A stretch of 64,000 nucleotides of DNA from Marasmius tenuissimus (taxonomy: Eukaryota; Basidiomycota; Agaricomycetes; Agaricales; Marasmiaceae). The stretch covers positions 3,534,001 to 3,598,000 of the forward strand of contig JAQOTA010000054.1 in NCBI GenBank assembly GCA_029532415.1. Direction: 5' to 3'. The first letter of the stretch is position 1, and every line of letters begins with the position of its first letter. A program made the translations under genes and the position numbers. This document shows, piece after piece, positions 1 through 64,000 of this stretch. Below the pieces are notes generated by a model, which saw nothing but the letters and a program-made list of their open reading frames with translations, searched no databases and was not told the origin of the DNA.

Positions 1-2300
1 CACCTTTTGTCTATTGCTCGCTCTATCCGGCAGGAAATTAGACTTGTTCTACCTCTAACTCACTTGGATACTCGACCTGACTTCGCGGCAGCTGTCATCA
101 TCTCCACTGCGTCGACCTGTTGGTAGGTGTAACACTTAAAGATGTTTCTCGACTCTGATACCAATTCTGGACGTTCATCGATACTATCAAGTCTCATATA
201 AAACTCCAAAATCTACCCCCATTTCAATGCCCACAAAACGCTCAAGTTTTTCACGGTCCGATGTCGTTTCGTTTTTTTCCCGTCGACCTCTCGACCCTAT
301 GATTATCGCCTGTTTCTGGACAGTGGCACTTCAATGACACCCAGACAGGACCGTATACCGTCTAACACCGAAATTACTGGCTTAGACCATCTGGAATACA
401 CACCGTCATGATGCGGGGTATCATCGACTCGGCCATCTTTGAGTTGTAGCCTCACTTAGGCCGACTCACTCAGAGCCGCTATTTCCGTGCTCTTGGAGCA
501 AGCCTGACTCCTAAAGACAAGCCGAGCAAAACAAGAGACCACGGGGTCTCCGACGGCATACATGCCCTGTGCCTGCGTCCTTCTCGGTCGTTCCTTCACT
601 TTGGCGGGAAAGCTGAAAGCTCGGAGCCGTTCGGGTCTTCAAGAATCAAGACGTTGGTGGCAGCAGAGAGGGCCAATGAACACAGGCGTGGAGGTGCCTG
701 TTTAGAAAAAAATTCCCAGAAGCCCTTGATGACGATTCAAGACTCACTTTCGACGTATTGAAAACTAGTACGTTTTGTGGGTGTCATATGTTCGCCCTCG
801 ATATTTGTGGGTTTTAAACGACGGTAATGGTATCCTGGTATATCTCACAGGTGGAAAGCCATGACTGCACGAATATATAGCTCGGGCACAATTTTTGGGA
901 AACAGACTCGCACTGAATGCATACGTGGTCGGTGGAATTGTCGCTCCGTAAGGTTCAAATTGGCTTTAACTAAGATTAACTTGACTTTCAGTTCGCGCCA
1001 CGTCTGAATTCGGACATTTCAAGGAGTTTCTTGGAATCCTTCCAGGTTCAGGGTTGGGAGCGGTAGGGATTGGAGGAGTTAGAACTCCTTTCCTATTTTG
1101 AACCGACGACGACACAATCAGAAAGACGCAATCATGTCAGTGAATCTGATTCCATTCCGCACTCTTTGGCAGCGGCCCGGGGGATGATGATGAGAATCTT
1201 CCGGTCCACGATTCTCCGGCGGCGGAGCTAAACATGATTATCGTTGCAATACAGTCGACACGGCAAGGCTTCAAAGATATCAAACATCCAGAACCCCGCG
1301 TCTGTTGTCCTAAAATGAGGATTCGAATGGCGCAATATCACCGAGGGAGAGAGTTCTGTCACCCGTGCCATCCAGTTGCGGGGAAACGAAGTTTCGAATG
1401 CGATGCGTGGAGGTGGTGATGGTCTTCAAGGAGGACTTGAGGCCTCGAGGCAGTTCTTCTGGTAGCGTTACTCCTGGTTCTGTTTCAGAACCTAGATACC
1501 AATTACATGTAGCGCTCTAGTAGAAAGATCGCCATGGGGCTGGGTTGTCCAAATCACAAGCCGATGGCGAACCTTGATAGCATGGAATCGGAAGGAGTTC
1601 GAATCATGATGGCTCTACTTCATCTCATTCGACATCACATCATATGATGCTCCTTTGTGTTCTTCATCATTGTATCTTCAACTCGAAGTGTAGGATCGCC
1701 CGGGATCGCCCATAGTGCTCTAATATCGTCTCATGTGCGGGAGGGAGAGACGATCAAATCCCCAGATACCGGTAAAGGAACTTTCAGTCCAAACCTTGAG
1801 TACATTGTCTACACCGTCACCTTCTAAGTACAAACAATATTTTTGATACATCCTAGATCCTCTTCCTCTTCTTCTTTGTTCCTATCTCCCAAGTAATAAT
1901 TACAACCACCAATCAACCGTCGAGAAACATGTGGACCAACGAAAGGATAAATAAAAGATTGAATATAGATAATGACTGTGATGGTTGTGTGCGCGCAGAG
2001 CCAGAATCCGAGGACGTCGAGGTACTGTTACTGTTAGCGATATAGGTGGCTAGGATGCGGGGGGCGTCTTTCGGCTGGGCTACAGGCGATAATGAATGAA
2101 TAGTATTAGAGGTATATGGGTCGTCGAAGCGAGCAGGGGTCATGGGAGTCGTGGCATAAGCTGAGGGTTTATCGAGTCGGCATCCTGCTAGATACGGCGG
2201 CAAAGGTGATAGAAGGGGGGTGAGTCAGACGGCAACAGAACGCTAGCAGGGGGCGGAGGGTATGACAGCGAGCGTCCACATGCAATGACAAGACGAAAAA
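1..2300. other. Gene-poor left end
   Basis: No supported gene was found. Only short isolated open frames occur, none with a recognisable motif or a splice partner. A 96-codon minus-strand frame at 1913-2203 lies just downstream of the bHLH gene and is more likely its 3' region than a separate gene. Confidence 0.5.
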
Positions 2301-3840
2301 TCACATCATTGCGAATGTGACGCCGTTCCCGATACCGCCGCCACCGCTGAGCTGCATGGTCTGGTGGTTAAGACCGAGACCACCCCATCCTGACTCGTAC
2401 TGCGGCTGAGAAGTTGGGTGGGAATAGAGCGGAGGGCTTGCACTCCCACTGGATGCCATCGAGGCCATTGAATTGGACCTATCCCTTCCGGGACCGGACC
2501 GTCGGCGGGTCATGCTGATACTGTCGATATACTGTTGCATCTGTGGGCTGGCGAACTTGTCGTTGGGGACCGCAGAATAGGGAAGGTTTGCAGCCGGGTA
2601 GTCGGTGTATCCATCGAACGAGCCAGATGTCGCGATAAGTGGATGCGAGTGAGGGTGATGAGCGAAGGCGGGCCGTTGTTGCGGGTACGATGGGAAGTTG
2701 GTATTGACAGAAATCGCAGGTGGGGAAGGTCGTCCACCGATAGCACCCGCTATCGTCATATTCCGTTGTTCTTCAGCACTGATCGGAGCCCCACCGGACA
2801 TGGGAATATCATCATCGCCACCCTCCACACTACCACCGTCTTCGCCGTAGAGTCCACCATCTTCATCATCGTCGCCACCCCCGCTGGTTACAATAGGAAT
2901 AACCTCGAGCTCCTGATTGAGTATCATCGAAAAGCCCTCGCTGCGAACAGGCTCTTCAACGCGTGGAATACCAGCTCTGTCGCGCCATTCGTTGAGCTCG
3001 CGCCTCAGATGATCGGCCTCGAGTTTTAACATGCGAAGCTCACGCGAGGCCAAAGCTCGGTGGCGGCGAGACGCATGTATATGAGCAATAGACGAGTTCA
3101 CAATGGCGGATTTAGAAGGTCGACGAATCTGAGAGAGGTTAGGAAGCATCTTGGCGAGATCCTGGGAGTAGAGGCGGGGGCGCCGTTAGCGACCAAGGCC
3201 GGTGACAATCATATGCTCATAATTACCAAGAATCGTCCATTCAGAGTTTCTCGGCGAGCTCGCTCGACTGCATTGTGAGTTGCTCGACGTTCGGCTGTGT
3301 TTGCCCGCCTTGAAGGCTTTCGCTTGCCGTTGGTACCGGTAATTCCGGTCGTGTTTGCATTCGCGGCGGTGTCAGAAGCGGCACTTGGAAGAGAATGGTG
3401 CGAGGGTGAAACCGGAGTTCTAGGCCCAGAGGAGGATCCGTCTGAGGAAGGAGACGTAGCAGAAGCTGTAGCGGGAGGGGGAGACGGGATAACAATCGGG
3501 AGGGTCATGGCCATCAAAGCTGGGGGTATATCAGCGTCTGTTTGTGTAGAGTTCTCGCGAGCAGAGCTCGAGCGATTATCAACTTGGTTGTTGGAGATGA
3601 GGAGGTTTTGAGGGACGGAAAAAGTGGAGTCGGCAAGGGTCGCGAGATCTACAAGTAGGAGAATTTTGAGAAAACAACGTCACAGCCGACAGGGATAATA
3701 TGTCATAGACTCACACCAAGCGTTGTCCTTAACACGACGAGGTTTGTTCGGGAAGGAGGAGCGGTAGGGGGAGGGGCAGACAAGGCCAAGCTTGAGTGGG
3801 AAGAGGGGGATCCGGATGAGAAAATGAGGCGACAAATAAG
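2301..3840 (-). CDS. bHLH transcription factor (5' end uncertain)
   Basis: A basic helix-loop-helix DNA-binding protein, expected to act in the nucleus as a dimer on E-box-like sites. Reading right to left, one exon ends at 3715, an intron (GTGAGT) spans 3649-3714, an exon spans 3648-3227, a 65-bp intron spans 3162-3226, and the last exon runs 3161-2301. Splicing joins the basic region HNAVERARRETLNGRF to DLAKMLPNLSQIRRPSKSA, giving a complete bHLH with the H-x3-E-x2-R type E-box contacts. A leucine-containing helix with heptad spacing follows. The N-terminal half is Ser/Pro/Thr-rich. The C-terminal half carries an acidic Asp/Glu/Gly stretch and Gly/Ser-rich disorder. The first exon reads LVCPSPYRSSFPNKPRRVKD without an in-frame ATG before the stop near 3855, so an upstream exon or another start must exist. 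Domain call is firm; target genes are unknown. Confidence 0.85.
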
Positions 3841-6208
3841 TGGTGGATATATAACTCTATACGACCGATTTTCTCCCAGGGCCTGGTAACCTATTGGAGT
3901 TGGTCCCTCAACTTGATGTATGATGGATTGATGGAGATCTCATTTCTAGATCCAGGTCAGAAGGACGCAGCAAAAATGAAACAACGAATCAACTGACCAA
4001 GTAACAATCCGTTGTTATTCCGTCCCAATTGCTGAGAAATCTACAGTGCTCTCCAGTCAATGTCATTCATGATTCATAATTCCATCTTGTCCTCGGACCT
4101 CGACGAATACAACTGCAATTCTGTGTGGTTGCTGAACAACTTTGACTGACAGGATGAGGCAAGATATCTGAGTCAATACACACAACGTTTGGGAGCGTTA
4201 TGAGAACAACGACACAAATTACCTCGAGGAGCTGCAACTCGTCGCCGCCGAGAGCCTCCGAGAACCGTGAGACAGTCTTCGATTGAGAAATTCGCACACC
4301 GGGATGGACGGGCAGCCGAGGAAAAACTATTTGGAAGTCACTCTAAGTAAGGAGCAGGGCTATCCTAGGACCTGGGCTATCGGAACAAAATCGCGCAGAA
4401 TGTGCTGGCAGTGACCTGCAGGGACTTGTAGTTACTGGCGTCTCGGAATTATAGGCGACCGCAAGTTCATATAGGCGATACGAGATGGAGCAGGAAACGG
4501 TTGACAGGGTATTGGTCCCTACCAACGAGTGCCTCAGTGGTGAATACCTCAGTGGTGAATAGCAAACAGAGACACCAAGAAGATAAAATAGGACAGCAGG
4601 ACTAAAGTTTGAATGTGGCGGCGTTTCACCTCGACTAGTGGGATGCTGACTGGTGAGAAGAGTAGGACGAGATTGTGAGAGTTGGGTTCCGAGGAGGGAT
4701 GATGAATGGAGTATTTTGCCGAGCGCTACCTTCCCCGACACAGACCCTCAGGGGAAGTTAGACCCAGAAAGTTGTGCGACGCCCCAATACTGGATCGACA
4801 GTCGATGCAAAGATCCTCTTGCTTTAGAGAAGCATTACTTCGTCGGAAGCATGCTTGATTCTCGCAAGGCTAAGTGGCCCTAGACACCAGAAGGAAGAAG
4901 TTTAGGTCGCATTGGAAGAACAAAAGGAAGCCAGTAGTGGCCGTGAGTCCCTCGAAATGGACCCCCAAGGTTGCTACGAGCGACAAAAACATGAGCAGTG
5001 TCGGCAGATTGTCTTAATTGGTAGATAGAGACGGACGGATTACCGAGAACAGCCAGCCAGGCAGCTTACTTTGAGGTAAATTGATGGGGTATGGCGTGGT
5101 CAGCCTGGTATCGTGTTAGCGCTTGATACTTCTGTACGCACTTGATTGCCTTCGGGCAGCAGGTCCTCATTCCCCTCTTGCCTCGTTCTTCTCGAACGGT
5201 ATACATATGCCGCTGCACGGCCGGAATCTCATAGGACATTCACAGAACACCTCATCCTAAACAGCGGTCGAAATCGTCAGTCGACGGTTGTCAGCACCAA
5301 TCGCCACCAACACTAGCCCGTACTTTGAACCATGTTCATGCCCTCTTCCCACCCCTCGGGCGCCTCATTGGTAAGTTCGCCGAACACCCGTGCAGGAATT
5401 TTCTTACCTCATCTTCTCCGAAGTATTGACGGCCTGGACAGTCAAGCCGAGGAATGTGACTCTGACCAGCACCAGAAGGGTAGAAAACTGAAGAAAAATG
5501 GGTGAACAGAACACACGAAATATATGCCAAGGAATTAGACATACAGTTCTCCCAAACTCGATCTCTCGCCCCTATGGCAATTCCCCATCCTTCAATATGA
5601 CTTGATACAAAGTTACGTCTGTGGACAGAGTATTGCGGTCCTGGACAAAGCGAGTGGTTAATCGGTTGAGGATGTACAGGAACGTTTAGCAGAGAATAGC
5701 CCACCCACAAGACTTGCGTATTCATTTCATGAACGGTCGTCCATGATTTCTTCGTGCCCGCTCGATGTCATCCCAATTCTCTGTGTTGTATCGTTTTGCA
5801 TCGGTTCACCTAGTTCCGAACGAGTGGCGTCGCCATGATTTTCAACCTGAGAGGATGGAGGCTTGCAGCAGGACGGTCGCGGTTCCGAACGGGAGAGAGT
5901 GGGAGAGGAAAGACTGAGACAACGGAGAGAGAGAGGTTGCTTATCCGATGCTCAACGAGCAGCGGTCGTGGGCTATTGATTGAAAATCGGTTCCAGTCTT
6001 GTCCTGCAGACGGCGATCGAAATGGTTCTGAGGAACAGTCCGGAGTGTGCCGAATTGCCGAGTCTCCAGAAAGAAACTCTTCCCAGGCGCTCATTTCAAT
6101 TCGCGGTCCATCACTGACTGACTTACCATTGACTGCAGTACAGTATCAGAATCTCCATGGCAGTGCCTTCTCCCAACCCGATACAACCATTCAGTTATCC
6201 AACAAGAG
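3841..6208. other. Intergenic region upstream of K1
   Basis: No gene supported. Short frames on both strands show no conserved motif. A 15-bp perfect tandem pair (CCTCAGTGGTGAATA) sits at 4532-4561. The last 150 bp are the presumed K1 promoter and contain GAATTGCCGAGT near 6052, resembling the TTGCCGA element upstream of K4 and K5. Confidence 0.45.
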
Positions 6209-9200
6209 ATGCTTTTGCTGCACGAAAGTGGGTTGAAGGATGTGGGTGCTTCATTCTGGGACTACCAAGAGCCCGAGACAAAGTGAGATAGTTCCTTGTT
6301 GCATTCATGACATCGTTATTGAGTTCTGTAGGTCCTGGTCGAACACGGGCGGCATCTTCGATGATTCTAGAGAGCTTCTCGTACACCTGAAAAGACACGG
6401 ACGCGAAGCAGGGAAAGCTATGACTTCGCTTTGCTCAAAAACGGCACCTTCAGTTATGGATAAGATTCAACTTGTGCGTTTATAGCAAATCGAGACGGAT
6501 GGAAGAAGGTTCTGAACAGATTACCATAGCACCTGGATAGCAAGACAAGCAGCGCGGACACAGTCCTTCGTAGGACTTGCATTCACTGTCTCTTACATCT
6601 GAACAAATACCACGGATCCCTACCAACTTCGTTTCATCTCTCCAACATCGTCAAGGAAGGCTCTCATCCAGTCGCTGGTGGGGGATATTCTGTGAGTAAC
6701 GATACAGGACGCCTTCATCGTAGTTGTAGTTATCTCGTTATCTCATGCAGCACCCAACAGGACATTTGGAAAGGACGCCTTGGTGAAGCCCAGTCTGTCT
6801 GTCTCAAGGTTTTACGCGTGTTTACTGGGAGCTTCGACGAGAGAAAGTTGATGAAGGTCAGTACGACCTGTGCTACTTTCCAGCCTATGGGTTTTGAGTC
6901 TTTTCGTGATCAGCAATTGGGTAATGAAGTCCTCATTTGGCGCCAACTCCGACATCCCAACATCCACCAATTTCTCGGAGTCACGAACGAGTTGTTCCAG
7001 CCCAGTTACTGCATCTTCTCGCCCTGGATGACGAACGGGGATGTGATGTCCTATTGTCGTGAACGTAACTCCGGTCTTGACATGAAGCTAAGGATGGTAC
7101 GCACTTTACGGATTTAGATCGAGATTCTCGAGGACCTGACAGATTTCTAGATGCAGGAGATGTGCGAAGGCATTCGGTACCTTCATGAACATGATCCCCC
7201 GATAGTACACAGCGACATAAAGGGTGTACGTCAACATGTCTTTCCGACTTTTCTCGGTCTTTCACAGTTCACCTATTATTACTCCAGATAAACATTCTTG
7301 TCTCCGATGATGAACACTGCCGCATTAGTGACTTTGGGCTCTGTACTGTTGAGGAAGACTCTCCACAGGGACGGGTCTCTGCAAGCGCGAGTCAAGCGGC
7401 TATGCGAGGTTCGGTTCCTTGGCTTGCGCCGGAGCTGATGAATCCAAGTTGCGTCGAGGCTCCGAATCGGACGACTCGGGATATCTATGCATTGGGATGT
7501 ACCATGTACGAGGTGAGTAAACGGAGGAATGCGTAATGAGCGATGTACTAATTACCTTATAGCTACTCGCCGGTAATCCCCCCTTTTCGGATAAAAAGAT
7601 GGAGTTTCAGATTATCATGGAGGTTTTGGGTGGTATTCGACCAGCCCGTCCTGTAGAATGCCCAGATGGGCTCTGGACAGTCATCGAGAAATGTTGGCAA
7701 GAACAGTCCGGATCGCGACTGACCGCTTCGGAAGTGGCAATTCACTTGGTAGACATGACAACGCCAGCCTCAGCCAAAGGCACTCTCGTCACCACTTTTG
7801 TGGACGCCGAAGCCCTACCTACAGCCTCGAAAACTCACCGTTTCGGGTTAATCAAAACGAAAGAAACGAAAGAGAAACGCCTTCATGCTCGGATTTTCCC
7901 CTCAGACTCTGATAAAACACATGTTGAAGTTAGTAGTCGGATGTCGGAGAGATCACACCGGCAACGCCCAGAAATACTGTCAGCCGATTCTCGCCCGGCG
8001 AAGAGGAACTTGGGCGAGGTTGATTCCCCTATCGAAAACGATACTCCGGTAAAGCGCCAACGTCGTACCTGTTCTCTACAAGGCGACGACGAGTCTCCGT
8101 CACAGCAAGAGGTTTCAGCTCAGTCCAAGAATCAAACACAACACCAAGTATTACAACACTTCTTTCAACCATTACTTTCAAGGAAAGATGCCACAGGTCA
8201 TGGAGGAAAGGATCGGACAATTGAACAGGGGGAACACAGTAGCCGTGATCAGGTATGTGGTGGTCTCGATCGAGCTCTGCGCGTGGTCTCATCCTTGACA
8301 GAGCATGGATCTTGACCGGTCTCTTCGTCACGATGGAGATCCAGAATCAGACCAAGAAGCGAAGAAAAATATCACGGCCTACGACGAGGACCCATTGGCA
8401 TCTACCCTGATCCAGCCCACTCCTGCGGTCGAAGCAGTTTCGGGCGAGGAAAAGGCAGAGTTAGATAGAGAGGCGGCACACGCTGGTCCCTTCTCCACTT
8501 CCCAGGCGCCCCTTGTCCCCTTACCCTCTACTTCCCGGAGTTCTTCCTTCCCTGTTAACCGTGGTGCCTTCCTCCCCGCCGACTCCCTTCATCTCTGCCA
8601 CCCATTGTCGGTTCAATTTGTACCACCTCGACAATCCGAAGAATACCAGGACAATACCTTCCAGCTAGATTCTGTAGAACTTCCCCCAATTCTTGCAAAT
8701 CCTTCCTCGAACGGGGAGCCGCCCGGCCACCATGAGGTGGATGTCCTCTCTGCAGACAGCCAAGGTTCTTCGAGCTCACTGCCGAGTCTTTCGACCCACC
8801 TCGGCGTGTCGAGTTTAGACTTCCGTCCCCCGCGAAAGAGAGGCAAGCTCGCCAAGGATACGACGGAACTTTTGAAAACATGGCTCCAACGCCATTCTGA
8901 TCATCCGTATCCGAGTGAAGAAGAAAAGGTCCACCTATGTAGGGCTACGGGGCTGTCCACAAGTCAGGTATCGAACTGGATGATCAACGTGAGTTCTTTA
9001 ATCCCTCTTGTTGTTGACTGCCTGAGCCCACCTCTCACCGTTGCTAGGCCAGACGCAGGATGCTTGCTCCACGAGAATGGGCTGGCGACTATCCCGCCAC
9101 CAATCGAGGGTCATTCCCTGAGGGTGGGCTCTCGAGTCCTGCTACCCCATCTATGCTTACCAGTACATCCAGCATCTCTCAGCCTGTCGCTACAGCGTCT

Positions 9201-11608
9201 TATAACGAACAGAGAATCTTCGGTCCTGATAATATCACCCCAACACCGCGAGCAGCGATCAACTCTGAGAATAGCAACTCCGACGACCTTTTTGGAGGGT
9301 CCCACACCTTTCAGCCACCCAACATTGTGGATACACTTAGCACGACGAATTCTACATCCTTGACTCCGCCCTACTATTCGGCGCCTCCTTTCACTTCCAC
9401 CTTCACCTCCTCCCAAATCTCAAACACCGTGGAATTCTGTAACTCTCCTGAAGCTCGGGCTGAAGGCTCCCCCTATAATCAATGGCTCGCCGCGGAGGAA
9501 GAAAAGGCCTATGGACCTCACGGCGCGGCAGTGTTTGGTCAAAGTTTTCAACAACAGGAGCAATGCTCAATCAGTCTATATCCGCTCGACTCAACCCAAA
9601 ACACCACTACGACAATACCTTTCTCGCATTCCTTAAGCGACAGAATGGATTCCAGCGATGGTGACATAGCTGGACAGGTGCGTACACTGTTTTGCATCTG
9701 CCTCGTGGACCGGATTAATCGAGCATGCCCCCTTACAGGCTGCTGGTCAGAGCCTTGAAGTTTTGCGACAGCAGCAGCACGCCTTGTATGAACAGAGTTC
9801 GCGTCCACCTACGGCATCACCATTCAATGTATTCGACGATCTTAACTCCTCGCAAACCAATGTTAGCAGCCCTTCGTGCGGCTTGGACGACACACCTGCA
9901 TTGAAAGGAGTCGGCGTGAACGCAAGCAGTGGTCCTCTTGAAAAGGAAGAATCAAGTACCAGGGTCGCTCAGGCTTCCGTACCTGTAACGAGGGACGAAG
10001 ATATAGCGGACTTCTTAACCGGGGACAGTGAGGATTCCGGGCGTTCATCGACCCAATCATTGTCCCGACGGAGACTCGTTTTCACGGCACCTTCTGCTTC
10101 GGAGACGTTTGTAATGCCTATAGAATGGTATGATTATGGGTATGAGGAAGAGCAAGGTCAGACGGACGGGCCGGTAGGAGAAGGTCCATCGAAACCAGAC
10201 ACGGAGGAACCCAGCGTCCGTCTCCTCAAGGAAACCGAACCGATATCTTTTGCCAGCGCCCCTCCTGTCAGTTATGAAGATCATGACAGCGAGGATTTGG
10301 ACGAAGAGTCCCTGCCCAGCCCTCCTCCTGTCGCCGCCATCCAACATGTTCAATTTGACGATGGAGTGGGCATGTACAAGGAACTTAAGCAAGCAGACAA
10401 GCGAGCTACTTCTACTGTTACTGGCGCTCGGTCGCCTCCACAGACCCCTTACCGCGAAGGTTACGCCACCATAGCAGCCCCACGATACAAACATCCCCAC
10501 CATAACGTTTTTTCCGTTTGTTCCCCGAGAGACGACCTGTCCCCCAACCCCGAGATGGAAGACATCTTTGAAGGCACTCAAGGTTCTTTCGGCTCCGAGC
10601 CAAGTTCTTCCACCCAATCTCTCGACGTGTTGAGATCAGACTCTCGGGCTGCTGAGATTCAATCAAAGAGAGCCATGCTCGCCACGTTGAGGAAAGCACG
10701 TCTTGAACGTAAACGGAGGCACTTCGGCCCGCGTCCAATTGAAGATATGATGTCAATGATATCCGAATCGATATCCCCCGCGTCAGAGAAAGAGCAATTG
10801 ATTATCGTAAGCCCGTCATCTACTCGTTAAGAGCGTTTGCAGTACTCAGTTCTCAGTTCTCATTGCTGATAGACCAACCACGGAGGGCCCACGCACAAAA
10901 CTGTGCACACTGGCAACGATGAGATCGCCAGCTCAATTCTGATGCATACAAACAGCGCTTCTCCCTCTACCTCTTCCATCTCCACCGATACACCCCGTGT
11001 ACCTCCTGATAATGACTCCCAGGACAATTTGACGCCGCTGGAAGGCGAAGCCACGGCAAAGGAACTGATCGAGTACCAACCCCGACGAAACATACCCCTT
11101 GTTGGCGGGCCATGGGAGCGCAAGCTTAGACCATGGTCGCAAGCCCTCAGAAGTGTAGCCGATTTTGGGGACTATGAACGGGACAGTGAGGATTCAGGCG
11201 ATCAGAACCGTAAACCGTAAGTCCGAAATCTGATTACTTCAATCGAGGACTTGTTTGTTGATATGGATTCACAGAGGTGCTTGCCTGCAGTGCAAGGAGC
11301 TCCAGATACGATGCGAGTATCCCACGAACGCACCCCCATGTAAATGGTGCACGAAAGAGGGTCTTCAGTGTCTACGTCACTCGGCGCAACTTATGTGTAT
11401 GGGTGACTTGCCCGCCCTCAGCGCCTCGTCGAGCCCCGTCGAACAAAGTTTAGACGGAAGCCCCGGTCCACGGATTGTCGATACAGCATCTGAAGCTGTA
11501 GAAGGTATGTGGGAGGTGGCCTCCTTGCAAGAGGCCTGGAAAAGCTTCCGGGCGAGGGTGGGAACCTCTGAGCTTGTTGGTGTCCCGTCAACTCTCTTGG
11601 TCGATTAG
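6209..11608 (+). CDS. K1: TKL-like kinase fused to TALE homeodomain and Zn2Cys6
   Basis: Predicted multi-exon gene of roughly 1,550 codons, with about 13 exons and introns of 49-65 bp. Order: N-terminal module (start MLLLHES chosen by alignment with K2 and K3); kinase domain from a Gly-rich loop (PVAGGGYS) through the Lys strand VCLKVLRVF, the helix-C Glu in LGNEVLIW, catalytic loop HSDIKG-INILV, DFG in ISDFGLC, and LAPELM; a linker with KR and KRQRR clusters bracketing GEVDSPIE, resembling a bipartite nuclear signal; a homeodomain at 8833-9059; about 650 residues of low-complexity linker; a Zn2Cys6 cluster at 11282-11371; and the C-terminal motif AWKSFR / RVGTSELVGVPS. The kinase-to-homeodomain junction is a phase-0 intron at 8253-8301, at the same position as introns in K2 and K3. 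All active-site residues are present, so catalysis is expected. A signal-regulated DNA-binding kinase is an inference. If transcripts show otherwise, it could be two or three genes. Confidence 0.75.
8833..9059 (+). other. TALE-type homeodomain in K1
   Basis: The segment begins RKRGKLAKDTTELLKTWLQR and continues through HPYPSEEEK, the three-residue-extended loop signature of TALE/KN homeodomains. The recognition helix is completed across an intron (8989-9047): SNWMIN is joined to ARRR, giving the W-x2-N-x-R motif needed for DNA contact. The join across the splice is strong evidence that both exons belong to one protein. Confidence 0.9.
11282..11371 (+). other. Zn2Cys6 binuclear cluster in K1
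   Basis: Six cysteines spaced C-x2-C-x6-C-x8-C-x2-C-x6-C, the Gal4-type fungal binuclear zinc cluster. A basic GACLQCKELQIRC segment is followed by PCKWCTKEGLQC. It starts one codon after an exon boundary (acceptor at 11274), the same placement as in K2. Confidence 0.9.
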
Positions 11609-12029
11609 GTAGTAGAGTGAGGTACAAATTGTCTGGCTACCATCGTACATTCATGAATCGTGGCGACTTCATATCGATCGTGTCCGAACCATACTCTGTA
11701 ATCCTAGGCCTCGATGTATCTTCCTGGGCAGAATCCCTTTCTTCCTTCGCGTCGTAAATCCCGCAAATGGGCCTCTGGCCAGGCTCAGAACCAACGTTGA
11801 GCGTGTATAGCGAATGCCGAAGGGACTTTACTTCTCTAAAAACTCGTCGATGGAGGCACGAGGGGTCGCGGAGTGATTCTGAGTCCAGTCCGTTAGTCAC
11901 AATGACATTGGCATCAAAACAGCTCTGGTCATTCCCATCACTTGACTCTCATACTGCCTGCCAACCTGAGCCTTTCTCTCCCATGGTGCTTTCTCCAACC
12001 TCAATAGAGACCTCCATCTCGCCTACGGA
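11609..12029. other. K1-K2 intergenic region
   Basis: Contains the 3' flank of K1 and the presumed K2 promoter. No gene or repeat recognised. The open frame crossing it continues into K2 exon 1 in a different frame and is not itself a gene. Confidence 0.5.
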
Positions 12030-15000
12030 ATGCTCTTGCTGCGGGATAACAGGGCGAACTCGGATTTCGACGATGGAGTATGGGAGCGACAAGAGACCAA
12101 GTGAGTCTACTCTTGTATTTGTTGAGATTCCAATTCTCAGGTCGTGGTTAACCACCGAGAATACTTTTGACAGCCTGGACGAGTTCTGCAGACACCTCAA
12201 GAGTAATGGCCACGAAGCAAGGAAAGCTATGAACTCCGTTTCTCCGCAAACTGCACCTTCGCTCATGGATACGATCCAATTCGTGCGTTCCGCCAATCTC
12301 GCTAATAGCACGTCGAACTCAGCAAATTTTCATAGCATCTGGATAGCGCAGGAAGCCATCAAGACCATAACCTCCGCAGAGTTTGCATTCAGTGTCTTCT
12401 TCATCTGAACAAGTACCACGGCTCCCTACCCCCCTCGATCTATCTTTCGAATGTTATCAAGGAGGGTTCGCACCCCGTCGCCGGTGGCGGTTTCTCTGTA
12501 AGACACATCATATGAAAGCCGCAGAACTGCAGTTTTCTCACTCAGTTTCTTCGTTACAGGATATCTGGAAAGGCCGTCTCGAAAATCATGAACCAGTCTG
12601 TCTCAAGGTTTTGCGCGTCTACACTGAGAGCTTTGACAAGAAAAAGTTATTGAAGGTACATCTGGCGTTTATCCATTGTCAACCTCCTGAACTCGCTCAG
12701 ACTTACGATGATACGCATCCAGCAACTGGGCAACGAAGTTCTCATTTGGCGCCAACTTCAACATTCAAACATCCAACGATTTCTTGGTATCGCGACCGAG
12801 TTATTTCAACCCAGTTACTGCATCATCTCGCCATGGATGGCGAACGGGAACATCATGGCTTACTGTCGGCGACACAATTCGAGTTTCGATGTCAAGATTA
12901 TGATGGTACGAGCTATCAATTTCAATCAGAATTGCGGAGGCTTACAGTCGTTTATGTAGATCAAGGAAATATGTGAAGGCGTTCGGTATCTCCATGAGCA
13001 CAATCCCCCGATAGTACACAGTGACATTAAAGGCGTTCGTCACCCTTTCATCTCGATCTCTCTGAGCCCCGCTGATTCGTCTATAATCACAGATGAACGT
13101 TCTAGTCTGTGACGAGGGCCATTGCCGGATTAGCGACTTCGGGCTCTGTACCATTGAAGATGACTCGCCAACAGGTCGTGTCAGTGAAAGCACGAGCCAG
13201 GCGGCGATGCGAGGTTCGGTTCCCTGGCTTGCGCCAGAGTTGATGAACCCTGGTTGCGTCGAATCGCCAAATCGAACGACACGGGACATTTATGCGCTGG
13301 GGTGCACCATGTATGAGGTACATTGATACCTTACCTTGTGTTTTTTCTACATTAGATTCACCATTTCATAGATATTCGCAGGGAATCCACCATTCTCTGA
13401 CAGGAAGATGGATCTTCAGATAATTCTTGCAGTCCTGAACGGCATGCGACCATCACGACCGGCGGAATGCACTGATCAGCTCTGGATGATCATCGAGAGA
13501 TGTTGGAGCGAAGAGTCTGGATCGCGACTTATCGCATCCCAAGTTGTTGCCCTTTTGGTCGAACCTGCTCTTACAGCCCTCTCCGCCCCCAGCAATATCT
13601 CTGTCGTTCACACGAAGGGAGTCGAGCTTGTAGGTAGAGTGGAAGGGATCAAGTCTCACCCTGAAGACTCGCCATCCCGAGCCAAGCCTCTCCTCCCAAC
13701 GAGCTCTATTCCTCGTAGGCAAGACGAAGTGTCTCCAGTCTGCAGCTCGAGGAAGAGGGGTATAGGCGAAGTTGACTCTCCCATCGAATCCGAGCCTCTA
13801 GCCAAGCGGCGTCTCCCTTCCCCGTTGGGAGGTAATGATGAGCATTGGGACGTCACTATCAGAGATGAAGCAACGGAGCAGGAAGGGGATGGTGGGTATA
13901 ATTGGCAGGTAAGCTGCGGTTACACTTGAGATTCTGTCTATAATCGCTGAACTTTTGTCAGGCCTACCCGGACTCAAAATGGTCAGTATTCAGAGAACTT
14001 CTTTCCGTCCCATCCCGCCGTACCTTTCTCGCATTTCCGCTCCGCCGTCTCAGCTACTGATATCTACCTTCTTGTATTGCCTTTCAGGCAATGGAGTGAT
14101 TACGATCTGCCGACTCTTCAAGACAGCCTAAAGTGCTCGAACAAGCAGCCTCGTCCGGACAGCGAGTGTGATGATGTTGTGGATAATCCTACTGAAAGCG
14201 ACGAGGGTGAGGACAGGGACGGCAAACAGGGCAAGACGTGAGTGACAACCGCGTACTTTTTTTCTCGTCTTCCTTTACTCAACCCAGTTCTTCTTGAGTG
14301 GTGCTTGTTCACGTTGTAAACACCTCAAGGTACAATGCGTGTTCAAGACCGACACAGTTCCATGTGAGCGGTGTTTGAATGGTGACCATAAATGCAGGAT
14401 ACCTGAAAGAGTGGCGCCGTCGTGAGCTCAATCCCACAACTGGTTATATTCTCCAGCTCACGTCGTGACATAGGAAACGCGAACGTCTCCTTCGTGCATC
14501 CTGGCCAGACGAATGCAATGAATACGATCAACCTGAAAATCAGTACCAAGGCGACGAATCACCGCCATTCGCACCCGAACCAAAGCAGGACGGGATGTGA
14601 GTGCCATCAGTATTGCATCAAATTACTTTGCACTTAATATTGGCACCAGTGATTTTTACTCGTCACATTCGAAGGGAGGAACGCAGGAGGGCGATGATCT
14701 GCTTGACCTGCTCGGTTTACGCTCAGTAGTATCCATGACCAGCATATTCAACGGCACGATCGATACAACGGACACGAGGGGCTCAGAAGAGCAGCCTCGG
14801 CCGCACGGCCAGTTTGACGATGCTGCGGGCGATGTCGCTGAAAGCAGCAACCGTGACCATGAGGAAAACCAAAAGGGCAAGAGGCGAGTAACAATTGCTT
14901 CCGCTGTCTTCCTCCTTTGTTGACTCCGACATCTCCAGTGGTGCCTGCCAACGCTGCAAAGCCCTCAAGGTTCGATGCGAATTCTGGACCGACACGGATC

Positions 15001-15874
15001 CCCGGTGTAAGCGGTGTTTGAATGGTGGTCATGAATGCTTTATACCCGCAAGAAAGAAGCGAATAACCCCACCGTGAGTTTAGTTCTCGACCTGGTCAAT
15101 TATACTCTCTAGCTTACGTTCGGCCATAGGAAACGCGAACACCTTCTCGCTGAAATCCAAAAACGGGCAGAAACGATTGAGAAGCTCATGGCCCAATTGG
15201 CTGAAGAGGAGAAGTCCGAGCAGAATCTCCCCTGGCCCAGTTCATCTACCTCCGGTGACGTCTTCGGGCCATCTTCCTCCAATCTTCCGCCTTCCTCAGG
15301 CTCACCCCTCGACGAGCCCCCGAACGAAATGAGTGGGGAGGAAAACAGGGTGGTTGAGGATTGGATTGTTAAGGCGCGAGAGTCATGGACCGAGTTCGGT
15401 GGCGTCATGGGCGTTGGTGGGGGCACGCCCAAGAGGCATATCGGTGAAGGGGGCTTGGCAGACTCTTCTAGCGAAGATGAGGATTTTTCCGATGATGATG
15501 ACGACACCGATGGCTATGACATTGAGATAGTCGACGTCGACTTCGACGGGTCCTCCGCCTTCGATTCTGTGAGGCAGAAGTCTCGAGTAGGCAGCCGACG
15601 TGGTTCTACGTCGAGCACCACCAGTCTTCCTCAGCCGAGCAGATACAGTGCTGGAGCTGAGTTCCCTGCGATACCCGACGAGGCTGCGCCTTTTGGATTG
15701 ATGGCCGAGATGAGTTTGAGGCCGGGGCGCAATAAGGTCACACATTCTTTTGGAAGTGACTCCACGCAGGATGATATATGGGATGACATTTCCGTCCAAG
15801 ATGCCTGGAAAAGTTTTCGGGGGAGGGTTGGGACTTCAGAACTCGTTGGTGTTCCTTCCGCCCTCCGAGTCTGA
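12030..15874 (+). CDS. K2: TKL-like kinase with two Zn2Cys6 clusters and coiled coil
   Basis: Paralogue of K1 with the same N-terminal module (start MLLLRDN), the same kinase exons and intron positions, and intact catalytic elements: VCLKVLRVY, LGNEVLIW, HSDIKG, ISDFGLC, LAPELM. The linker holds SSRKRG, GEVDSPIE and KRRL, a bipartite nuclear-signal-like segment. The tail then has two Zn2Cys6 clusters (14306-14395 and 14946-15039), each followed by a spliced KRER/KREH segment. After the second comes a heptad-like helix (LLAEIQKRAETIEKLMAQL) suited to dimerisation, then an acidic Ser/Asp-rich region, and the C-terminal motif AWKSFR / RVGTSELVGVPS. The two cluster-plus-flank units are clearly an internal exon duplication. 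The intron before the second cluster starts with GC instead of GT. K2 is therefore predicted to be an active kinase able to bind DNA; its substrates are unknown. Confidence 0.75.
14306..14395 (+). other. First Zn2Cys6 cluster in K2
   Basis: Cysteine spacing C-x2-C-x6-C-x8-C-x2-C-x6-C (GACSRCKHLKVQC, then PCERCLNGDHKC). It is read after an intron whose acceptor ends TTCTTGAG at 14298. Confidence 0.88.
14884..14938 (+). other. GC-AG intron in K2
   Basis: The donor reads AAGAG/GCGAGTAAC and the acceptor CTCCAG. The paralogous intron before the first zinc cluster has AAGAC/GTGAGTGAC. The equivalent position and matching flanks show that a GT donor changed to GC after the duplication; removal of these 55 bp joins the frame exactly to GACQRCK. 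Confidence 0.8.
14946..15039 (+). other. Second Zn2Cys6 cluster in K2
   Basis: Spacing C-x2-C-x6-C-x9-C-x2-C-x6-C (GACQRCKALKVRC, then RCKRCLNGGHEC), nearly the same as the first cluster. It is followed across an intron by KREHLLAEIQ, the start of a dimerisation-type helix. Confidence 0.88.
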
Positions 15875-16288
15875 GGGGGAGAGGTGGGCAGCCCCTTCAT
15901 CTCGCTCGGACAGAACCCTAGGCCTTGGCTTTGTCGCAGCAGTCATGGGCCTGTCTACACCGGCTCTGTTCAGAGTATCTCAGAGCATCTGTGAATATAA
16001 ATCTGGAAATTCTCATGTACTTCTCGCCTTCATAGCATTCATTGGTGTATGGCTTGTCTTTACAGTCCAAGCGCGCTTAATACTCGATTATCGTACCCAG
16101 GTCACGAGAGCCTCCGCATGTTGCATGGAGCACTCTTGGTCCGGGAGAACAGGTAGACTAAGACGCGTCCTGAATCGACCGTGCCATGCCGTAACCTGCT
16201 CACCTGATCAAGCGAATATTGAGACTCAGACACCTTACCTAGACAATGAAGTGAACCCCGCTTCTTTTTAACTACCACCACTAGTACT
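15875..16288. other. K2-L1 intergenic region
   Basis: 3' flank of K2 and former promoter of L1. No gene recognised. Confidence 0.5.
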
Positions 16289-17291
16289 GGCACTTCAAGG
16301 GATCACCCAAATCGTCGAGGTCGTGGCCATCATCCGAACCGGAATCGACGAGGAGCACAATTAAGAGGAGTTCGAGGGGGTCGTGGTCGTGGTGGTAACA
16401 CTGGTCGCGGTGGTCGCGGTACCCGGAGAGGAGGACAGCCAAACTTCGTTCCCTACGTTCAGCCTATGTTCAGCCATCATTTCCGTCAGATGCCACTCTC
16501 AATCTGTACCACACAAACGACCCAGAGATCAACACAAAGTTCAATCAGCCTGGAATCAAGCGTGTCAAGTTTGGTGTAGATTTCAACGTCAGAGAGTGGT
16601 ACCGGTAGCGTTTTCTCAGCTCAGAACACCGGAAACTGAATAAGCGGCAGCTCGCATCCTCAAGCTGTGTCTTCCGTCCCCGGCCTCATGAACACACTTC
16701 AAGTAATATCCCTCGGAGACTCTGACACGGGCAACGGCTGGCTTCTCACCGACACAGGCATCCAATCTTTCCTCTCGAATGCCATCAGCGCCTTGTCTCT
16801 CTCACGCTCGATGTATGTACAAAACTCACAAACGAAGCACTCACACATGCACTAGAATCATGTCCTCGTCTCGAATATTTCCGGATCACTGGCAACGATA
16901 AAGTGAAAGGGAAAATCGACGACAGCGTGGTTCAGATTTTGAAAGAGAGGGAGACCCTGGGCAGCAGTTTGAAGGATCTGGTACTCTATGATCAATACAT
17001 CTCCACGTTCAAGGCCGAGTTTGAGGATCTCTCGACCGCGAGAAAGGATTTAACCATTGGTACGAGTAGAACATTAGGGTGCGTTCCAGTATCGCATTGT
17101 TTCGAAGTAATTTGTGTGCTAACCATCATCTATCGCGTCTTAGGGACAGTATAGGAGCCAATATGATAGCAGCAATGACGGGTGGAGCATCGTTAACTGC
17201 ATGGAGAGATGGGAAGGCCGTTCACGAGGAGACCGATATGGGATTCTATGGTCCAGGAGGGTACGAAACGCCGTTCTACGACTTTTATTGA
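16289..17291 (+). pseudogene. L1: broken RGG-box/leucine-rich-repeat gene
   Basis: Aligns over its whole length with L2 and L3, but is disrupted. The position of the L2 start ATG reads AGG here. The Arg/Gly-rich segment is intact (for example GGRGRGGNTGRGGRG). An 11-bp tandem duplication at about 16458-16479 (GTTCAGCCTAT followed by GTTCAGCCATC) shifts the frame after PYVQP. A second shift lies near 16785-16835, in the leucine-rich segment that reads SLSLDSCTKL in L2. Downstream pieces (KGKIDDSVVQILKERETLG, then NMIAAMTGGASLTAW and the final GPGGY segment) remain recognisable. The C-terminal exon still ends in a stop at the same place as L2. Call: pseudogene, with good confidence because two independent lesions and the start loss coincide. 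Confidence 0.8.
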
Positions 17292-18132
17292 AGGACATGC
17301 GTGATCATTTTTTGAGTTTCTGATCGCTGCGATGGATCTGTATATCAGCCTCTGATAGTCCACTTACCTTATCACAGAAATTCCCATGTCATTATTGCCT
17401 TGACAAAAGGTACACTCGAATACCACAATAGGTCAACAGCTCGTACAGAGCGTAAATTTCCGCTCATCAATAGGGATGGAGAAGGTGAGAGAGAAAGTAG
17501 CCTCTTGGTCCTTAGAATGTAGTAGTTTGAAGCACGTGGCAAGACGCGTTCACGCGTGATGTGGTGATGCGATGCGAAGCAGCGGCACAAGCCAAGTTGT
17601 CCTTTCCTCCAGACTATCACCACTCCCGAAATGTTATTTCATCAAGAAAATTGCAGCTGCTTCACGGAATGTGGATAGGGAACATAACGAAGCAGAGATC
17701 GAAGAGGCCAGGTTCATCGCGCTGGTCGTACTAAGCGCAGGAGCTCGTGGTTGACGCACGACTTTCAACGCGCGGAACATCAAACGCTTCAAATTTCGCT
17801 CGACCAAATGTACCTTTCAAGAGCTACTCTCAGTCATACTGCGCTTGCTACCTCAACTTCTGACAACTGCAAGACAGAAAGTCGACTGACCAGACTGAGA
17901 CGTGGTATATCAGACTTCAAACTCCGTGATCAACGACGACTCACGAGACCCCGGCGGTCAATACGGCGACGAACAAATTAGCTTCAATATAAAGCCACAT
18001 CAGCCCAATAGCAGTCATCTACGAATTCAGATTAGACCCACGCCCCTACTTTCTCATGGCATCCACAGACCCCAACGACGCATGGCAGTGTTCTTTTGAA
18101 CCTGTATGCCGATAACAAGTCACTCCCAAGAG
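17292..18132. other. L1-K3 intergenic region with relic L-gene 5' flank
   Basis: The first 250 bp match the 3' flank of L2. The stretch 17540-17633 (CGCGTGATG... CTTTCCTCCAGACTATCACC... ATG) matches the 5' flank and start of L3 at 30425-30516, so a fragment of another L-gene promoter appears to lie here. The K3 promoter side holds GGCGGTCAATACGGCGAC at 17953-17970, similar to the element upstream of K4 and K5. Confidence 0.5.
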
Positions 18133-18930
18133 ATGTGTGTGTTACGGGACAATGGGACCAAGCACTCCGATGGTGATGGGTTTTGGAACGATGAAGGTCA
18201 GGGGACGAGGTGAGCCGCTTTTTTTGGTGCTCTCGAGATTAAAGGAGATCGAGATTCGCAGGTCACCCACCGAGCATGTATCCACCGACTTGGACGAGTT
18301 CATCATTCATCTCAAAAGGCACGGGCAAGAAGTTGGGAAAGCCATAGACTCCGTTTCTCCACGAACAGCGCCATCAGTCATGGAGACTATTCAACTCGTG
18401 CGTTCTCAACAGTCTTTCGCGAATGGTAGAAACTTAACATGTACTCAGCACCTGGACAGACAAAGCAGCCAAGAAGACACCACCCTCCGCAGGGCTTGCA
18501 TTCAGTGCCTTCTTCATCTGAACAAATACCACGGTTCCCTACCACTCTCATTCTTTCTCCCAAATATCGTGAAGGATGGGACCCATCCAGTCGCTGGCGG
18601 CGGGTTTGCTGTAAGGCACAGCATCATAAGTTGCACCACTACAATCGTCTCACGCAATTTCCCTTAGGATATCTGGAAAGGACGTCTCGAGAGTGGCCAC
18701 TTGGTCTGTCTTAAGGTTCTACGCGTTCACACTGGGAACTTCAACAAAAGAAACTTGATGAAGGTGCGTTCGGCGCCTAGCCTATGGTGGTATAACATCT
18801 ACTGAATAGTTACTTTCAGCAACTGGGTAATGAGGTCCTCATATGGCGCCAACTTCGCCACCCAAATGTTCATCCATTTTTGGGGGTCACAAACGAATTG
18901 TTCCAGCCGAGTTATTGCATTGTCTCACCT

Positions 18931-18933
18931 TAG
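18931..18933 (+). other. TAG in place of conserved Trp codon in K3
   Basis: The motif reads IVSP-stop-MPNGDVM in K3 but SPWM in K1, K2, K4 and K5. One base (G to A) separates TAG from TGG. It is located in the hinge region of the kinase domain. Confidence 0.9.
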
Positions 18934-20250
18934 ATGCCCAACGGTGACGTGATGTCTTATTCTCGTGAACGTAACTCGAGTTTTGAAGTCAAGATTACGA
19001 TGGTACGGATGGCTTATTGATTCAGGAAGAGCTTCACGACTAACTGGCAGACTTGCAGATGCGAGAATTGTGCGAAGGTTTACGCTATCTCCATGAACAC
19101 AATCCTCCGATAGTCCATAGCGATATCAAAAGCGTACGTCGACCGCCCGCTTTGAGTTTTTCTCCCCATTCATAAGCTACCTCCTCAGATGAACATTCTC
19201 GTCTCTGAAGAAGGCCGCTGTCACATCACCGACTTTGGACTCTGCGCCCTCGAAGATGACTCGCTAGAGGGGCATGTCAGTGAAACCACGAGTCAGGCGA
19301 TTATGCGAGGTTCGGTTCCCTGGCTTGCACCGGAGCTGATGAACCCAGGATGCGTCGAGACTCCAAAACAAACGACAAGGGATATTTATGCCCTAGGATG
19401 CACAATGTACGAAGTACGTGAATACAATAGAGTGTATCTGATTTTGGACTAACCACTTCGAAGGTATTCAGCGGCTCTCCACCCTTCGCTGATAGCAAGA
19501 TGGATGTGCAGATTATTCTATCGGTTCTGAAGGGTCTGCGACCGATGCGGCCCGCAGAATGCCCGCATTGGCTTTGGACCACTATCGGCAAATGCTGGAG
19601 CGAGAATCCTGGATCGCGGCCCACGGCCTCCACAATAGCCACTCTTCTGCTTAAGCCCGCTTTCACAACTCATTTGGCAGCCACTGTCCGCGCCATGAAT
19701 GAAGAGGAACCTGGGCAGTTACTTCGCCAGATGAGTCACGACTCTTCCTGCAAGCATGATGAAGGGACGTCGTCAGCCTCTCCCGATACAGAAAAGAGGG
19801 TCCAAAACGATATCGATTCCCCGATCGAATTCGAGACCTTGGCTAAGCGACGACGTGTCTCTTCTGATGACGAGCCCTTACCTCAAGAAACGGCCGCACA
19901 ACCGGCAGAAGAGGCAAGTGATAGACCATTCCAGCAGGAAGGATATGCTGGACATGGTCGGTCCGAGGTATGCTATGTTCGTGCTCCAGGAACTATCTTT
20001 GCAGTTTCTGAAAGCTTCACAGAGCCCAGGCACTTCGAGGGGTCCTCATAGCTCTTGGCCCCTGATTTTCCCCGCTCTGCCTGGACATGACGGTACTACG
20101 AGCCCTCCATCGACGCAACGCCGACCAGTACAGTCGGCTGGGTATTTCAAAGGCCCCGGCGTAGCTCAAGCTTCCAGAAGCACACTTTTGAAGTCTATAT
20201 CTCTTAATGGACCCACAACTCGGGCGAACACCAAAAGAGTCCCCTTAGCC

Positions 20251-20393
20251 TGTACCAACTGTCGAAGGCGTCACATCGTGGTATGTGGCTTGTAAGTTAC
20301 TCCTCACAAAATTCCGAATTAACTCAGCCTTTGAAGTGCAACATGATTGGTGAGCAACCGTGCGATTCTTGTATGAAGAGGGGCCTCGACTGT
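20251..20393 (+). other. Zn2Cys6 cluster in K3, split by an intron
   Basis: CTNCRRRHIV precedes an intron starting at 20281 (GTATGTGG). The remainder reads CNMIGEQPC then DSCMKRGLDC. The basic CTNCRRRH form is that of classical Gal4-like regulators and is not a copy of the K1/K2 cluster, so this tail has a different origin. Confidence 0.8.
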
Positions 20394-20879
20394 AGACTCG
20401 AGACTGAGGCCGATGACGATGGGTCCAAACTCCGCGACTCAACGGCGTCGCCAGAGGAAAGTGCCGCAACTGCGGAGCCAGGGGTTGCGAACATCGTTGC
20501 CTCGCCAAACCCTACCACAATGGGTGAAGAGTATACCGAGCTAAATTCCGCCGATAAAACAATTGACCCAGGAACCTCGATGATTCCGCATCCTCCGATG
20601 TTCCAGCTACCAGCGTGGTCACCCAAGGCTAATGTGCGGGAATTTGAGAGTAAAGGACCTCACTTGACTCCCGAGGACATGCCCGACGCTATGTGGGAGA
20701 ATGTTTCGCTTCGAGTGGCTTGGAAGGCCTTCCGAGCAAGGGTTGGGGCGTCCGAGCTTGACTGTGTCTATTTATTTTCCGGATTGACTGAGCCGTGTCC
20801 CTTCCATTACGCCTTGGCCAATTTTGACGTCGTATATCGGGATGAGCAGGGGAAGGGGTCGCCTTCAAGTTTACGGTAG

Positions 20880-22185
20880 CTTCGCGCCGTCGTGCTGCTA
20901 GGTATCGTCATGCAACCGTAGCGGCTAATGATTAGGTAGATTGGTTCGAACACAATTGTCACATGTATTCCAGGGTCTCAATGCAGTCTCTTGTGTAAAT
21001 TTCCCTCATCGTTCGCGGTCTGAGGTCCACCAAAGGGCTCTGACCAGGCTTCGATTCAGCATCGAGCGTCGTCGTGTATACCAAACAGACACCCCCGAAA
21101 CCGGACTTCTGGTACTGATCTTGGAGTCTCCCCACACTGGCGCACACTCATTGCCGAACCTTTAGGTTTGGCCTCTTACAGGATTGTGCAGGTTTTTCAA
21201 CCCATTTCCCACGCTCCTGATTTGGACGAGCGCGTTCATTTTTATGTACACTCTGAGTCTCCCCCCGTCTGTCGTCTGCCTATAATCCCGATGCCTAACC
21301 CGCCTTCGTCCTTCTATGCCTCTCCCGAAGGCTCTCTGTTGGACCTCACCGTGCCCACAACATTTTCATGCACTGCCGCCAATAGCCGGACCCCCTGCTG
21401 GATTCCAGTATCAGTTTACGGTGCGTAATGCTCGTTTTTTCTGCAACAAGCTCTCCTCTGACTGAAATGCAGTTTTATCTAGGACCGTTTCTTTAAGTCC
21501 CTTCATTTATCTTAGCTTAGAGACTGGACCCCATTCCGAGAACAATGCCATTCATTTTTGTGTGCCTCTTTCGTCTGACTGCCATTCTCGATAAGCTAAA
21601 TAAGTAATATAGTACCATAGTCAGGTGGCGTAAGTGAGCCCGAAGAATATCGTGCTCACTGCTCACTGACGCCTGTAGTTGCAGTGCTGCGACTATAGGC
21701 GTCGGTGACGACTGCTATGCTACTCCGACAGAGTGTGTTCAATGAGGCATGCAATAGAATTATTTCTCAAGTGCGAGCCATCAAATTTTGGCGGGGATTG
21801 GGTGCGGACGCTCAGACGGGGTTTTCTCACAACAGAGGTTCGGCCCGCGCCGCTTGCGGCCATCCCCCCCAGTCATTCAATCTTTACTATGTATTATGTG
21901 GTTCCATTAGTTACACGAGCAGGTTGCGAATGACAATGTCTTCGTGTTGAGGAGTAATCGACCTACGCGCTCCCACGCGCAGACTGGCTCTCTTCAGGGT
22001 ATTTGTGGATTCCGGGGATTCTCAGGCACATATGCCAATGGCAGAGTCCATAATTTAGGTTACTGTAAGCTCACGTGCTGAGTATGACGCGTTCGGTCGC
22101 GTCATGCCATAGCAGCTGTAGCCTGCCATGGCCCACCTAACTGATCTACTCTTCTTTCTCCAACCACACGGATACTGAAACTCCA
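20880..22185. other. K3-L2 intergenic region
   Basis: About 1.3 kb without a supported gene. The first 130 bp share GTCTCAATGCA and TCTCTT with the 3' flank of K4, indicating duplicated downstream sequence. Nothing else is recognised up to the L2 promoter. Confidence 0.5.
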
Positions 22186-23172
22186 ATGGACTACACAAAT
22201 CGTGGGAGCCGTGGCCACAGCTCAAAGCGCAATCGCGGGCGAGGAGCACAATCAAGAGGAGGTCGGGAGGATCGAGGGAGTCGCGGACAACGTGGTCGTG
22301 CCAGTACTAGTCGCGGTGGCCGCGGTAGCCGCACAGGAGGACAGCCAAGTTTCATACCCTATGTTCAGCCATCATTCGCCCCAGAAGCCATCCTCGATCT
22401 GCACCGCACAAACGAATCAGATTTCAACTCGAAGTTCAATCAGCCTGGAATAAAGTGTATCAAGTTTGGAGACTTCGACGTCAAAGAGTAAGTGGCACTA
22501 GTAGCCTTTTCTCAGCCTGGAAAGTGAGTGAGCAAATCGTAGTTCGCATCTTCAAGCCATGTCTTCCGTTCCCGGCCTCATGAACTCGCTTCAAGTGCTC
22601 TTCCTCGGCGACCCTGACACGGGCAGCGGCTGGCTTCTCACCGACATAGCCGTCCAATCTTTCCTCTCCCATGCTACCAATCTTGTTTCTCTATCACTCG
22701 ATTCATGCACAAAACTCACAAACGAAACGCTCATCTATGCACTGGAATCATGTCCTCGTCTTGAATATCTCCGAATCACCGGGCACGACAAACTGAAAGG
22801 GAAAATCGACGAGAGCGTGTTTCAGGTCTTGAAAGAGAGGGAGACCCTAGGCACCAACTTGCAGGAACTGGTGCTCTATGACCAGTATATCTCCACATCC
22901 AAGACCGAGTTCAAGGATTTCTCGACTGCGAGAAAGGATTTGACCATCGGTACGGGTGAAACGTTAGGGTGCGTTTCAGTGTGGCATTCTTCCATAGCAA
23001 TTGCCATTTTGACTATCATCATTTGTGCCTAAGGGATGGCATGGGAGCCAACATGATAGCAGCGCTGACGGGTGGTGCATCTTTGACTACATGGAAAGAT
23101 GGGAAGGTGGTACACGAGAAGACCGATATGGGGTACTATGGTCCAAGAGGGTATGAAGTCGACTTTTATTGA
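22186..23172 (+). CDS. L2: RGG-box/leucine-rich-repeat protein
   Basis: Three exons: 22186-22487, 22543-22968 and 23034-23172. The first encodes MDYTNRGSRGHSSKRNRGRG and further RG/RGG repeats, a typical RNA- or protein-binding disordered segment, then PYVQPSFAPEAILDLH. The second has leucine-rich-repeat-like units (LQVLFLGD, LVSLSLDSC, LEYLRITG, LQELVLYD), suggesting a small solenoid of F-box-LRR type without an F-box. The third ends in Gly-rich YYGPRGYEVDFY. Function not known; the combination suggests a binding adaptor. It is one of three paralogues interleaved with the kinases. The start ATG agrees with L3, whose first exon begins at the equivalent place. Confidence 0.75.
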
Positions 23173-23391
23173 AGGACCTGCGTGATTATTTCTCGAATCT
23201 CTGATTATTGCGACGGATCTGTATATTAGCCTCTGGTATAAGTCCACTCACCTTACAGAAAATCCCGTGTCGTCATAACCGTGACAAACGGTGGGACTCG
23301 AAACCATAATAGGTCGAAATTCGGCCATTGGTGCTCAACGAAAGTCTCCGCTCACCAATAGGGGATAGAGATTAAGAGAGCAAGTGGCCTC

Positions 23392-23613
23392 TTGGAAGGG
23401 AGGGATTGGAAGCACATGAAGCCACGAGAAGGGGTCTCTTATGAATACAGATTCGCTAGAGGCGGGGATTATTTCGGGAGAGATTCCATCGCTGATTCTG
23501 CCGAGTCCGACCGCTCATTCAGTGCTGTGGGAGGCGTTATCTGGGACTATGTTTCCCCCCAAGAGGCACGCAGGATGCTTCGAGCGAGGGTCGGAAATTT
23601 GGCTTGTCAGTAA
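23392..23613 (+). pseudogene. Orphan kinase C-terminal tail
   Basis: The frame ends with IWDYVSPQEARRMLRARVG followed by NLACQ and a stop. This is a decayed copy of the C-terminal motif of K1/K2/K5 (WDD, LQEAW, FR-x-RVG), preceded by a Ser/Asp-rich piece as in K2. No kinase domain lies upstream: the sequence before it is the L2 3' flank. It marks a deleted kinase copy or a recombination junction. Confidence 0.65.
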
Positions 23614-23774
23614 CCTCTGTAGATACCTGAACCTTCCTCTACACCTTTTGCAGTGACCTATCAGAGTGAAATCCTTCAGTTGTTAGCTCCCTAGCCTTGA
23701 TCGTATTGCTGTATCACTCATCTCTGGAGTTATGATGTATGATACCTTACTTAAGTTGTAAAGAGTTGCATTCC

Positions 23775-23807
23775 CGACGGTCAAAGCGGTGACTCGGCGA
23801 TTGCCGA
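23775..23807 (+). promoter_or_regulatory. Shared upstream element of K4
   Basis: CGACGGTCAAAGCGGT followed by an ACTCGGCGATTGCCGA stretch, about 170-200 bp before the K4 start. A near copy lies upstream of K5, and a weaker one upstream of K3 (17953-17970). Candidate common regulatory site; no known factor is assigned. Confidence 0.4.
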
Positions 23808-23976
23808 AATGCCTTCAACAGCGCAACATCAGCCCAATGTCAACGCGTCAACGCGTCGACTGTCAGTCTGTCACCATCTCAATAGTGATATTTCTCTCTC
23901 CATATACTGTCGACTCGCACAGTTTCATGGCAGTGCTTTCTTGTAATTACAACACCAAGGACCATCTCCGGGCGAA

Positions 23977-26659
23977 ATGGGGGACAGCGGGGCAAAGGCT
24001 TCTGGCGATTCATTCTGGCACGATGAAGGTCAAGGGACGACGTGAGTCGCTTTCACCTCATGTCCCTGAGATGCAAGAAGGCTGAGATCAGCAGGACAAC
24101 CGCTGATCATATCTTCAGAGGCTTCAGTGACTTGGACGAGTTCATCGTACACGTCAGGCAATATGGGCAAGACATCGGAAAAGCCATGAGCTCTGTTTCT
24201 TCACAAATAGCACCGTTAGTTATGGATGCCATTCAGCTCGTACGTCCCACAAATTCCCTTCAGATAGCAGTAGCATGAACTCAACGTCGAGCATGCACAC
24301 AGCATCTGGACAGGCAAAGCATCCATGTAGACCGTGCCCTTCGTAGGACTTGGATCAAGTGCCTCCTTCACCTGAACAAATATCATGGATCCCTACCACC
24401 CTCTATACATCTTTCAAACATTGTCAAGGAAGGATCACATCCAGTCGCTGGCGGCGGGTTTGCGGTGAGGGACAGTACCACGAATTAGAGAGCTACAGAG
24501 AGCTACAATTATCTCACGCGCAGTTTCTCTTAGGACATCTGGAAAGGGCGTATCGCGAATGACAATCTGGTCTGCTTGAAGGTTTTGCGCATCTACACCG
24601 GGAGCTTCGACGAGAAAAAGCTGATGACGGTGCGTCAACAACATACGTTATCGCACAAGGTGCCCTAAAACCCTACTTCCAGCAACTAGGCAACGAGGTT
24701 CTAATTTGGCGTCAACTTCGACATTCACATATCCACCAATTCCTTGGAGTTGTGAATGACCTGTTCCGGCCAAGCTACTGCATCATCTCGCCGTGGATGG
24801 CGAACGGGGACGTGATGTCTTACTGTCAGCAACATAACTCCAGTCTCGATGCGAAAGTCACGTTGGTGCGGTCTGTCGACTTGAACCAGATTTTCCAAAG
24901 TCTGACAGCCGTCTCCGTAGATTCAGGAAATATGTGAAGGCCTACGATACCTCCATGAGCACAGTCCCCCCATAGTACACAGCGATATTAAAGGCGTGCG
25001 TCATCTCTTCATCTCTACCTTCCTGGGCCTTATCTTTCACACTAGGCCAACATCCTTGTGTCAGACGACGGTCACTGCCGAATCAGCGACTTCGGACTAT
25101 GCACCATTGAAGATGACTCGCCAGCTGGACGCGTCAGTGAAAGCACCAGCCAGGCAGCGATGCGAGGCTCAGTACCGTGGCTCGCGCCAGAGCTGATGAA
25201 CCCAGGCTGTGTCGAGACGCCAAATCGAACCACAAGTGATATCTATGCCTTAGGATGCACCATATATGAAGTATGTGGACTCAGTAGAGCGCCCGTTGGT
25301 TTTGAACTGACTGCTCCAAAGTTACTCAGTGGCTACGCGCCCTTTGCTGATAAAAAGATGGAACTGCAGATCGTCCTAGCGGTCCTGGACGGTATGCGAC
25401 CGGCGTCACCGGCGGACTGTCCGAGTTGGCTCTGGAAGATTATCGAGAACTGTTGGAGTGAAGAGGCTGGGTCGCGACTGACTGCCTCTGAAGTGACAAC
25501 TCTTTTGGCCGGGCGGTCCCTCGAATCCTATCTTGCCTCGAAGGAGGTCCCTTCAAACAATGTAGAGAAAATCGAAGATCTGTGTGGAGGCCCAGAAGGG
25601 GCTAGTTCTAGGTCGAAACAGGTGGACCGGAAGTACCAAACTTATGTTCAGAAAATCCCCCTTCTATCGAAACTAATTCGCCGAATGCGAAACGGCCCTT
25701 GCGAGAAAAGTGAGGAAATGTCGCAAGCTCATTCTGATACAAAGAATATTCGACGGCGGCTTCTGACCATGATCCGGGCCAACCGAATTCGCACCGTCCT
25801 CAGTCTCGTCACCATCACCATCACCATCGCTATCCCCCTTCTGTCCCAACCTCGATCCCTCTACTTCAAGGTCGCCCGACTCGTATACGACAGGATAGAG
25901 CAAAACGAGGAGCCCCCAAGTTTTCCCACGGATATGGACAATCTGTCCTCGCGTGCACTCGAGACTATGGGGCACGGGGATGGGTTCCCTCGAGCTTGTT
26001 CAATTGTACGCAATGCAGAAATTGGAGGCATCTGGCTCCATGAGCATTCTGTCTCTACTTCCTCAATTGCACCCAATGCGGACATTGGAGGCATCTGGCT
26101 CCATGATCATTCTGTCTCTACTTCCGTTGCTGGCCTCGTCTTCACCGCCCTGAGTCTCTCCATCGCCTTCCTTTTCTTACCCTTTATTCTCGCTCTCCTC
26201 GCAAAAGTCGGCATCGAGCTATCCTCACGAAAAACACGAAGAGTCATTCGTGGGGCTTCTACTCGCATTGGCGGGGATCAGTCACTTCAACAGGAGAAGA
26301 AGCGACACGCCTTCGTTGAACATGGCCCGCCCCAATCAACGCCCATCCCTGCAGGGGCTAGGAAAAGGTCCTCCTCTGAATCACCAATCAGAAGTCCTTC
26401 GCCGCCACAGCTATCGCCACCGTCATACCCCTCGCTATCGTCCCCTCCCGTTACAATTATGGGGGTAACTGAAGTTCACCTTCCTTCCACGTTGGAGTCT
26501 ATGTGGGTTGACACTGCGCTTCGAGTGGTTTGGCGAGGCTTCCGGGAAAGGGTTGGGCCATCCGACCCTAACTGTGTCTATTCATCCTCTCGATCAACTG
26601 AACCATGTCCTTTCCATTCTGCCTTACTCTCTTCGAAAGGAGTAGGACGAGGGACGTAG
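23977..26659 (+). CDS. K4: TKL-like kinase with two predicted membrane segments
   Basis: Paralogue of K1-K3/K5 with the N-terminal module (start MGDSGAKA by alignment), the Gly loop, VCLKVLRIY, LGNEVLIW, HSDIKG with ANILV, ISDFGLC and LAPELM: an apparently active kinase. The tail differs from its relatives. The DSPIE/KR nuclear-signal-like linker is absent. Instead there is a basic patch (IRRRLLTMIRANRIR), a hydrophobic segment (about 25793-25846, VLSLVTITITIAIPLL), an inter-segment region holding a 21-residue tandem repeat, and a second long hydrophobic segment (26126-26218, GLVFTALSLSIAFLFLPFIL). A basic Ser/Pro-rich region and the C-terminal motif (VWRGFRERVG, then TEPCPFH as in K3) follow. 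A membrane-anchored kinase is inferred. One 54-bp intron (25270-25323) is a multiple of three without a stop, so retention would keep the frame. Confidence 0.72.
26003..26128 (+). repeat. 63-bp tandem duplication inside K4
   Basis: Two in-frame 63-bp units, encoding IVRNAEIGGIWLHEHSVSTS plus one residue and then IAPNADIGGIWLHDHSVSTS plus one. The DNA is almost the same between units. The repeats lie between the two hydrophobic segments. Confidence 0.9.
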
Positions 26660-26694
26660 ATTCGGCGCCGTTGTGCGAGCCGATCCGTCCTGAA

Positions 26695-26840
26695 ACCAAA
26701 GTCATATTCATCCAAGACGGTATTACTATGTGGGACGATGTCGCCCTTCAAGAACCTCGGAAAGCTTTCAGACGATGGAGGAACATCTGGACTTCTTGGT
26801 GCCCATTCCGTTCTATTGATCGGACGATTGGTGAAAATAA
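26695..26840 (+). pseudogene. Second kinase tail remnant after K4
   Basis: The DNA matches the 3' end of K5: ATGTGGGACGATGTCGCCC, CTTCAAGAA, then degraded versions of AWRSFR and the GTSELVG segment with indels, and the GACGATTGGTGAAA end. K4 itself already ended with the other tail type, so the locus carries both tails in series. Confidence 0.65.
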
Positions 26841-26963
26841 GGCAAATCTTCTGGTTGTCATCACGACTGTGGCGCGTTTTCGTTATCTGTTATATCCGGA
26901 CATGATTGTCCCCTGTATCCCTAGGTCTCAATGCATTCTCTTAGTGCTTTTTTGCCGCATATA

Positions 26964-27530
26964 CAGTCATCTACCGGTCAATGACACAAGATCAGTCAAT
27001 GATACAAACAAGTTTTTTGCACCTTGCCCTCATTATACCACTCTCAAATATTTACTTGAGACCAGAATATGTATCTCTTATTGTATCACATTGTTTCTGC
27101 GATGATATAGATACAGGAAAATATTCAGAAAAATGATTACTGGACTTCTTGGGACTATTTTGGGGCTGGAGAAGGTATTTTCGGGATCCTGGACCTTGTG
27201 CTTCGAGTTATTTACTGAATCAGGCCTATAAAACATAACCTTGGCCCTCTTTTGTGTGCCAAGGGTGTGGAAGACTTGTCCCATCGAGTATGTCTCCTTC
27301 CCCGCCAGATTTTGGCGCATTGATGGGAAATTCCCACCCGCCAAACTTTGCATCAAATTCACCGATTTCACTGTTTGCGATGGCCCGGTCGTTCCTCCAC
27401 CAAAAGCGACACTATGATGGCTGATAATATGTATTGGAGGGTATATAAAGAGTGTGGATTGCTCAGAATAGGGTGGAATATCGGGGTGTCTCATCTTTAC
27501 GATGTTGTATCATTGACCGGTAGATGACTG
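26964..27530. mobile_element. 567-bp MITE with TA target duplication
   Basis: Terminal inverted repeats CAGTCATCTACCGGTCAATG / CATTGACCGGTAGATGACTG flanked by TA on both sides. CAG ends with TA duplication are typical of Tc1/mariner-type elements. No transposase is encoded; the longest internal frame (minus, 27078-27494) has no recognisable motif. It sits between the tail remnant of K4 and the K5 promoter. Confidence 0.75.
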
Positions 27531-27606
27531 TACTTAGCTTGCTCGTCATATATGGACTGGTGACAGGTCCAGAGGCAAAGAAGGGCCAAGATTTGCAGAC
27601 GCCTCG

Positions 27607-27638
27607 CCGCCGGTCAAAGCGGTAGCCGGCATTTGCCG
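27607..27638 (+). promoter_or_regulatory. Shared upstream element of K5
   Basis: CGCCGGTCAAAGCGGT then AGCCGGCATTTGCCGA, matching the element upstream of K4. It is 77 bp beyond the MITE end and about 285-315 bp before the K5 start, so the insertion lies next to it. Confidence 0.4.
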
Positions 27639-27921
27639 AGCTGGCTGACACAGCCTGTAGCGTTTGAATTTCACTGTACTGTAACTTACTCACCACTGTT
27701 TTCTTTCTCTTCTTTTGTACTAGTTGATGAAGCTGATGAGGCAATCCGGCTGACTACGCTGCAACTGGTTACGATAGCTGTAGCTCAGGTAATCTAAAAG
27801 TAAAAATATCATGTTTCATGTTCGAAGGTGAGATCAACCATACACCTGAGCATCCCTGACGTTACTTGCTTATCACTCTTTAACCTTGACACAGAGCTCA
27901 GGAGTATTCCTTCGGGAGGAC

Positions 27922-30159
27922 ATGGTTTCATCAATGCGAGACAATAGCGTGTCGGGGGATCTTAGTGATACATGTTGGAACAATGAAGGTCAAGAGGCGA
28001 GGTGAGCCACTCTCACTGTCCTTGAGACCCCAGAAGATCAATCATAGCAGCTCAAATTTTGGCGATATTGTCCGCAATTTGACCAAGTTCATCGCGCACC
28101 TCAGAAGGCATGGGCAAGACGTCCGGAAAGCCATGGGCTTCGTTACCTCGCAAACAGCACCGTCAGTTATGGACACCATTCAAGTCGTGCGTTTCAGACA
28201 GCTCCTTGCGAGAAACGAGAGAACTCAACATGCACACATAGCACCTAGATAATCAGAGCGATCATGAAGACCGCGCCCTCCGTAGGACTTGGATCGAGTG
28301 CCTCCTTCATCTGAATAGATATCACGGATCCCTACCCACCTCCATCTACCTTCCAAACATTGTTAAGGAAGGTTCACACCCGGTTGCTGGTGGCGGGTTT
28401 GCTGTGAGACACAGTACCAGCAACTGTAGAGCGACGATTATCTCATGCAATTGCTTTCAGGAAATCTGGAAAGGGCGTCTCAAGGATGACCAACTGGTCT
28501 GCCTGAAGGTTCTACGCATTTACACCGGAAGCTTCGACGAGAAAAAGTTGATGAAAGTACGTCGACGGATATTGTCGCATGGCCCGTAGTCCTAAAACCA
28601 CATGTCCAGCAACTCGGGAATGAGGTTCTCATTTGGCGTCAACTTCGACATTCAAACATACACCAATTTCTCGGAGTCGCAAGCGAGTTGTTCCAGCCAA
28701 GCTACTGCATAATTTCGCCGTGGATGGCGAACGGGAATTTGATGTCTTACTGTCGGGACCATAACTCAAGTTTTGATACGAAAGTTGCGATGGTACGGCA
28801 CATCGAGTTGAACCAGATTCTTCAAAGCCTGACCGCTATCTATGCAGATACGTGAAATGTGCGAGGGCCTTCGGTACCTCCATGAGCACAACCCCCCGAT
28901 AGTCCACAGCGATATCAAAGGCGTAGGTTTGCCTTTCATCCCGACTCTTTGTCCACAACATTTAAGTTCTCATCGTAGATGAATATTCTTGTTTCCGACG
29001 ACGGCTATTGCCGGATTAGCGACTTCGGGCTCTGTACCATTGAGGATGACTCGCCAGCAGGCCGTGTCAGTGAAAGCACGAGTCAGGCGGCAATGCGAGG
29101 TTCAGTGCCCTGGCTGGCGCCAGAACTGATGAACCTAGACTGTATCGAGGCGCCAAATCGAACGACAAGGGACATCTATGCATTAGGGTGCACCATGTAT
29201 GAGGTACGTCGTCATCGTTGGGCATGTTCCCCGACTCCCCGAGGCCCCCCTGAGCTGAATGTCACATAGCTGCTCTCGGGGACTCCGCCCTTTTCCGATC
29301 AGAAGGCGGATCCACGAATAATTCTGTCAGTCTTAAAGGGTATACGGCCAGTGCAACCAACAGAATGCCCTGACTGGCTTTGGACGGTTATCGAAAAGTG
29401 TTGGAGGGAAGAACCTAGTCTACGGCTGACCGCCTCAGAAGTCGCGGCCTATATAGCCAAGACAGCATCATCTTCCTTCAGCTCGGCGATGAATGTGCAG
29501 GAAGCTGAACAGCTACACAGTGGTACAGAGAAGATGCAGGATGGATCCAATGCTGCACCGTCGTACCACTCCGCCCCAGCCAAAAGGAACATTTGTGAGG
29601 TGGACTCCTTCAACGAACGCGAGACCCCAGTCAAACGACAGCGCCAACTGGATGCTATAGGTGAGCACCCTCATGATGTTGCCGGCTCATAAACAACTTT
29701 TACTAACAGAAATTAACGAAGCGCCTCCTTCGAAGCGTGGTCGTGGTCGGCCTAAGGGCCAAAAAAACAAAAATCCCAAGTCGGGTTCTTCAAACGATCC
29801 GGCTATTGCTGTGGCAGATGGTTCATTGATCTTGACGCCCAAGAGGAAAAGGACACGACCCCCTAAGGTACTACTTTCAACTGGCCCCAGCCCTTTCGAA
29901 ACGTATGTCGTGCTCATAAACTCTCACCACTCGCAAGGAATACAAGGAGCCCACACGGAGAGACCCGCGGGCGCGATCGAGCGTTCAAATTTACGACGCG
30001 ATGACCCCACCTGAATCCAGGATCACCTCTATTCGCGGTATGTGGGACGACATCGCCCTCCAAGAAGCCTGGAGAAGCTTCCGGGTGAGGGTCGGGACCT
30101 CTGAACTTGTCGGTGTCCCATCCACCCTCTTTCCATTGGTCGACGAATTGGTGAAATGA
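27922..30159 (+). CDS. K5: TKL-like kinase with AT-hook tail
   Basis: Shortest array member. Start MVSSMRDN by alignment; N-terminal module; kinase exons with PVAGGGFA, VCLKVLRIY, LGNEVLIW, HSDIKG, ISDFGLC and LAPELM; all splice as in K1-K4. The linker retains a variant of the nuclear-signal-like segment (AKRN, CEVDSFNE, VKRQRQ). After an intron the tail holds an AT-hook (SKRGRGRPKGQKNK, 29733-29775) and a second basic patch (KRKRTRPPK), then after another intron the C-terminal motif (AWRSFR, RVGTSELVGVPS) and a stop. AT-hooks bind the minor groove of AT-rich DNA, so this tail would give low-specificity chromatin binding, unlike the zinc clusters of its relatives. It is predicted active and nuclear; its targets are unknown. 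Confidence 0.75.
29733..29775 (+). other. AT-hook in K5
   Basis: The core RGRP is flanked by basic residues (KRGRGRPKGQK), the canonical AT-hook form. Confidence 0.85.
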
Positions 30160-30513
30160 GACGTCTGGCTGTCATCGATTCAACGATTAATTTCGCAATT
30201 TCGAGCTTCCAGTGCTGTATGGATTCGTTTTGGGTCCGCCGCCGGTGAGACCAATCCTCTTGGTCGAGCATGTGCGAAATCGTATCTTCTGTGAAAACTC
30301 GGTCTGTCGCGAATTGTGAATAAAGTAGTAACTAGAAACTTGCAAGGCAAGACGGGGGTGAGAAATTTGGGAGTCTTGAAAGGAACTGTCAGAAACTGGT
30401 ATGGCCTGAAGAGTAATGACCTCGAACGCGCCCGCGTGATGCCGTAATACCACGAAGCGAACGAAGTGAGACGAAGCTCGTTTGTTCTTCTTCCTCCAGA
30501 CTACAACCACCAA
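30160..30513. other. K5-L3 intergenic region
   Basis: K5 3' flank and L3 promoter. The last 90 bp are the sequence copied in relic form at 17540-17633. No gene. Confidence 0.5.
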
Positions 30514-31488
30514 ATGCCAGCAAACCGTTCAAATCGTGGCGGCCGCGGCCACAACGCCAATCGTGGACAAGGATCACAACGGGGACAACGAGGAGGAGGT
30601 CGAGGAGGTCGGGGTCGCGGGGGACGCGGTGGTCGTGGTGGCCGTGGAGGAGCCTCGAGCTCAAGTTCCGCTCCATACGTTCGACCAACGTACCCTCCAG
30701 AAGCTACTCTCAGTCTCTACAACTCAAACGATCCCCATCTGGGCACCAAGTTGAACTTGCCTGGAATAAAGCAAATCAGGTTTGGGGAAGATTTCGATAT
30801 ACGAGAGTAAGTTCCTTCAGCATTTTTGTTCCAAACATCAACTAAAAATTCACTCAGTGTGCATCTCCAGGCTATGTCTTCTATCCCGACACTCATGAGC
30901 ACCCTCCAAGTGCTTTCTCTCGGGGATTCAGACACAGGCAAGGGCGCGTGGCTTACCGACGCCGGCGTCCAGCCATTCCTCTCACAAGCGCCTAATCTCA
31001 TTTCGCTCACTCTCGATGCGTGTCGAGATCTCACAGACGCTACGCTCATCCACGCACTGGAATCCTGCCCTCGTCTCCAATTCTTGCAAATCACAGGGAA
31101 CGACAAGATTCAAGGAAAGATCACCAATAGCGTGTTCAAAACTATCCGGGAGAGAGAGAATATCGGTGTCTCCTTGAGAGAGCTCGTGCTTTACGACCAG
31201 CCGGTTTCCCCTTACAGCAAGGACTTCAAGGACCTCTCGAATGCCCGGAAGGATCTGACAGTGAGAGAGGGTGAGACGTTAGGGTGCGTTCCGTATTTTG
31301 GAGACCATTGATTGTGTATTAACTGTATCTCGTTCTGCAGCGATGGCATTGCCACCAACATGATCGCAGCTATGAACGGTGGTGCGATGACAACTGCATG
31401 GAGGAATGGGGAAATGGTCGGCATTGACACTGATATGGGTTTCTATGGTCCGGGAGGATATGACATACCATTTGATGACTTTTTCTGA
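30514..31488 (+). CDS. L3: RGG-box/leucine-rich-repeat protein
   Basis: Three exons: 30514-30806, 30858-31283 and 31341-31488. The N-terminus is a strong RGG box (GGGRGGRGRGGRGGRGG) after MPANRSNRGGRGH, followed by a Ser-rich spacer and PYVRPTYPPEATLSLY. The second exon carries leucine-rich-repeat-like units (LQVLSLGD, LISLTLDAC, LQFLQITG, LRELVLYD). The third ends GFYGPGGYDIPFDDFF. The intron phases are the same as in L2. It is the best preserved of the three copies. RGG boxes commonly bind RNA and are arginine-methylation targets. The role here is unknown, but the pairing with kinase genes is repeated three times. Confidence 0.8.
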
Positions 31489-31710
31489 AGTTGTGAGCGA
31501 TTTCGTATGATGATTTTTGAACATGAGATGCTTGATCCTTGTAATCTTTACATCAGCCGCCGATAGTCTTCACTCACATATTTCACAAGAAGACCTGGCG
31601 TCGCCCTTCACCTGCAGCTTGGAGACGATACACATTCAATATAGGTCGAAACATTGATACATCGGTTCAGATTAGAGTCGGACGTCGAGGCCTTGACTAG
31701 CATGGGTCTT
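31489..31710. other. L3/PDAP1 convergent 3' region
   Basis: Short region between the convergent L3 and the PDAP1-like gene. No feature recognised. Confidence 0.5.
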
Positions 31711-32635
31711 CTATTGCCTCTTTGCCTTCTCTTTCTCTCGTTTCGCGTCTACTTCTGCCGTTTTGGCTGCAAAAAGATACCATGAGCACATAAACAGGAA
31801 AACACGATGACTTGAACGCACCATCAGTCTCAGCTTTCCTCTTCGCTGCCGCGGCCTCTCTTTCTGCCCTGATCTTGGCCAGACGAGCCAAATCCGATTT
31901 CGCTTGGTCAGTCTTGCCTTGTACATGGAGCTACAGAACTCATTTTAGTCGTTGTCGATATGAATATCAGGATCACGCACCTTCCAGTATTTCTCCTTCG
32001 CCTCCTGCTTTTCCTTCTGTTCTCTTTCTCTCCTGCTCAGCTCCCTCGGGGCACTCAGATCCGAAACGTTCATCTTCTTCTTGACATGATTCGGATTGAT
32101 CAGGTCTGAATCGTCGTCGTCCTCATCTTCATCGCCGTCCTTCTTCGGTTTCGATTTGGCAGCAGCAGCTTCTTTCTGCTTGATCTTAAGAGCTTTGCGC
32201 TCTGCACGAGAAAGTTCGGGCTTGGCTTCTCCCTCACCCTCTTCCTCTTCTTCTTCATCGTCTTCTTCCTCTTCTTCCTCGTCTTCCTCCTCATCGTCGT
32301 CGTCATCGTCGGAGCCGTCCTTATCACGACGAGCCCTGCGTAGGCATAGAGAGCATCAGTTCACCTTTTTTCCCGCAGTGTGACAACCTTGAAATCTCGA
32401 ATCACCATTTATCTTGAGCTACAGCGGTGCCGTTCTCATCCAGAACCATATGCTTGCTGTAATCGAATTGTCAGCATGCAAGTCTACTTTCAGGGGGAGC
32501 AACCACGGCAGAACACACCTAAAACTTCGCCCGCCACCTCGTTTTTGCTTGAATTTTCCTGCAATGTCGTAGCTAGATGATTAGATCGCTGCGGATCGCA
32601 AAAGAGCAAAGAAACATGCCTGAGCCTCTGACCAT
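31711..32635 (-). CDS. PDAP1/PP28 (casein kinase substrate phosphoprotein) family
   Basis: Small, highly charged, conserved eukaryotic protein. Six exons, read right to left: 32635-32620, 32558-32519, 32456-32406, 32335-31981, 31930-31822 and 31766-31711. They splice to MVRGSGKFKQKRGGGRSFSK, a long Asp/Glu run, LINPNHVKKKMN, then the family core APRELSRREREQKEKQEAKE, KYWKLHVQGKTDQAKSDLAR and a Lys/Arg-rich coiled-coil end. The core matches the PP28 domain of human PDAP1 as I know it. The first intron begins with GC (TCAG/GCATGT), because only that donor keeps the frame into GKFKQKRGGG. The family is phosphorylated by casein kinase 2 in animals. It is the only clearly conserved housekeeping gene between the array and the duplicated block. 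Confidence 0.88.
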
Positions 32636-33281
32636 GATAAGCTATTGATCGAGTTAGAGTGTAAAGAAAGACGAGATGGGATGATAAGGATAGGTGTGCT
32701 GGTGGTGGCGAACAATAAGGTCGAGTCAGTGTGAGTGACTCTGAGGCAGAGTAGATTGGAGCGCGTCAAAGGTTCATCTTATCTTATCTCTTCATGATAT
32801 TCTTACAACTCGACCACCACGAGCACCATTTGAATTCCTTTCTTCTCGACCTTTTGTTCCGTTCTCCTTCCAGCCAGCTGTCAAGCTTCGGAGACCCGCC
32901 CACTGCTCACGCGATAATGCCTGCTGACAACTCCAGTTCCTTGCTGTTCATTGTCGGGATTCGCGGTTCGGCATACAAAATACTCCATGTGCAACGATAC
33001 AGCACCTGACGACATCGCGTTGAGTAACATCCGCTGCTGGCAAGAAATACATCATCTATCATCACATGGACCTTGGTGGCTTCCAATCTTTGTCAAGTTT
33101 TGGTTGAAGAACAACAAAACGCCCCTTGCAAGTTCGAATTCTGATGAAGAACTTGCACTTTACCCATATCTAATTCTCCGCGCGTCTTCCTCAAGCTATA
33201 TCTACACCATCTATCTGAATCGTCAACTCGAGCCTCTTGATTCCTTTTCTTTGCTCTACGAGACAAGCAATTCAACTCGAT
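32636..33281. other. Divergent promoter region, PDAP1-like / M64-1
   Basis: 646 bp between divergent starts. Open frames here have no motif. No repeat seen. Confidence 0.5.
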
Positions 33282-35309
33282 ATGAGGCCCCTCACTCTCC
33301 TCCTCGCATCTACATCCGTCCTCGCAATGAGGACGAACAGCTGGATTGAATACATGGACCTTCGAGCTCGAGACCTACAACTCGGAATTCGCGCACCGAG
33401 TCCGCCTCTCGAAGTAACGCCTCTCATCGTCTCCGGAGACCCCCAGAACAGAATCGACCTTGTATTCTTCTCGGATGGGTGTAAGTCTATTGATTTCAAT
33501 CACGCTGCGGCTGTCATTTTCCTCAAACCTCGAAAACCCAAAAGATCTCGCCTCCGAAAAGTCTAAATTCCTCAATGACGCCAGCACGTTCGCGAAAGAC
33601 ATCACTACCAATGCAACCTTCCAGTCGGTGCAACCTTTGATGAACTTTTGGGCCGCGTTTACAGCGAGTAAACAGGTTTGTTGTGGTCTAATTATAGTAC
33701 TTTTTTGGCAGATACGCTGACCTGTATTTGGGACTTTAGAGCGGCGTCGGGAAGGGCGGGAAGGCTCTCGAGTACGTTCTTCTTTCGTGTTTTTTTTTCT
33801 TCTCCGGATAGATTCTCATTCTCGTGACTCAAGTACGGTCTATCAACTGTACCGTGACGGTACTGAGCTCCGAGGAGTGTACTCGAACAAGTCGGATGTT
33901 GGATCGGCTGCATGTGCGAGTCTTGGTGCACAGTGCGATTACCCTGTGCTTCTGGGTGAGTTCTGAGTATCTCCCTCTTCCACTCCTACCCAAGCTGAAC
34001 GTTCTCTGTGCAGGAAATGATCCTCTCTATGGAGGTACGCACACTACACACCTCTGTTTTACAACACTAATTCTCCTCTCCGACCGAAGGCCTCGGTGGT
34101 GTCCCAACGTACGCCCTCCAATCCATCATCCTCACAAGCGTACCTTCACTAACCACACCTCATTCAGCATAATTACCGCCTCCCCAGTCAACGGCCCCTC
34201 CATCCTCCGTCACGAACTCGGCCACTCCATAATCAAAATCGGTGAAGAATACGACGGCCAACCCGTCTCAGGCTACTTTGGCATCAACGCCGCCAAAACC
34301 AACGCGACCCCCGTCTCATGGGCTCACTGGCTCACCGACCCTGCCGAAGCTACAAAACCTCGCCGACAGCGCAATGTTATGCCGATTCAGCAATACGCTT
34401 GGGCGTTGCTCAACATGACGACACCTTGGGCGGCTAATTTCGTCTCGTCGGGGACGTTTAGTAGACATTTGGTGAGGATTTCAATATCGGGTGTTCCGAA
34501 GGCGTCGGATTTGAAGGTCGAGGTTGATGGTGTTGATCTGGGGTGGACACCGAGGGATGGGATTGGGATGGATAGGTATTTCTATGATGTGTATCGGGAT
34601 GGGGGATTGACGGGGGGAACTCACGAGGTCAAGTTTACGTTGAGGAACGCGAGTCTGGTAGGGAGTGCACAGATGTGCAGTGTGGAAGTGTTGGAGTTTG
34701 GTGATGAGAATGAGTGAGTGGCCTGGTTTTCTTGATCATCCGGGAGATTCTGGACTTATTGCCTTTCTCCCGATTTTTAGATTCATTGATAAACCGGGAT
34801 ATGTGGGATTGTACCCGACGTGAGTGACCGGCCTATTTTCTCGCGTCGATACACCCTTAATCTCTTGCGATAGGTACTCGTCCGAGAACAAAACTACCTA
34901 CCGCCCCACAAACGAAGGCTGCCTCATGCGCCAAGTCACCACATCTACCTACTGCCCCGTTTGCCTCGAAGGCCTCTGGACCACCCTCCTCTCTCGGGTC
35001 TCCCTCATCGATAACATCACCGAATCCTCCTGTTCTTCTTCTTCCGTAACACTCACAACAAACCTCGTTCCCCTCGCGCAATTCCGCAAACCCAAACCGA
35101 TCTCTGGCGAGACGTACTCGATTCAATGGTTGAAGAACGGAGTGGCCGTGAAGGAGTTTGCCAACAAGACGAGCGTGGTGGTGGCGAAGCCGGGTGGGAA
35201 TGGAAACTATACGGTGGATGTCAAGTTGTCTACACCCGAGATACGGTTGGATAGGAATGGGGTCACTGAGGATAGGGCGGTTCATGTCGTTTCAGCAGCG
35301 TGTACCTAA
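33282..35309 (+). CDS. M64-1: secreted M64 (IgA-peptidase family) metalloprotease
   Basis: Start MRPLTLLLASTSVLA, a signal peptide, so the product is probably secreted. Exons splice (for example intron 33481-33544) to NRIDLVFFSDGYLASEKSKF, PLMNFWAAFTASK, LYRDGTELRGVYSNKSDV, CDYPVLLGNDPLYGG, and then the zinc site RHELGHSIIKIGEEYDG near 34210-34260. The H-E-x2-H pair with the following acidic EEYD is the M64 signature. A C-terminal beta-rich region follows (RHLVRISISGVPK, MCSVEVLEFGDENE, and a final domain with paired Cys CPVCLEG). The short exon after 33740 (SGVGKGGKA) has an uncertain donor. The close paralogue M64-2 lies at 45.5 kb. Fungal M64 proteins exist, but their substrates are not known; immunoglobulin cleavage is not implied. 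Confidence 0.83.
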
Positions 35310-35645
35310 GGAATACTGAACAATTGTCTCTCGTTGTCTCGTTTTCCCGGACTTGCAACCGAATAAATGTACTAGCCTCCGTGCATCGTTCAAGCTGCCT
35401 GGGCGAGATCACTACTCGAACGCCAGTCTTGCGCGCCCCAGGGCATAAGTAGTAAAGTTTGCAAGGTACTCGGATCGTGTGAAACTGTTCCTGCTTCCTT
35501 GGCTCTCTCTCCTCCAAGTCCCTTTCTGAGTTCTTCCCCGCATCTCACGAGCTATTATCATCGAAGATTCATGTGTTCAAGCTTGATTGTGGTTACATAG
35601 GTCAAGAAAACTATAGCAACTGCTGCTCAACCCCCCTAGGACTAC
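35310..35645. other. Convergent 3' region, M64-1 / DUF262-1
   Basis: 336 bp between two convergent stops. Nothing recognised. Confidence 0.5.
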
Positions 35646-37745
35646 TTGGTGGTCTTGGTTGGCCTACCACGGACCCGCTTTGCTCGAGCTACAAGAGTAG
35701 AAACCAGGTCGTCTCCGCCGTCGAACTCGTCCTCTTCGTATACACGCTTCTTTCTCTTTCCCACTCCGGAGGCTGTTTTTCGGCGGTCCTTGGTCGTAAC
35801 ACTCGGTATGCGATTCCCCACACCGGTAGTAGAGGTCCTCACCACCTTACAAGTGGAATCCTCCGATTCTACCTCCGATAAACTATCCTCGCTTGTGTCT
35901 GTAAGGGCCCTCCGCTTCAGTGCACCTTCCTTCCTGGAAGCTAATCCGCTAGAGCTTGAAGAACCTGGAACAGGGCTTCCGGTCAACATCCTGGATCGCT
36001 TGGCAAGGTCCTCAGCAGCCTTGATACAGAACTGCTGGGCTAACTTCAGCATCGGAGACCTCATCTTGAGACTGGAGTTGCCATCCCTCAGGTTTCTACG
36101 CATGGTTTCGCCCAGCTGGCTGAGGGTGGGGTCAGTGGCAGGACGTGAGGAGAGTTGTGTTAACTTGTAGACGAGGAAAAAAGTTCCGATCACGTCGATC
36201 GGGGATAGGGCCTTCAGCTTGCCGTTATGAACGAACGAGACAAATGGTTGATTGAGCCTAAGGAGGAGGTAGTCAGTACCCAGAACACTCGGATGAGACC
36301 CAGAATAAATCGTACGCAGACGTGGTAAATAGGCGAGTCATAGTTTCCAGGGCTCTGATAACTCGGTTCTGCAGTTTCGGTGGAACAGGAACACCATCCG
36401 AGGGCTCTCCGTCATCTTTGCCGCCGCGCGGTTGCTCACCCAGCCAGGTTGCCAGGGTATCCGAGTGAACTAGAGGTAAAGTAGGCCCCTTGAAATCCCA
36501 CGTTGTGGCATAATATACCGACAATGCGAGGATATGAAAATCCCGGCAACGCGAGCGATTCCAAGGGATGGCAGGGTTTCCGAGTTTTTCTGGCACCATG
36601 AATTGCGTCCTCAGTTTCTGTATGAACCTGACTCGAGGGGTAGAAATGGCTTGAAGTTTCTCTGCCGCGGTGAGAGGAACACCAAGTTGAACCCTCTGGA
36701 AGCATTAGGTCCAAGGTTAGTCCCGCCAAGGGTCGCATTTTCGAGAAGTTTGCCTTCACCTTGAAAATATCACGTTCTTCTCCGTAGGAAACCTCCTCAT
36801 ATTCTACGCACACCATGGACCTGTTCTCGAAGCTTCTCTTCATATTGGCAGGAAGGAGATACTTCTTTCCTCGACCTGGAGGCCATAGGAGATCGGGATT
36901 ATTTTTGAACCAAAGCAAACGACCTGTTGCCCTAGGGTAGAGATAGAGTCAGTGACACCTAGTGTAAATATCCTGAGCCGTAGAGACAGCTTCGCGGAGC
37001 GCTTACTTGTCTTTATCTGAATGAAAGAGTAAACATATATTCAGATACTAAGCCGCTAGCATTAGTAGGAAATCAACACGACAACTTACAAGGGATCGTC
37101 CCCTCCAAAAACCTGCAAGAGAAGACAGGCTATGAGGACGTCGATAATGAGACTCGCACGAGATCAACGTACAACATAATCGCCGTCAACCTCTGTTTGC
37201 CATCTATGCAAACCCTCGTCTCGTCAATCTCATTCTCACGCTTCCGGATGGCTTGCCAATCGAGCTAAATCAGTCGGTGTTCAACCAATTAAGATAAGAC
37301 ATAACTTACAGAGGATGATTGGCGGGACATAGTGATTATTGAAAATGGAGTCGATAAGGAATGATTGTTTTTCTTTCGTCCAAACCACGTCTATACAAAC
37401 GAATGAGTACTTCATTATTCAGCGAGCTACAGAGTCAATCACCTCTTTGATACTCAGCGTTCAGGTCAATGAGGTTGTCCTTTAGCTGCTCTGAGGTCAT
37501 ACGGGTAAGCCTAGGTTAACGATATGAGGAAGAAAAGAATTGGACGTACTATATACCCACTCCAGGGAGTAGGCTTGGCTGCGCGGCTTCTTGATATCCC
37601 TAGTCACGACGTAGTCCAAGACTTCAACCGTAGCTGGGGGGCATTTGGCAGGTTTCTCTTTGGGATTGAGATCGTCCGATAGATTTTCCTCGTCGTCCTC
37701 GAGGTCTGGGTGATAGATCTCGTCGTCTTTGAGGGAAGTCGACAT
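35646..37745 (-). CDS. DUF262-1: DUF262-domain protein with AT-hook end
   Basis: Multi-exon gene read right to left. It starts MSTSLKDDEIYHPDLEDDEE. Downstream exons carry the DUF262 hallmarks: the sequence around 37190-37250 reads VCIDGKQRLTAIM (the D-G-x-Q-R-L-T motif), then WFKNNPDLLWPPGRGKKYLL, VCVEYEEVSYGEERDIFK, FMVPEKLGNPAIPWNRSRCR and PIDVIGTFFLVYKLTQ. DUF262 is the N-terminal domain of GmrSD-type bacterial restriction enzymes and belongs to the ParB-like fold. In fungi the family is expanded and unstudied. The C-terminal third is Ser-rich and basic and ends VRGRPTKTTK, an AT-hook-like core, suggesting DNA contact. It is the paralogue of the gene at 48-50 kb, in opposite orientation. 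Confidence 0.78.
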
Positions 37746-38539
37746 ATTTAGCTGATATGCAGGAGAGAGGGAGATGGGGGGCGTGGGTTGGGGGGGAGAT
37801 TATATATGAAACTGCTATCCAATCGCCAGAACCTTCTGGATCTCAAATCAGATCACGGATTGCCTTCAGTGGAGAGACAGACTCATTGGACGCGCCCTTG
37901 GATAGAACGATAGAGACTATAATCCAATATCAACGGTTCCGAAAATAACGTCAGAGTCCAAAGATCGGCAATTGTAACAAATCCAACGAACGTGAAATTT
38001 AGAGATGAGTTGTATCGGCAAACTCCGAGGGTGAGTCCCACGATTGAGTTGTCTTGGCTCCTGGAATCGAGATACCAGAAAGTCGATTGAGAACCTCCAT
38101 TAGTAGAAGAGGAGCCTAATGGGGCGCCCTCGTGCCACGATACAAGGGTTCAAACAGGACTTCACTGTCATCTAGCTTTTGCATCGCTGTTCGGAGGTCG
38201 TCCTCCGAGAAACGAGCCCGTTCGTTTGGGTCCGGACTAAACTCGAGCGAAACTCAAGTACTCAATAATTGACCACAATTCGCAGGCTGTCCGACAGCAG
38301 TCCTTGAACTGTAGACTAATTCGAACAGACCGTCTGCTTAGAGCTAGCTAACCAGTCTGATTTGTACCTGATTTGGGAGCGTAAATCAGCGCGAAGATGG
38401 AAACATGAAGAGCTTCCAGCTCGCAGATCCCGGCCTCAGGGCTCCAATAGAATTCCTGGGCCAGATAGCGTTTCCAATGAGGTCTTTGACGCATAACGCA
38501 AAGCCCACTGGCAGGATTACACCACTCACCCTGATGTTA
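37746..38539. other. Region upstream of DUF262-1
   Basis: About 0.8 kb without a gene: the presumed DUF262-1 promoter, then sequence of unknown origin up to a MITE. Confidence 0.45.
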
Positions 38540-38780
38540 CAGCTGTCCCAATAATTGTAGAAAGTTTTGCGGTTTCTCGTGCTCAGAATTTTTGTTTAGT
38601 GAACAAACAGAATATGACTCAATTTGGTATGGTCGCGGTACTAGAGGATGTTAGGCCCCACCAGCACCCATGGAGCTCATTCAGTTTGCATTCAGTAGGG
38701 GATCACATTGTGTTTGCACACTAAACAAAGATTCTGAACACGAAAAAATGCAAAACTTTCTACAATTATTGGGACAGCTG
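38540..38780. mobile_element. 241-bp hairpin MITE with TA target duplication
   Basis: Terminal inverted repeats of about 70 bp leave only a short centre, so the element would fold almost completely. The ends are CAGCTGTCCCAATAATTGTA and TACAATTATTGGGACAGCTG, flanked by TA on each side. The sequence on both sides (CACCACTCACCCTGAT and ATGGGAACGGCGATCA) occurs uninterrupted at 40510-40556, which is the empty site. No coding capacity. Confidence 0.85.
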
Positions 38781-39037
38781 TACTAAGTTGATATGGGAAC
38801 GGCGATCAAGAATGCATCTCAGAAGTAGAATAGTATCGGGAATAATGAACCGAACATATGAGGCTGTATTTTCAAATGACTATACAAGGGTTCTGAACCC
38901 CCGGTATGGGAAGTGCTGTCTCGACCCCCAATTTCCAACATCAGAATGAGGATTCACGCCCGGACGGCCGCCCGGGCTTGAGGACCTTGAATATCTCGCC
39001 GTAGATACCTTCAAAACTGGGTGCGTGAACGGTGGCC

Positions 39038-39265
39038 TCAAATTTCAATGGCGTAGACTGCATTCAGATCAGAAGCTGGTTGACGTGAGAATAACAGTAA
39101 GGTTACTGACCAGTGAACTTTGAGATGGACTTGTTGATCAGGTCGATACGAGAAACGCGAAGTGTCCCTTTCCAGTTCATCTTCAAATCTGAATGTATCG
39201 GTGCATTTGTGTCCTGCAAGAACCTGGCCAAGAGTGAGACTCAAGGTGAGCCAGAGATTAAGCAT
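39038..39265 (-). pseudogene. M64-2-like N-terminal stub
   Basis: Read on the minus strand it begins MLNLWLTLSLTLGQVLAGHK, then CTDTFRFEDELERDTSRFSY and RPDQQ, matching the first 50 residues of M64-2 (45491) residue for residue except a few changes. It then runs into unrelated sequence and a stop. The matching continues upstream: 39290-39400 is the reverse complement of 45362-45480. It is the truncated M64 member of the inverted duplicate block. Confidence 0.85.
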
Positions 39266-40239
39266 GGACGACAGGTCAATTCTTAAGTGCTACAGAGCCC
39301 TCGTTTGTCGTGGTAGGGAAGGTAAAAAAACTGGGAATCGCCTGACTCTGAGGTGATGGTGGTTCTCATGACGGTGAGGCGTGAGAGACATGCACCGAAC
39401 CTGGGTTTCAGCTGTTTTCCCCTCGGAATTTACGAGGCTGACCAATTTATCCCCACTCCGCAGATTTCTATGCTTTCCGTCAGTCGACGCGGTCATGCTG
39501 CGATTCTCTGTGGGCGTGTTATGTGTCCTCACCGTGGGGTGGGACATCTTGGTCAGCCTAAAAAGTTTGCGAACGGTCTCGAACTACTATTCTGTCACAC
39601 GATGTGCGATGGGGGGGGATATGCAATTAAGTTTTCCAGATGAGGGTGTTCCCGCCGTTCCCTTGCCTCGGGAATTTTTTTCAAGCAAATTGTAGTACTC
39701 AAGGCCTTGTAACTATCACCATTAGCATGGAAGCCCAAAGGAGCACGAATGAGACCTGAAAAACATCGGAATTTTGGGCGTGATGCGAGCGTGACAGTCC
39801 AGGAACCATGTATTGATGAATGGGACTCACAGGGGAGAGTACATAATCATCTTGAGATAGATTAGTGGTGTCTATCTGCCAAAATCTAGAGGGTTAGGGT
39901 CAAGAGAGCGAGCTCGATGAGGGAAGGAGGATGGGAGGGAACTGAAGTAGCGGCGTAAATGAGCCCGTGAACCGATCACCATCAAGGGATATGACATAGC
40001 TGCCGCTCGTGACAAACCGTGACCCAAAGGGGTCGCAGTTCTTGTTCCCGCCTCGGTCATCGCCCGACACAAGGAGGGGAGAAGGTAAAAATCCCAAAAA
40101 ATCAGGTTAAGCATTCTTCCATATATCGAATGCTTCTTTCATAAAGAAATTACGATAGGTGCTTTACAGGAGTGGCGGAAGGAAAATTCCAAAAAAGTTG
40201 CAATTCCCCCCCTAGAATAGTATGAAAACAGCTGTAAAG
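39266..40239. other. Inner part of the inverted-repeat region
   Basis: The first 130 bp are the arm shared with 45.36-45.49 kb. The remainder holds no gene; two short frames at 39353-39695 overlap in different frames without motifs. Confidence 0.45.
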
Positions 40240-40495
40240 CCCTACAAACCCCTACAGACTCCGAAGATCTTGCCTCTGAAAAGTCCAAAACGATGTCAGC
40301 GCGTTCGCAAAAGATATAGCTACCTACCAATGCAACCTGTGATGAATTTCTGGGCCGCGTTTACAACGAGTGAACGGCCTGTTCGTTGTGTCTAAGTATA
40401 GTATTTCTCAGGTGGGCACGCTGACTTGTATCTGGGACTTTAGAGCGGCGTTGGGAAGGGCGAGACGGCTCTCGAGTGTGTACGTTCTGCTTTCA
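40240..40495 (+). pseudogene. M64-1-derived fragment
   Basis: Matches 33540-33790 of M64-1, including exon 2 pieces (SAFAKDIAT, MNFWAAFTTSE), the following intron (GCACGCTGACTTGTATCTGG, GACTTTAG) and the short exon (AGCGGCGTTGGGAAGGGCGA). It has several indels. It is in plus orientation, so its source is the M64-1 side rather than M64-2. Confidence 0.8.
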
Positions 40496-40708
40496 TCGGT
40501 CACTATACATGTCAACACCACTCACCCTGATTACTTCAAATGGGAACGGCGATCAGACTAGATCTCAAAAGATACAAGATTTGGAAGCCTGTGGTTCGAT
40601 TTGAAGCAGGAATGCTGTTTCAACCCCATATCGCTGCATCAGAATCTCAAAATCATTCGTAAAAATACATTGGGTGATTACGATCCTCTGAAAACCTTAG
40701 ATCCAAAT

Positions 40709-43700
40709 CTATCTCGAACGATGAGATGTTTTGAACTCGCCAACACTCTCAATATAGGTCGCTCCACGGACGGTTTGTTGCCCATCGTCACCCGAAGGAT
40801 GTTTCTCGACCAAGGTTGGTATAAGGTTGAGTATAACCTCGTATTCATCCTTATCCTCGTTGAGAACCGTTGCCCAGTACCGGCTAAACTGGGAGAACGC
40901 TGGTTTCGGCCCCAGAGCCTCAGTCGCCTCCTGCCACGCCTCGGAGACGTCGAAGGGCAACTTCTCGGACTGTTGCTCTAAGACAGCTTTGAACGCGGCC
41001 GCAGCCTCTTCACTAACCCTCCTGATGCGTGTCGGATTCTGCGAAATCATATGAATGGAAAGTTTCGAGCGTATCTTCGAGGAGGGGTGAACGTGCGACA
41101 TGAACAGCGCCTTGACGTCCGCCATGGTGACTTCTTTTGCGGCCTCCGCAGAGAATTTACCTACATATACAGGTGTATTAAGCCCAGTCAAATAAAACGG
41201 TAAGTCCACTGAGTACGCACCGAAATCAAAGTCCAACGCTCCGTTCCACTGATGCAAATCATACAACATAGCAGCGTCTCCAGGATTCTTCGGATTCGTG
41301 TCCCAGCCTCCTCTCATCACTTGCTTCAAATCCTTCACAGAATCGTCTTCCAAAATTTCGAGGAACCCTTTCACGTCATCCAGTATTGTTTCGAGCTGGG
41401 TCTCCAACACGTCAGGCGTGCGCTCACTTTGTAAAGAGATAATGATCCCTTGGCGCGCTTTCCCGTGCATGCTTAATAGTTCGCACCGCACGTCTCGTCC
41501 GATCTCGCTGAGAGCGTTGGCCAGGGACATGTATAGAAGGCGTGAAAGGAGCAGTGCAGTGGCGTCTTGTCGGCGGTCGGTTATGGGTCCGAGTTGGAGG
41601 TAATACGTCAAGGCCGATTGTCGTTCGTCGGGTTTGATGACTTTCTCGACGCGGACAAAGTTACACCCTGTCGCGTATTGAGTTGAACAGTCGGCGATAA
41701 AAATGCAAAAGGGAAGGAGGAAGTACCTGGAGGTAGAAGTAGGGACTTTGACTCGAGCTCGGTAAAGGATTGCTCGGCACTGGTGAACCCTGTCTCAATC
41801 ACATCTGCTACTTTATTGATCTCCTGGAGGCGTTTCAAGGACATGTCAGAGTAAGCTACAAGGGAAGGTCCACGCCTCACGTACTTCATCAGGAGTGTTT
41901 CCGTGCACAAACACCAACATTCGTGCGTGAGATACCAACTCATTCCGAAAGTCAAGTAATTCTTGAGGTGTGATTGGGACTACAAACCCACGCGTCAGCA
42001 CGAATGACCCATTCGCAGGAAATAGAGCAGGAGTACACATACCATCCACCTCCTTCGCGATCTCCTCAACAGTCCAGTCGTTCTCAGCCATCAGGTAGAG
42101 TAAATACTCGTCCGAAAGCGCACGAGGGGCTCGAACCATACGACTCAAAGTCACCGCCCGCATCTGTCTGTCCATCAGTATGCTTGGCTCGAAAGTCGAG
42201 CAGAGAGCGGCACCATACCAAGTGTGTCGTCTCCTCCAACTTCTTCTCATCGACTACAAGGTTCCTCGCTCGCTCCAAAACGCGCTCGATAACCAGGGGG
42301 AGCGTATCAATGTACCCATAGAACGCGAAACGGGTGCCGTTCGTTGTGGGTAGTATCGTGTACTGATGACCGGCTAGGAAGGCTGAGTAGGCGGTTCCGA
42401 CCAGAGTATCCTGAACGATCTTCCCAAAGAACCTGGGTAAACGAGCATGTCAATCCAAGTCGTCCCCGAAGAGAACCAACAAAGCTTTACGGACATATTG
42501 AGGACCATGTTGCGGAGGGTACCAGCTGCACTAGGGCTTGAAATGGAAAGGGGAGAGTTGGTGTGAAGTTGATAATCGATAGAACATGATGACGCACCTT
42601 CGGATATCAATGACAACAGAAGTCTTGAGGACGTTGGCTTTCAGGCGCCATAAGGTCATTAGGAACGTCTCCTTGATTTTCTCGGGTCTGGTCCCAGGAG
42701 GAATCAGCTGAAAGGCAAGAGCTTAGATATAACTACACTGGTGGGCAGAAAGAGATAGGCTACGAACCTGTGCGTCATTGTAGAACTTTGTCGGCAGGAA
42801 CTCGTTCGGGCCAGGAAGAGAGAATTCAGAGTGGTCCCTCGGCGTATTTGCCTGACATCGCGTGTTCGTCAGTCCGGTAATGGACCTCAAATGGATAGGC
42901 CTACCTCGGCGATGAACTCGGAATCAAACTTTTGTCGTCTGAACGGCGTTTGACGCATCGGCTCCGCCTCCCAACCCTTGTCTTCCTTCGCAAAACCCAC
43001 CTCCGCATCCAATCTATCAAAGTCCTCCTTCCTTGCGCTGAGGATAACTCTCGCGTTCTCCAACCTCGTCATCTCGACGTAAGACTGGAATTTCTCCTGT
43101 TCTCCTTCCCCGAAGACTTCGCCATCCGATGTCTTGTATTCGTTACCCCACTCCCAGTTTGACCTAGGCGCAGCGAGAAGCAGTTCAGGCGGGTACGGAC
43201 GCTGCATGCTCTCCGCGATATACTGGGCGTGAGGTTCAGGAGGGTGGTGGTCCGAGAATCGGAAACCGAGCGACATAAGTGTAGCGCAGTCTCGCTGGTG
43301 ATAAGGATCCAGTGGGCTCTTACTCCTCAAAAAGGCGAAGAAGTCGGAGATGGCCAATATGACGGAGCGGAATTTCACTGTAAATTTGTCGTCGGTGCGA
43401 TGAAACGCCTTAAGATAGTAACGTAGACTTACAGAATCCCTCATTGGTCAAGTCTACTGTGAGTTCTAGAGTATCGATTCCTCGAGCGATGGTGCGGGGT
43501 GCGCATCGAAGCGCTGTGATCCAATGTCGGCTCTCCAGATACGAATGCAAAGAGCCTTGGCGCTTCTGCTCGACCAGCAAAGAGAACAGCAGGCCAGGTT
43601 TGTGCCTCCACAGACTTGCTTGGTTCTCTAAAGCGAACGTCATTTGAAGTTGGGGTATGTCGGCCCCTGCTTGTATCATGACGAGTTGCTGACAAAGTCT

Positions 43701-44887
43701 CAAATTAGTACAAGAAATATTCAGAAAGATCAATGGGCTTGGATTCCAACGTACTGCAACCTCTTCAGGCCCAATTGGATGGTCTTTGAGCGTAGGCAGG
43801 GAATCGGCATTTCGCTTTCGGATAGGCGAGAAGCGTGCTGCCACATATTCTGCGAGTTCATCCAAAGACTCTTCGTCCAGGTGTTAGCCAGACGGTAACA
43901 AATACGAACAACACTCTACACACCTTTACCGACGATGCACAGATCCATTCGACTGGAGCAGTACTCCCTCTCCCACCATCCTACGAGTCTCCTCCTCATT
44001 TCCTGTAGTAGCGCACTATCCTCGCATAGCTCCGCGGCGTCCGCCTCCGGTTTGTTCGCCAGCTTCCGTACTTTCCCAAGCGCATTCTCGGCCTTGGGTT
44101 GCTTGAGCACATGTCCGTTCTTCGAAATATGCTTCAGCACCGTGAGCACACGCAGCGACGCGTCGAGCGGTTCGTCAGCGCGTTCGCTGATTATGGCCTT
44201 GAGTTGTTGTTTGAGAGATTCTATTGGGAACAACGGGCAATGAAAGAGTGCTGAAAATCGAGCGAGAGCTTCGGAAAGTTGCGACGATGCGACGCTGCAA
44301 TGATAGGTCGTATTTGAACCGTCGGTATCTGCATTGAACTCGCCATGATTCTTTGAGAGGAACTTTGGAAGAAAGATTTAGGGTTGGAGAAATGACATGG
44401 CAATTCCACATACTTCGATGAACTCCTTCTCCTTTGGAAACTCCTTCGTGCCCTAATGAACATAATGGTTCAGCCATGAGTAGCTTAGACGTGTACTGAT
44501 TCACGCACCAGGTACAGCAACCGATAGCACAGCAAAGTCAGACTGGGAGTATCATCCTGCACACATCGTCAATACGAACCAGAACCCACACATCTAAACC
44601 CCTCCTACCGGATCCGACAGATGCCCAACAGCGACATTGAGCGTCACAGCAGCTTTTGTCGCCCTGGAATCATGTACCAGCGTCGCCTTGAGCCCATTCT
44701 TCAGCTTGATAATCCGATATTCTCTCTCATCCATCTCAGGCTTCTCCACTGGCAAAGTAAACATGTCGTATGTCGGTACTCCATCGTGCGCAGACTTCAC
44801 TCGCTGCCATTGAGTCGTTTCGCCTTCGCCTTCAGACATTTGGTCGGTTGCTGTTGCTTTACGGGAGATGAGAACCAAGGGAACCAA
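40709..44887 (-). CDS. M16 insulysin-like protein lacking the zinc motif
   Basis: Large multi-exon gene, about 1,000 codons, with the full-length architecture of insulin-degrading enzyme/Ste23. The N-terminus reads YRIIKLKNGLKATLVHDSRA and VAVGHLSDP. After an intron, DDTPSLTLLCYRLLYL is joined to GTKEFPKEKEFIE. In active M16A enzymes this stretch holds HFCEH; here it is LLCYR, so both zinc histidines and the catalytic Glu are absent. Later segments are well kept: FALENQASLWRHKPG, YIAESMQRPYPPELLL, MRQTPFRRQKFDSEF, FYGYIDTLPLVIERVL, YLQLGPITDRRQDATALLLS and GKARQGIIISLQSERTPDVL. The frame is open throughout, arguing for a retained non-catalytic role (peptide binding or partner of an active M16) rather than decay. 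The start could be the M at 44887 or the later MSEGEGE. Confidence 0.82.
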
Positions 44888-45490
44888 TCATCGTGAATGA
44901 CATCGTTGATTCGTTATAAAGCCACTGCATGACCTTCCCAGATGATCGCTGCCGCAAACAAGGACAAGAAAATGTAGGCGGGTGAGAAAGGCCCGCAAAA
45001 GATCCGCGTGCCGCCGTGTGCGATGCAAAAGCTGAGATTCAAATTCTTACAGCACTGGTGCCCTATTACTTGTCCTTTCAACTTTCATGATTCATCACAG
45101 CAAGATCAGGTTCGCATATGGGATTCCTGTGATGATTTCTGAATATAAGTACGGGAGAACGGAAAAGATGGGTCAAATAAATGGAGATAGGAGGGTTGAT
45201 GGGAATAATTCTGGCTAGAGAACGTGCGCAACATCTCACTACCAAGTCGTATTATACTCACGTCTCGAGTCTAGGTCCTCACATTACAGAAGCAGGAGTG
45301 TCAAGCAAACAGTCGTACTTGTGCGACTGCGACTAACTTGCAAATGCCCCCAGTCCGGTCCATGTCTCTCACGCCTCACCCTACTTCACCGTCATGAGAA
45401 CCACTATGACCTCGAGCGATTCCCAGCTCTCTTACCGTCACTACCACGACAAACGAGGACTCTATAGCACTCAACAGCCAACCTGCAGAC
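44888..45490. other. Divergent promoter region, M16-like / M64-2
   Basis: 603 bp. The part from 45362 is the right arm of the inverted repeat with 39.3-39.4 kb. No gene. Confidence 0.55.
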
Positions 45491-47435
45491 ATGCTCAATC
45501 TCTGGCTCACCTTGAGTCTTATTCTTGGCCAGGCTCTTGCAGGACACAAATGCGCCAATACATTCAGAGTTGAAGATGAACCGGAAAGGGACACTTCGCG
45601 TTTCTCCTATCGACCTGATCAACAGATCCCTCTCAATGATCAGATTCACAACGTCGTCCCCGGGGAGCCAACTCTACCTCTCGAAATTGTCCCGTTGATC
45701 GTTTCCGGACCGTATGTGAACCGCGTCGACTTGATGTTCTTCTCAGATGGATGTGAGTTCAATTCGTTGCCTACCGGGACCCTGCCACCTTGTTGAGCTG
45801 AACGACGGGTCAGACCTGCCAGAAGAGAAGGAAAAGTTCCTCAAAGACGCTCAATATCTCGCAGATGACATCTCAGGGAATCAAACCTTCAACACGGTCA
45901 AGCCCTTGATGAACTTTTGGGCTGCTTTTACGCCTAGCAAAGAGGTATGTGAATACGCCATATGGGCCGCACATTTCTCGATCTAATTTGCGATGCTATA
46001 TCAGAGTGGTATTGGAATCGGCGGACATCCCAAAAAGACACCTTTCGGTCTTTACCGCGACGGAACAGAACTTAGGGCAGTATACACGGCGTACCCAGAA
46101 GTTATTAAAGACGCGTGCGATAACCTATACGACCAGTGTGACTATCCGATTCTCCTAGGTACGTATATCTCAGTTCGCTGTCCCCATCCTCCTTTATCGA
46201 ACCCATCTCTCTAGGCAACGACCCACTCTACGGCGGTCTCGGTGGCTACCCAACCATCATCACCTCCTCCACTCTAAACGGTCCCCAAATCCTCCGACAC
46301 GAGCTCGGTCACTCCATCATCCCCGTTGGAGAAGAATACGATGGCGGTTTCGCCTACTTTGGCGTAAACGCCTACCACAACACGAGCGAGCCTGTACCCT
46401 GGGCACATCATCTCAGTGACAGGCACCCTAACCACGAACACAAAGACCCAAAAACACATGTCGAACGATCTGTTATGCCTCTCCAGGATTATGCGTGGAC
46501 TATGCTCAACACAAGTTCGCCTTGGAAGACCACGTTCCGGTCGTCTGGAATGTACTCGCGACATCTCGTACGGATGTCCCTATCGGGCTTACCAGAGAGG
46601 ACGGACCTACGAGTTGAGTTGGATGGGAAGGACCTCGAGTGGAAGCCGAAGGAGGGATTGGGAGTGGACCGGTGGCATTACGATTTCCATCAGGACGAAG
46701 GATTGGAGGGAGGGGAGCACGAGGTCTCGTTCACGCTACTGAACGAGGAGAGGGAAGGACTTGCCCAGATGTGTAGCGTTGAGATTTTAGAGTTTGGGGA
46801 TGAGAATGAGTGAGTTCACTTTCCTCCGACCAACCATGAATCCCCCCGGTCCTCACGAAACATACAGATTTGTCTCGGAACCTGGGTACTACGGTATCTT
46901 TCCGACGTGAGTAAGGACGTGATAACTGGGATTTCTCGACCTCACTGTTGCCTATAGGTACTCGGAGAAGAATGAAACGTCGTACCGTCCGACAAACGAA
47001 GATTGCCTGATGCGGATTGTGACCACACCGAACTTCTGCAAAGTATGCCTGGAAGGACTCTGGCTCGCGCTCCTCAAACGGCTCTCCCTCATCGACACCA
47101 TTGTCATTCGATGCGAAGGAGACAACACGGCTCTGGAAGCAACGTTCATACCTCTGGCTAAGTACCGGCGTGAGGAAGAACGAATCGAGGGCGAAGAGTA
47201 CACCATCACTTGGTCTAAGAACGGGGAGGTCTTATCAGACTTTACAAACAAGACCAAGGTTGTCTTCCCTCCGGAGGGTGCGCTAGGAAAGTATAAGCTT
47301 GAGGTGGATTTAGTAACCCCGGAGGTCGTGCTGGACAAGGAGGGTGTCTTGAGCAGTATGGTTGAATTTGACGTTTCGAAGACCTGCGATTGGTATGAAG
47401 CAGGCGGAATGGTTTCATTAAGTACCAACGCATAG
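45491..47435 (+). CDS. M64-2: secreted M64 (IgA-peptidase family) metalloprotease
   Basis: Start MLNLWLTLSLILGQALAGHK (signal peptide). Introns follow the same positions as M64-1; for example, DGY is split, with GTGAGT after 45750. Exons give NRVDLMFFSDGYLPEEKEKF, PLMNFWAAFTPSKE, FGLYRDGTELRAVYTAYPEV, YPILLGNDPLYGGLGGYPT and the zinc site RHELGHSIIPVGEEYDG (about 46300-46350). Then come WAHHLSDRHPNHEHKD (an extra His-rich loop absent from M64-1), RHLVRMSLSGLPERTDLRVE, CSVEILEFGDENE and the C-terminal domain FCKVCLEGLWLALLKR. All exons are open, so this copy looks functional. It is followed by DUF262-2 in the same orientation, the order also seen in the inverted block. Confidence 0.87.
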
Positions 47436-47978
47436 TGCTCCTTTGTCCTCCTTCTCAGTCCTACTCGACTCTGGGCTGACGTTTGTATTATTTATTGAAC
47501 AAGTTCAATGTCTCCGAGGGTGAATTCATCACTCCAATGCAGAAATATATCAGGATTCAGTATTTAAATCCCATCTTTTTCTCGAAAAGGACGTCACTGT
47601 CAGTTCTTTGACAATCGTAAAAGGCAGGCACTGCTACGAAATGTCACAGAGATCTGAGAGCTCGCGACGACAGTCACCTACGGAGGAGTTTATTACACGG
47701 CACGATCCACGTGCTGAACTTCGGAACTTTCCGATCCGACTTATCTCCCCTGGGGCTTCATGAAATCGTTACGTTGGTTGCGGATCCTTAAGCTATCCAT
47801 CGGATTCAGGTATCTGTTTCCAGTATTCACAATCCCACACAGGTAGGCACCCTATTGAGCCTGATGCTCGCAACTCTGAATCCTCAGACAATCTCAATTT
47901 GGTCTCCAGGAATCCAAAGGTCGTATATATAGGGCCCCCAGTGGCAGGTACCTTCTCTCTTTCTCCTACCTACCAAAG
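47436..47978. other. M64-2 / DUF262-2 intergenic region
   Basis: 543 bp holding the DUF262-2 promoter. A TATATATAGG stretch at 47925 lies about 55 bp before the start. No gene. Confidence 0.5.
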
Positions 47979-50079
47979 ATGTCCACTTGCCTCACAGACG
48001 ATCGAATTTACGACCCCGATTTTGAAGACGAGGACAACGAAACCGACGATCTGAATATCAAAGGGGAAAACGCCAAGTACCCAAAATACAAGACTGAAGT
48101 TCTTTCCGACTACAAGATCACTAGAGCTCTCAAGAAGCCACGCAGCGAGACGTGTTCAATCGAGCTGCTTTATAGTACGTGGTTGATCCCTTGCCTCTCT
48201 GCTCCATGATATAGTCAAAGTATTTACTCGTTTCACGACTTCATTGCAGAGCAAGCAAAAGACAACCTAATCGACCTCAATGCAGAATACCAAAGAGGTT
48301 CTCACTCCCAAAGCTCATTCAAAGATGGATCACTCAATCTATAGGTACTATAGACGTGGTTTGGACCACCGAAAAACAATCGTTCCTCATAGATTCAATC
48401 TTCTCCAACTTCTATATCCCACCTATAATCTTCTGTAAGTGTCGTACCTCCATTATGTCTCACTGCATGCTAAACGACGTGGTTCGCACAGCTGTGCGTA
48501 CGCTTGAAAATGGAGACGAACTAAGGATTTGTATCGACGGGAAACAGAGACTTACTGCCATGTTCGCGTGCGTCGATTCAATGCTCTCCATATACCCAGT
48601 ACGCGCTCAAAGCGCCTCCTCTCTTGCAGATTCATGGAAGGTAAAATACCTTGTGAGTTATCATATTCTCCCTTTCATTTCTCGGTATGATTACCTTTCC
48701 TTACCTCGCTCCAGATAAGGACAAGTAAGTGTTCGAAAGTTGTCGTAATGACCTCCGCAGATCTGTTCTGACGAGCGCGCAGGGACACAGGACGAAAGAT
48801 TTGGTTTATAGATAATCCTGACCAGCCGTGGTCTTCGAAGCAAGGGAAAAAGCGTCTCCTCCCTCCCAACCTGAAGATAAACTTTGAGAAGAGGGCAATA
48901 TTCGTTGTAGAGTACGATGAAGTCGCACAACAGGAAGAGCGCGATATTTTCAAGGTGAGCCTGACGCGGCAAATTGTGAGCCCCTGAGCCCGAAACTAAA
49001 TGCTGTTATTTGTAGAGGGTCCAACTTGGCGTCCCTCTCAGCGCGGCAGAGAAGCTCCAGGCAATAACCACCCCTCGAGTGAAGTTTATTCAGGAGTTGA
49101 GGTCACGATTCATGGTGCCGGAGAAGCTGGGAAGTTCTTCTATCCCTTGGGACCGCTCGCGTTGCCGGGACTTTCATAGTCTCGCGTTGTGTCTCCATTA
49201 CGCCGTCACGTGGGACTTTACAATCCCTAATTCACCTCTGATTTCTTCGGATGCCTTGGGGCAATGGCTGAGTGGGCAACACGAACGCGAAAAGGGCACG
49301 AAGCCCGATGACATATCTGTACCGGAGGAGCTGCAAACACACACAACCAAAACTCTGGAGGTAATGAGCCAACTATTTACCGATCCTGCGTACGTACAAA
49401 GAAAATCCATGTCAGCTCAAGTTCCACATGTCTGACTGTCTCTTTTAGGTACAACCAGCCCTTCGTGTCATTCTCTCACAACGGCATACGCAAAGCCCTG
49501 TCTCCAATCGACGTGATAGGCACTTTTTTCCTGGTATTCAAGCTGACGCAATCATCCTCCTCCGGTGCTGTTGCCAACCCCGAGCTCAGAACTCTCAGCC
49601 AACTCGGTGAGATCTTGCGTAGAGATGTTAGGGAGAGCAAGCTCGGCATCATGATGAGGTCCGCTTTGTTGAATTTCGCCCAAAAATTTTGCGTAGAGGC
49701 TGCAAGGAATCCCGCCAAGATGATTCATTCGCGATCCAGGATGTTGACCGGCCTAAATTCAATACCCACTTCCACCGGACTCTCTCATGGGCCAGTTGCG
49801 GAGGGCGCGAAGTGGAAAGTCCTCGCTGCGGGCTCCGGATACTTCGGTGTGTCGGACCGGGGACAGGTGGATATCACTCCGGCGTCGAGGGCCTCTACAA
49901 GCTCGGGGAAACATGCGTCAAGAGCTCGAAAACCCACTTCCAGGCCGGGACCGGAGACTTCGAAACGACTCGGGGACAAGTTCGGTGATGAGGACAGTGA
50001 CTACAACCCTGGGATTCATGATACTCCCGCGATTCCAGTAAAACGGCGCCGTTGCAGATCATCCAAGACCACCGATTAG
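47979..50079 (+). CDS. DUF262-2: DUF262-domain protein
   Basis: Multi-exon paralogue of DUF262-1. Starts MSTCLTDDRIYDPDFEDEDN. Splicing gives NLIDLNAEYQR joined to DVVWTTEKQSFLIDSIFSNF, YIPPIIF, ELRICIDGKQRLTAMFAFME, then KIWFIDNPDQPW, IFVVEYDEVAQQEERDIFK, VQLGVPLSAAEKLQAI, FMVPEKLGSSSIPWDRSRCR and SPIDVIGTFFLVFKLTQ. The D-G-K-Q-R-L-T motif of DUF262 is intact. The C-terminus is basic and Ser-rich but ends VKRRRCRSSKTTD, where DUF262-1 has the RGRP AT-hook core. Part of the inverted duplicate with the gene at 35.6-37.7 kb. The biochemical role of fungal DUF262 proteins is unknown. Confidence 0.8.
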
Positions 50080-50824
50080 TCTCAGAGGGCTCGAGCGGTA
50101 GTCGTTTTGGATTTCCTTCAGAATTTTGACCTATGTAGTCCTTCCCGGCGTCCCGCCACATTTTTGAAATATATGTGTGTTCGTTCTGTGATGCTTCTGT
50201 TCGTGGAAACATAAGAAAGTAAACTCCATGGACGAGGCTGAGGCCCACGAATAGGGTTTTCGGAAGGAAAGAGGCTGCATAATTGAGTCAGAAACTTTCT
50301 AGTAGATACATACATCGCGCAGGAAGACCGAACTAGGTATTTACAATCCAGAGACATCTTATATCAAAGTATTTAGTACATAAAAAGCGATCCAATAGAG
50401 GACGCACACCAGCGGTCAGTACCCTTGAACCCTCGACCTGCAATAGCCAATCTCTCAGGTCTCGATACGTGGCCGCACAGGATCATGATGCAGACTATAT
50501 GGAGCCGTATCAACCGGCAAAGTAACATCTTTGGAGGTTACCGATGTCGATGTCAAGTCGTGACTAGTGAGGCAGGGAGATGCGTCAGTAGGTACTTGTC
50601 TGAAGACGACGCAACGAGACTTACTTGTCCTTCAGATGTTCAAATATCGAAAGGCCATGATGAAACGTCTCGCAGTGATTGCACATCACTCTGGGAAGTG
50701 TACAACAATGTCGTCGTGACTCCTCCGACGCTAAAAGTTGGTTCAACTCTTTGTTGTCGGCACGAGTCCAAGAATGCCCAATGCAATGCGAGTGGCTGGG
50801 TTCGTAGATCTAGTAGGAACAAAC
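50080..50824. other. Convergent 3' region, DUF262-2 / F-box gene
   Basis: About 745 bp, no gene supported. A 145-codon plus-strand frame at 50425 has no motif. Confidence 0.45.
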
Positions 50825-52980
50825 TTAAACAAGGTGACACAACCAGGAGTTGCTCGTACTGACCGCTCTCACGATTGGGTATAATAATCGATGACCTGAG
50901 GCGCCATGGAGAAAATCAGGTCTTTGCACCCAGCACCCAGAGTCCTTCACCTCGTCTAGAGTTGCGGTCGCAGGAATGCCACATATCTCCATGATCTTCT
51001 TCGCCTCCATCATCGCCTCTTTTCGTACGCCGAAGATTCGAACGTTCCAAGGGCCTCCATGCATCGTGTGCATAAAATCTTGCACAGAGGGCCTTGTCTG
51101 GTCGAAGCCGAAATTGAGCCGTCTACTACAGTGATGCATGAGCGGTCGTGGGTATACACAGGCGGCCGCGCAAGCTATACAGGTGAAGGTGGTCGACGCG
51201 TGGTGCAGCGTGTCGAACGTCGCGTCCTGAACGCCATGTTCCTTGAGCAAGTCGACGAGGTCCTTCTGTCTGTCTTCGACCCAACGAGCACGGATCTGAG
51301 GGAGAATGTCAAAAACGTCGGCCATGTCGCCTGAGGTAAGTTCGTGGTCGATCGGGGATAGTAACTTTGCCTGGAACTCGGGCTCGTTGACTAGATCGAA
51401 GACGTTGGGGCCAACGGTATTGAAGGGGAGCTTGTTAAGTTCAGCTTGAACTAACTTCCTGAAGGTTTCATAACGTCGGTACCACGTCTCCCGAAATTCC
51501 ATCGTAAGTCGGTTCTCCTTGGCTCTTTCAAGTGCAGCTTCGAGTTTAGGCTCGAGTTCGTCCCAGTCTTGATGAAAGATGCACGGTTCGTCGTCAGACT
51601 CCAGTAAGCCACCACATGTGCGAAGAGTTGAGAGAGGCTCACCCTTGTCCGTCAGTTTCTTCGCTTGCGTACCCAGCTTGAATTCCCGGAAAATACGCAA
51701 ACCGTTCAGTTGTCTTTGTTTTTCGATTTCTTCGCCCCACCCAGCATCTACGAGACGTTGTAGAATGCTACAGAGAGATGAGTTACAAGACACGGTAAGG
51801 ACAATAGGAGGTTTGGGCTTACGCCTTCTCTCGTTCTTTCCTTCTCCTCTGTAGGTCCGCTTGACGTTCGTCGCGTAAAGTCAACGACCACGCCTCCAAT
51901 TCTTTGACATGCTACATAGACCGTTAGTACAGAGACAGAATCCGATGATAGATATGGACAATACTTCGGAGATCCCTTCACCCCTTTGAATCATCTGTTT
52001 CTTCCAACTTGGAACACTGGTATTGGCCTTCAATCCGTCAAATAACTCATTCCTGAGCGTCTTCGAACAATAGAAAGTGTAACCTAAAGGGACGATGAAT
52101 GACTTGCCCAGGTAAAGTATAAATATACGTACTCTGCTGTTCCTTGCGTATGGTATCTCCCCGGTGCTTAATGATCTCCCAAAGTTCGAGATTCATTTTG
52201 GTAGGATAGAATCTATTAGCAGTAGAACTATGCGGATAGTCGTAGTCCAGTGGTTCCTCGCTGTAACTGAAGTACAGTAGGTAAATTGAAGCGTAAGGGG
52301 TTGAGTGATGACTCACAAGGGACCATCCAAACAGGCGTGGCACGACCGAGTACGGCAATGCCACATTAAATTGACAGCGGGGTGTTTGCTTTCGCAGTGC
52401 TATGGTCCTCTGGATGTGAGGACAAGTATGAGGAACCATCGAAAAGAGAGCGTACATGGCATCGAATATCGAAGCAAAGATGAGCATACGCAGGCTCAGA
52501 CATGTCCTCCGGGCATTCTGGTAGGCCGTCTACGTTTGACCTGGCAGATTTCCAGACTGATTTTGTTGAGCGGGATAAGAGAATGCTTCTGAGATGCCTG
52601 CTTGTCCTCGATAAGTTCAAGAGATCGTGTGGGGTTAGATGACCGAATATCTGCGAGGTTGTGACACCGTGTTAGACGCAACAAGCTGGCTTCATGCATG
52701 ATAGGGCACTCACATCGAATACGACGTCAAGAGGAAACTCTGTTATGCGCTGTAGGAGCCCTCGTTTTCTCCGCATGGTCCTCTGTCTTTCTCCGGTCGT
52801 GGGTGTCGTGAGCTTCCGTGACCTTTGGATTTCGTCCTCGTCCTCAGAGTCATCGTTGTATTTGGTCTGCTTTCTTGCTCTCTTTGAGCGCCGAAGAGGA
52901 GTTTCAGACATGTCTAGTGTGTCGTCGAGCGGAATGTCTGGAGCACTCGGCGGAGATGATGGTGGTGTTGGGTCAAGCAA
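50825..52980 (-). CDS. F-box protein with zinc-type cysteine motif
   Basis: Substrate-receptor type F-box protein, expected to join an SCF ubiquitin ligase via Skp1. It starts MLDPTPPSSPPSAPDIPLDD; a basic patch (RRSKRARKQTKY) precedes the F-box: LLQRITEFPLDVVFD, joined across an intron to IFGHLTPHDLLNLSRTSRHL. After the next splice a CH/HCESKHPAVNLMWHCRTRSC segment and HACLDGPL form a Cys/His cluster common in Agaricomycete F-box genes. A Trp/Tyr-rich exon (FYPTKMNLELWEIIKHRGDT) and a long helical exon follow (51793-50825: RKLVQAELNKLPFNTVG, TCIACAAACVYPRPL). The last codons are uncertain: one frame ends at 50825 and another, ending APQVIDYYTQS, ends at 50869. The degradation target cannot be told. 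Confidence 0.75.
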
Positions 52981-53716
52981 TCGGCCCGGTTAACCGAGGC
53001 GAGTGCTCTGATCTTAGCTCGCCAAGCAAACTCCTTCCTCTCCTTCGACCTTCATTCTCGTTATGCTGCTTCGTTGAAAAAGGGCTTTCTAGAGCTACTT
53101 TAACCCAAAAGAAGGGAAATTGGACCATTTGGCGCACGGACAATGTCGATGACTGTTTCCTAGCACAAGTTGTTGAAAGCGGAGACATTGAGGCTTGTGC
53201 CGGGATCATTTTTTCACTAGAGACCTGTGAAGGTGCGATAGCGAAATTTACGCCCTAGTTCTGGCCTTAGGCTCGCTCTCTGATACACAGAACTCTTTAC
53301 TCTGTGGAGCTCTAGTCAACACGGCCAATGGTCAGGGGCCTGACCGAGTGCTTCGCGGGAGACTTTGGCAATGAGCGCTGAGCGCTGGCCTCGAGGCTAG
53401 GAGAATCGGCAAAGAAAGTGCGTATTGACCTTTTTTCATCTCCACGACGCGTCTCAGACTGATTCTAATTCCTCAAGTAACGGTATAGATCTGAATACTG
53501 GCCCTTAGACCCATTACCACAGTAGACCCCAGTAGAACCTCCTTCGCCTCATGGCGTGGGCGACAACGATCATATGACACTCAATTCTATTCAACGGTAG
53601 CCTGATATTCGGATGCTGTGCTCCTCCTGTGAAGTATAAAGCCATCAGATCGTCCAAGCGCTGAAAAAGTTCCTCTCTTTTACCTCTCTCGTGCCGCAGA
53701 ATTGTCCAAGAACATC
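52981..53716. other. Divergent region, F-box / Cdc24-like
   Basis: 736 bp between two divergent starts; promoters of both are expected here. The frame at 52818-53258 is antisense and unrelated. No feature recognised. Confidence 0.45.
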
Positions 53717-55738
53717 ATGGATAGCAGAGAAACCCCAAGGGATAGAAAGGTGTGTCGATCACGAAAAGACTACGCTGGCCAAGTATCACTCCTTTGTGGC
53801 ATAGACGATAGTAGAGCTCGCTAGCGTGGACGTTGAGAAGCTGCACATATTCGATGCGCTTGAGCCATCTACCGAAGCCAAATCGAAGCAACCTTTACTT
53901 CCTACGTCGACGGCCACGGAGAAAACCAAGCCGGCCTTCCAATGGGATCTTATCGTTCAAGAGCTTGTCGAGACGGAAAGGAAATACTGTCAGGATCTGG
54001 AAATACTCAGTGTCAGTTTGAGACAGCCGCACAAATTTACACGTGTCGCGTGTTGAGACCCACTACCTTCACACAGAACTACGCTACCGCCGCGTTCGAT
54101 GCCAAACTAGTCCAGGAAGGCTCTCGTCTACATCGCGTACTCTCATGCGTAAAGGACATGCGTAAAGGACATGTCGATATTTCACCAGCGATTCTTCATT
54201 CTGATCAAGGACACATCGGAACTTCCTTGGGAGAAACAGCGTTGGGGAAAACCTTTCATTGATTCTGTGAGCCCATTACACCCTTTTTTCATGTTTTTTC
54301 ATGATGACGCTGAAGGCAGATGGTTTCTGGCAGGCAGGAGGATTCCGGGCGTGCTACGATCCATACGTGGCTTCGGATGCCTATGGGCAAATCTACGAAA
54401 CAAACTCTGAAGATGAAGCGAACTTGGCTGTACGTTTCCTCTCCCGTTTTGGATCGCTATTATTAACAAATCTACTTGGATACGTAGTCTCTGAACAACA
54501 TGATCAACACGAAATTCGAATTGCCCGCATTCATAAAAAAACCGCTCGGGCGCGTTTGCAAGTACCCTCTCCTCCTTGATGTGGGTCTTCGTGTCTCTAT
54601 TACATCTCGCACCCCAAGTCTCAACAAGCCTCTCCGAGTCCATAGTCTCTCGTCAAGGCCGCCCACACTTCCGAGCACCCACACGGCCACCCATACCTCG
54701 AGGAACTTGAAACCGGATGTGCAACCCACAAACAAACCACAGACGCGATAAACGATCTACAGCGTCAAACCGAAAACGAACGGACTAAGCAGAAGCTGTT
54801 ATCATCTGTAGAAGACTGGAAAGGCCATAATCCGGATGAGTTTGGGAAGCTCCTTCTGAATGACGTCTTCGTTGTGATGAAGAACGACGTCGATAGGGAG
54901 TATTGGGTGTATTTGTTTGATAGGATTTTGGTTTGTTGTAAGGAACCTGGGGTCGTTGGTGAGGACAAGAAGGCGTCGAGTGGGTCGGGGACTCGGAAGT
55001 CAGGGTCACTTTTGTCTAAGCGTGTAGGTCCTCCCAAACCCATGCCGCCTTTTGGGATGTTACCCAGGTTGGCGTTGAAGGGAAGGATTTATACAAAGAA
55101 CATTGTTGAGGTGGTGTCTAGGTCGGAGGCTGTACCTGGTATGCCAGAGTTCTTATGACTCGTGCTTTTGGGGCTCATTGACCACAAATCCGAATTCTTG
55201 ATTCGCAGGTGACTCTCAATACCGACGTTATAAATATTCCCTGACCGTTGTATGGAAGACGGAGAGCGATGGCCCAGACAAGGGTGAAGATGGTGACGAA
55301 GGCGGCGGCTCGGATTCGATGACCATACAATTACGCTTCGAGGAACAGTTGCGGCAATGGGAGGAGAAGTTGAAGAGGATTATACCGCATGCTGAATACA
55401 ATCTGGTGGTTGATACAATTCAAAACTCGACGCCCTCTCCTCCTGGTCCACCAACGGCAAAAGCCACCGTGCACGTGCATTTCGGGGAAAGCGACGTCTT
55501 CAATATACGCGTCCCCAAGCCGTTCTCGTACGACGACTTGGTGCAGGCCGTCCAGAGGAAGCTAAAGATCTTTCAGTCTGGGATCAGCAGTGGTGCCGGC
55601 GTCGATTCGACGCTGGTTATAAAGTATAAAGACAAGGATGGGGACTTAGTCTCCTTGACTGCGAATGAGGATGTGAGGGAAGCGGTTGCGAGTGGGGAGG
55701 TCGATTTGTATGTTGCGTTGAAAAGAGATGAAAGGTAA
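53717..55738 (+). CDS. Cdc24-like RhoGEF (DH-PH-PB1) without CH domain, frame-disrupted
   Basis: Related to the Cdc42 activator Cdc24. Exon 1 MDSRETPRDRK splices (phase 0) to TIVELASVDVEKL. The DH domain begins LIVQELVETERKYCQDLEIL, continues in LPWEKQRWGKPFIDS and FELPAFIKKPLGRVCKYPLL, and, across an intron after LLLD, in SLVKAAHTSEHPHGHPYLEE. The PH domain starts near VEDWKGHNPDEFGKLLLNDV and includes YWVYLFDRILVCCKEPG. The C-terminus is a PB1 domain (ATVHVHFGESDVFNIRVP to EVDLYVALKRDER) that in Cdc24 binds Bem1/NoxR. The usual N-terminal CH domain is missing: only about 50 residues precede DH. Within DH a 13-bp tandem duplication (54145-54170) shifts the frame. Either a decaying paralogue or a recently mutated allele; the true CDC24 should be elsewhere in the genome. 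Confidence 0.72.
54145..54170 (+). repeat. 13-bp tandem duplication in the DH domain
   Basis: ATGCGTAAAGGAC occurs twice in direct succession. With a single unit, frames on both sides (LSCVKDM and SIFHQRFFILIKDTSELPW) join without a break; with two units they do not. Confidence 0.9.
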
Positions 55739-56224
55739 TATACTACTAGTACTTGTTCGTGATACTATCAGATATTGTCTCGTTTTAACATGTCAACACA
55801 TAACGGGGGGATGGCCGAACCTTTGAGGAGGTCGAGGCCGCGTATTTTTCATTTTGTCTCTTTCTCGATACATCTACCCAGAGCGCTCAAATACGGCACT
55901 CGATTTCGCTAGACAAGACTATTATACCGTGACATTGTACTTGTACATGACAGGAAAACGTCTGGATACCCCAACTACCGGCCGACAAACAGCACAATCT
56001 CCTTAAAACCTATAGGGAGACATTGTACGCCAATTGTACGCACATTATCCACCGACATCTAATTGTCTACAGCCAGTCGTCATTTCGAACATTCTCCTGA
56101 GGACAGCCTAGAGCCGTGAGGGATCTAGTTGCAGGTCTAAGGTTTATTGAAGCCCCAACTCTCAGGCCTCAGCTCGCGTGGCCACAACGCCCCTTCAGTC
56201 TGTTTTCACACCTGGTGTGAGATT
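55739..56224. other. Convergent 3' region, Cdc24-like / HNH gene
   Basis: 486 bp, no gene or repeat recognised. Confidence 0.5.
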
Positions 56225-57504
56225 TCAATTCGCTACAGCATTCTTCAACTTCACCGCGAGGAGATCCGCTGATGGAGCATCTGTATTCGTAATGAGTACC
56301 ATGGCGTCGACCTCCTCAAGGAAGTCATAAAGCCCAGACAACTGAGCGACTTTAGATCCTGCCGCATGAAGAGCTAGAAGCCTTGGACAAGGTAAATCAA
56401 GTTCTGGTCTTTCTGTCCTAAACTCGACAGTCTCGGGCACTCGCCACTGCTCCAGGTGATGAGGGAGAACACGATCCGCCGCCCGAATTTCTCGTCTGTA
56501 TGAATTTGGAACGCCTTCCTACCACTAATGTCAGGGAGGGGGGGAAGAGGAAATTCAAAAAATAAGTTCCTTACTATCGGTCGAAACCACATGCATCGTT
56601 CGTCGAGTGGAGGTTGAACGGATGTTTCGACGGTCATGAGGTTCTTCAAGGAATGTATCCTCTCTTCACCGAGTTCCTCCTCGAGACTTGGATACCCGAA
56701 AGACGCAAAGACCGCGAATGTTTGTGACTAGTTCACAAAAAAGTTTGAAATCGTCAGGTGTAGATCTGAGGGTGACACACCTTTGTGAGGACAGGTATGA
56801 TATGATGAACCGTCGTAGTCGAGATCATATGTTTCTCTCCCTTGGGAGGAGGAGGAAACGCCTCGTGATCTTCAAGGTATGAGGAGTAGTCGATAGTCCT
56901 CGAGAGGATACATCTCCAGCCGTCTCGTATCAAGGCCTGCACACGCCCTTATCTTGTCATCGACTCGGGCATTTATGATCATGATTGAGGACGTACTGCT
57001 TCTCTGGCTTCGTCAGGATCCCGAGGATGGATCAACAACTTCGCCTTCGCCTCGCCGTGCTCCTCAAGTGAAAGATATTCGCTCTTGAACCTTCTTAGCG
57101 GCGAAGAGTCCTGGAAAGAGGTTTCGGCATTCCTGACTAGAAATAGGGGTTGAGATATGTATAACCTCAGTTGATAGAGGATCAAAACAACCACTAGTAT
57201 ACCACTTACAAGGTCTTATAAACCACTTGTCGTAATACTCTCCCAGCATCACAATCCTTTCAACGTCTCTTTCACACTCAACGACACCTAGAGCGACGTA
57301 TCGTATAGCCGTATCGGTAGGTCCTTCCCGTAAGAGGTACCCTAGAATTCGGACGTTAACGACTCGTTTCCTTTCCACGAGATTCTGGGCGCGGTCTTCC
57401 TGATGTGCTGTCAATTCGTCCTCGATATGTAGGCAGTCTTCATAAGCTTGTGTGACGAGAGGCGTCGGATTGGGATGGTCGAGGACTTGGGGTAGTCTGC
57501 TCAT
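56225..57504 (-). CDS. Fungal HNH-endonuclease family protein
   Basis: A member of the expanded Agaricomycete HNH family (usually annotated HNH nuclease domain). Start MSRLPQVLDHPNPTPLVTQA chosen because it matches the family's N-terminus. Exons give AYEDCLHIEDELTAHQ, RILGYLLREGPTDTAIRYVA, GEYYDKWFIRP joined to FRNAETSFQDSSPLRRFKSE, and then the HNH core ALIRDGWRCILSRTIDYSSY followed by VHHIIP. Next come IHSLKNLMTVETSVQPPLDE with RCMWFRPI, GRKAFQIHTDEKFGRRIVFS and the typical end LLALHAAGSKVAQLSGLYDF. The central His is present (HHIIP); the first Cys is kept in GWRC, but a second Cys before the His, usual in the family, is replaced. Nuclease activity is therefore uncertain. The biological role of the fungal family is unknown. 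Confidence 0.78.
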
Positions 57505-57999
57505 CGTGGGTCGGAGACATAAAAGGTCGATACACGTGACGGAGTAGAACTCGACGCGACGCGTCGTGATGATACCGGCCCCCGGGCCGCCTGAACTTGA
57601 AGGTTGCTCATCGAGATCAACCACACAAGGCGCTGACTCTCCGGCGGTGCGGAATTCATACGTAATAAAGATACAGAAACATCCTTGTAACGTACAACGA
57701 ACATGATGACTGTTTGTGAAACGACCGAACCTAAAGAAACCAAGATAGATGTGAGGTGGGGTGGTAGGTACGTATCAGCTAGTATGCGATAGCACTGGTA
57801 GTACAGCTCTGGCACACTGGTAAGTACCAGCACGCAGTAGTAGATGTCAAGACAACAATACACAAAAAAGAAAAACAACAACAACAATAGAGATGTAGGT
57901 AGCGAAGAATCAAGAAAACATATGCAAGAAAAAAAGCTAAATTCCGAGAATCCGAAAAAGTAAGCAAGCAAGAAAAAACGTCAACAACTTCCCAGTAGA

Positions 58000-59693
58000 T
58001 CAAACGTGCGATGGCTTAGCCAAATACTCTGCTAAAATTCTGCCTCTTTCTTCTTTACCACCCGTCGTAGGTAGGGAGGAATAGTCTCTTTCCCTCTCCC
58101 TACCCCTTTCCTTTTCCTTTTCCCTATCCCTATCCCTGTCCCTCCTAGGTGCAGTGTGAGACCTCCGAACGCCCTCGTCGCGGTCACGATCTCGTTGGTC
58201 GTGCCCGGAAACTGTAGCACCTCTGTCTCTGTGTCGAGAATGGTGATCACGATCGCGGTCGCGGTCGCGATCACGGTCACGACGACTGGAGTGGTGGTCC
58301 CTATAGCTGTCATGATGCTTATCTCTATCTCTGTCTCTGTCTCTATCCCTCGTGCGTGATGAGGTAGAATGACCGTGACCATGATCCTTCGAACTCGAAG
58401 GCGACTGTGGTGGTGGAATCTCGGTACCGGGCGCAGTCAACGTCTTCGACCTGTGGTGTCCTGAGGACGACTTTGATGGGGAATGAGGGTGGTGGGTTTC
58501 TGTTGCGGATCTGACGTGTCCGGAGGGTGAAGATGGGGAGTCTGTAAGATGACGATCGCGGTGTCGGTCACGGTCGTGGCGGTAGTCTCGATCTCGAGTC
58601 GAGCGATGGTGATAATCTCTATCTCGGTCTCGCTCTCTGTCTCGAGATGAGCGATAGTGGTGGTCTCTATCCCTATCCCTATCTCGGTCGCGATATCTGT
58701 CTCTGTCTTTGTCCCGGTATCGATCCCTATCCTTATCTCTATCTCTGTCCCTGTCTCTATCTCTTCGACGGTCGGAATGAGAATGCGATCCAGTGTGAGA
58801 ATGGGAATGACGAGGAGACCCTTCGCCCTCAACCAACACTCGATGATGACTCCTATGGCTCCTACTCTCCGACTTGACACTCCTCATCCCCATATCCGGG
58901 CTCCCATGACCATGCACCCCAGGAATAGGCACAACAGTAACAGCCTGCGGAATCGGACTATGCAAACTCGAATACTGCGACGGCGTCGTCTCCAAAACCA
59001 CACCTGCCATCGGAGCCCCAAACTCATCAATCGGCTGAATATCCCCCCGTTTCTGCCGATTAGGTAGCGTCTGTGACCTCTTCAACCGAAGTGCGAATCC
59101 TTCCTTTCCATCGCGAGTCACTACAGGCTTCGAAGTGAGCGTTCGTGCGCGAGCTAGGTTGCCGCTGAGGAAGGCATCGAGGACTTGTTCGTCTTGGGAC
59201 ATGTTGGTGTTGTTGTTGTTGTTGCCTTTGGGTTGTTTGGGTTGTTTTTCTGGGAGGAACGATCGTGCAAAGTTTTTAGCTCTGCGTATTAGACTTGGAG
59301 TTCGGGATTTCCTGGGGATGACTGGTCCTTCTCCGTTGGCATTTGTATGTTTCTGGTTCTCTACAACGAGAAAAAAAAATGAATAGAGAGAAAAGTTGAG
59401 CGATGGGCACGTTGACAACAGAAACCATGGAGGACGCACTAGCGATAGCAACTTCTGCTGGAGCACCTGCAGGTACGAGCGTTCCATACTGAGCATAAGG
59501 TGCAGATTTCGAACCGTCGCTGAAAAAGTATTCTCCAGTGTCTGCGTCGTAGCCTGTTCTCTTGACTCCGGGAGGTAAACGATATTCGTCCTGGTCGTAC
59601 AGCAGCATGAGGTGTCGTGTGAACAACTGAGAGGGGTGAGAGCGAGAATGTAAACAGGTAACGTACCTCGTCGTACTGTGTCCAGCGTCCCAT
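58000..59693 (-). CDS. Arg-Asp-repeat protein with conserved YDADTG N-terminus
   Basis: Exon 1 ends at the intron beginning GTACGTTACC (59667) and encodes MGRWTQYDE. After another exon come EYRLPPGVKRTGYDADTGEY and FFSDGSKSAPYAQYGTL, a short N-terminal module also met in other Agaricomycete proteins. A basic linker (RRAKNFARSFLPEKQPKQP) and a conserved middle (MSQDEQVLDAFLSGNLARAR) follow. The last 330 residues are dominated by RD, RDRD, HRD and SH dipeptides, with Ser/His-rich inserts, and end LAEYLAKPSHV. RD/RS-like repeats are typical of RNA-processing condensate proteins, but no RNA-binding domain is present. The upstream extension of the longest frame (to 59865) is read through introns and is not coding. 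Function unknown. Confidence 0.75.
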
Positions 59694-60235
59694 ATTGAGT
59701 ATAGGTCACAGCGCGCAATGACGATGGTGGAGAATCGATGTTGGTTTTTTTTATAGAGGTTAAAAAGAGACTGCGCTGCCCGCAGCGTGGTGGTGTGGTG
59801 ATTGGCTTGGTTTTGGTGATGTAAGGACGGGGGTAGAACTGGAAAGCTGTTGAGAGAGCTAACAATGGGTGCTCATGGTAAGTATAGTTATGCCGGTGCT
59901 GCAGCTGACGTCGGTGGGGAGCCTGGATGGAGCGGTGAATTAGAAGAGGCGATGATGATTGCGTAGAAAAAACGTGCTGATACTCTACTCACAGCGGATG
60001 GACCCCGTGGATGAGGCACGAGGGAAAGTGATGATGGGAAGCAAGTTTCAACTTGTTGGTCCACGTTGGTCCCACATGTTGGTACACCGCGTGTGACATT
60101 CGGTGACCCATGCCTGTGCCGACCTGACATAGCCTATACAGTACATGTTTTACACTGTCGGGTAAGAGCATGCTTCAGCTTCCGGTCTGAACGAATTTCG
60201 GTCGTCTCACGAGAAAGAAAAACTTCATTATCTAT
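59694..60235. other. Promoter region of the RD protein
   Basis: About 540 bp upstream of the RD gene start, ending at the tRNA 3' end. Nothing else recognised. Confidence 0.5.
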
Positions 60236-60343
60236 CGACGCCAGCAGGATTCGAACCTGCGCCCTCAAAGAGGAACAGATAGACCACATCAACGAATTCA
60301 ACCAGATTCTAATCTGTCGCCGTAACCACTTGGCTATAGCGCC
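60236..60343 (-). tRNA. tRNA-Ser (AGA) with intron
   Basis: On the minus strand: GGCGCTA acceptor strand, D-arm GCCAAGTGGTTACGGC, anticodon stem ACAGA with loop TTAGAA, a 26-nt intron after the base 3' of the anticodon, the closing stem TCTGT, a long variable arm (CCTC/GAGG) that marks class II, the T-arm CAGGTTCGAATCCTG and TGGCGTC plus G. The AGA anticodon and the long variable arm agree on serine. Confidence 0.92.
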
Positions 60344-60375
60344 TTCATCGTCTCAAGCTGCAGCCCCTATATGAC

Positions 60376-62300
60376 ATGACCAAAATCCCAACCTTTCCCC
60401 AGATCAAACCCCTATCCCCCTATCCAATCCAATCATTTCACCCACCACCACCACCATCATCATGCCCACCCGTACCAAATTCAAACGTGCAAAGAAAAAC
60501 CCCACGACGCTCTCATCCACCCCCACCACAATTTGATCACGACAACTTTGTGAACTCGCACACGTACGATTATTATGATACCAAGCTCATCGTCAATAAC
60601 AGAGAACAATACATCCAAGTGGCGAAGGACACCGACAGATCCTTCCTAATTGGGGTCGAACCGGAGGTATTTCTGGACGAGTTCTTTTCCGGACCCTCAG
60701 TCTGGGAACGGGAACGGGAACGGTAGGAACCAAACTGCACGAGAAGCACTAGATAGACTGGCCGCTGCGAGTCAAAAAGGGTGAGGACGAGGAGTCGTAT
60801 GAGCTACTGGTAAGTACCCCCCCTCTCAACTTGAGGGGAGCATTGAATAATTGACTGATGATTCCTCTACTACTACTACCCCCCTCCCCCCCACTCAGAA
60901 AACAGCCATCGAATCTTCCTGTCCCGGATACGAAGTCGTCATCACTCACGCTCACCCAGCCCCAGTCCGCATCCACTCGATCGGGGTCAAAATCGCACCG
61001 ACCCTCCCAATATACAAATCACATACCCCAAGGGAGTCAAGCTTCAAGACCCAAAGCCAAGAGCATATCAATAACCGAAGCAGAAACCACAGTCCAAGTC
61101 ACACCCCCACGATCCTTTCGAGGACGACGAATACGACTCCCATCGAATGGCCATCCAGAACCACAATCCTCCGAGGCCGCACCACCGCCCAACACCGTAC
61201 TCACTGTTACTCTCTCCTCGTCTTCCCCTTCCCCGTTCACACTTACGCCCGACTCATCAGGTGGGGACCGAGCCGGGGTCGTCGTGACGAAGAAACTCGA
61301 GTATAGTTGGTTGATAGAGTTTTTTCAGGAGATACAGCAGAGCTACTCCGGTTGAACGGGGGATCGATACTTCCGTCAAGTTTCTTTCCTCGGAGGAGGG
61401 GGGTGGTAAGGAAAGCGTTAAGTGTTCGAGATTCCGCGCCTTTGTATCAATTCTGGGCTGGGAAGGGGGAGGGGACGAGCGTGTACATCGGATCGACACC
61501 GCTCCGACTCTGTGGACACAGCACGTTCACGCGTTACTTTCGAGTGTACGACGTCGCTAGAAGAAAAGTCGTTCTCCTTAAGGATACGTGGAGACTCACA
61601 AGTCCTGGTGTGATGAGGGAGGGAGAGGTCTACGAAAAAGCTGATGAAACACGGTGTTCCTAATATCTTGACTCTGGTCGCGTATGGGGACGTACCCGGG
61701 GAGGGACAGGTTACTAGCAGTCACTTATTCACGAATGATGGAAGGGTGAGGGAGTATCGTCATACGAGACTGGTGTTTGAGGAGGTTGGACGTCCGTTGA
61801 TAGAGTTTGAAACGACGGGGGAGATGGTGAGTGTCATTGCGGATGCACTGAAAGGTGAGGAGTACTAAGGCCCAAGGCCGAGACGTAAAAAATGTACTGA
61901 TATTGATTCCCGCCACCACTAGCTCACCAAGCAGCTTTGGAGACGGCGAAGATCCTCTATCGGAATGTTACCGTTGACAGTATATTGATCTTACCTGACG
62001 GGAAGGGTGTCCTCGGAGACTGGGACATGTCTACACCAGTCGACGCGCCTCGGCCTCAGCCTCGGATCCTCGTTGTAAGCCTTACCCTCAGCCCCCCCCT
62101 CCCTCCCCACCCGAGCTAATCCAGTCCGATGGTACACAGGGAACCTATCGATTCGCATCCGCAAAGCTCCTATTAAACCCCACCAACGCGGTGATACCCA
62201 CCCTCGCTGAGGACCTCGAATCATTCTACTACGTCCTCATGACGACAATGATGGTGACGATGAGGTTGCAGAGCCTACAATCAAGAGGCGTACGATAGTC
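60376..62300 (+). pseudogene. FunK1-type fungal protein kinase, frame-disrupted pseudokinase
   Basis: Fungal-specific FunK1 family. Recognisable blocks in order: SYELLKTAIESSCPGYEVVI, HRTHCYSLLVFPFPVHTYAR, DRAGVVVTKKLEYSWL, VPNILTLVAYGDVPGEGQV, REYRHTRLVFEEVGRPLIEF, AHQAALETAKILYRNVTVDS, GVLGDWDMS, and GTYRFASAKLLLNPTNAVIP with LAEDLESFYYVL. Three joins require removing one base of a homopolymer: A-run at 60774-60778, G-run at 61263-61266 and A-run at 61635-61639. The catalytic HRD of the family reads YRN, so the Asp is lost; the metal-site DWD is kept. Therefore it is either a pseudogene or, if the homopolymers are sequence errors, an intact pseudokinase. The 5' end is unclear, including a GAACGG triple repeat near 60708. 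Confidence 0.7.
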
Positions 62301-62687
62301 TGGTAGGAAGAGAACTTGGCCTTTGCTTGACGACGATAAGGGGAACAGACCACGACTAGTAGGACCATCGGGTGGCTAACAGAAGAGACCAAGTAGAGAG
62401 CATTGTAATCGAAGTCGGATTGAATTGATTTTGCATCACTGTCCCGTCCAAGTTCCCATTCACTTGTAGACTGAGTTGAAAAAATGCAAGGATTGTTGCG
62501 CGCAGAAATTGGAATAAACTGAGCTCGAAGGGTATGAGTACTTGATCATGAAGGCAGAGTCTGGGAAAGCCGCATCGCTCAGGGCAAAGATCAAATCAAT
62601 TGGCAGTGTCCGGCTGTTGCCTGGAAATAGTTTACGTCACACCTGCCAACCCACCACCACCATAATCGCCTTGACACGACAGTGAGG
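62301..62687. other. FunK1 relic / MRH gene intergenic region
   Basis: 387 bp; promoter of the MRH-domain gene. No other feature. Confidence 0.5.
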
Positions 62688-64000
62688 ATGCTCCTCAAGC
62701 ACCCACCACTCAAATCCATCCTCCTTCTTGCATTATCTGCCGCGCTCGTCACAGCAGAAGAAAAGCCATGCACGATTCACTCTGGAGATGGCAAATACTA
62801 CGACCTCAATCCGTTAAAGGCCAAGTGAGTACTATTCTCGTGGTGGGACATCCCTCCAACTCATTCTCGTCACCAGTAAAGACTACACCTTCGACACACC
62901 AGGCGGACACAAATTTCACCTCAACGTTTGTCAACCTGTGAAGACGGAGCTTTGGGAACTGAGCGATCCGGAGATTGGGGGTTTCGTGAGGAGGGATCAT
63001 GGGGATTTCAGTGTTGGGTGCGTTCTCCAAGACTCTCTAGATTTTTCGTGATTTTTTTGTGGTGTCTGATTTCGTGTTTAGCCTATCGAATACGACTCTG
63101 TTGATGTCGGATGGTATACCCAAGTTACGTATGGGCAAAGGAAGCAAATGTACAGGGAGCGAGGTCAATCTGGCGGAGACGGTGATTGAGTTTATATGTG
63201 ATACGTCTGTGTTTGGGCAGGTAAGCCGTTCTCTTTGGGGTTGATAATTTACTAGGAATTCATTTGTGGGCTTCATTTGACAGGGCCAACCGAGGCTACG
63301 TGCTCAGCTACCGACGGAAGACGAACAAGCTTGTGGGTTTTTTATTGAGTGGAAGACGCATGTGAGTGACAGACTTGAATCTCAAGACGATTTCTTGTCT
63401 CAACGCCCTCTACCCAGTTCGCATGCCCAACAGGCGAACGATCTGGTCCATTTGGTTTCCTCGCATCACTGGTCGTGTTGTTGGTCGTGATTGTGATGAT
63501 ATACCTTCTTCTCGGCACGCTATACAATCGATACGTCCTCGAACTGAGAGGGTTCGACCAAGTTCCGAGGTTTTCGATCGAGGCGATGAAGTATCACGTC
63601 GGCCATGGGGTGGAAGCGTTCAGAGAGTGGATGACGACGAGAGGGTACGAAGGCGGTCAACGGAGCTTTAGTGGTGATTTTGGTGGTTCCAACAGAGGAT
63701 ATGAGAGAGTACCTGGTGGACTCGAAGGTGGATTTGGGAGACCGAGAAGGAGCGAGACGAATCCTGTTAGTCACCAGGCTGGCGTTGATGTTGGTGGAGG
63801 AGGCGGGGGAGGACTGGATGGAGGATTTGTTAGGCCCAATCCATCGTCTCCTCGACCACAACCACCACCTCCACCTCCTCCACAGGCGCAGGATACGAAT
63901 CCTGTCAGTCACCATTCGCAGTCTCAGGCGTCGCAACAAACGCATACCGAGCCAGAACAAGCACATCAACCTCCACCATCATCCAAGGCACAGGCACCCA
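62688..64000 (+). CDS. Atg27/MRL1-like MRH-domain membrane receptor (3' truncated by window)
   Basis: Type I membrane protein of the mannose-6-phosphate-receptor-homology group that includes Atg27, which cycles between Golgi, endosome and phagophore-assembly vesicles. Start MLLKHPPLKSILLLALSAAL (signal peptide) at 62688. Five exons splice to KPCTIHSGDGKYYDLNPLK, NKDYTFDTPGGHKFHLNVCQ, LSNTTLLMSDGIPKLRMGKG, TVIEFICDTSVFGQ and QACGFFIEWKTHFACPTG; the paired cysteines fit MRH disulfides. A single membrane segment (LASLVVLLVVIVMIYLLLG) is followed by YNRYVLELRGFDQVPRFS, a family-typical cytosolic stretch. The tail is Gly/Pro/Gln-rich and is still open at the window end. Atg27 versus MRL1 cannot be settled from this. 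Confidence 0.82.

Follow-up and report, generated by a model that had tools for sequence, protein, structure and literature searches.

Can a kinase and a sequence-specific DNA-binding domain be parts of one eukaryotic gene, and if so, where did the DNA-binding parts come from and what would they do? Kinases normally act at promoters via separate transcription factors. The question is raised by five neighboring genes (K1 to K5) in the window, which is the whole 64,000-nucleotide stretch of Marasmius tenuissimus DNA analyzed here.

Architecture of the kinase cluster

Between positions 6209 and 30159 of the plus strand, K1 to K5 are built on a shared plan: an N-terminal module and a TKL-like kinase come first, and a W-x8-W motif (the W-motif) lies at the C-terminus. 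The segment between kinase and W-motif varies (Table 1). A sequence-only reading had claimed both the shared frame and the exchanged middle, and both were borne out. Self-comparison of the window recovered five kinase units and five copies of the C-terminal motif at this place; each gene spliced into a single open model, apart from an in-frame TAG in K3; and the tails comprise homeodomain plus Zn2Cys6, two Zn2Cys6, another Zn2Cys6, membrane-type segments and an AT-hook. The family is larger than first noted, as five further members lie outside the window: K6 to K8 with Zn2Cys6-type tails, K9 with a GATA-like finger, and K10. The ten related predicted kinase genes fall within 160 kb, and in each the piece that links the kinase to the common end is variable. 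This piece is of a DNA-binding type in eight of the ten genes, some of these being worn; K4 and K10 (the latter read in part) lack a DNA-binding domain.

In the models of K1 to K8, the 76 introns are 40 to 106 nt long and all GT-AG except one GC-AG in K2, exons 3 to 7 measure 162, 96, 183, 75 and 225 nt in all eight, and seven have open frames of 575 to 1569 aa. The W-motif is recognizable in all 10 copies and is kept behind unrelated tails; a motif search missed K3, K4, K9 and K10. The serine of its RVGxS sequence is kept in eight copies.

Table 1. Predicted features of K1 to K5, in positions of the window.
Feature	Position	Strand	Basis
K1: kinase, TALE homeodomain, Zn2Cys6, C-terminal W-motif; 13 exons, 1569 aa	6209..11608	+	splice model, Pfam
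K1 kinase domain, in exons 3-8	6671..7739	+	splice model, Pfam
K1 basic linker AKRNLGEVDSPIENDTPVKRQRR, NLS-like; related segments in K2, K3, K5, K7	7998..8066	+	
K1 intron between kinase exon and homeodomain exon	8253..8301	+	splice model
K1 TALE homeodomain; internal intron 8989-9047 placed as in related gene at C28:3.13 Mb	8827..9071	+	
K1 Zn2Cys6 cluster	11282..11371	+	Pfam
K1 C-terminal W-motif	11504..11598	+	
K2: kinase, two Zn2Cys6, coiled coil, transcription-factor linker, W-motif; 15 exons, 1006 aa	12030..15874	+	splice model, Pfam
K2 first Zn2Cys6	14306..14395	+	
K2 second Zn2Cys6; GC-AG intron precedes its exon	14946..15038	+	
K2 coiled coil plus linker; 60% identity over 204 aa to a Zn2Cys6 transcription factor, the likely source	15130..15742	+	
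K2 C-terminal W-motif	15791..15874	+	
K3: kinase (TAG-broken), Zn2Cys6 of another type, W-motif; 10 exons	18133..20879	+	splice model, Pfam
K3 in-frame TAG within kinase domain	18931..18933	+	
K3 Zn2Cys6, split by intron 20281-20336	20251..20393	+	
K3 C-terminal W-motif	20689..20815	+	
K4: kinase, two membrane-type segments, W-motif; 8 exons, 762 aa	23977..26659	+	splice model
K4 single 1338-nt exon, unbroken from kinase C-lobe to W-motif and stop	25322..26659	+	
K4 predicted membrane segment 1 (hydrophobic stretch)	25787..25852	+	
K4 predicted membrane segment 2 (hydrophobic stretch)	26111..26227	+	
K4 W-motif, K3-like	26499..26625	+	
Decaying second W-motif behind K4 stop, K5/K1-like	26727..26836	+	
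K5: kinase, AT-hook tail, W-motif; 10 exons, 575 aa	27922..30159	+	splice model
K5 AT-hook exon, core 29733-29759; related to AT-hook gene at C20:585727-585930	29710..29867	+	
K5 C-terminal W-motif	30037..30131	+	

The kinase

In the seven full models, Pfam identified PK_Tyr_Ser-Thr at E 4e-37 to 7e-42; for K3, scanned from behind its stop, the value was 4.5e-27. The Lys, HSD..N, DFG and APE motifs occur in all eight models of K1 to K8, including K3 with its stop, suggesting that the kinase of this family would be active. Of 2367 PDB matches, 60 were listed, with EGFR, TYK2 and Lyn at the top; Eph, TNNI3K, B-Raf, Roco4 and RIPK2 also appeared, so that the matches listed mix TK kinases (EGFR, Eph and Lyn) and TKL kinases (TNNI3K, B-Raf, Roco4 and RIPK2). 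Kinase-exon matches across the genome number at least 63, with 10 at C28:3.518-3.678 Mb (61 to 100% identity) and the other 53 at 36 to 50%. Pairwise dN/dS among the eight kinases was 0.07 to 0.19 (28 pairs) at dS 0.63 to 2.27, values that are only rough because dS is near saturation in many pairs.

Kinase and tail in one gene

At the DNA level the fusion is real: K4 and K6 carry it within an exon. In K6, a single 641-nt exon encodes the kinase C-lobe and a sequence 48% identical to residues 51-203 of a Zn2Cys6 transcription factor on C27 (E 2e-31; score reached by none of 1000 shuffles). In K7 and K8, kinase and tail are joined across one intron, and the zinc cluster begins right behind the acceptor with no in-frame ATG between; the K8 tail matches the same C27 factor (48%, E 2e-26; score again reached by 0/1000 shuffles). 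We considered independent genes that share the motif by segmental duplication. This was rejected for K4 and K6, based on the kinase lobe and tail in one exon, and is unlikely for K7 and K8, based on the position of the cluster.

The K1 model is the least certain. Its homeodomain part might be a separate or nested gene, with kinase and zinc cluster either joined around it or themselves separate; an ATG directly follows the acceptor at 8301, the model escapes a stop at 10830 only by using a GTAAGC donor at 10807, and the exon at 10873 is in phase also with the kinase donor at 8252. Every junction of the single-gene model is, however, an ordinary short in-phase intron, and other copies are real fusions, so that a division of K1 appears doubtful.

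State of the DNA-binding segments

Profile searches supported the named tails in part: K1 (Homeobox_KN, E 5.2e-19, 68.3 bits, cut-off 24) and, for Zn_clus (cut-off 21), K2 (25.1 bits; first cluster alone, 22.7), K3 (34.3, in the part behind the stop) and K1 as a fragment (26.0; 18.5 in the whole protein) scored above threshold, but the single AT-hook seen by eye in K5 reached only 9.6 bits (cut-off 17.4). The K1 homeodomain matches PKNOX1/Meis2, with its WMINARRR (WxxN.R) aligned to both, and the K2 cluster matches GAL4 (E 5e-5). Outside the window, Zn_clus scores were below cut-off in K6 (10.7, fragment), K7 (15.4, fragment) and K8 (14.4), and the K9 finger scored 21.2 bits in context and 24.9 as a fragment (cut-off 26.8).

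Six of the seven zinc clusters keep all six cysteines; the exception is K6, with Tyr for the third. K1 has Gln and K7 has Glu at the position aligned to the base-contact lysine of GAL4. Two of the clusters, those of K6 and K7, look worn. No Fungal_trans or other regulatory part was matched by Pfam behind the cluster in K1 to K8 (K3 scanned from behind its stop). The tails of K4, K6 and K8 lack an NLS-like K[KR]x[KR] motif, and where present it is weak evidence, with shuffled tails averaging 0.05 to 0.45 such motifs.

Relatives and origin of the tails

Three tail types have relatives in the same genome. The K2 tail aligned with a Zn2Cys6 factor at C27:1864705-1865319 (60% identity over 204 aa, E 3.6e-54; dN/dS 0.33); K2 keeps the DNA-binding domain, coiled coil and linker of this factor and lacks its C-terminal part, which runs on past the end of K2 in the direction of a stretch resembling Fungal_trans (18.2 bits, cut-off 23). 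The K1 homeodomain is 76% identical over 63 aa to that of a TALE gene at C28:3.13 Mb, 400 kb away, and the K5 tail matches an AT-hook gene on C20 (49%, E 1e-8) in which several hooks are seen by eye. Each of these three genes, likely the parents of the tails, has an intron at the same position as its tail. It is thus likely that one kinase family took up DNA-binding exons together with their introns; the direction, into the kinase family, is the one that these comparisons suggest. Capture by reverse transcription was rejected, since the captured pieces retain their relatives' introns. No convincing relatives elsewhere in the genome were found for the tails of K3 (best match 32%, E 0.003), K4 (only the C-terminus of K3) or K9 (only K9 itself).

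Repeated replacement of the tail, as the sequence-only reading had it, is partly supported: three tail types trace to separate genes, and the relic described below agrees with it; the Zn2Cys6 tails, however, are not all separate exchanges. Separate capture of every zinc tail was not supported, as K2, K6 and K8 match one transcription-factor family; by intron place, the K1 and K7 zinc tails probably derive from that family too, and only that of K3 differs.

The decaying second W-motif behind the K4 stop is likely the footprint of a tail replacement. In a tree of W-motifs, K3 and K4 are joined (97/99) and the relic lies apart from both. The kinase tree places K4 with K5 weakly (80/87 on DNA), with no such resolution on protein, and a K3+K4 grouping is not rejected (AU p 0.122); a tail swap between K3 and K4 therefore rests mainly on the relic motif.

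Genome-wide, the search for other kinase and zinc-cluster fusions placed only 3 of the at least 63 kinase matches within 10 kb of any of 37 Zn_clus matches, all three because of the K2 cluster; the Zn_clus list is insensitive, since it missed K1, K3, K6, K7 and K8.

Possible function

Eight of the ten variable pieces are of DNA-binding type and three kinds match separate genes, so most copies would likely bring the same type of enzyme to different DNA locations. Our preferred reading, which we hold tentatively and at somewhat short of even chances, is that the tail acts as an address by which kinases of one common type are directed to distinct DNA sites or, for K4, to a membrane, the tails themselves having likely been captured from DNA-binding exons of other genes. 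The basic linker would take the kinase to the nucleus, better-kept tails would bind the sites of their relatives, the kinase at a bound site would phosphorylate the related factor or chromatin, and the W-motif would be a common docking or regulatory part. A little less assured is the broader proposal that this is a one-protein signal-to-promoter family evolving by domain capture, in which a kinase chassis with constant N-terminal module and C-terminal motif may repeatedly take DNA-binding exons from transcription-factor and chromatin genes of its own genome, so that one kinase would be sent to many promoter sets and its address may be replaced. The modular system that had been proposed from the letters stands insofar as kinase and tail are in one gene and the middle is a variable module. 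It is not uniform: K4 has membrane-type segments, K10 falls outside it, K6 has lost a cysteine, K1 and K7 lack the predicted contact lysine, and K3 has a stop.

The worn DNA-binding residues in K1, K6 and K7 would also suit integrated-decoy sensors, in which the captured domains act as baits: they would look like nuclear targets attacked by a mycovirus, a parasite or a rival, and the kinase would signal an attack on them. An old tandem cluster with several kinds of bait and one broken copy is consistent with this, and a published precedent comes from wheat, where kinase fusion proteins are proposed, in the portion of that report considered here, to contain an integrated decoy (PMC10260397). 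The kinase, however, bears no sign of positive selection (pairwise dN/dS ≤0.19) and a membrane-type tail such as that of K4 is no natural bait; we consider decoys unlikely. What K2 retains of the C27 factor, ending where the factor continues towards its Fungal_trans-like stretch, would fit kinase-gated competitors: fusions would occupy the related factor's sites without its C-terminal regulatory part and so repress or modulate targets, with autophosphorylation switching binding off. Clusters with altered contact residues would compete poorly, though, and the K3 and K9 (GATA-like) tails lack a convincing relative here, which leaves competition a still slimmer prospect. Slimmest is that tandem duplication beside recombining sequence produced chance chimeras that drift without function. 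The K3 stop, the relic behind K4 and the worn K6 and K7 clusters would fit such drift; low dN/dS among eight kinases at the dS given above, long open frames in all but one of eight models and a C-terminal motif kept behind unrelated tails argue against it.

Comparison with known systems

The cluster provides a natural series for the effect of tethering a kinase to DNA, comprising zinc clusters, a TALE homeodomain, an AT-hook and a GATA-like finger. Relatives of three tails persist as separate genes, and the way in which exon capture gives rise to fusion proteins can be read directly from the cluster. Like Gal4-type Zn2Cys6 factors, among them the relative at C27:1.864 Mb, K2 has the zinc cluster, intron places, coiled coil and linker; unlike them, it has a kinase in front and a W-motif in place of the regulatory part. 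AtWRKY19-type proteins, which combine an NLR, a WRKY domain and a MAPKKK, resemble the fusions described here in joining a kinase and a DNA-binding domain in one eukaryotic protein; they differ in having an NLR core, in being from plants, and in presenting one architecture and no series of interchangeable DNA-binding tails.

Among the papers listed in a literature search, none was on such fusions of kinases with DNA-binding tails. The rarity that had been claimed for them fits one survey of expanded TKL-type kinases of Agaricomycetes (Laccaria bicolor), in the accessible part of which 65 associated domain types are reported, with Fungal_trans once among fungal kinases, and the main text contains neither "zinc" nor "DNA-binding" (PMC2838846). 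As in the expanded TKL-type kinases of L. bicolor described there, the kinase here is TKL-like and apparently expanded; unlike in that survey, as far as the accessible part goes, DNA-binding tails recur here in one cluster (PMC2838846). The wheat fusions Sr43, Lr9 and Pm4 are similar in that each joins one apparently working kinase to further domains, for which a role as integrated decoys is proposed (PMC10260397). They are plant resistance genes, however, and in the part of that report considered here the fused domains named are DUFs, vWA and a second kinase, with no DNA-binding domain and no mention of a conserved C-terminal motif such as the W-motif (PMC10260397). The K1 to K10 family may be a fungal counterpart of plant kinase fusion proteins.

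Gene models and extent of the family

Self-comparison of the window (C28:3534001-3598000 within the 71-Mb genome) located the five kinase units and five C-terminal motif copies where the sequence-only reading had placed them, together with a sixth motif. From its Zn_clus hits, its short introns, and the kinds of gene it carries, this genome is likely fungal and probably that of a mushroom-forming species. Gene models for K1-K5, the five neighboring TKL-like kinase genes, were spliced by eye from three-frame translations and then checked by script. Across the models of K1-K8, the 76 introns are 40-106 nt long, and exons 3-7 measure 162, 96, 183, 75, and 225 nt in all eight. In K2, a GC-AG intron (14884-14938) lies ahead of the second zinc cluster; the intron at the same place ahead of its first cluster, also present in K6, K7, and K8, starts with GT.

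Coordinates of the kinase genes and their parts (window positions unless C28 is given)
Feature	Kinase unit	Gene	C-terminal motif start	Strand	Remark
K1	6383-7735	6209-11608	11504		
K2	12176-13544	12030-15874	15791		
K3	18181-19630	18133-20879	20689		
K4	24007-25508	23977-26659	26499		
K5	27967-29409	27922-30159	30037		
Sixth motif			26727		
K6		C28:3648496-3651590		+	Start codon provisional
K7		C28:3662796-3659612		-	
K8		C28:3666782-3664012		-	

Searching the genome with the K1 motif, which misses K3 and K4, identified six places, all on contig C28; the three outside the window are K6, K7, and K8. A conserved kinase exon, searched with an E limit of 1e-6, matched the genome at least 63 times: 10 of the 63 lie within C28:3.518-3.678 Mb (61-100% identity), and the other 53 have 36-50% identity. 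The remaining two of these ten, K9 and K10, were read in part. In K9 (C28:3515000-3518300), a GATA-like finger, which scores 24.9 bits as a fragment (cut-off 26.8), lies behind the kinase lobe; after it comes the W-motif, the family’s common C-terminal W-x8-W motif, without the RVGTSEL end. K10 runs in one frame from the kinase lobe to a weak W-motif, and no DNA-binding domain was recognized by eye between them in the part read. Both tryptophans and one glycine of the W-motif are kept in all ten aligned copies.

Three copies of another gene, of leucine-rich-repeat character, are interleaved with the kinase genes (16285-17508, 22173-23395, and 30585-31490); the second scores 22.8 bits for LRR_4 (cut-off 27), and the third is closely preceded by an RGG-rich stretch that starts at 30514. 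A second duplication set, direct and inverted, occupies 33542-37777 and 39114-49751, and its open frame at 33812-34717 has HELGH-like metallopeptidase sequence.

Kinase and tail in one gene

At the DNA level, the proposed fusion of kinase and tail is borne out by joins within exons in the K4, K6, and K8 models. In K4, the kinase C-lobe, two hydrophobic stretches, and the W-motif all lie on a single 1338-nt exon. In K6, a 641-nt exon encodes the kinase lobe and then sequence 48% identical to transcription-factor residues 51-203 (E 2e-31; score reached by 0 of 1000 shuffles), and K8 has the same arrangement (48%, E 2e-26, 0 of 1000 shuffles). One intron separates the kinase-lobe exon of K7 and K8 from the exon holding the zinc cluster and W-motif. 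The single-gene model is a weaker case for K1 than for K4, K6, K7, and K8: a stop is avoided through one donor only, an ATG lies just behind the acceptor at 8301, and a long-intron alternative is phase-compatible, which leaves room for the homeodomain part as a separate or nested gene.

Origin of the tails

The K2 coiled coil and linker aligned to C27:1864705-1865319 with 60% identity over 204 aa (E 3.6e-54). This locus has the appearance of a standard Zn2Cys6 factor with a start of its own; it scores 23.6 bits for Zn_clus, extends in the direction of a Fungal_trans-like stretch that scores 18.2 bits (cut-off 23), and has introns immediately before and after its zinc cluster that are also present in K2. 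A second relative lies at C27:1.611 Mb. The K1 homeodomain has 76% identity over 63 aa to a TALE gene at C28:3.13 Mb, and both share an intron behind WMIN. Comparison with the K1 region 8302-9071 shows that a segment which the TALE gene has behind the homeodomain lies ahead of it in K1; the presumably captured pieces are therefore permuted. The K5 hook exon aligned with 49% identity (E 1e-8) to C20:585727-585930, an AT-hook gene with an intron behind RPPK at the same place, and this match is the weakest of the three because the sequence is basic and of low complexity. These relatives (49-76% identity) would be parents of the tails or sisters of those parents, and the direction of transfer is one that we infer. 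No convincing relative of the K3 tail, the K9 tail, or the membrane-type part of K4 was found in this genome.

A decaying motif behind the K4 stop is closer to K5 (67%) and K1 (60%) than to K4’s own motif (48%), which in turn is close to that of K3 (72%). On the simplest reading, the end of K4 was replaced. The kinase tree (support 80/87 for K4+K5; AU p 0.122 for K3+K4) neither proves nor excludes such a replacement.

Kinase dN/dS is 0.07-0.19 over 28 pairs, and the K2 tail has a value of 0.33 against the C27 factor; these ratios are rough because dS is so high (0.63-2.27 for the kinases). In the K3 kinase, an in-frame TAG (18931-18933) replaces a conserved tryptophan; all other exons are open, which points either to damage of recent date or to an error in the assembly.

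State and possible role of the tails

All six cysteines are kept in 6 of 7 zinc clusters, the exception being K6, where Tyr stands at the third position. K1 (as a fragment), K2, and K3 clear the Pfam cut-off; K6, K7, and K8 fall short of it. At the position that we take to match the GAL4 base-contact lysine (aligned for the second K2 cluster and carried to the others by eye), both K2 clusters, K6, and K8 have Lys, K3 has His, K1 has Gln, and K7 has Glu. The K1 homeodomain keeps WxxN.R. A scan of the tails found K[KR]x[KR] motifs in K1, K2, K3, K5 (where it covered almost the whole protein), and K7, and none in K4, K6, or K8; shuffled tails hold 0.05-0.45 on average. The motifs of K2 and K7 lie outside the post-kinase linker.

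Literature searches found no published description of such a family of kinases with DNA-binding tails. A fungal kinome survey lists 65 other domain types beside kinases, with Fungal_trans once only, and its main text lacks the words zinc and DNA-binding (PMC2838846).

We favor a reading in which the tail would serve as an address, placing one shared kind of kinase at DNA sites in most copies and at a membrane in K4. Such a role would account for three features: K2 retains the DNA-binding part of the C27 factor but lacks the regulatory part, a tail of membrane type can substitute for one of DNA-binding type, and the kinase and W-motif remain constant around a changing middle. The chief rival to the address reading, favored by the worn zinc clusters, is that the DNA-binding tail may act as bait, by analogy with the integrated decoy that the cited account proposes for wheat kinase fusion proteins (PMC10260397).
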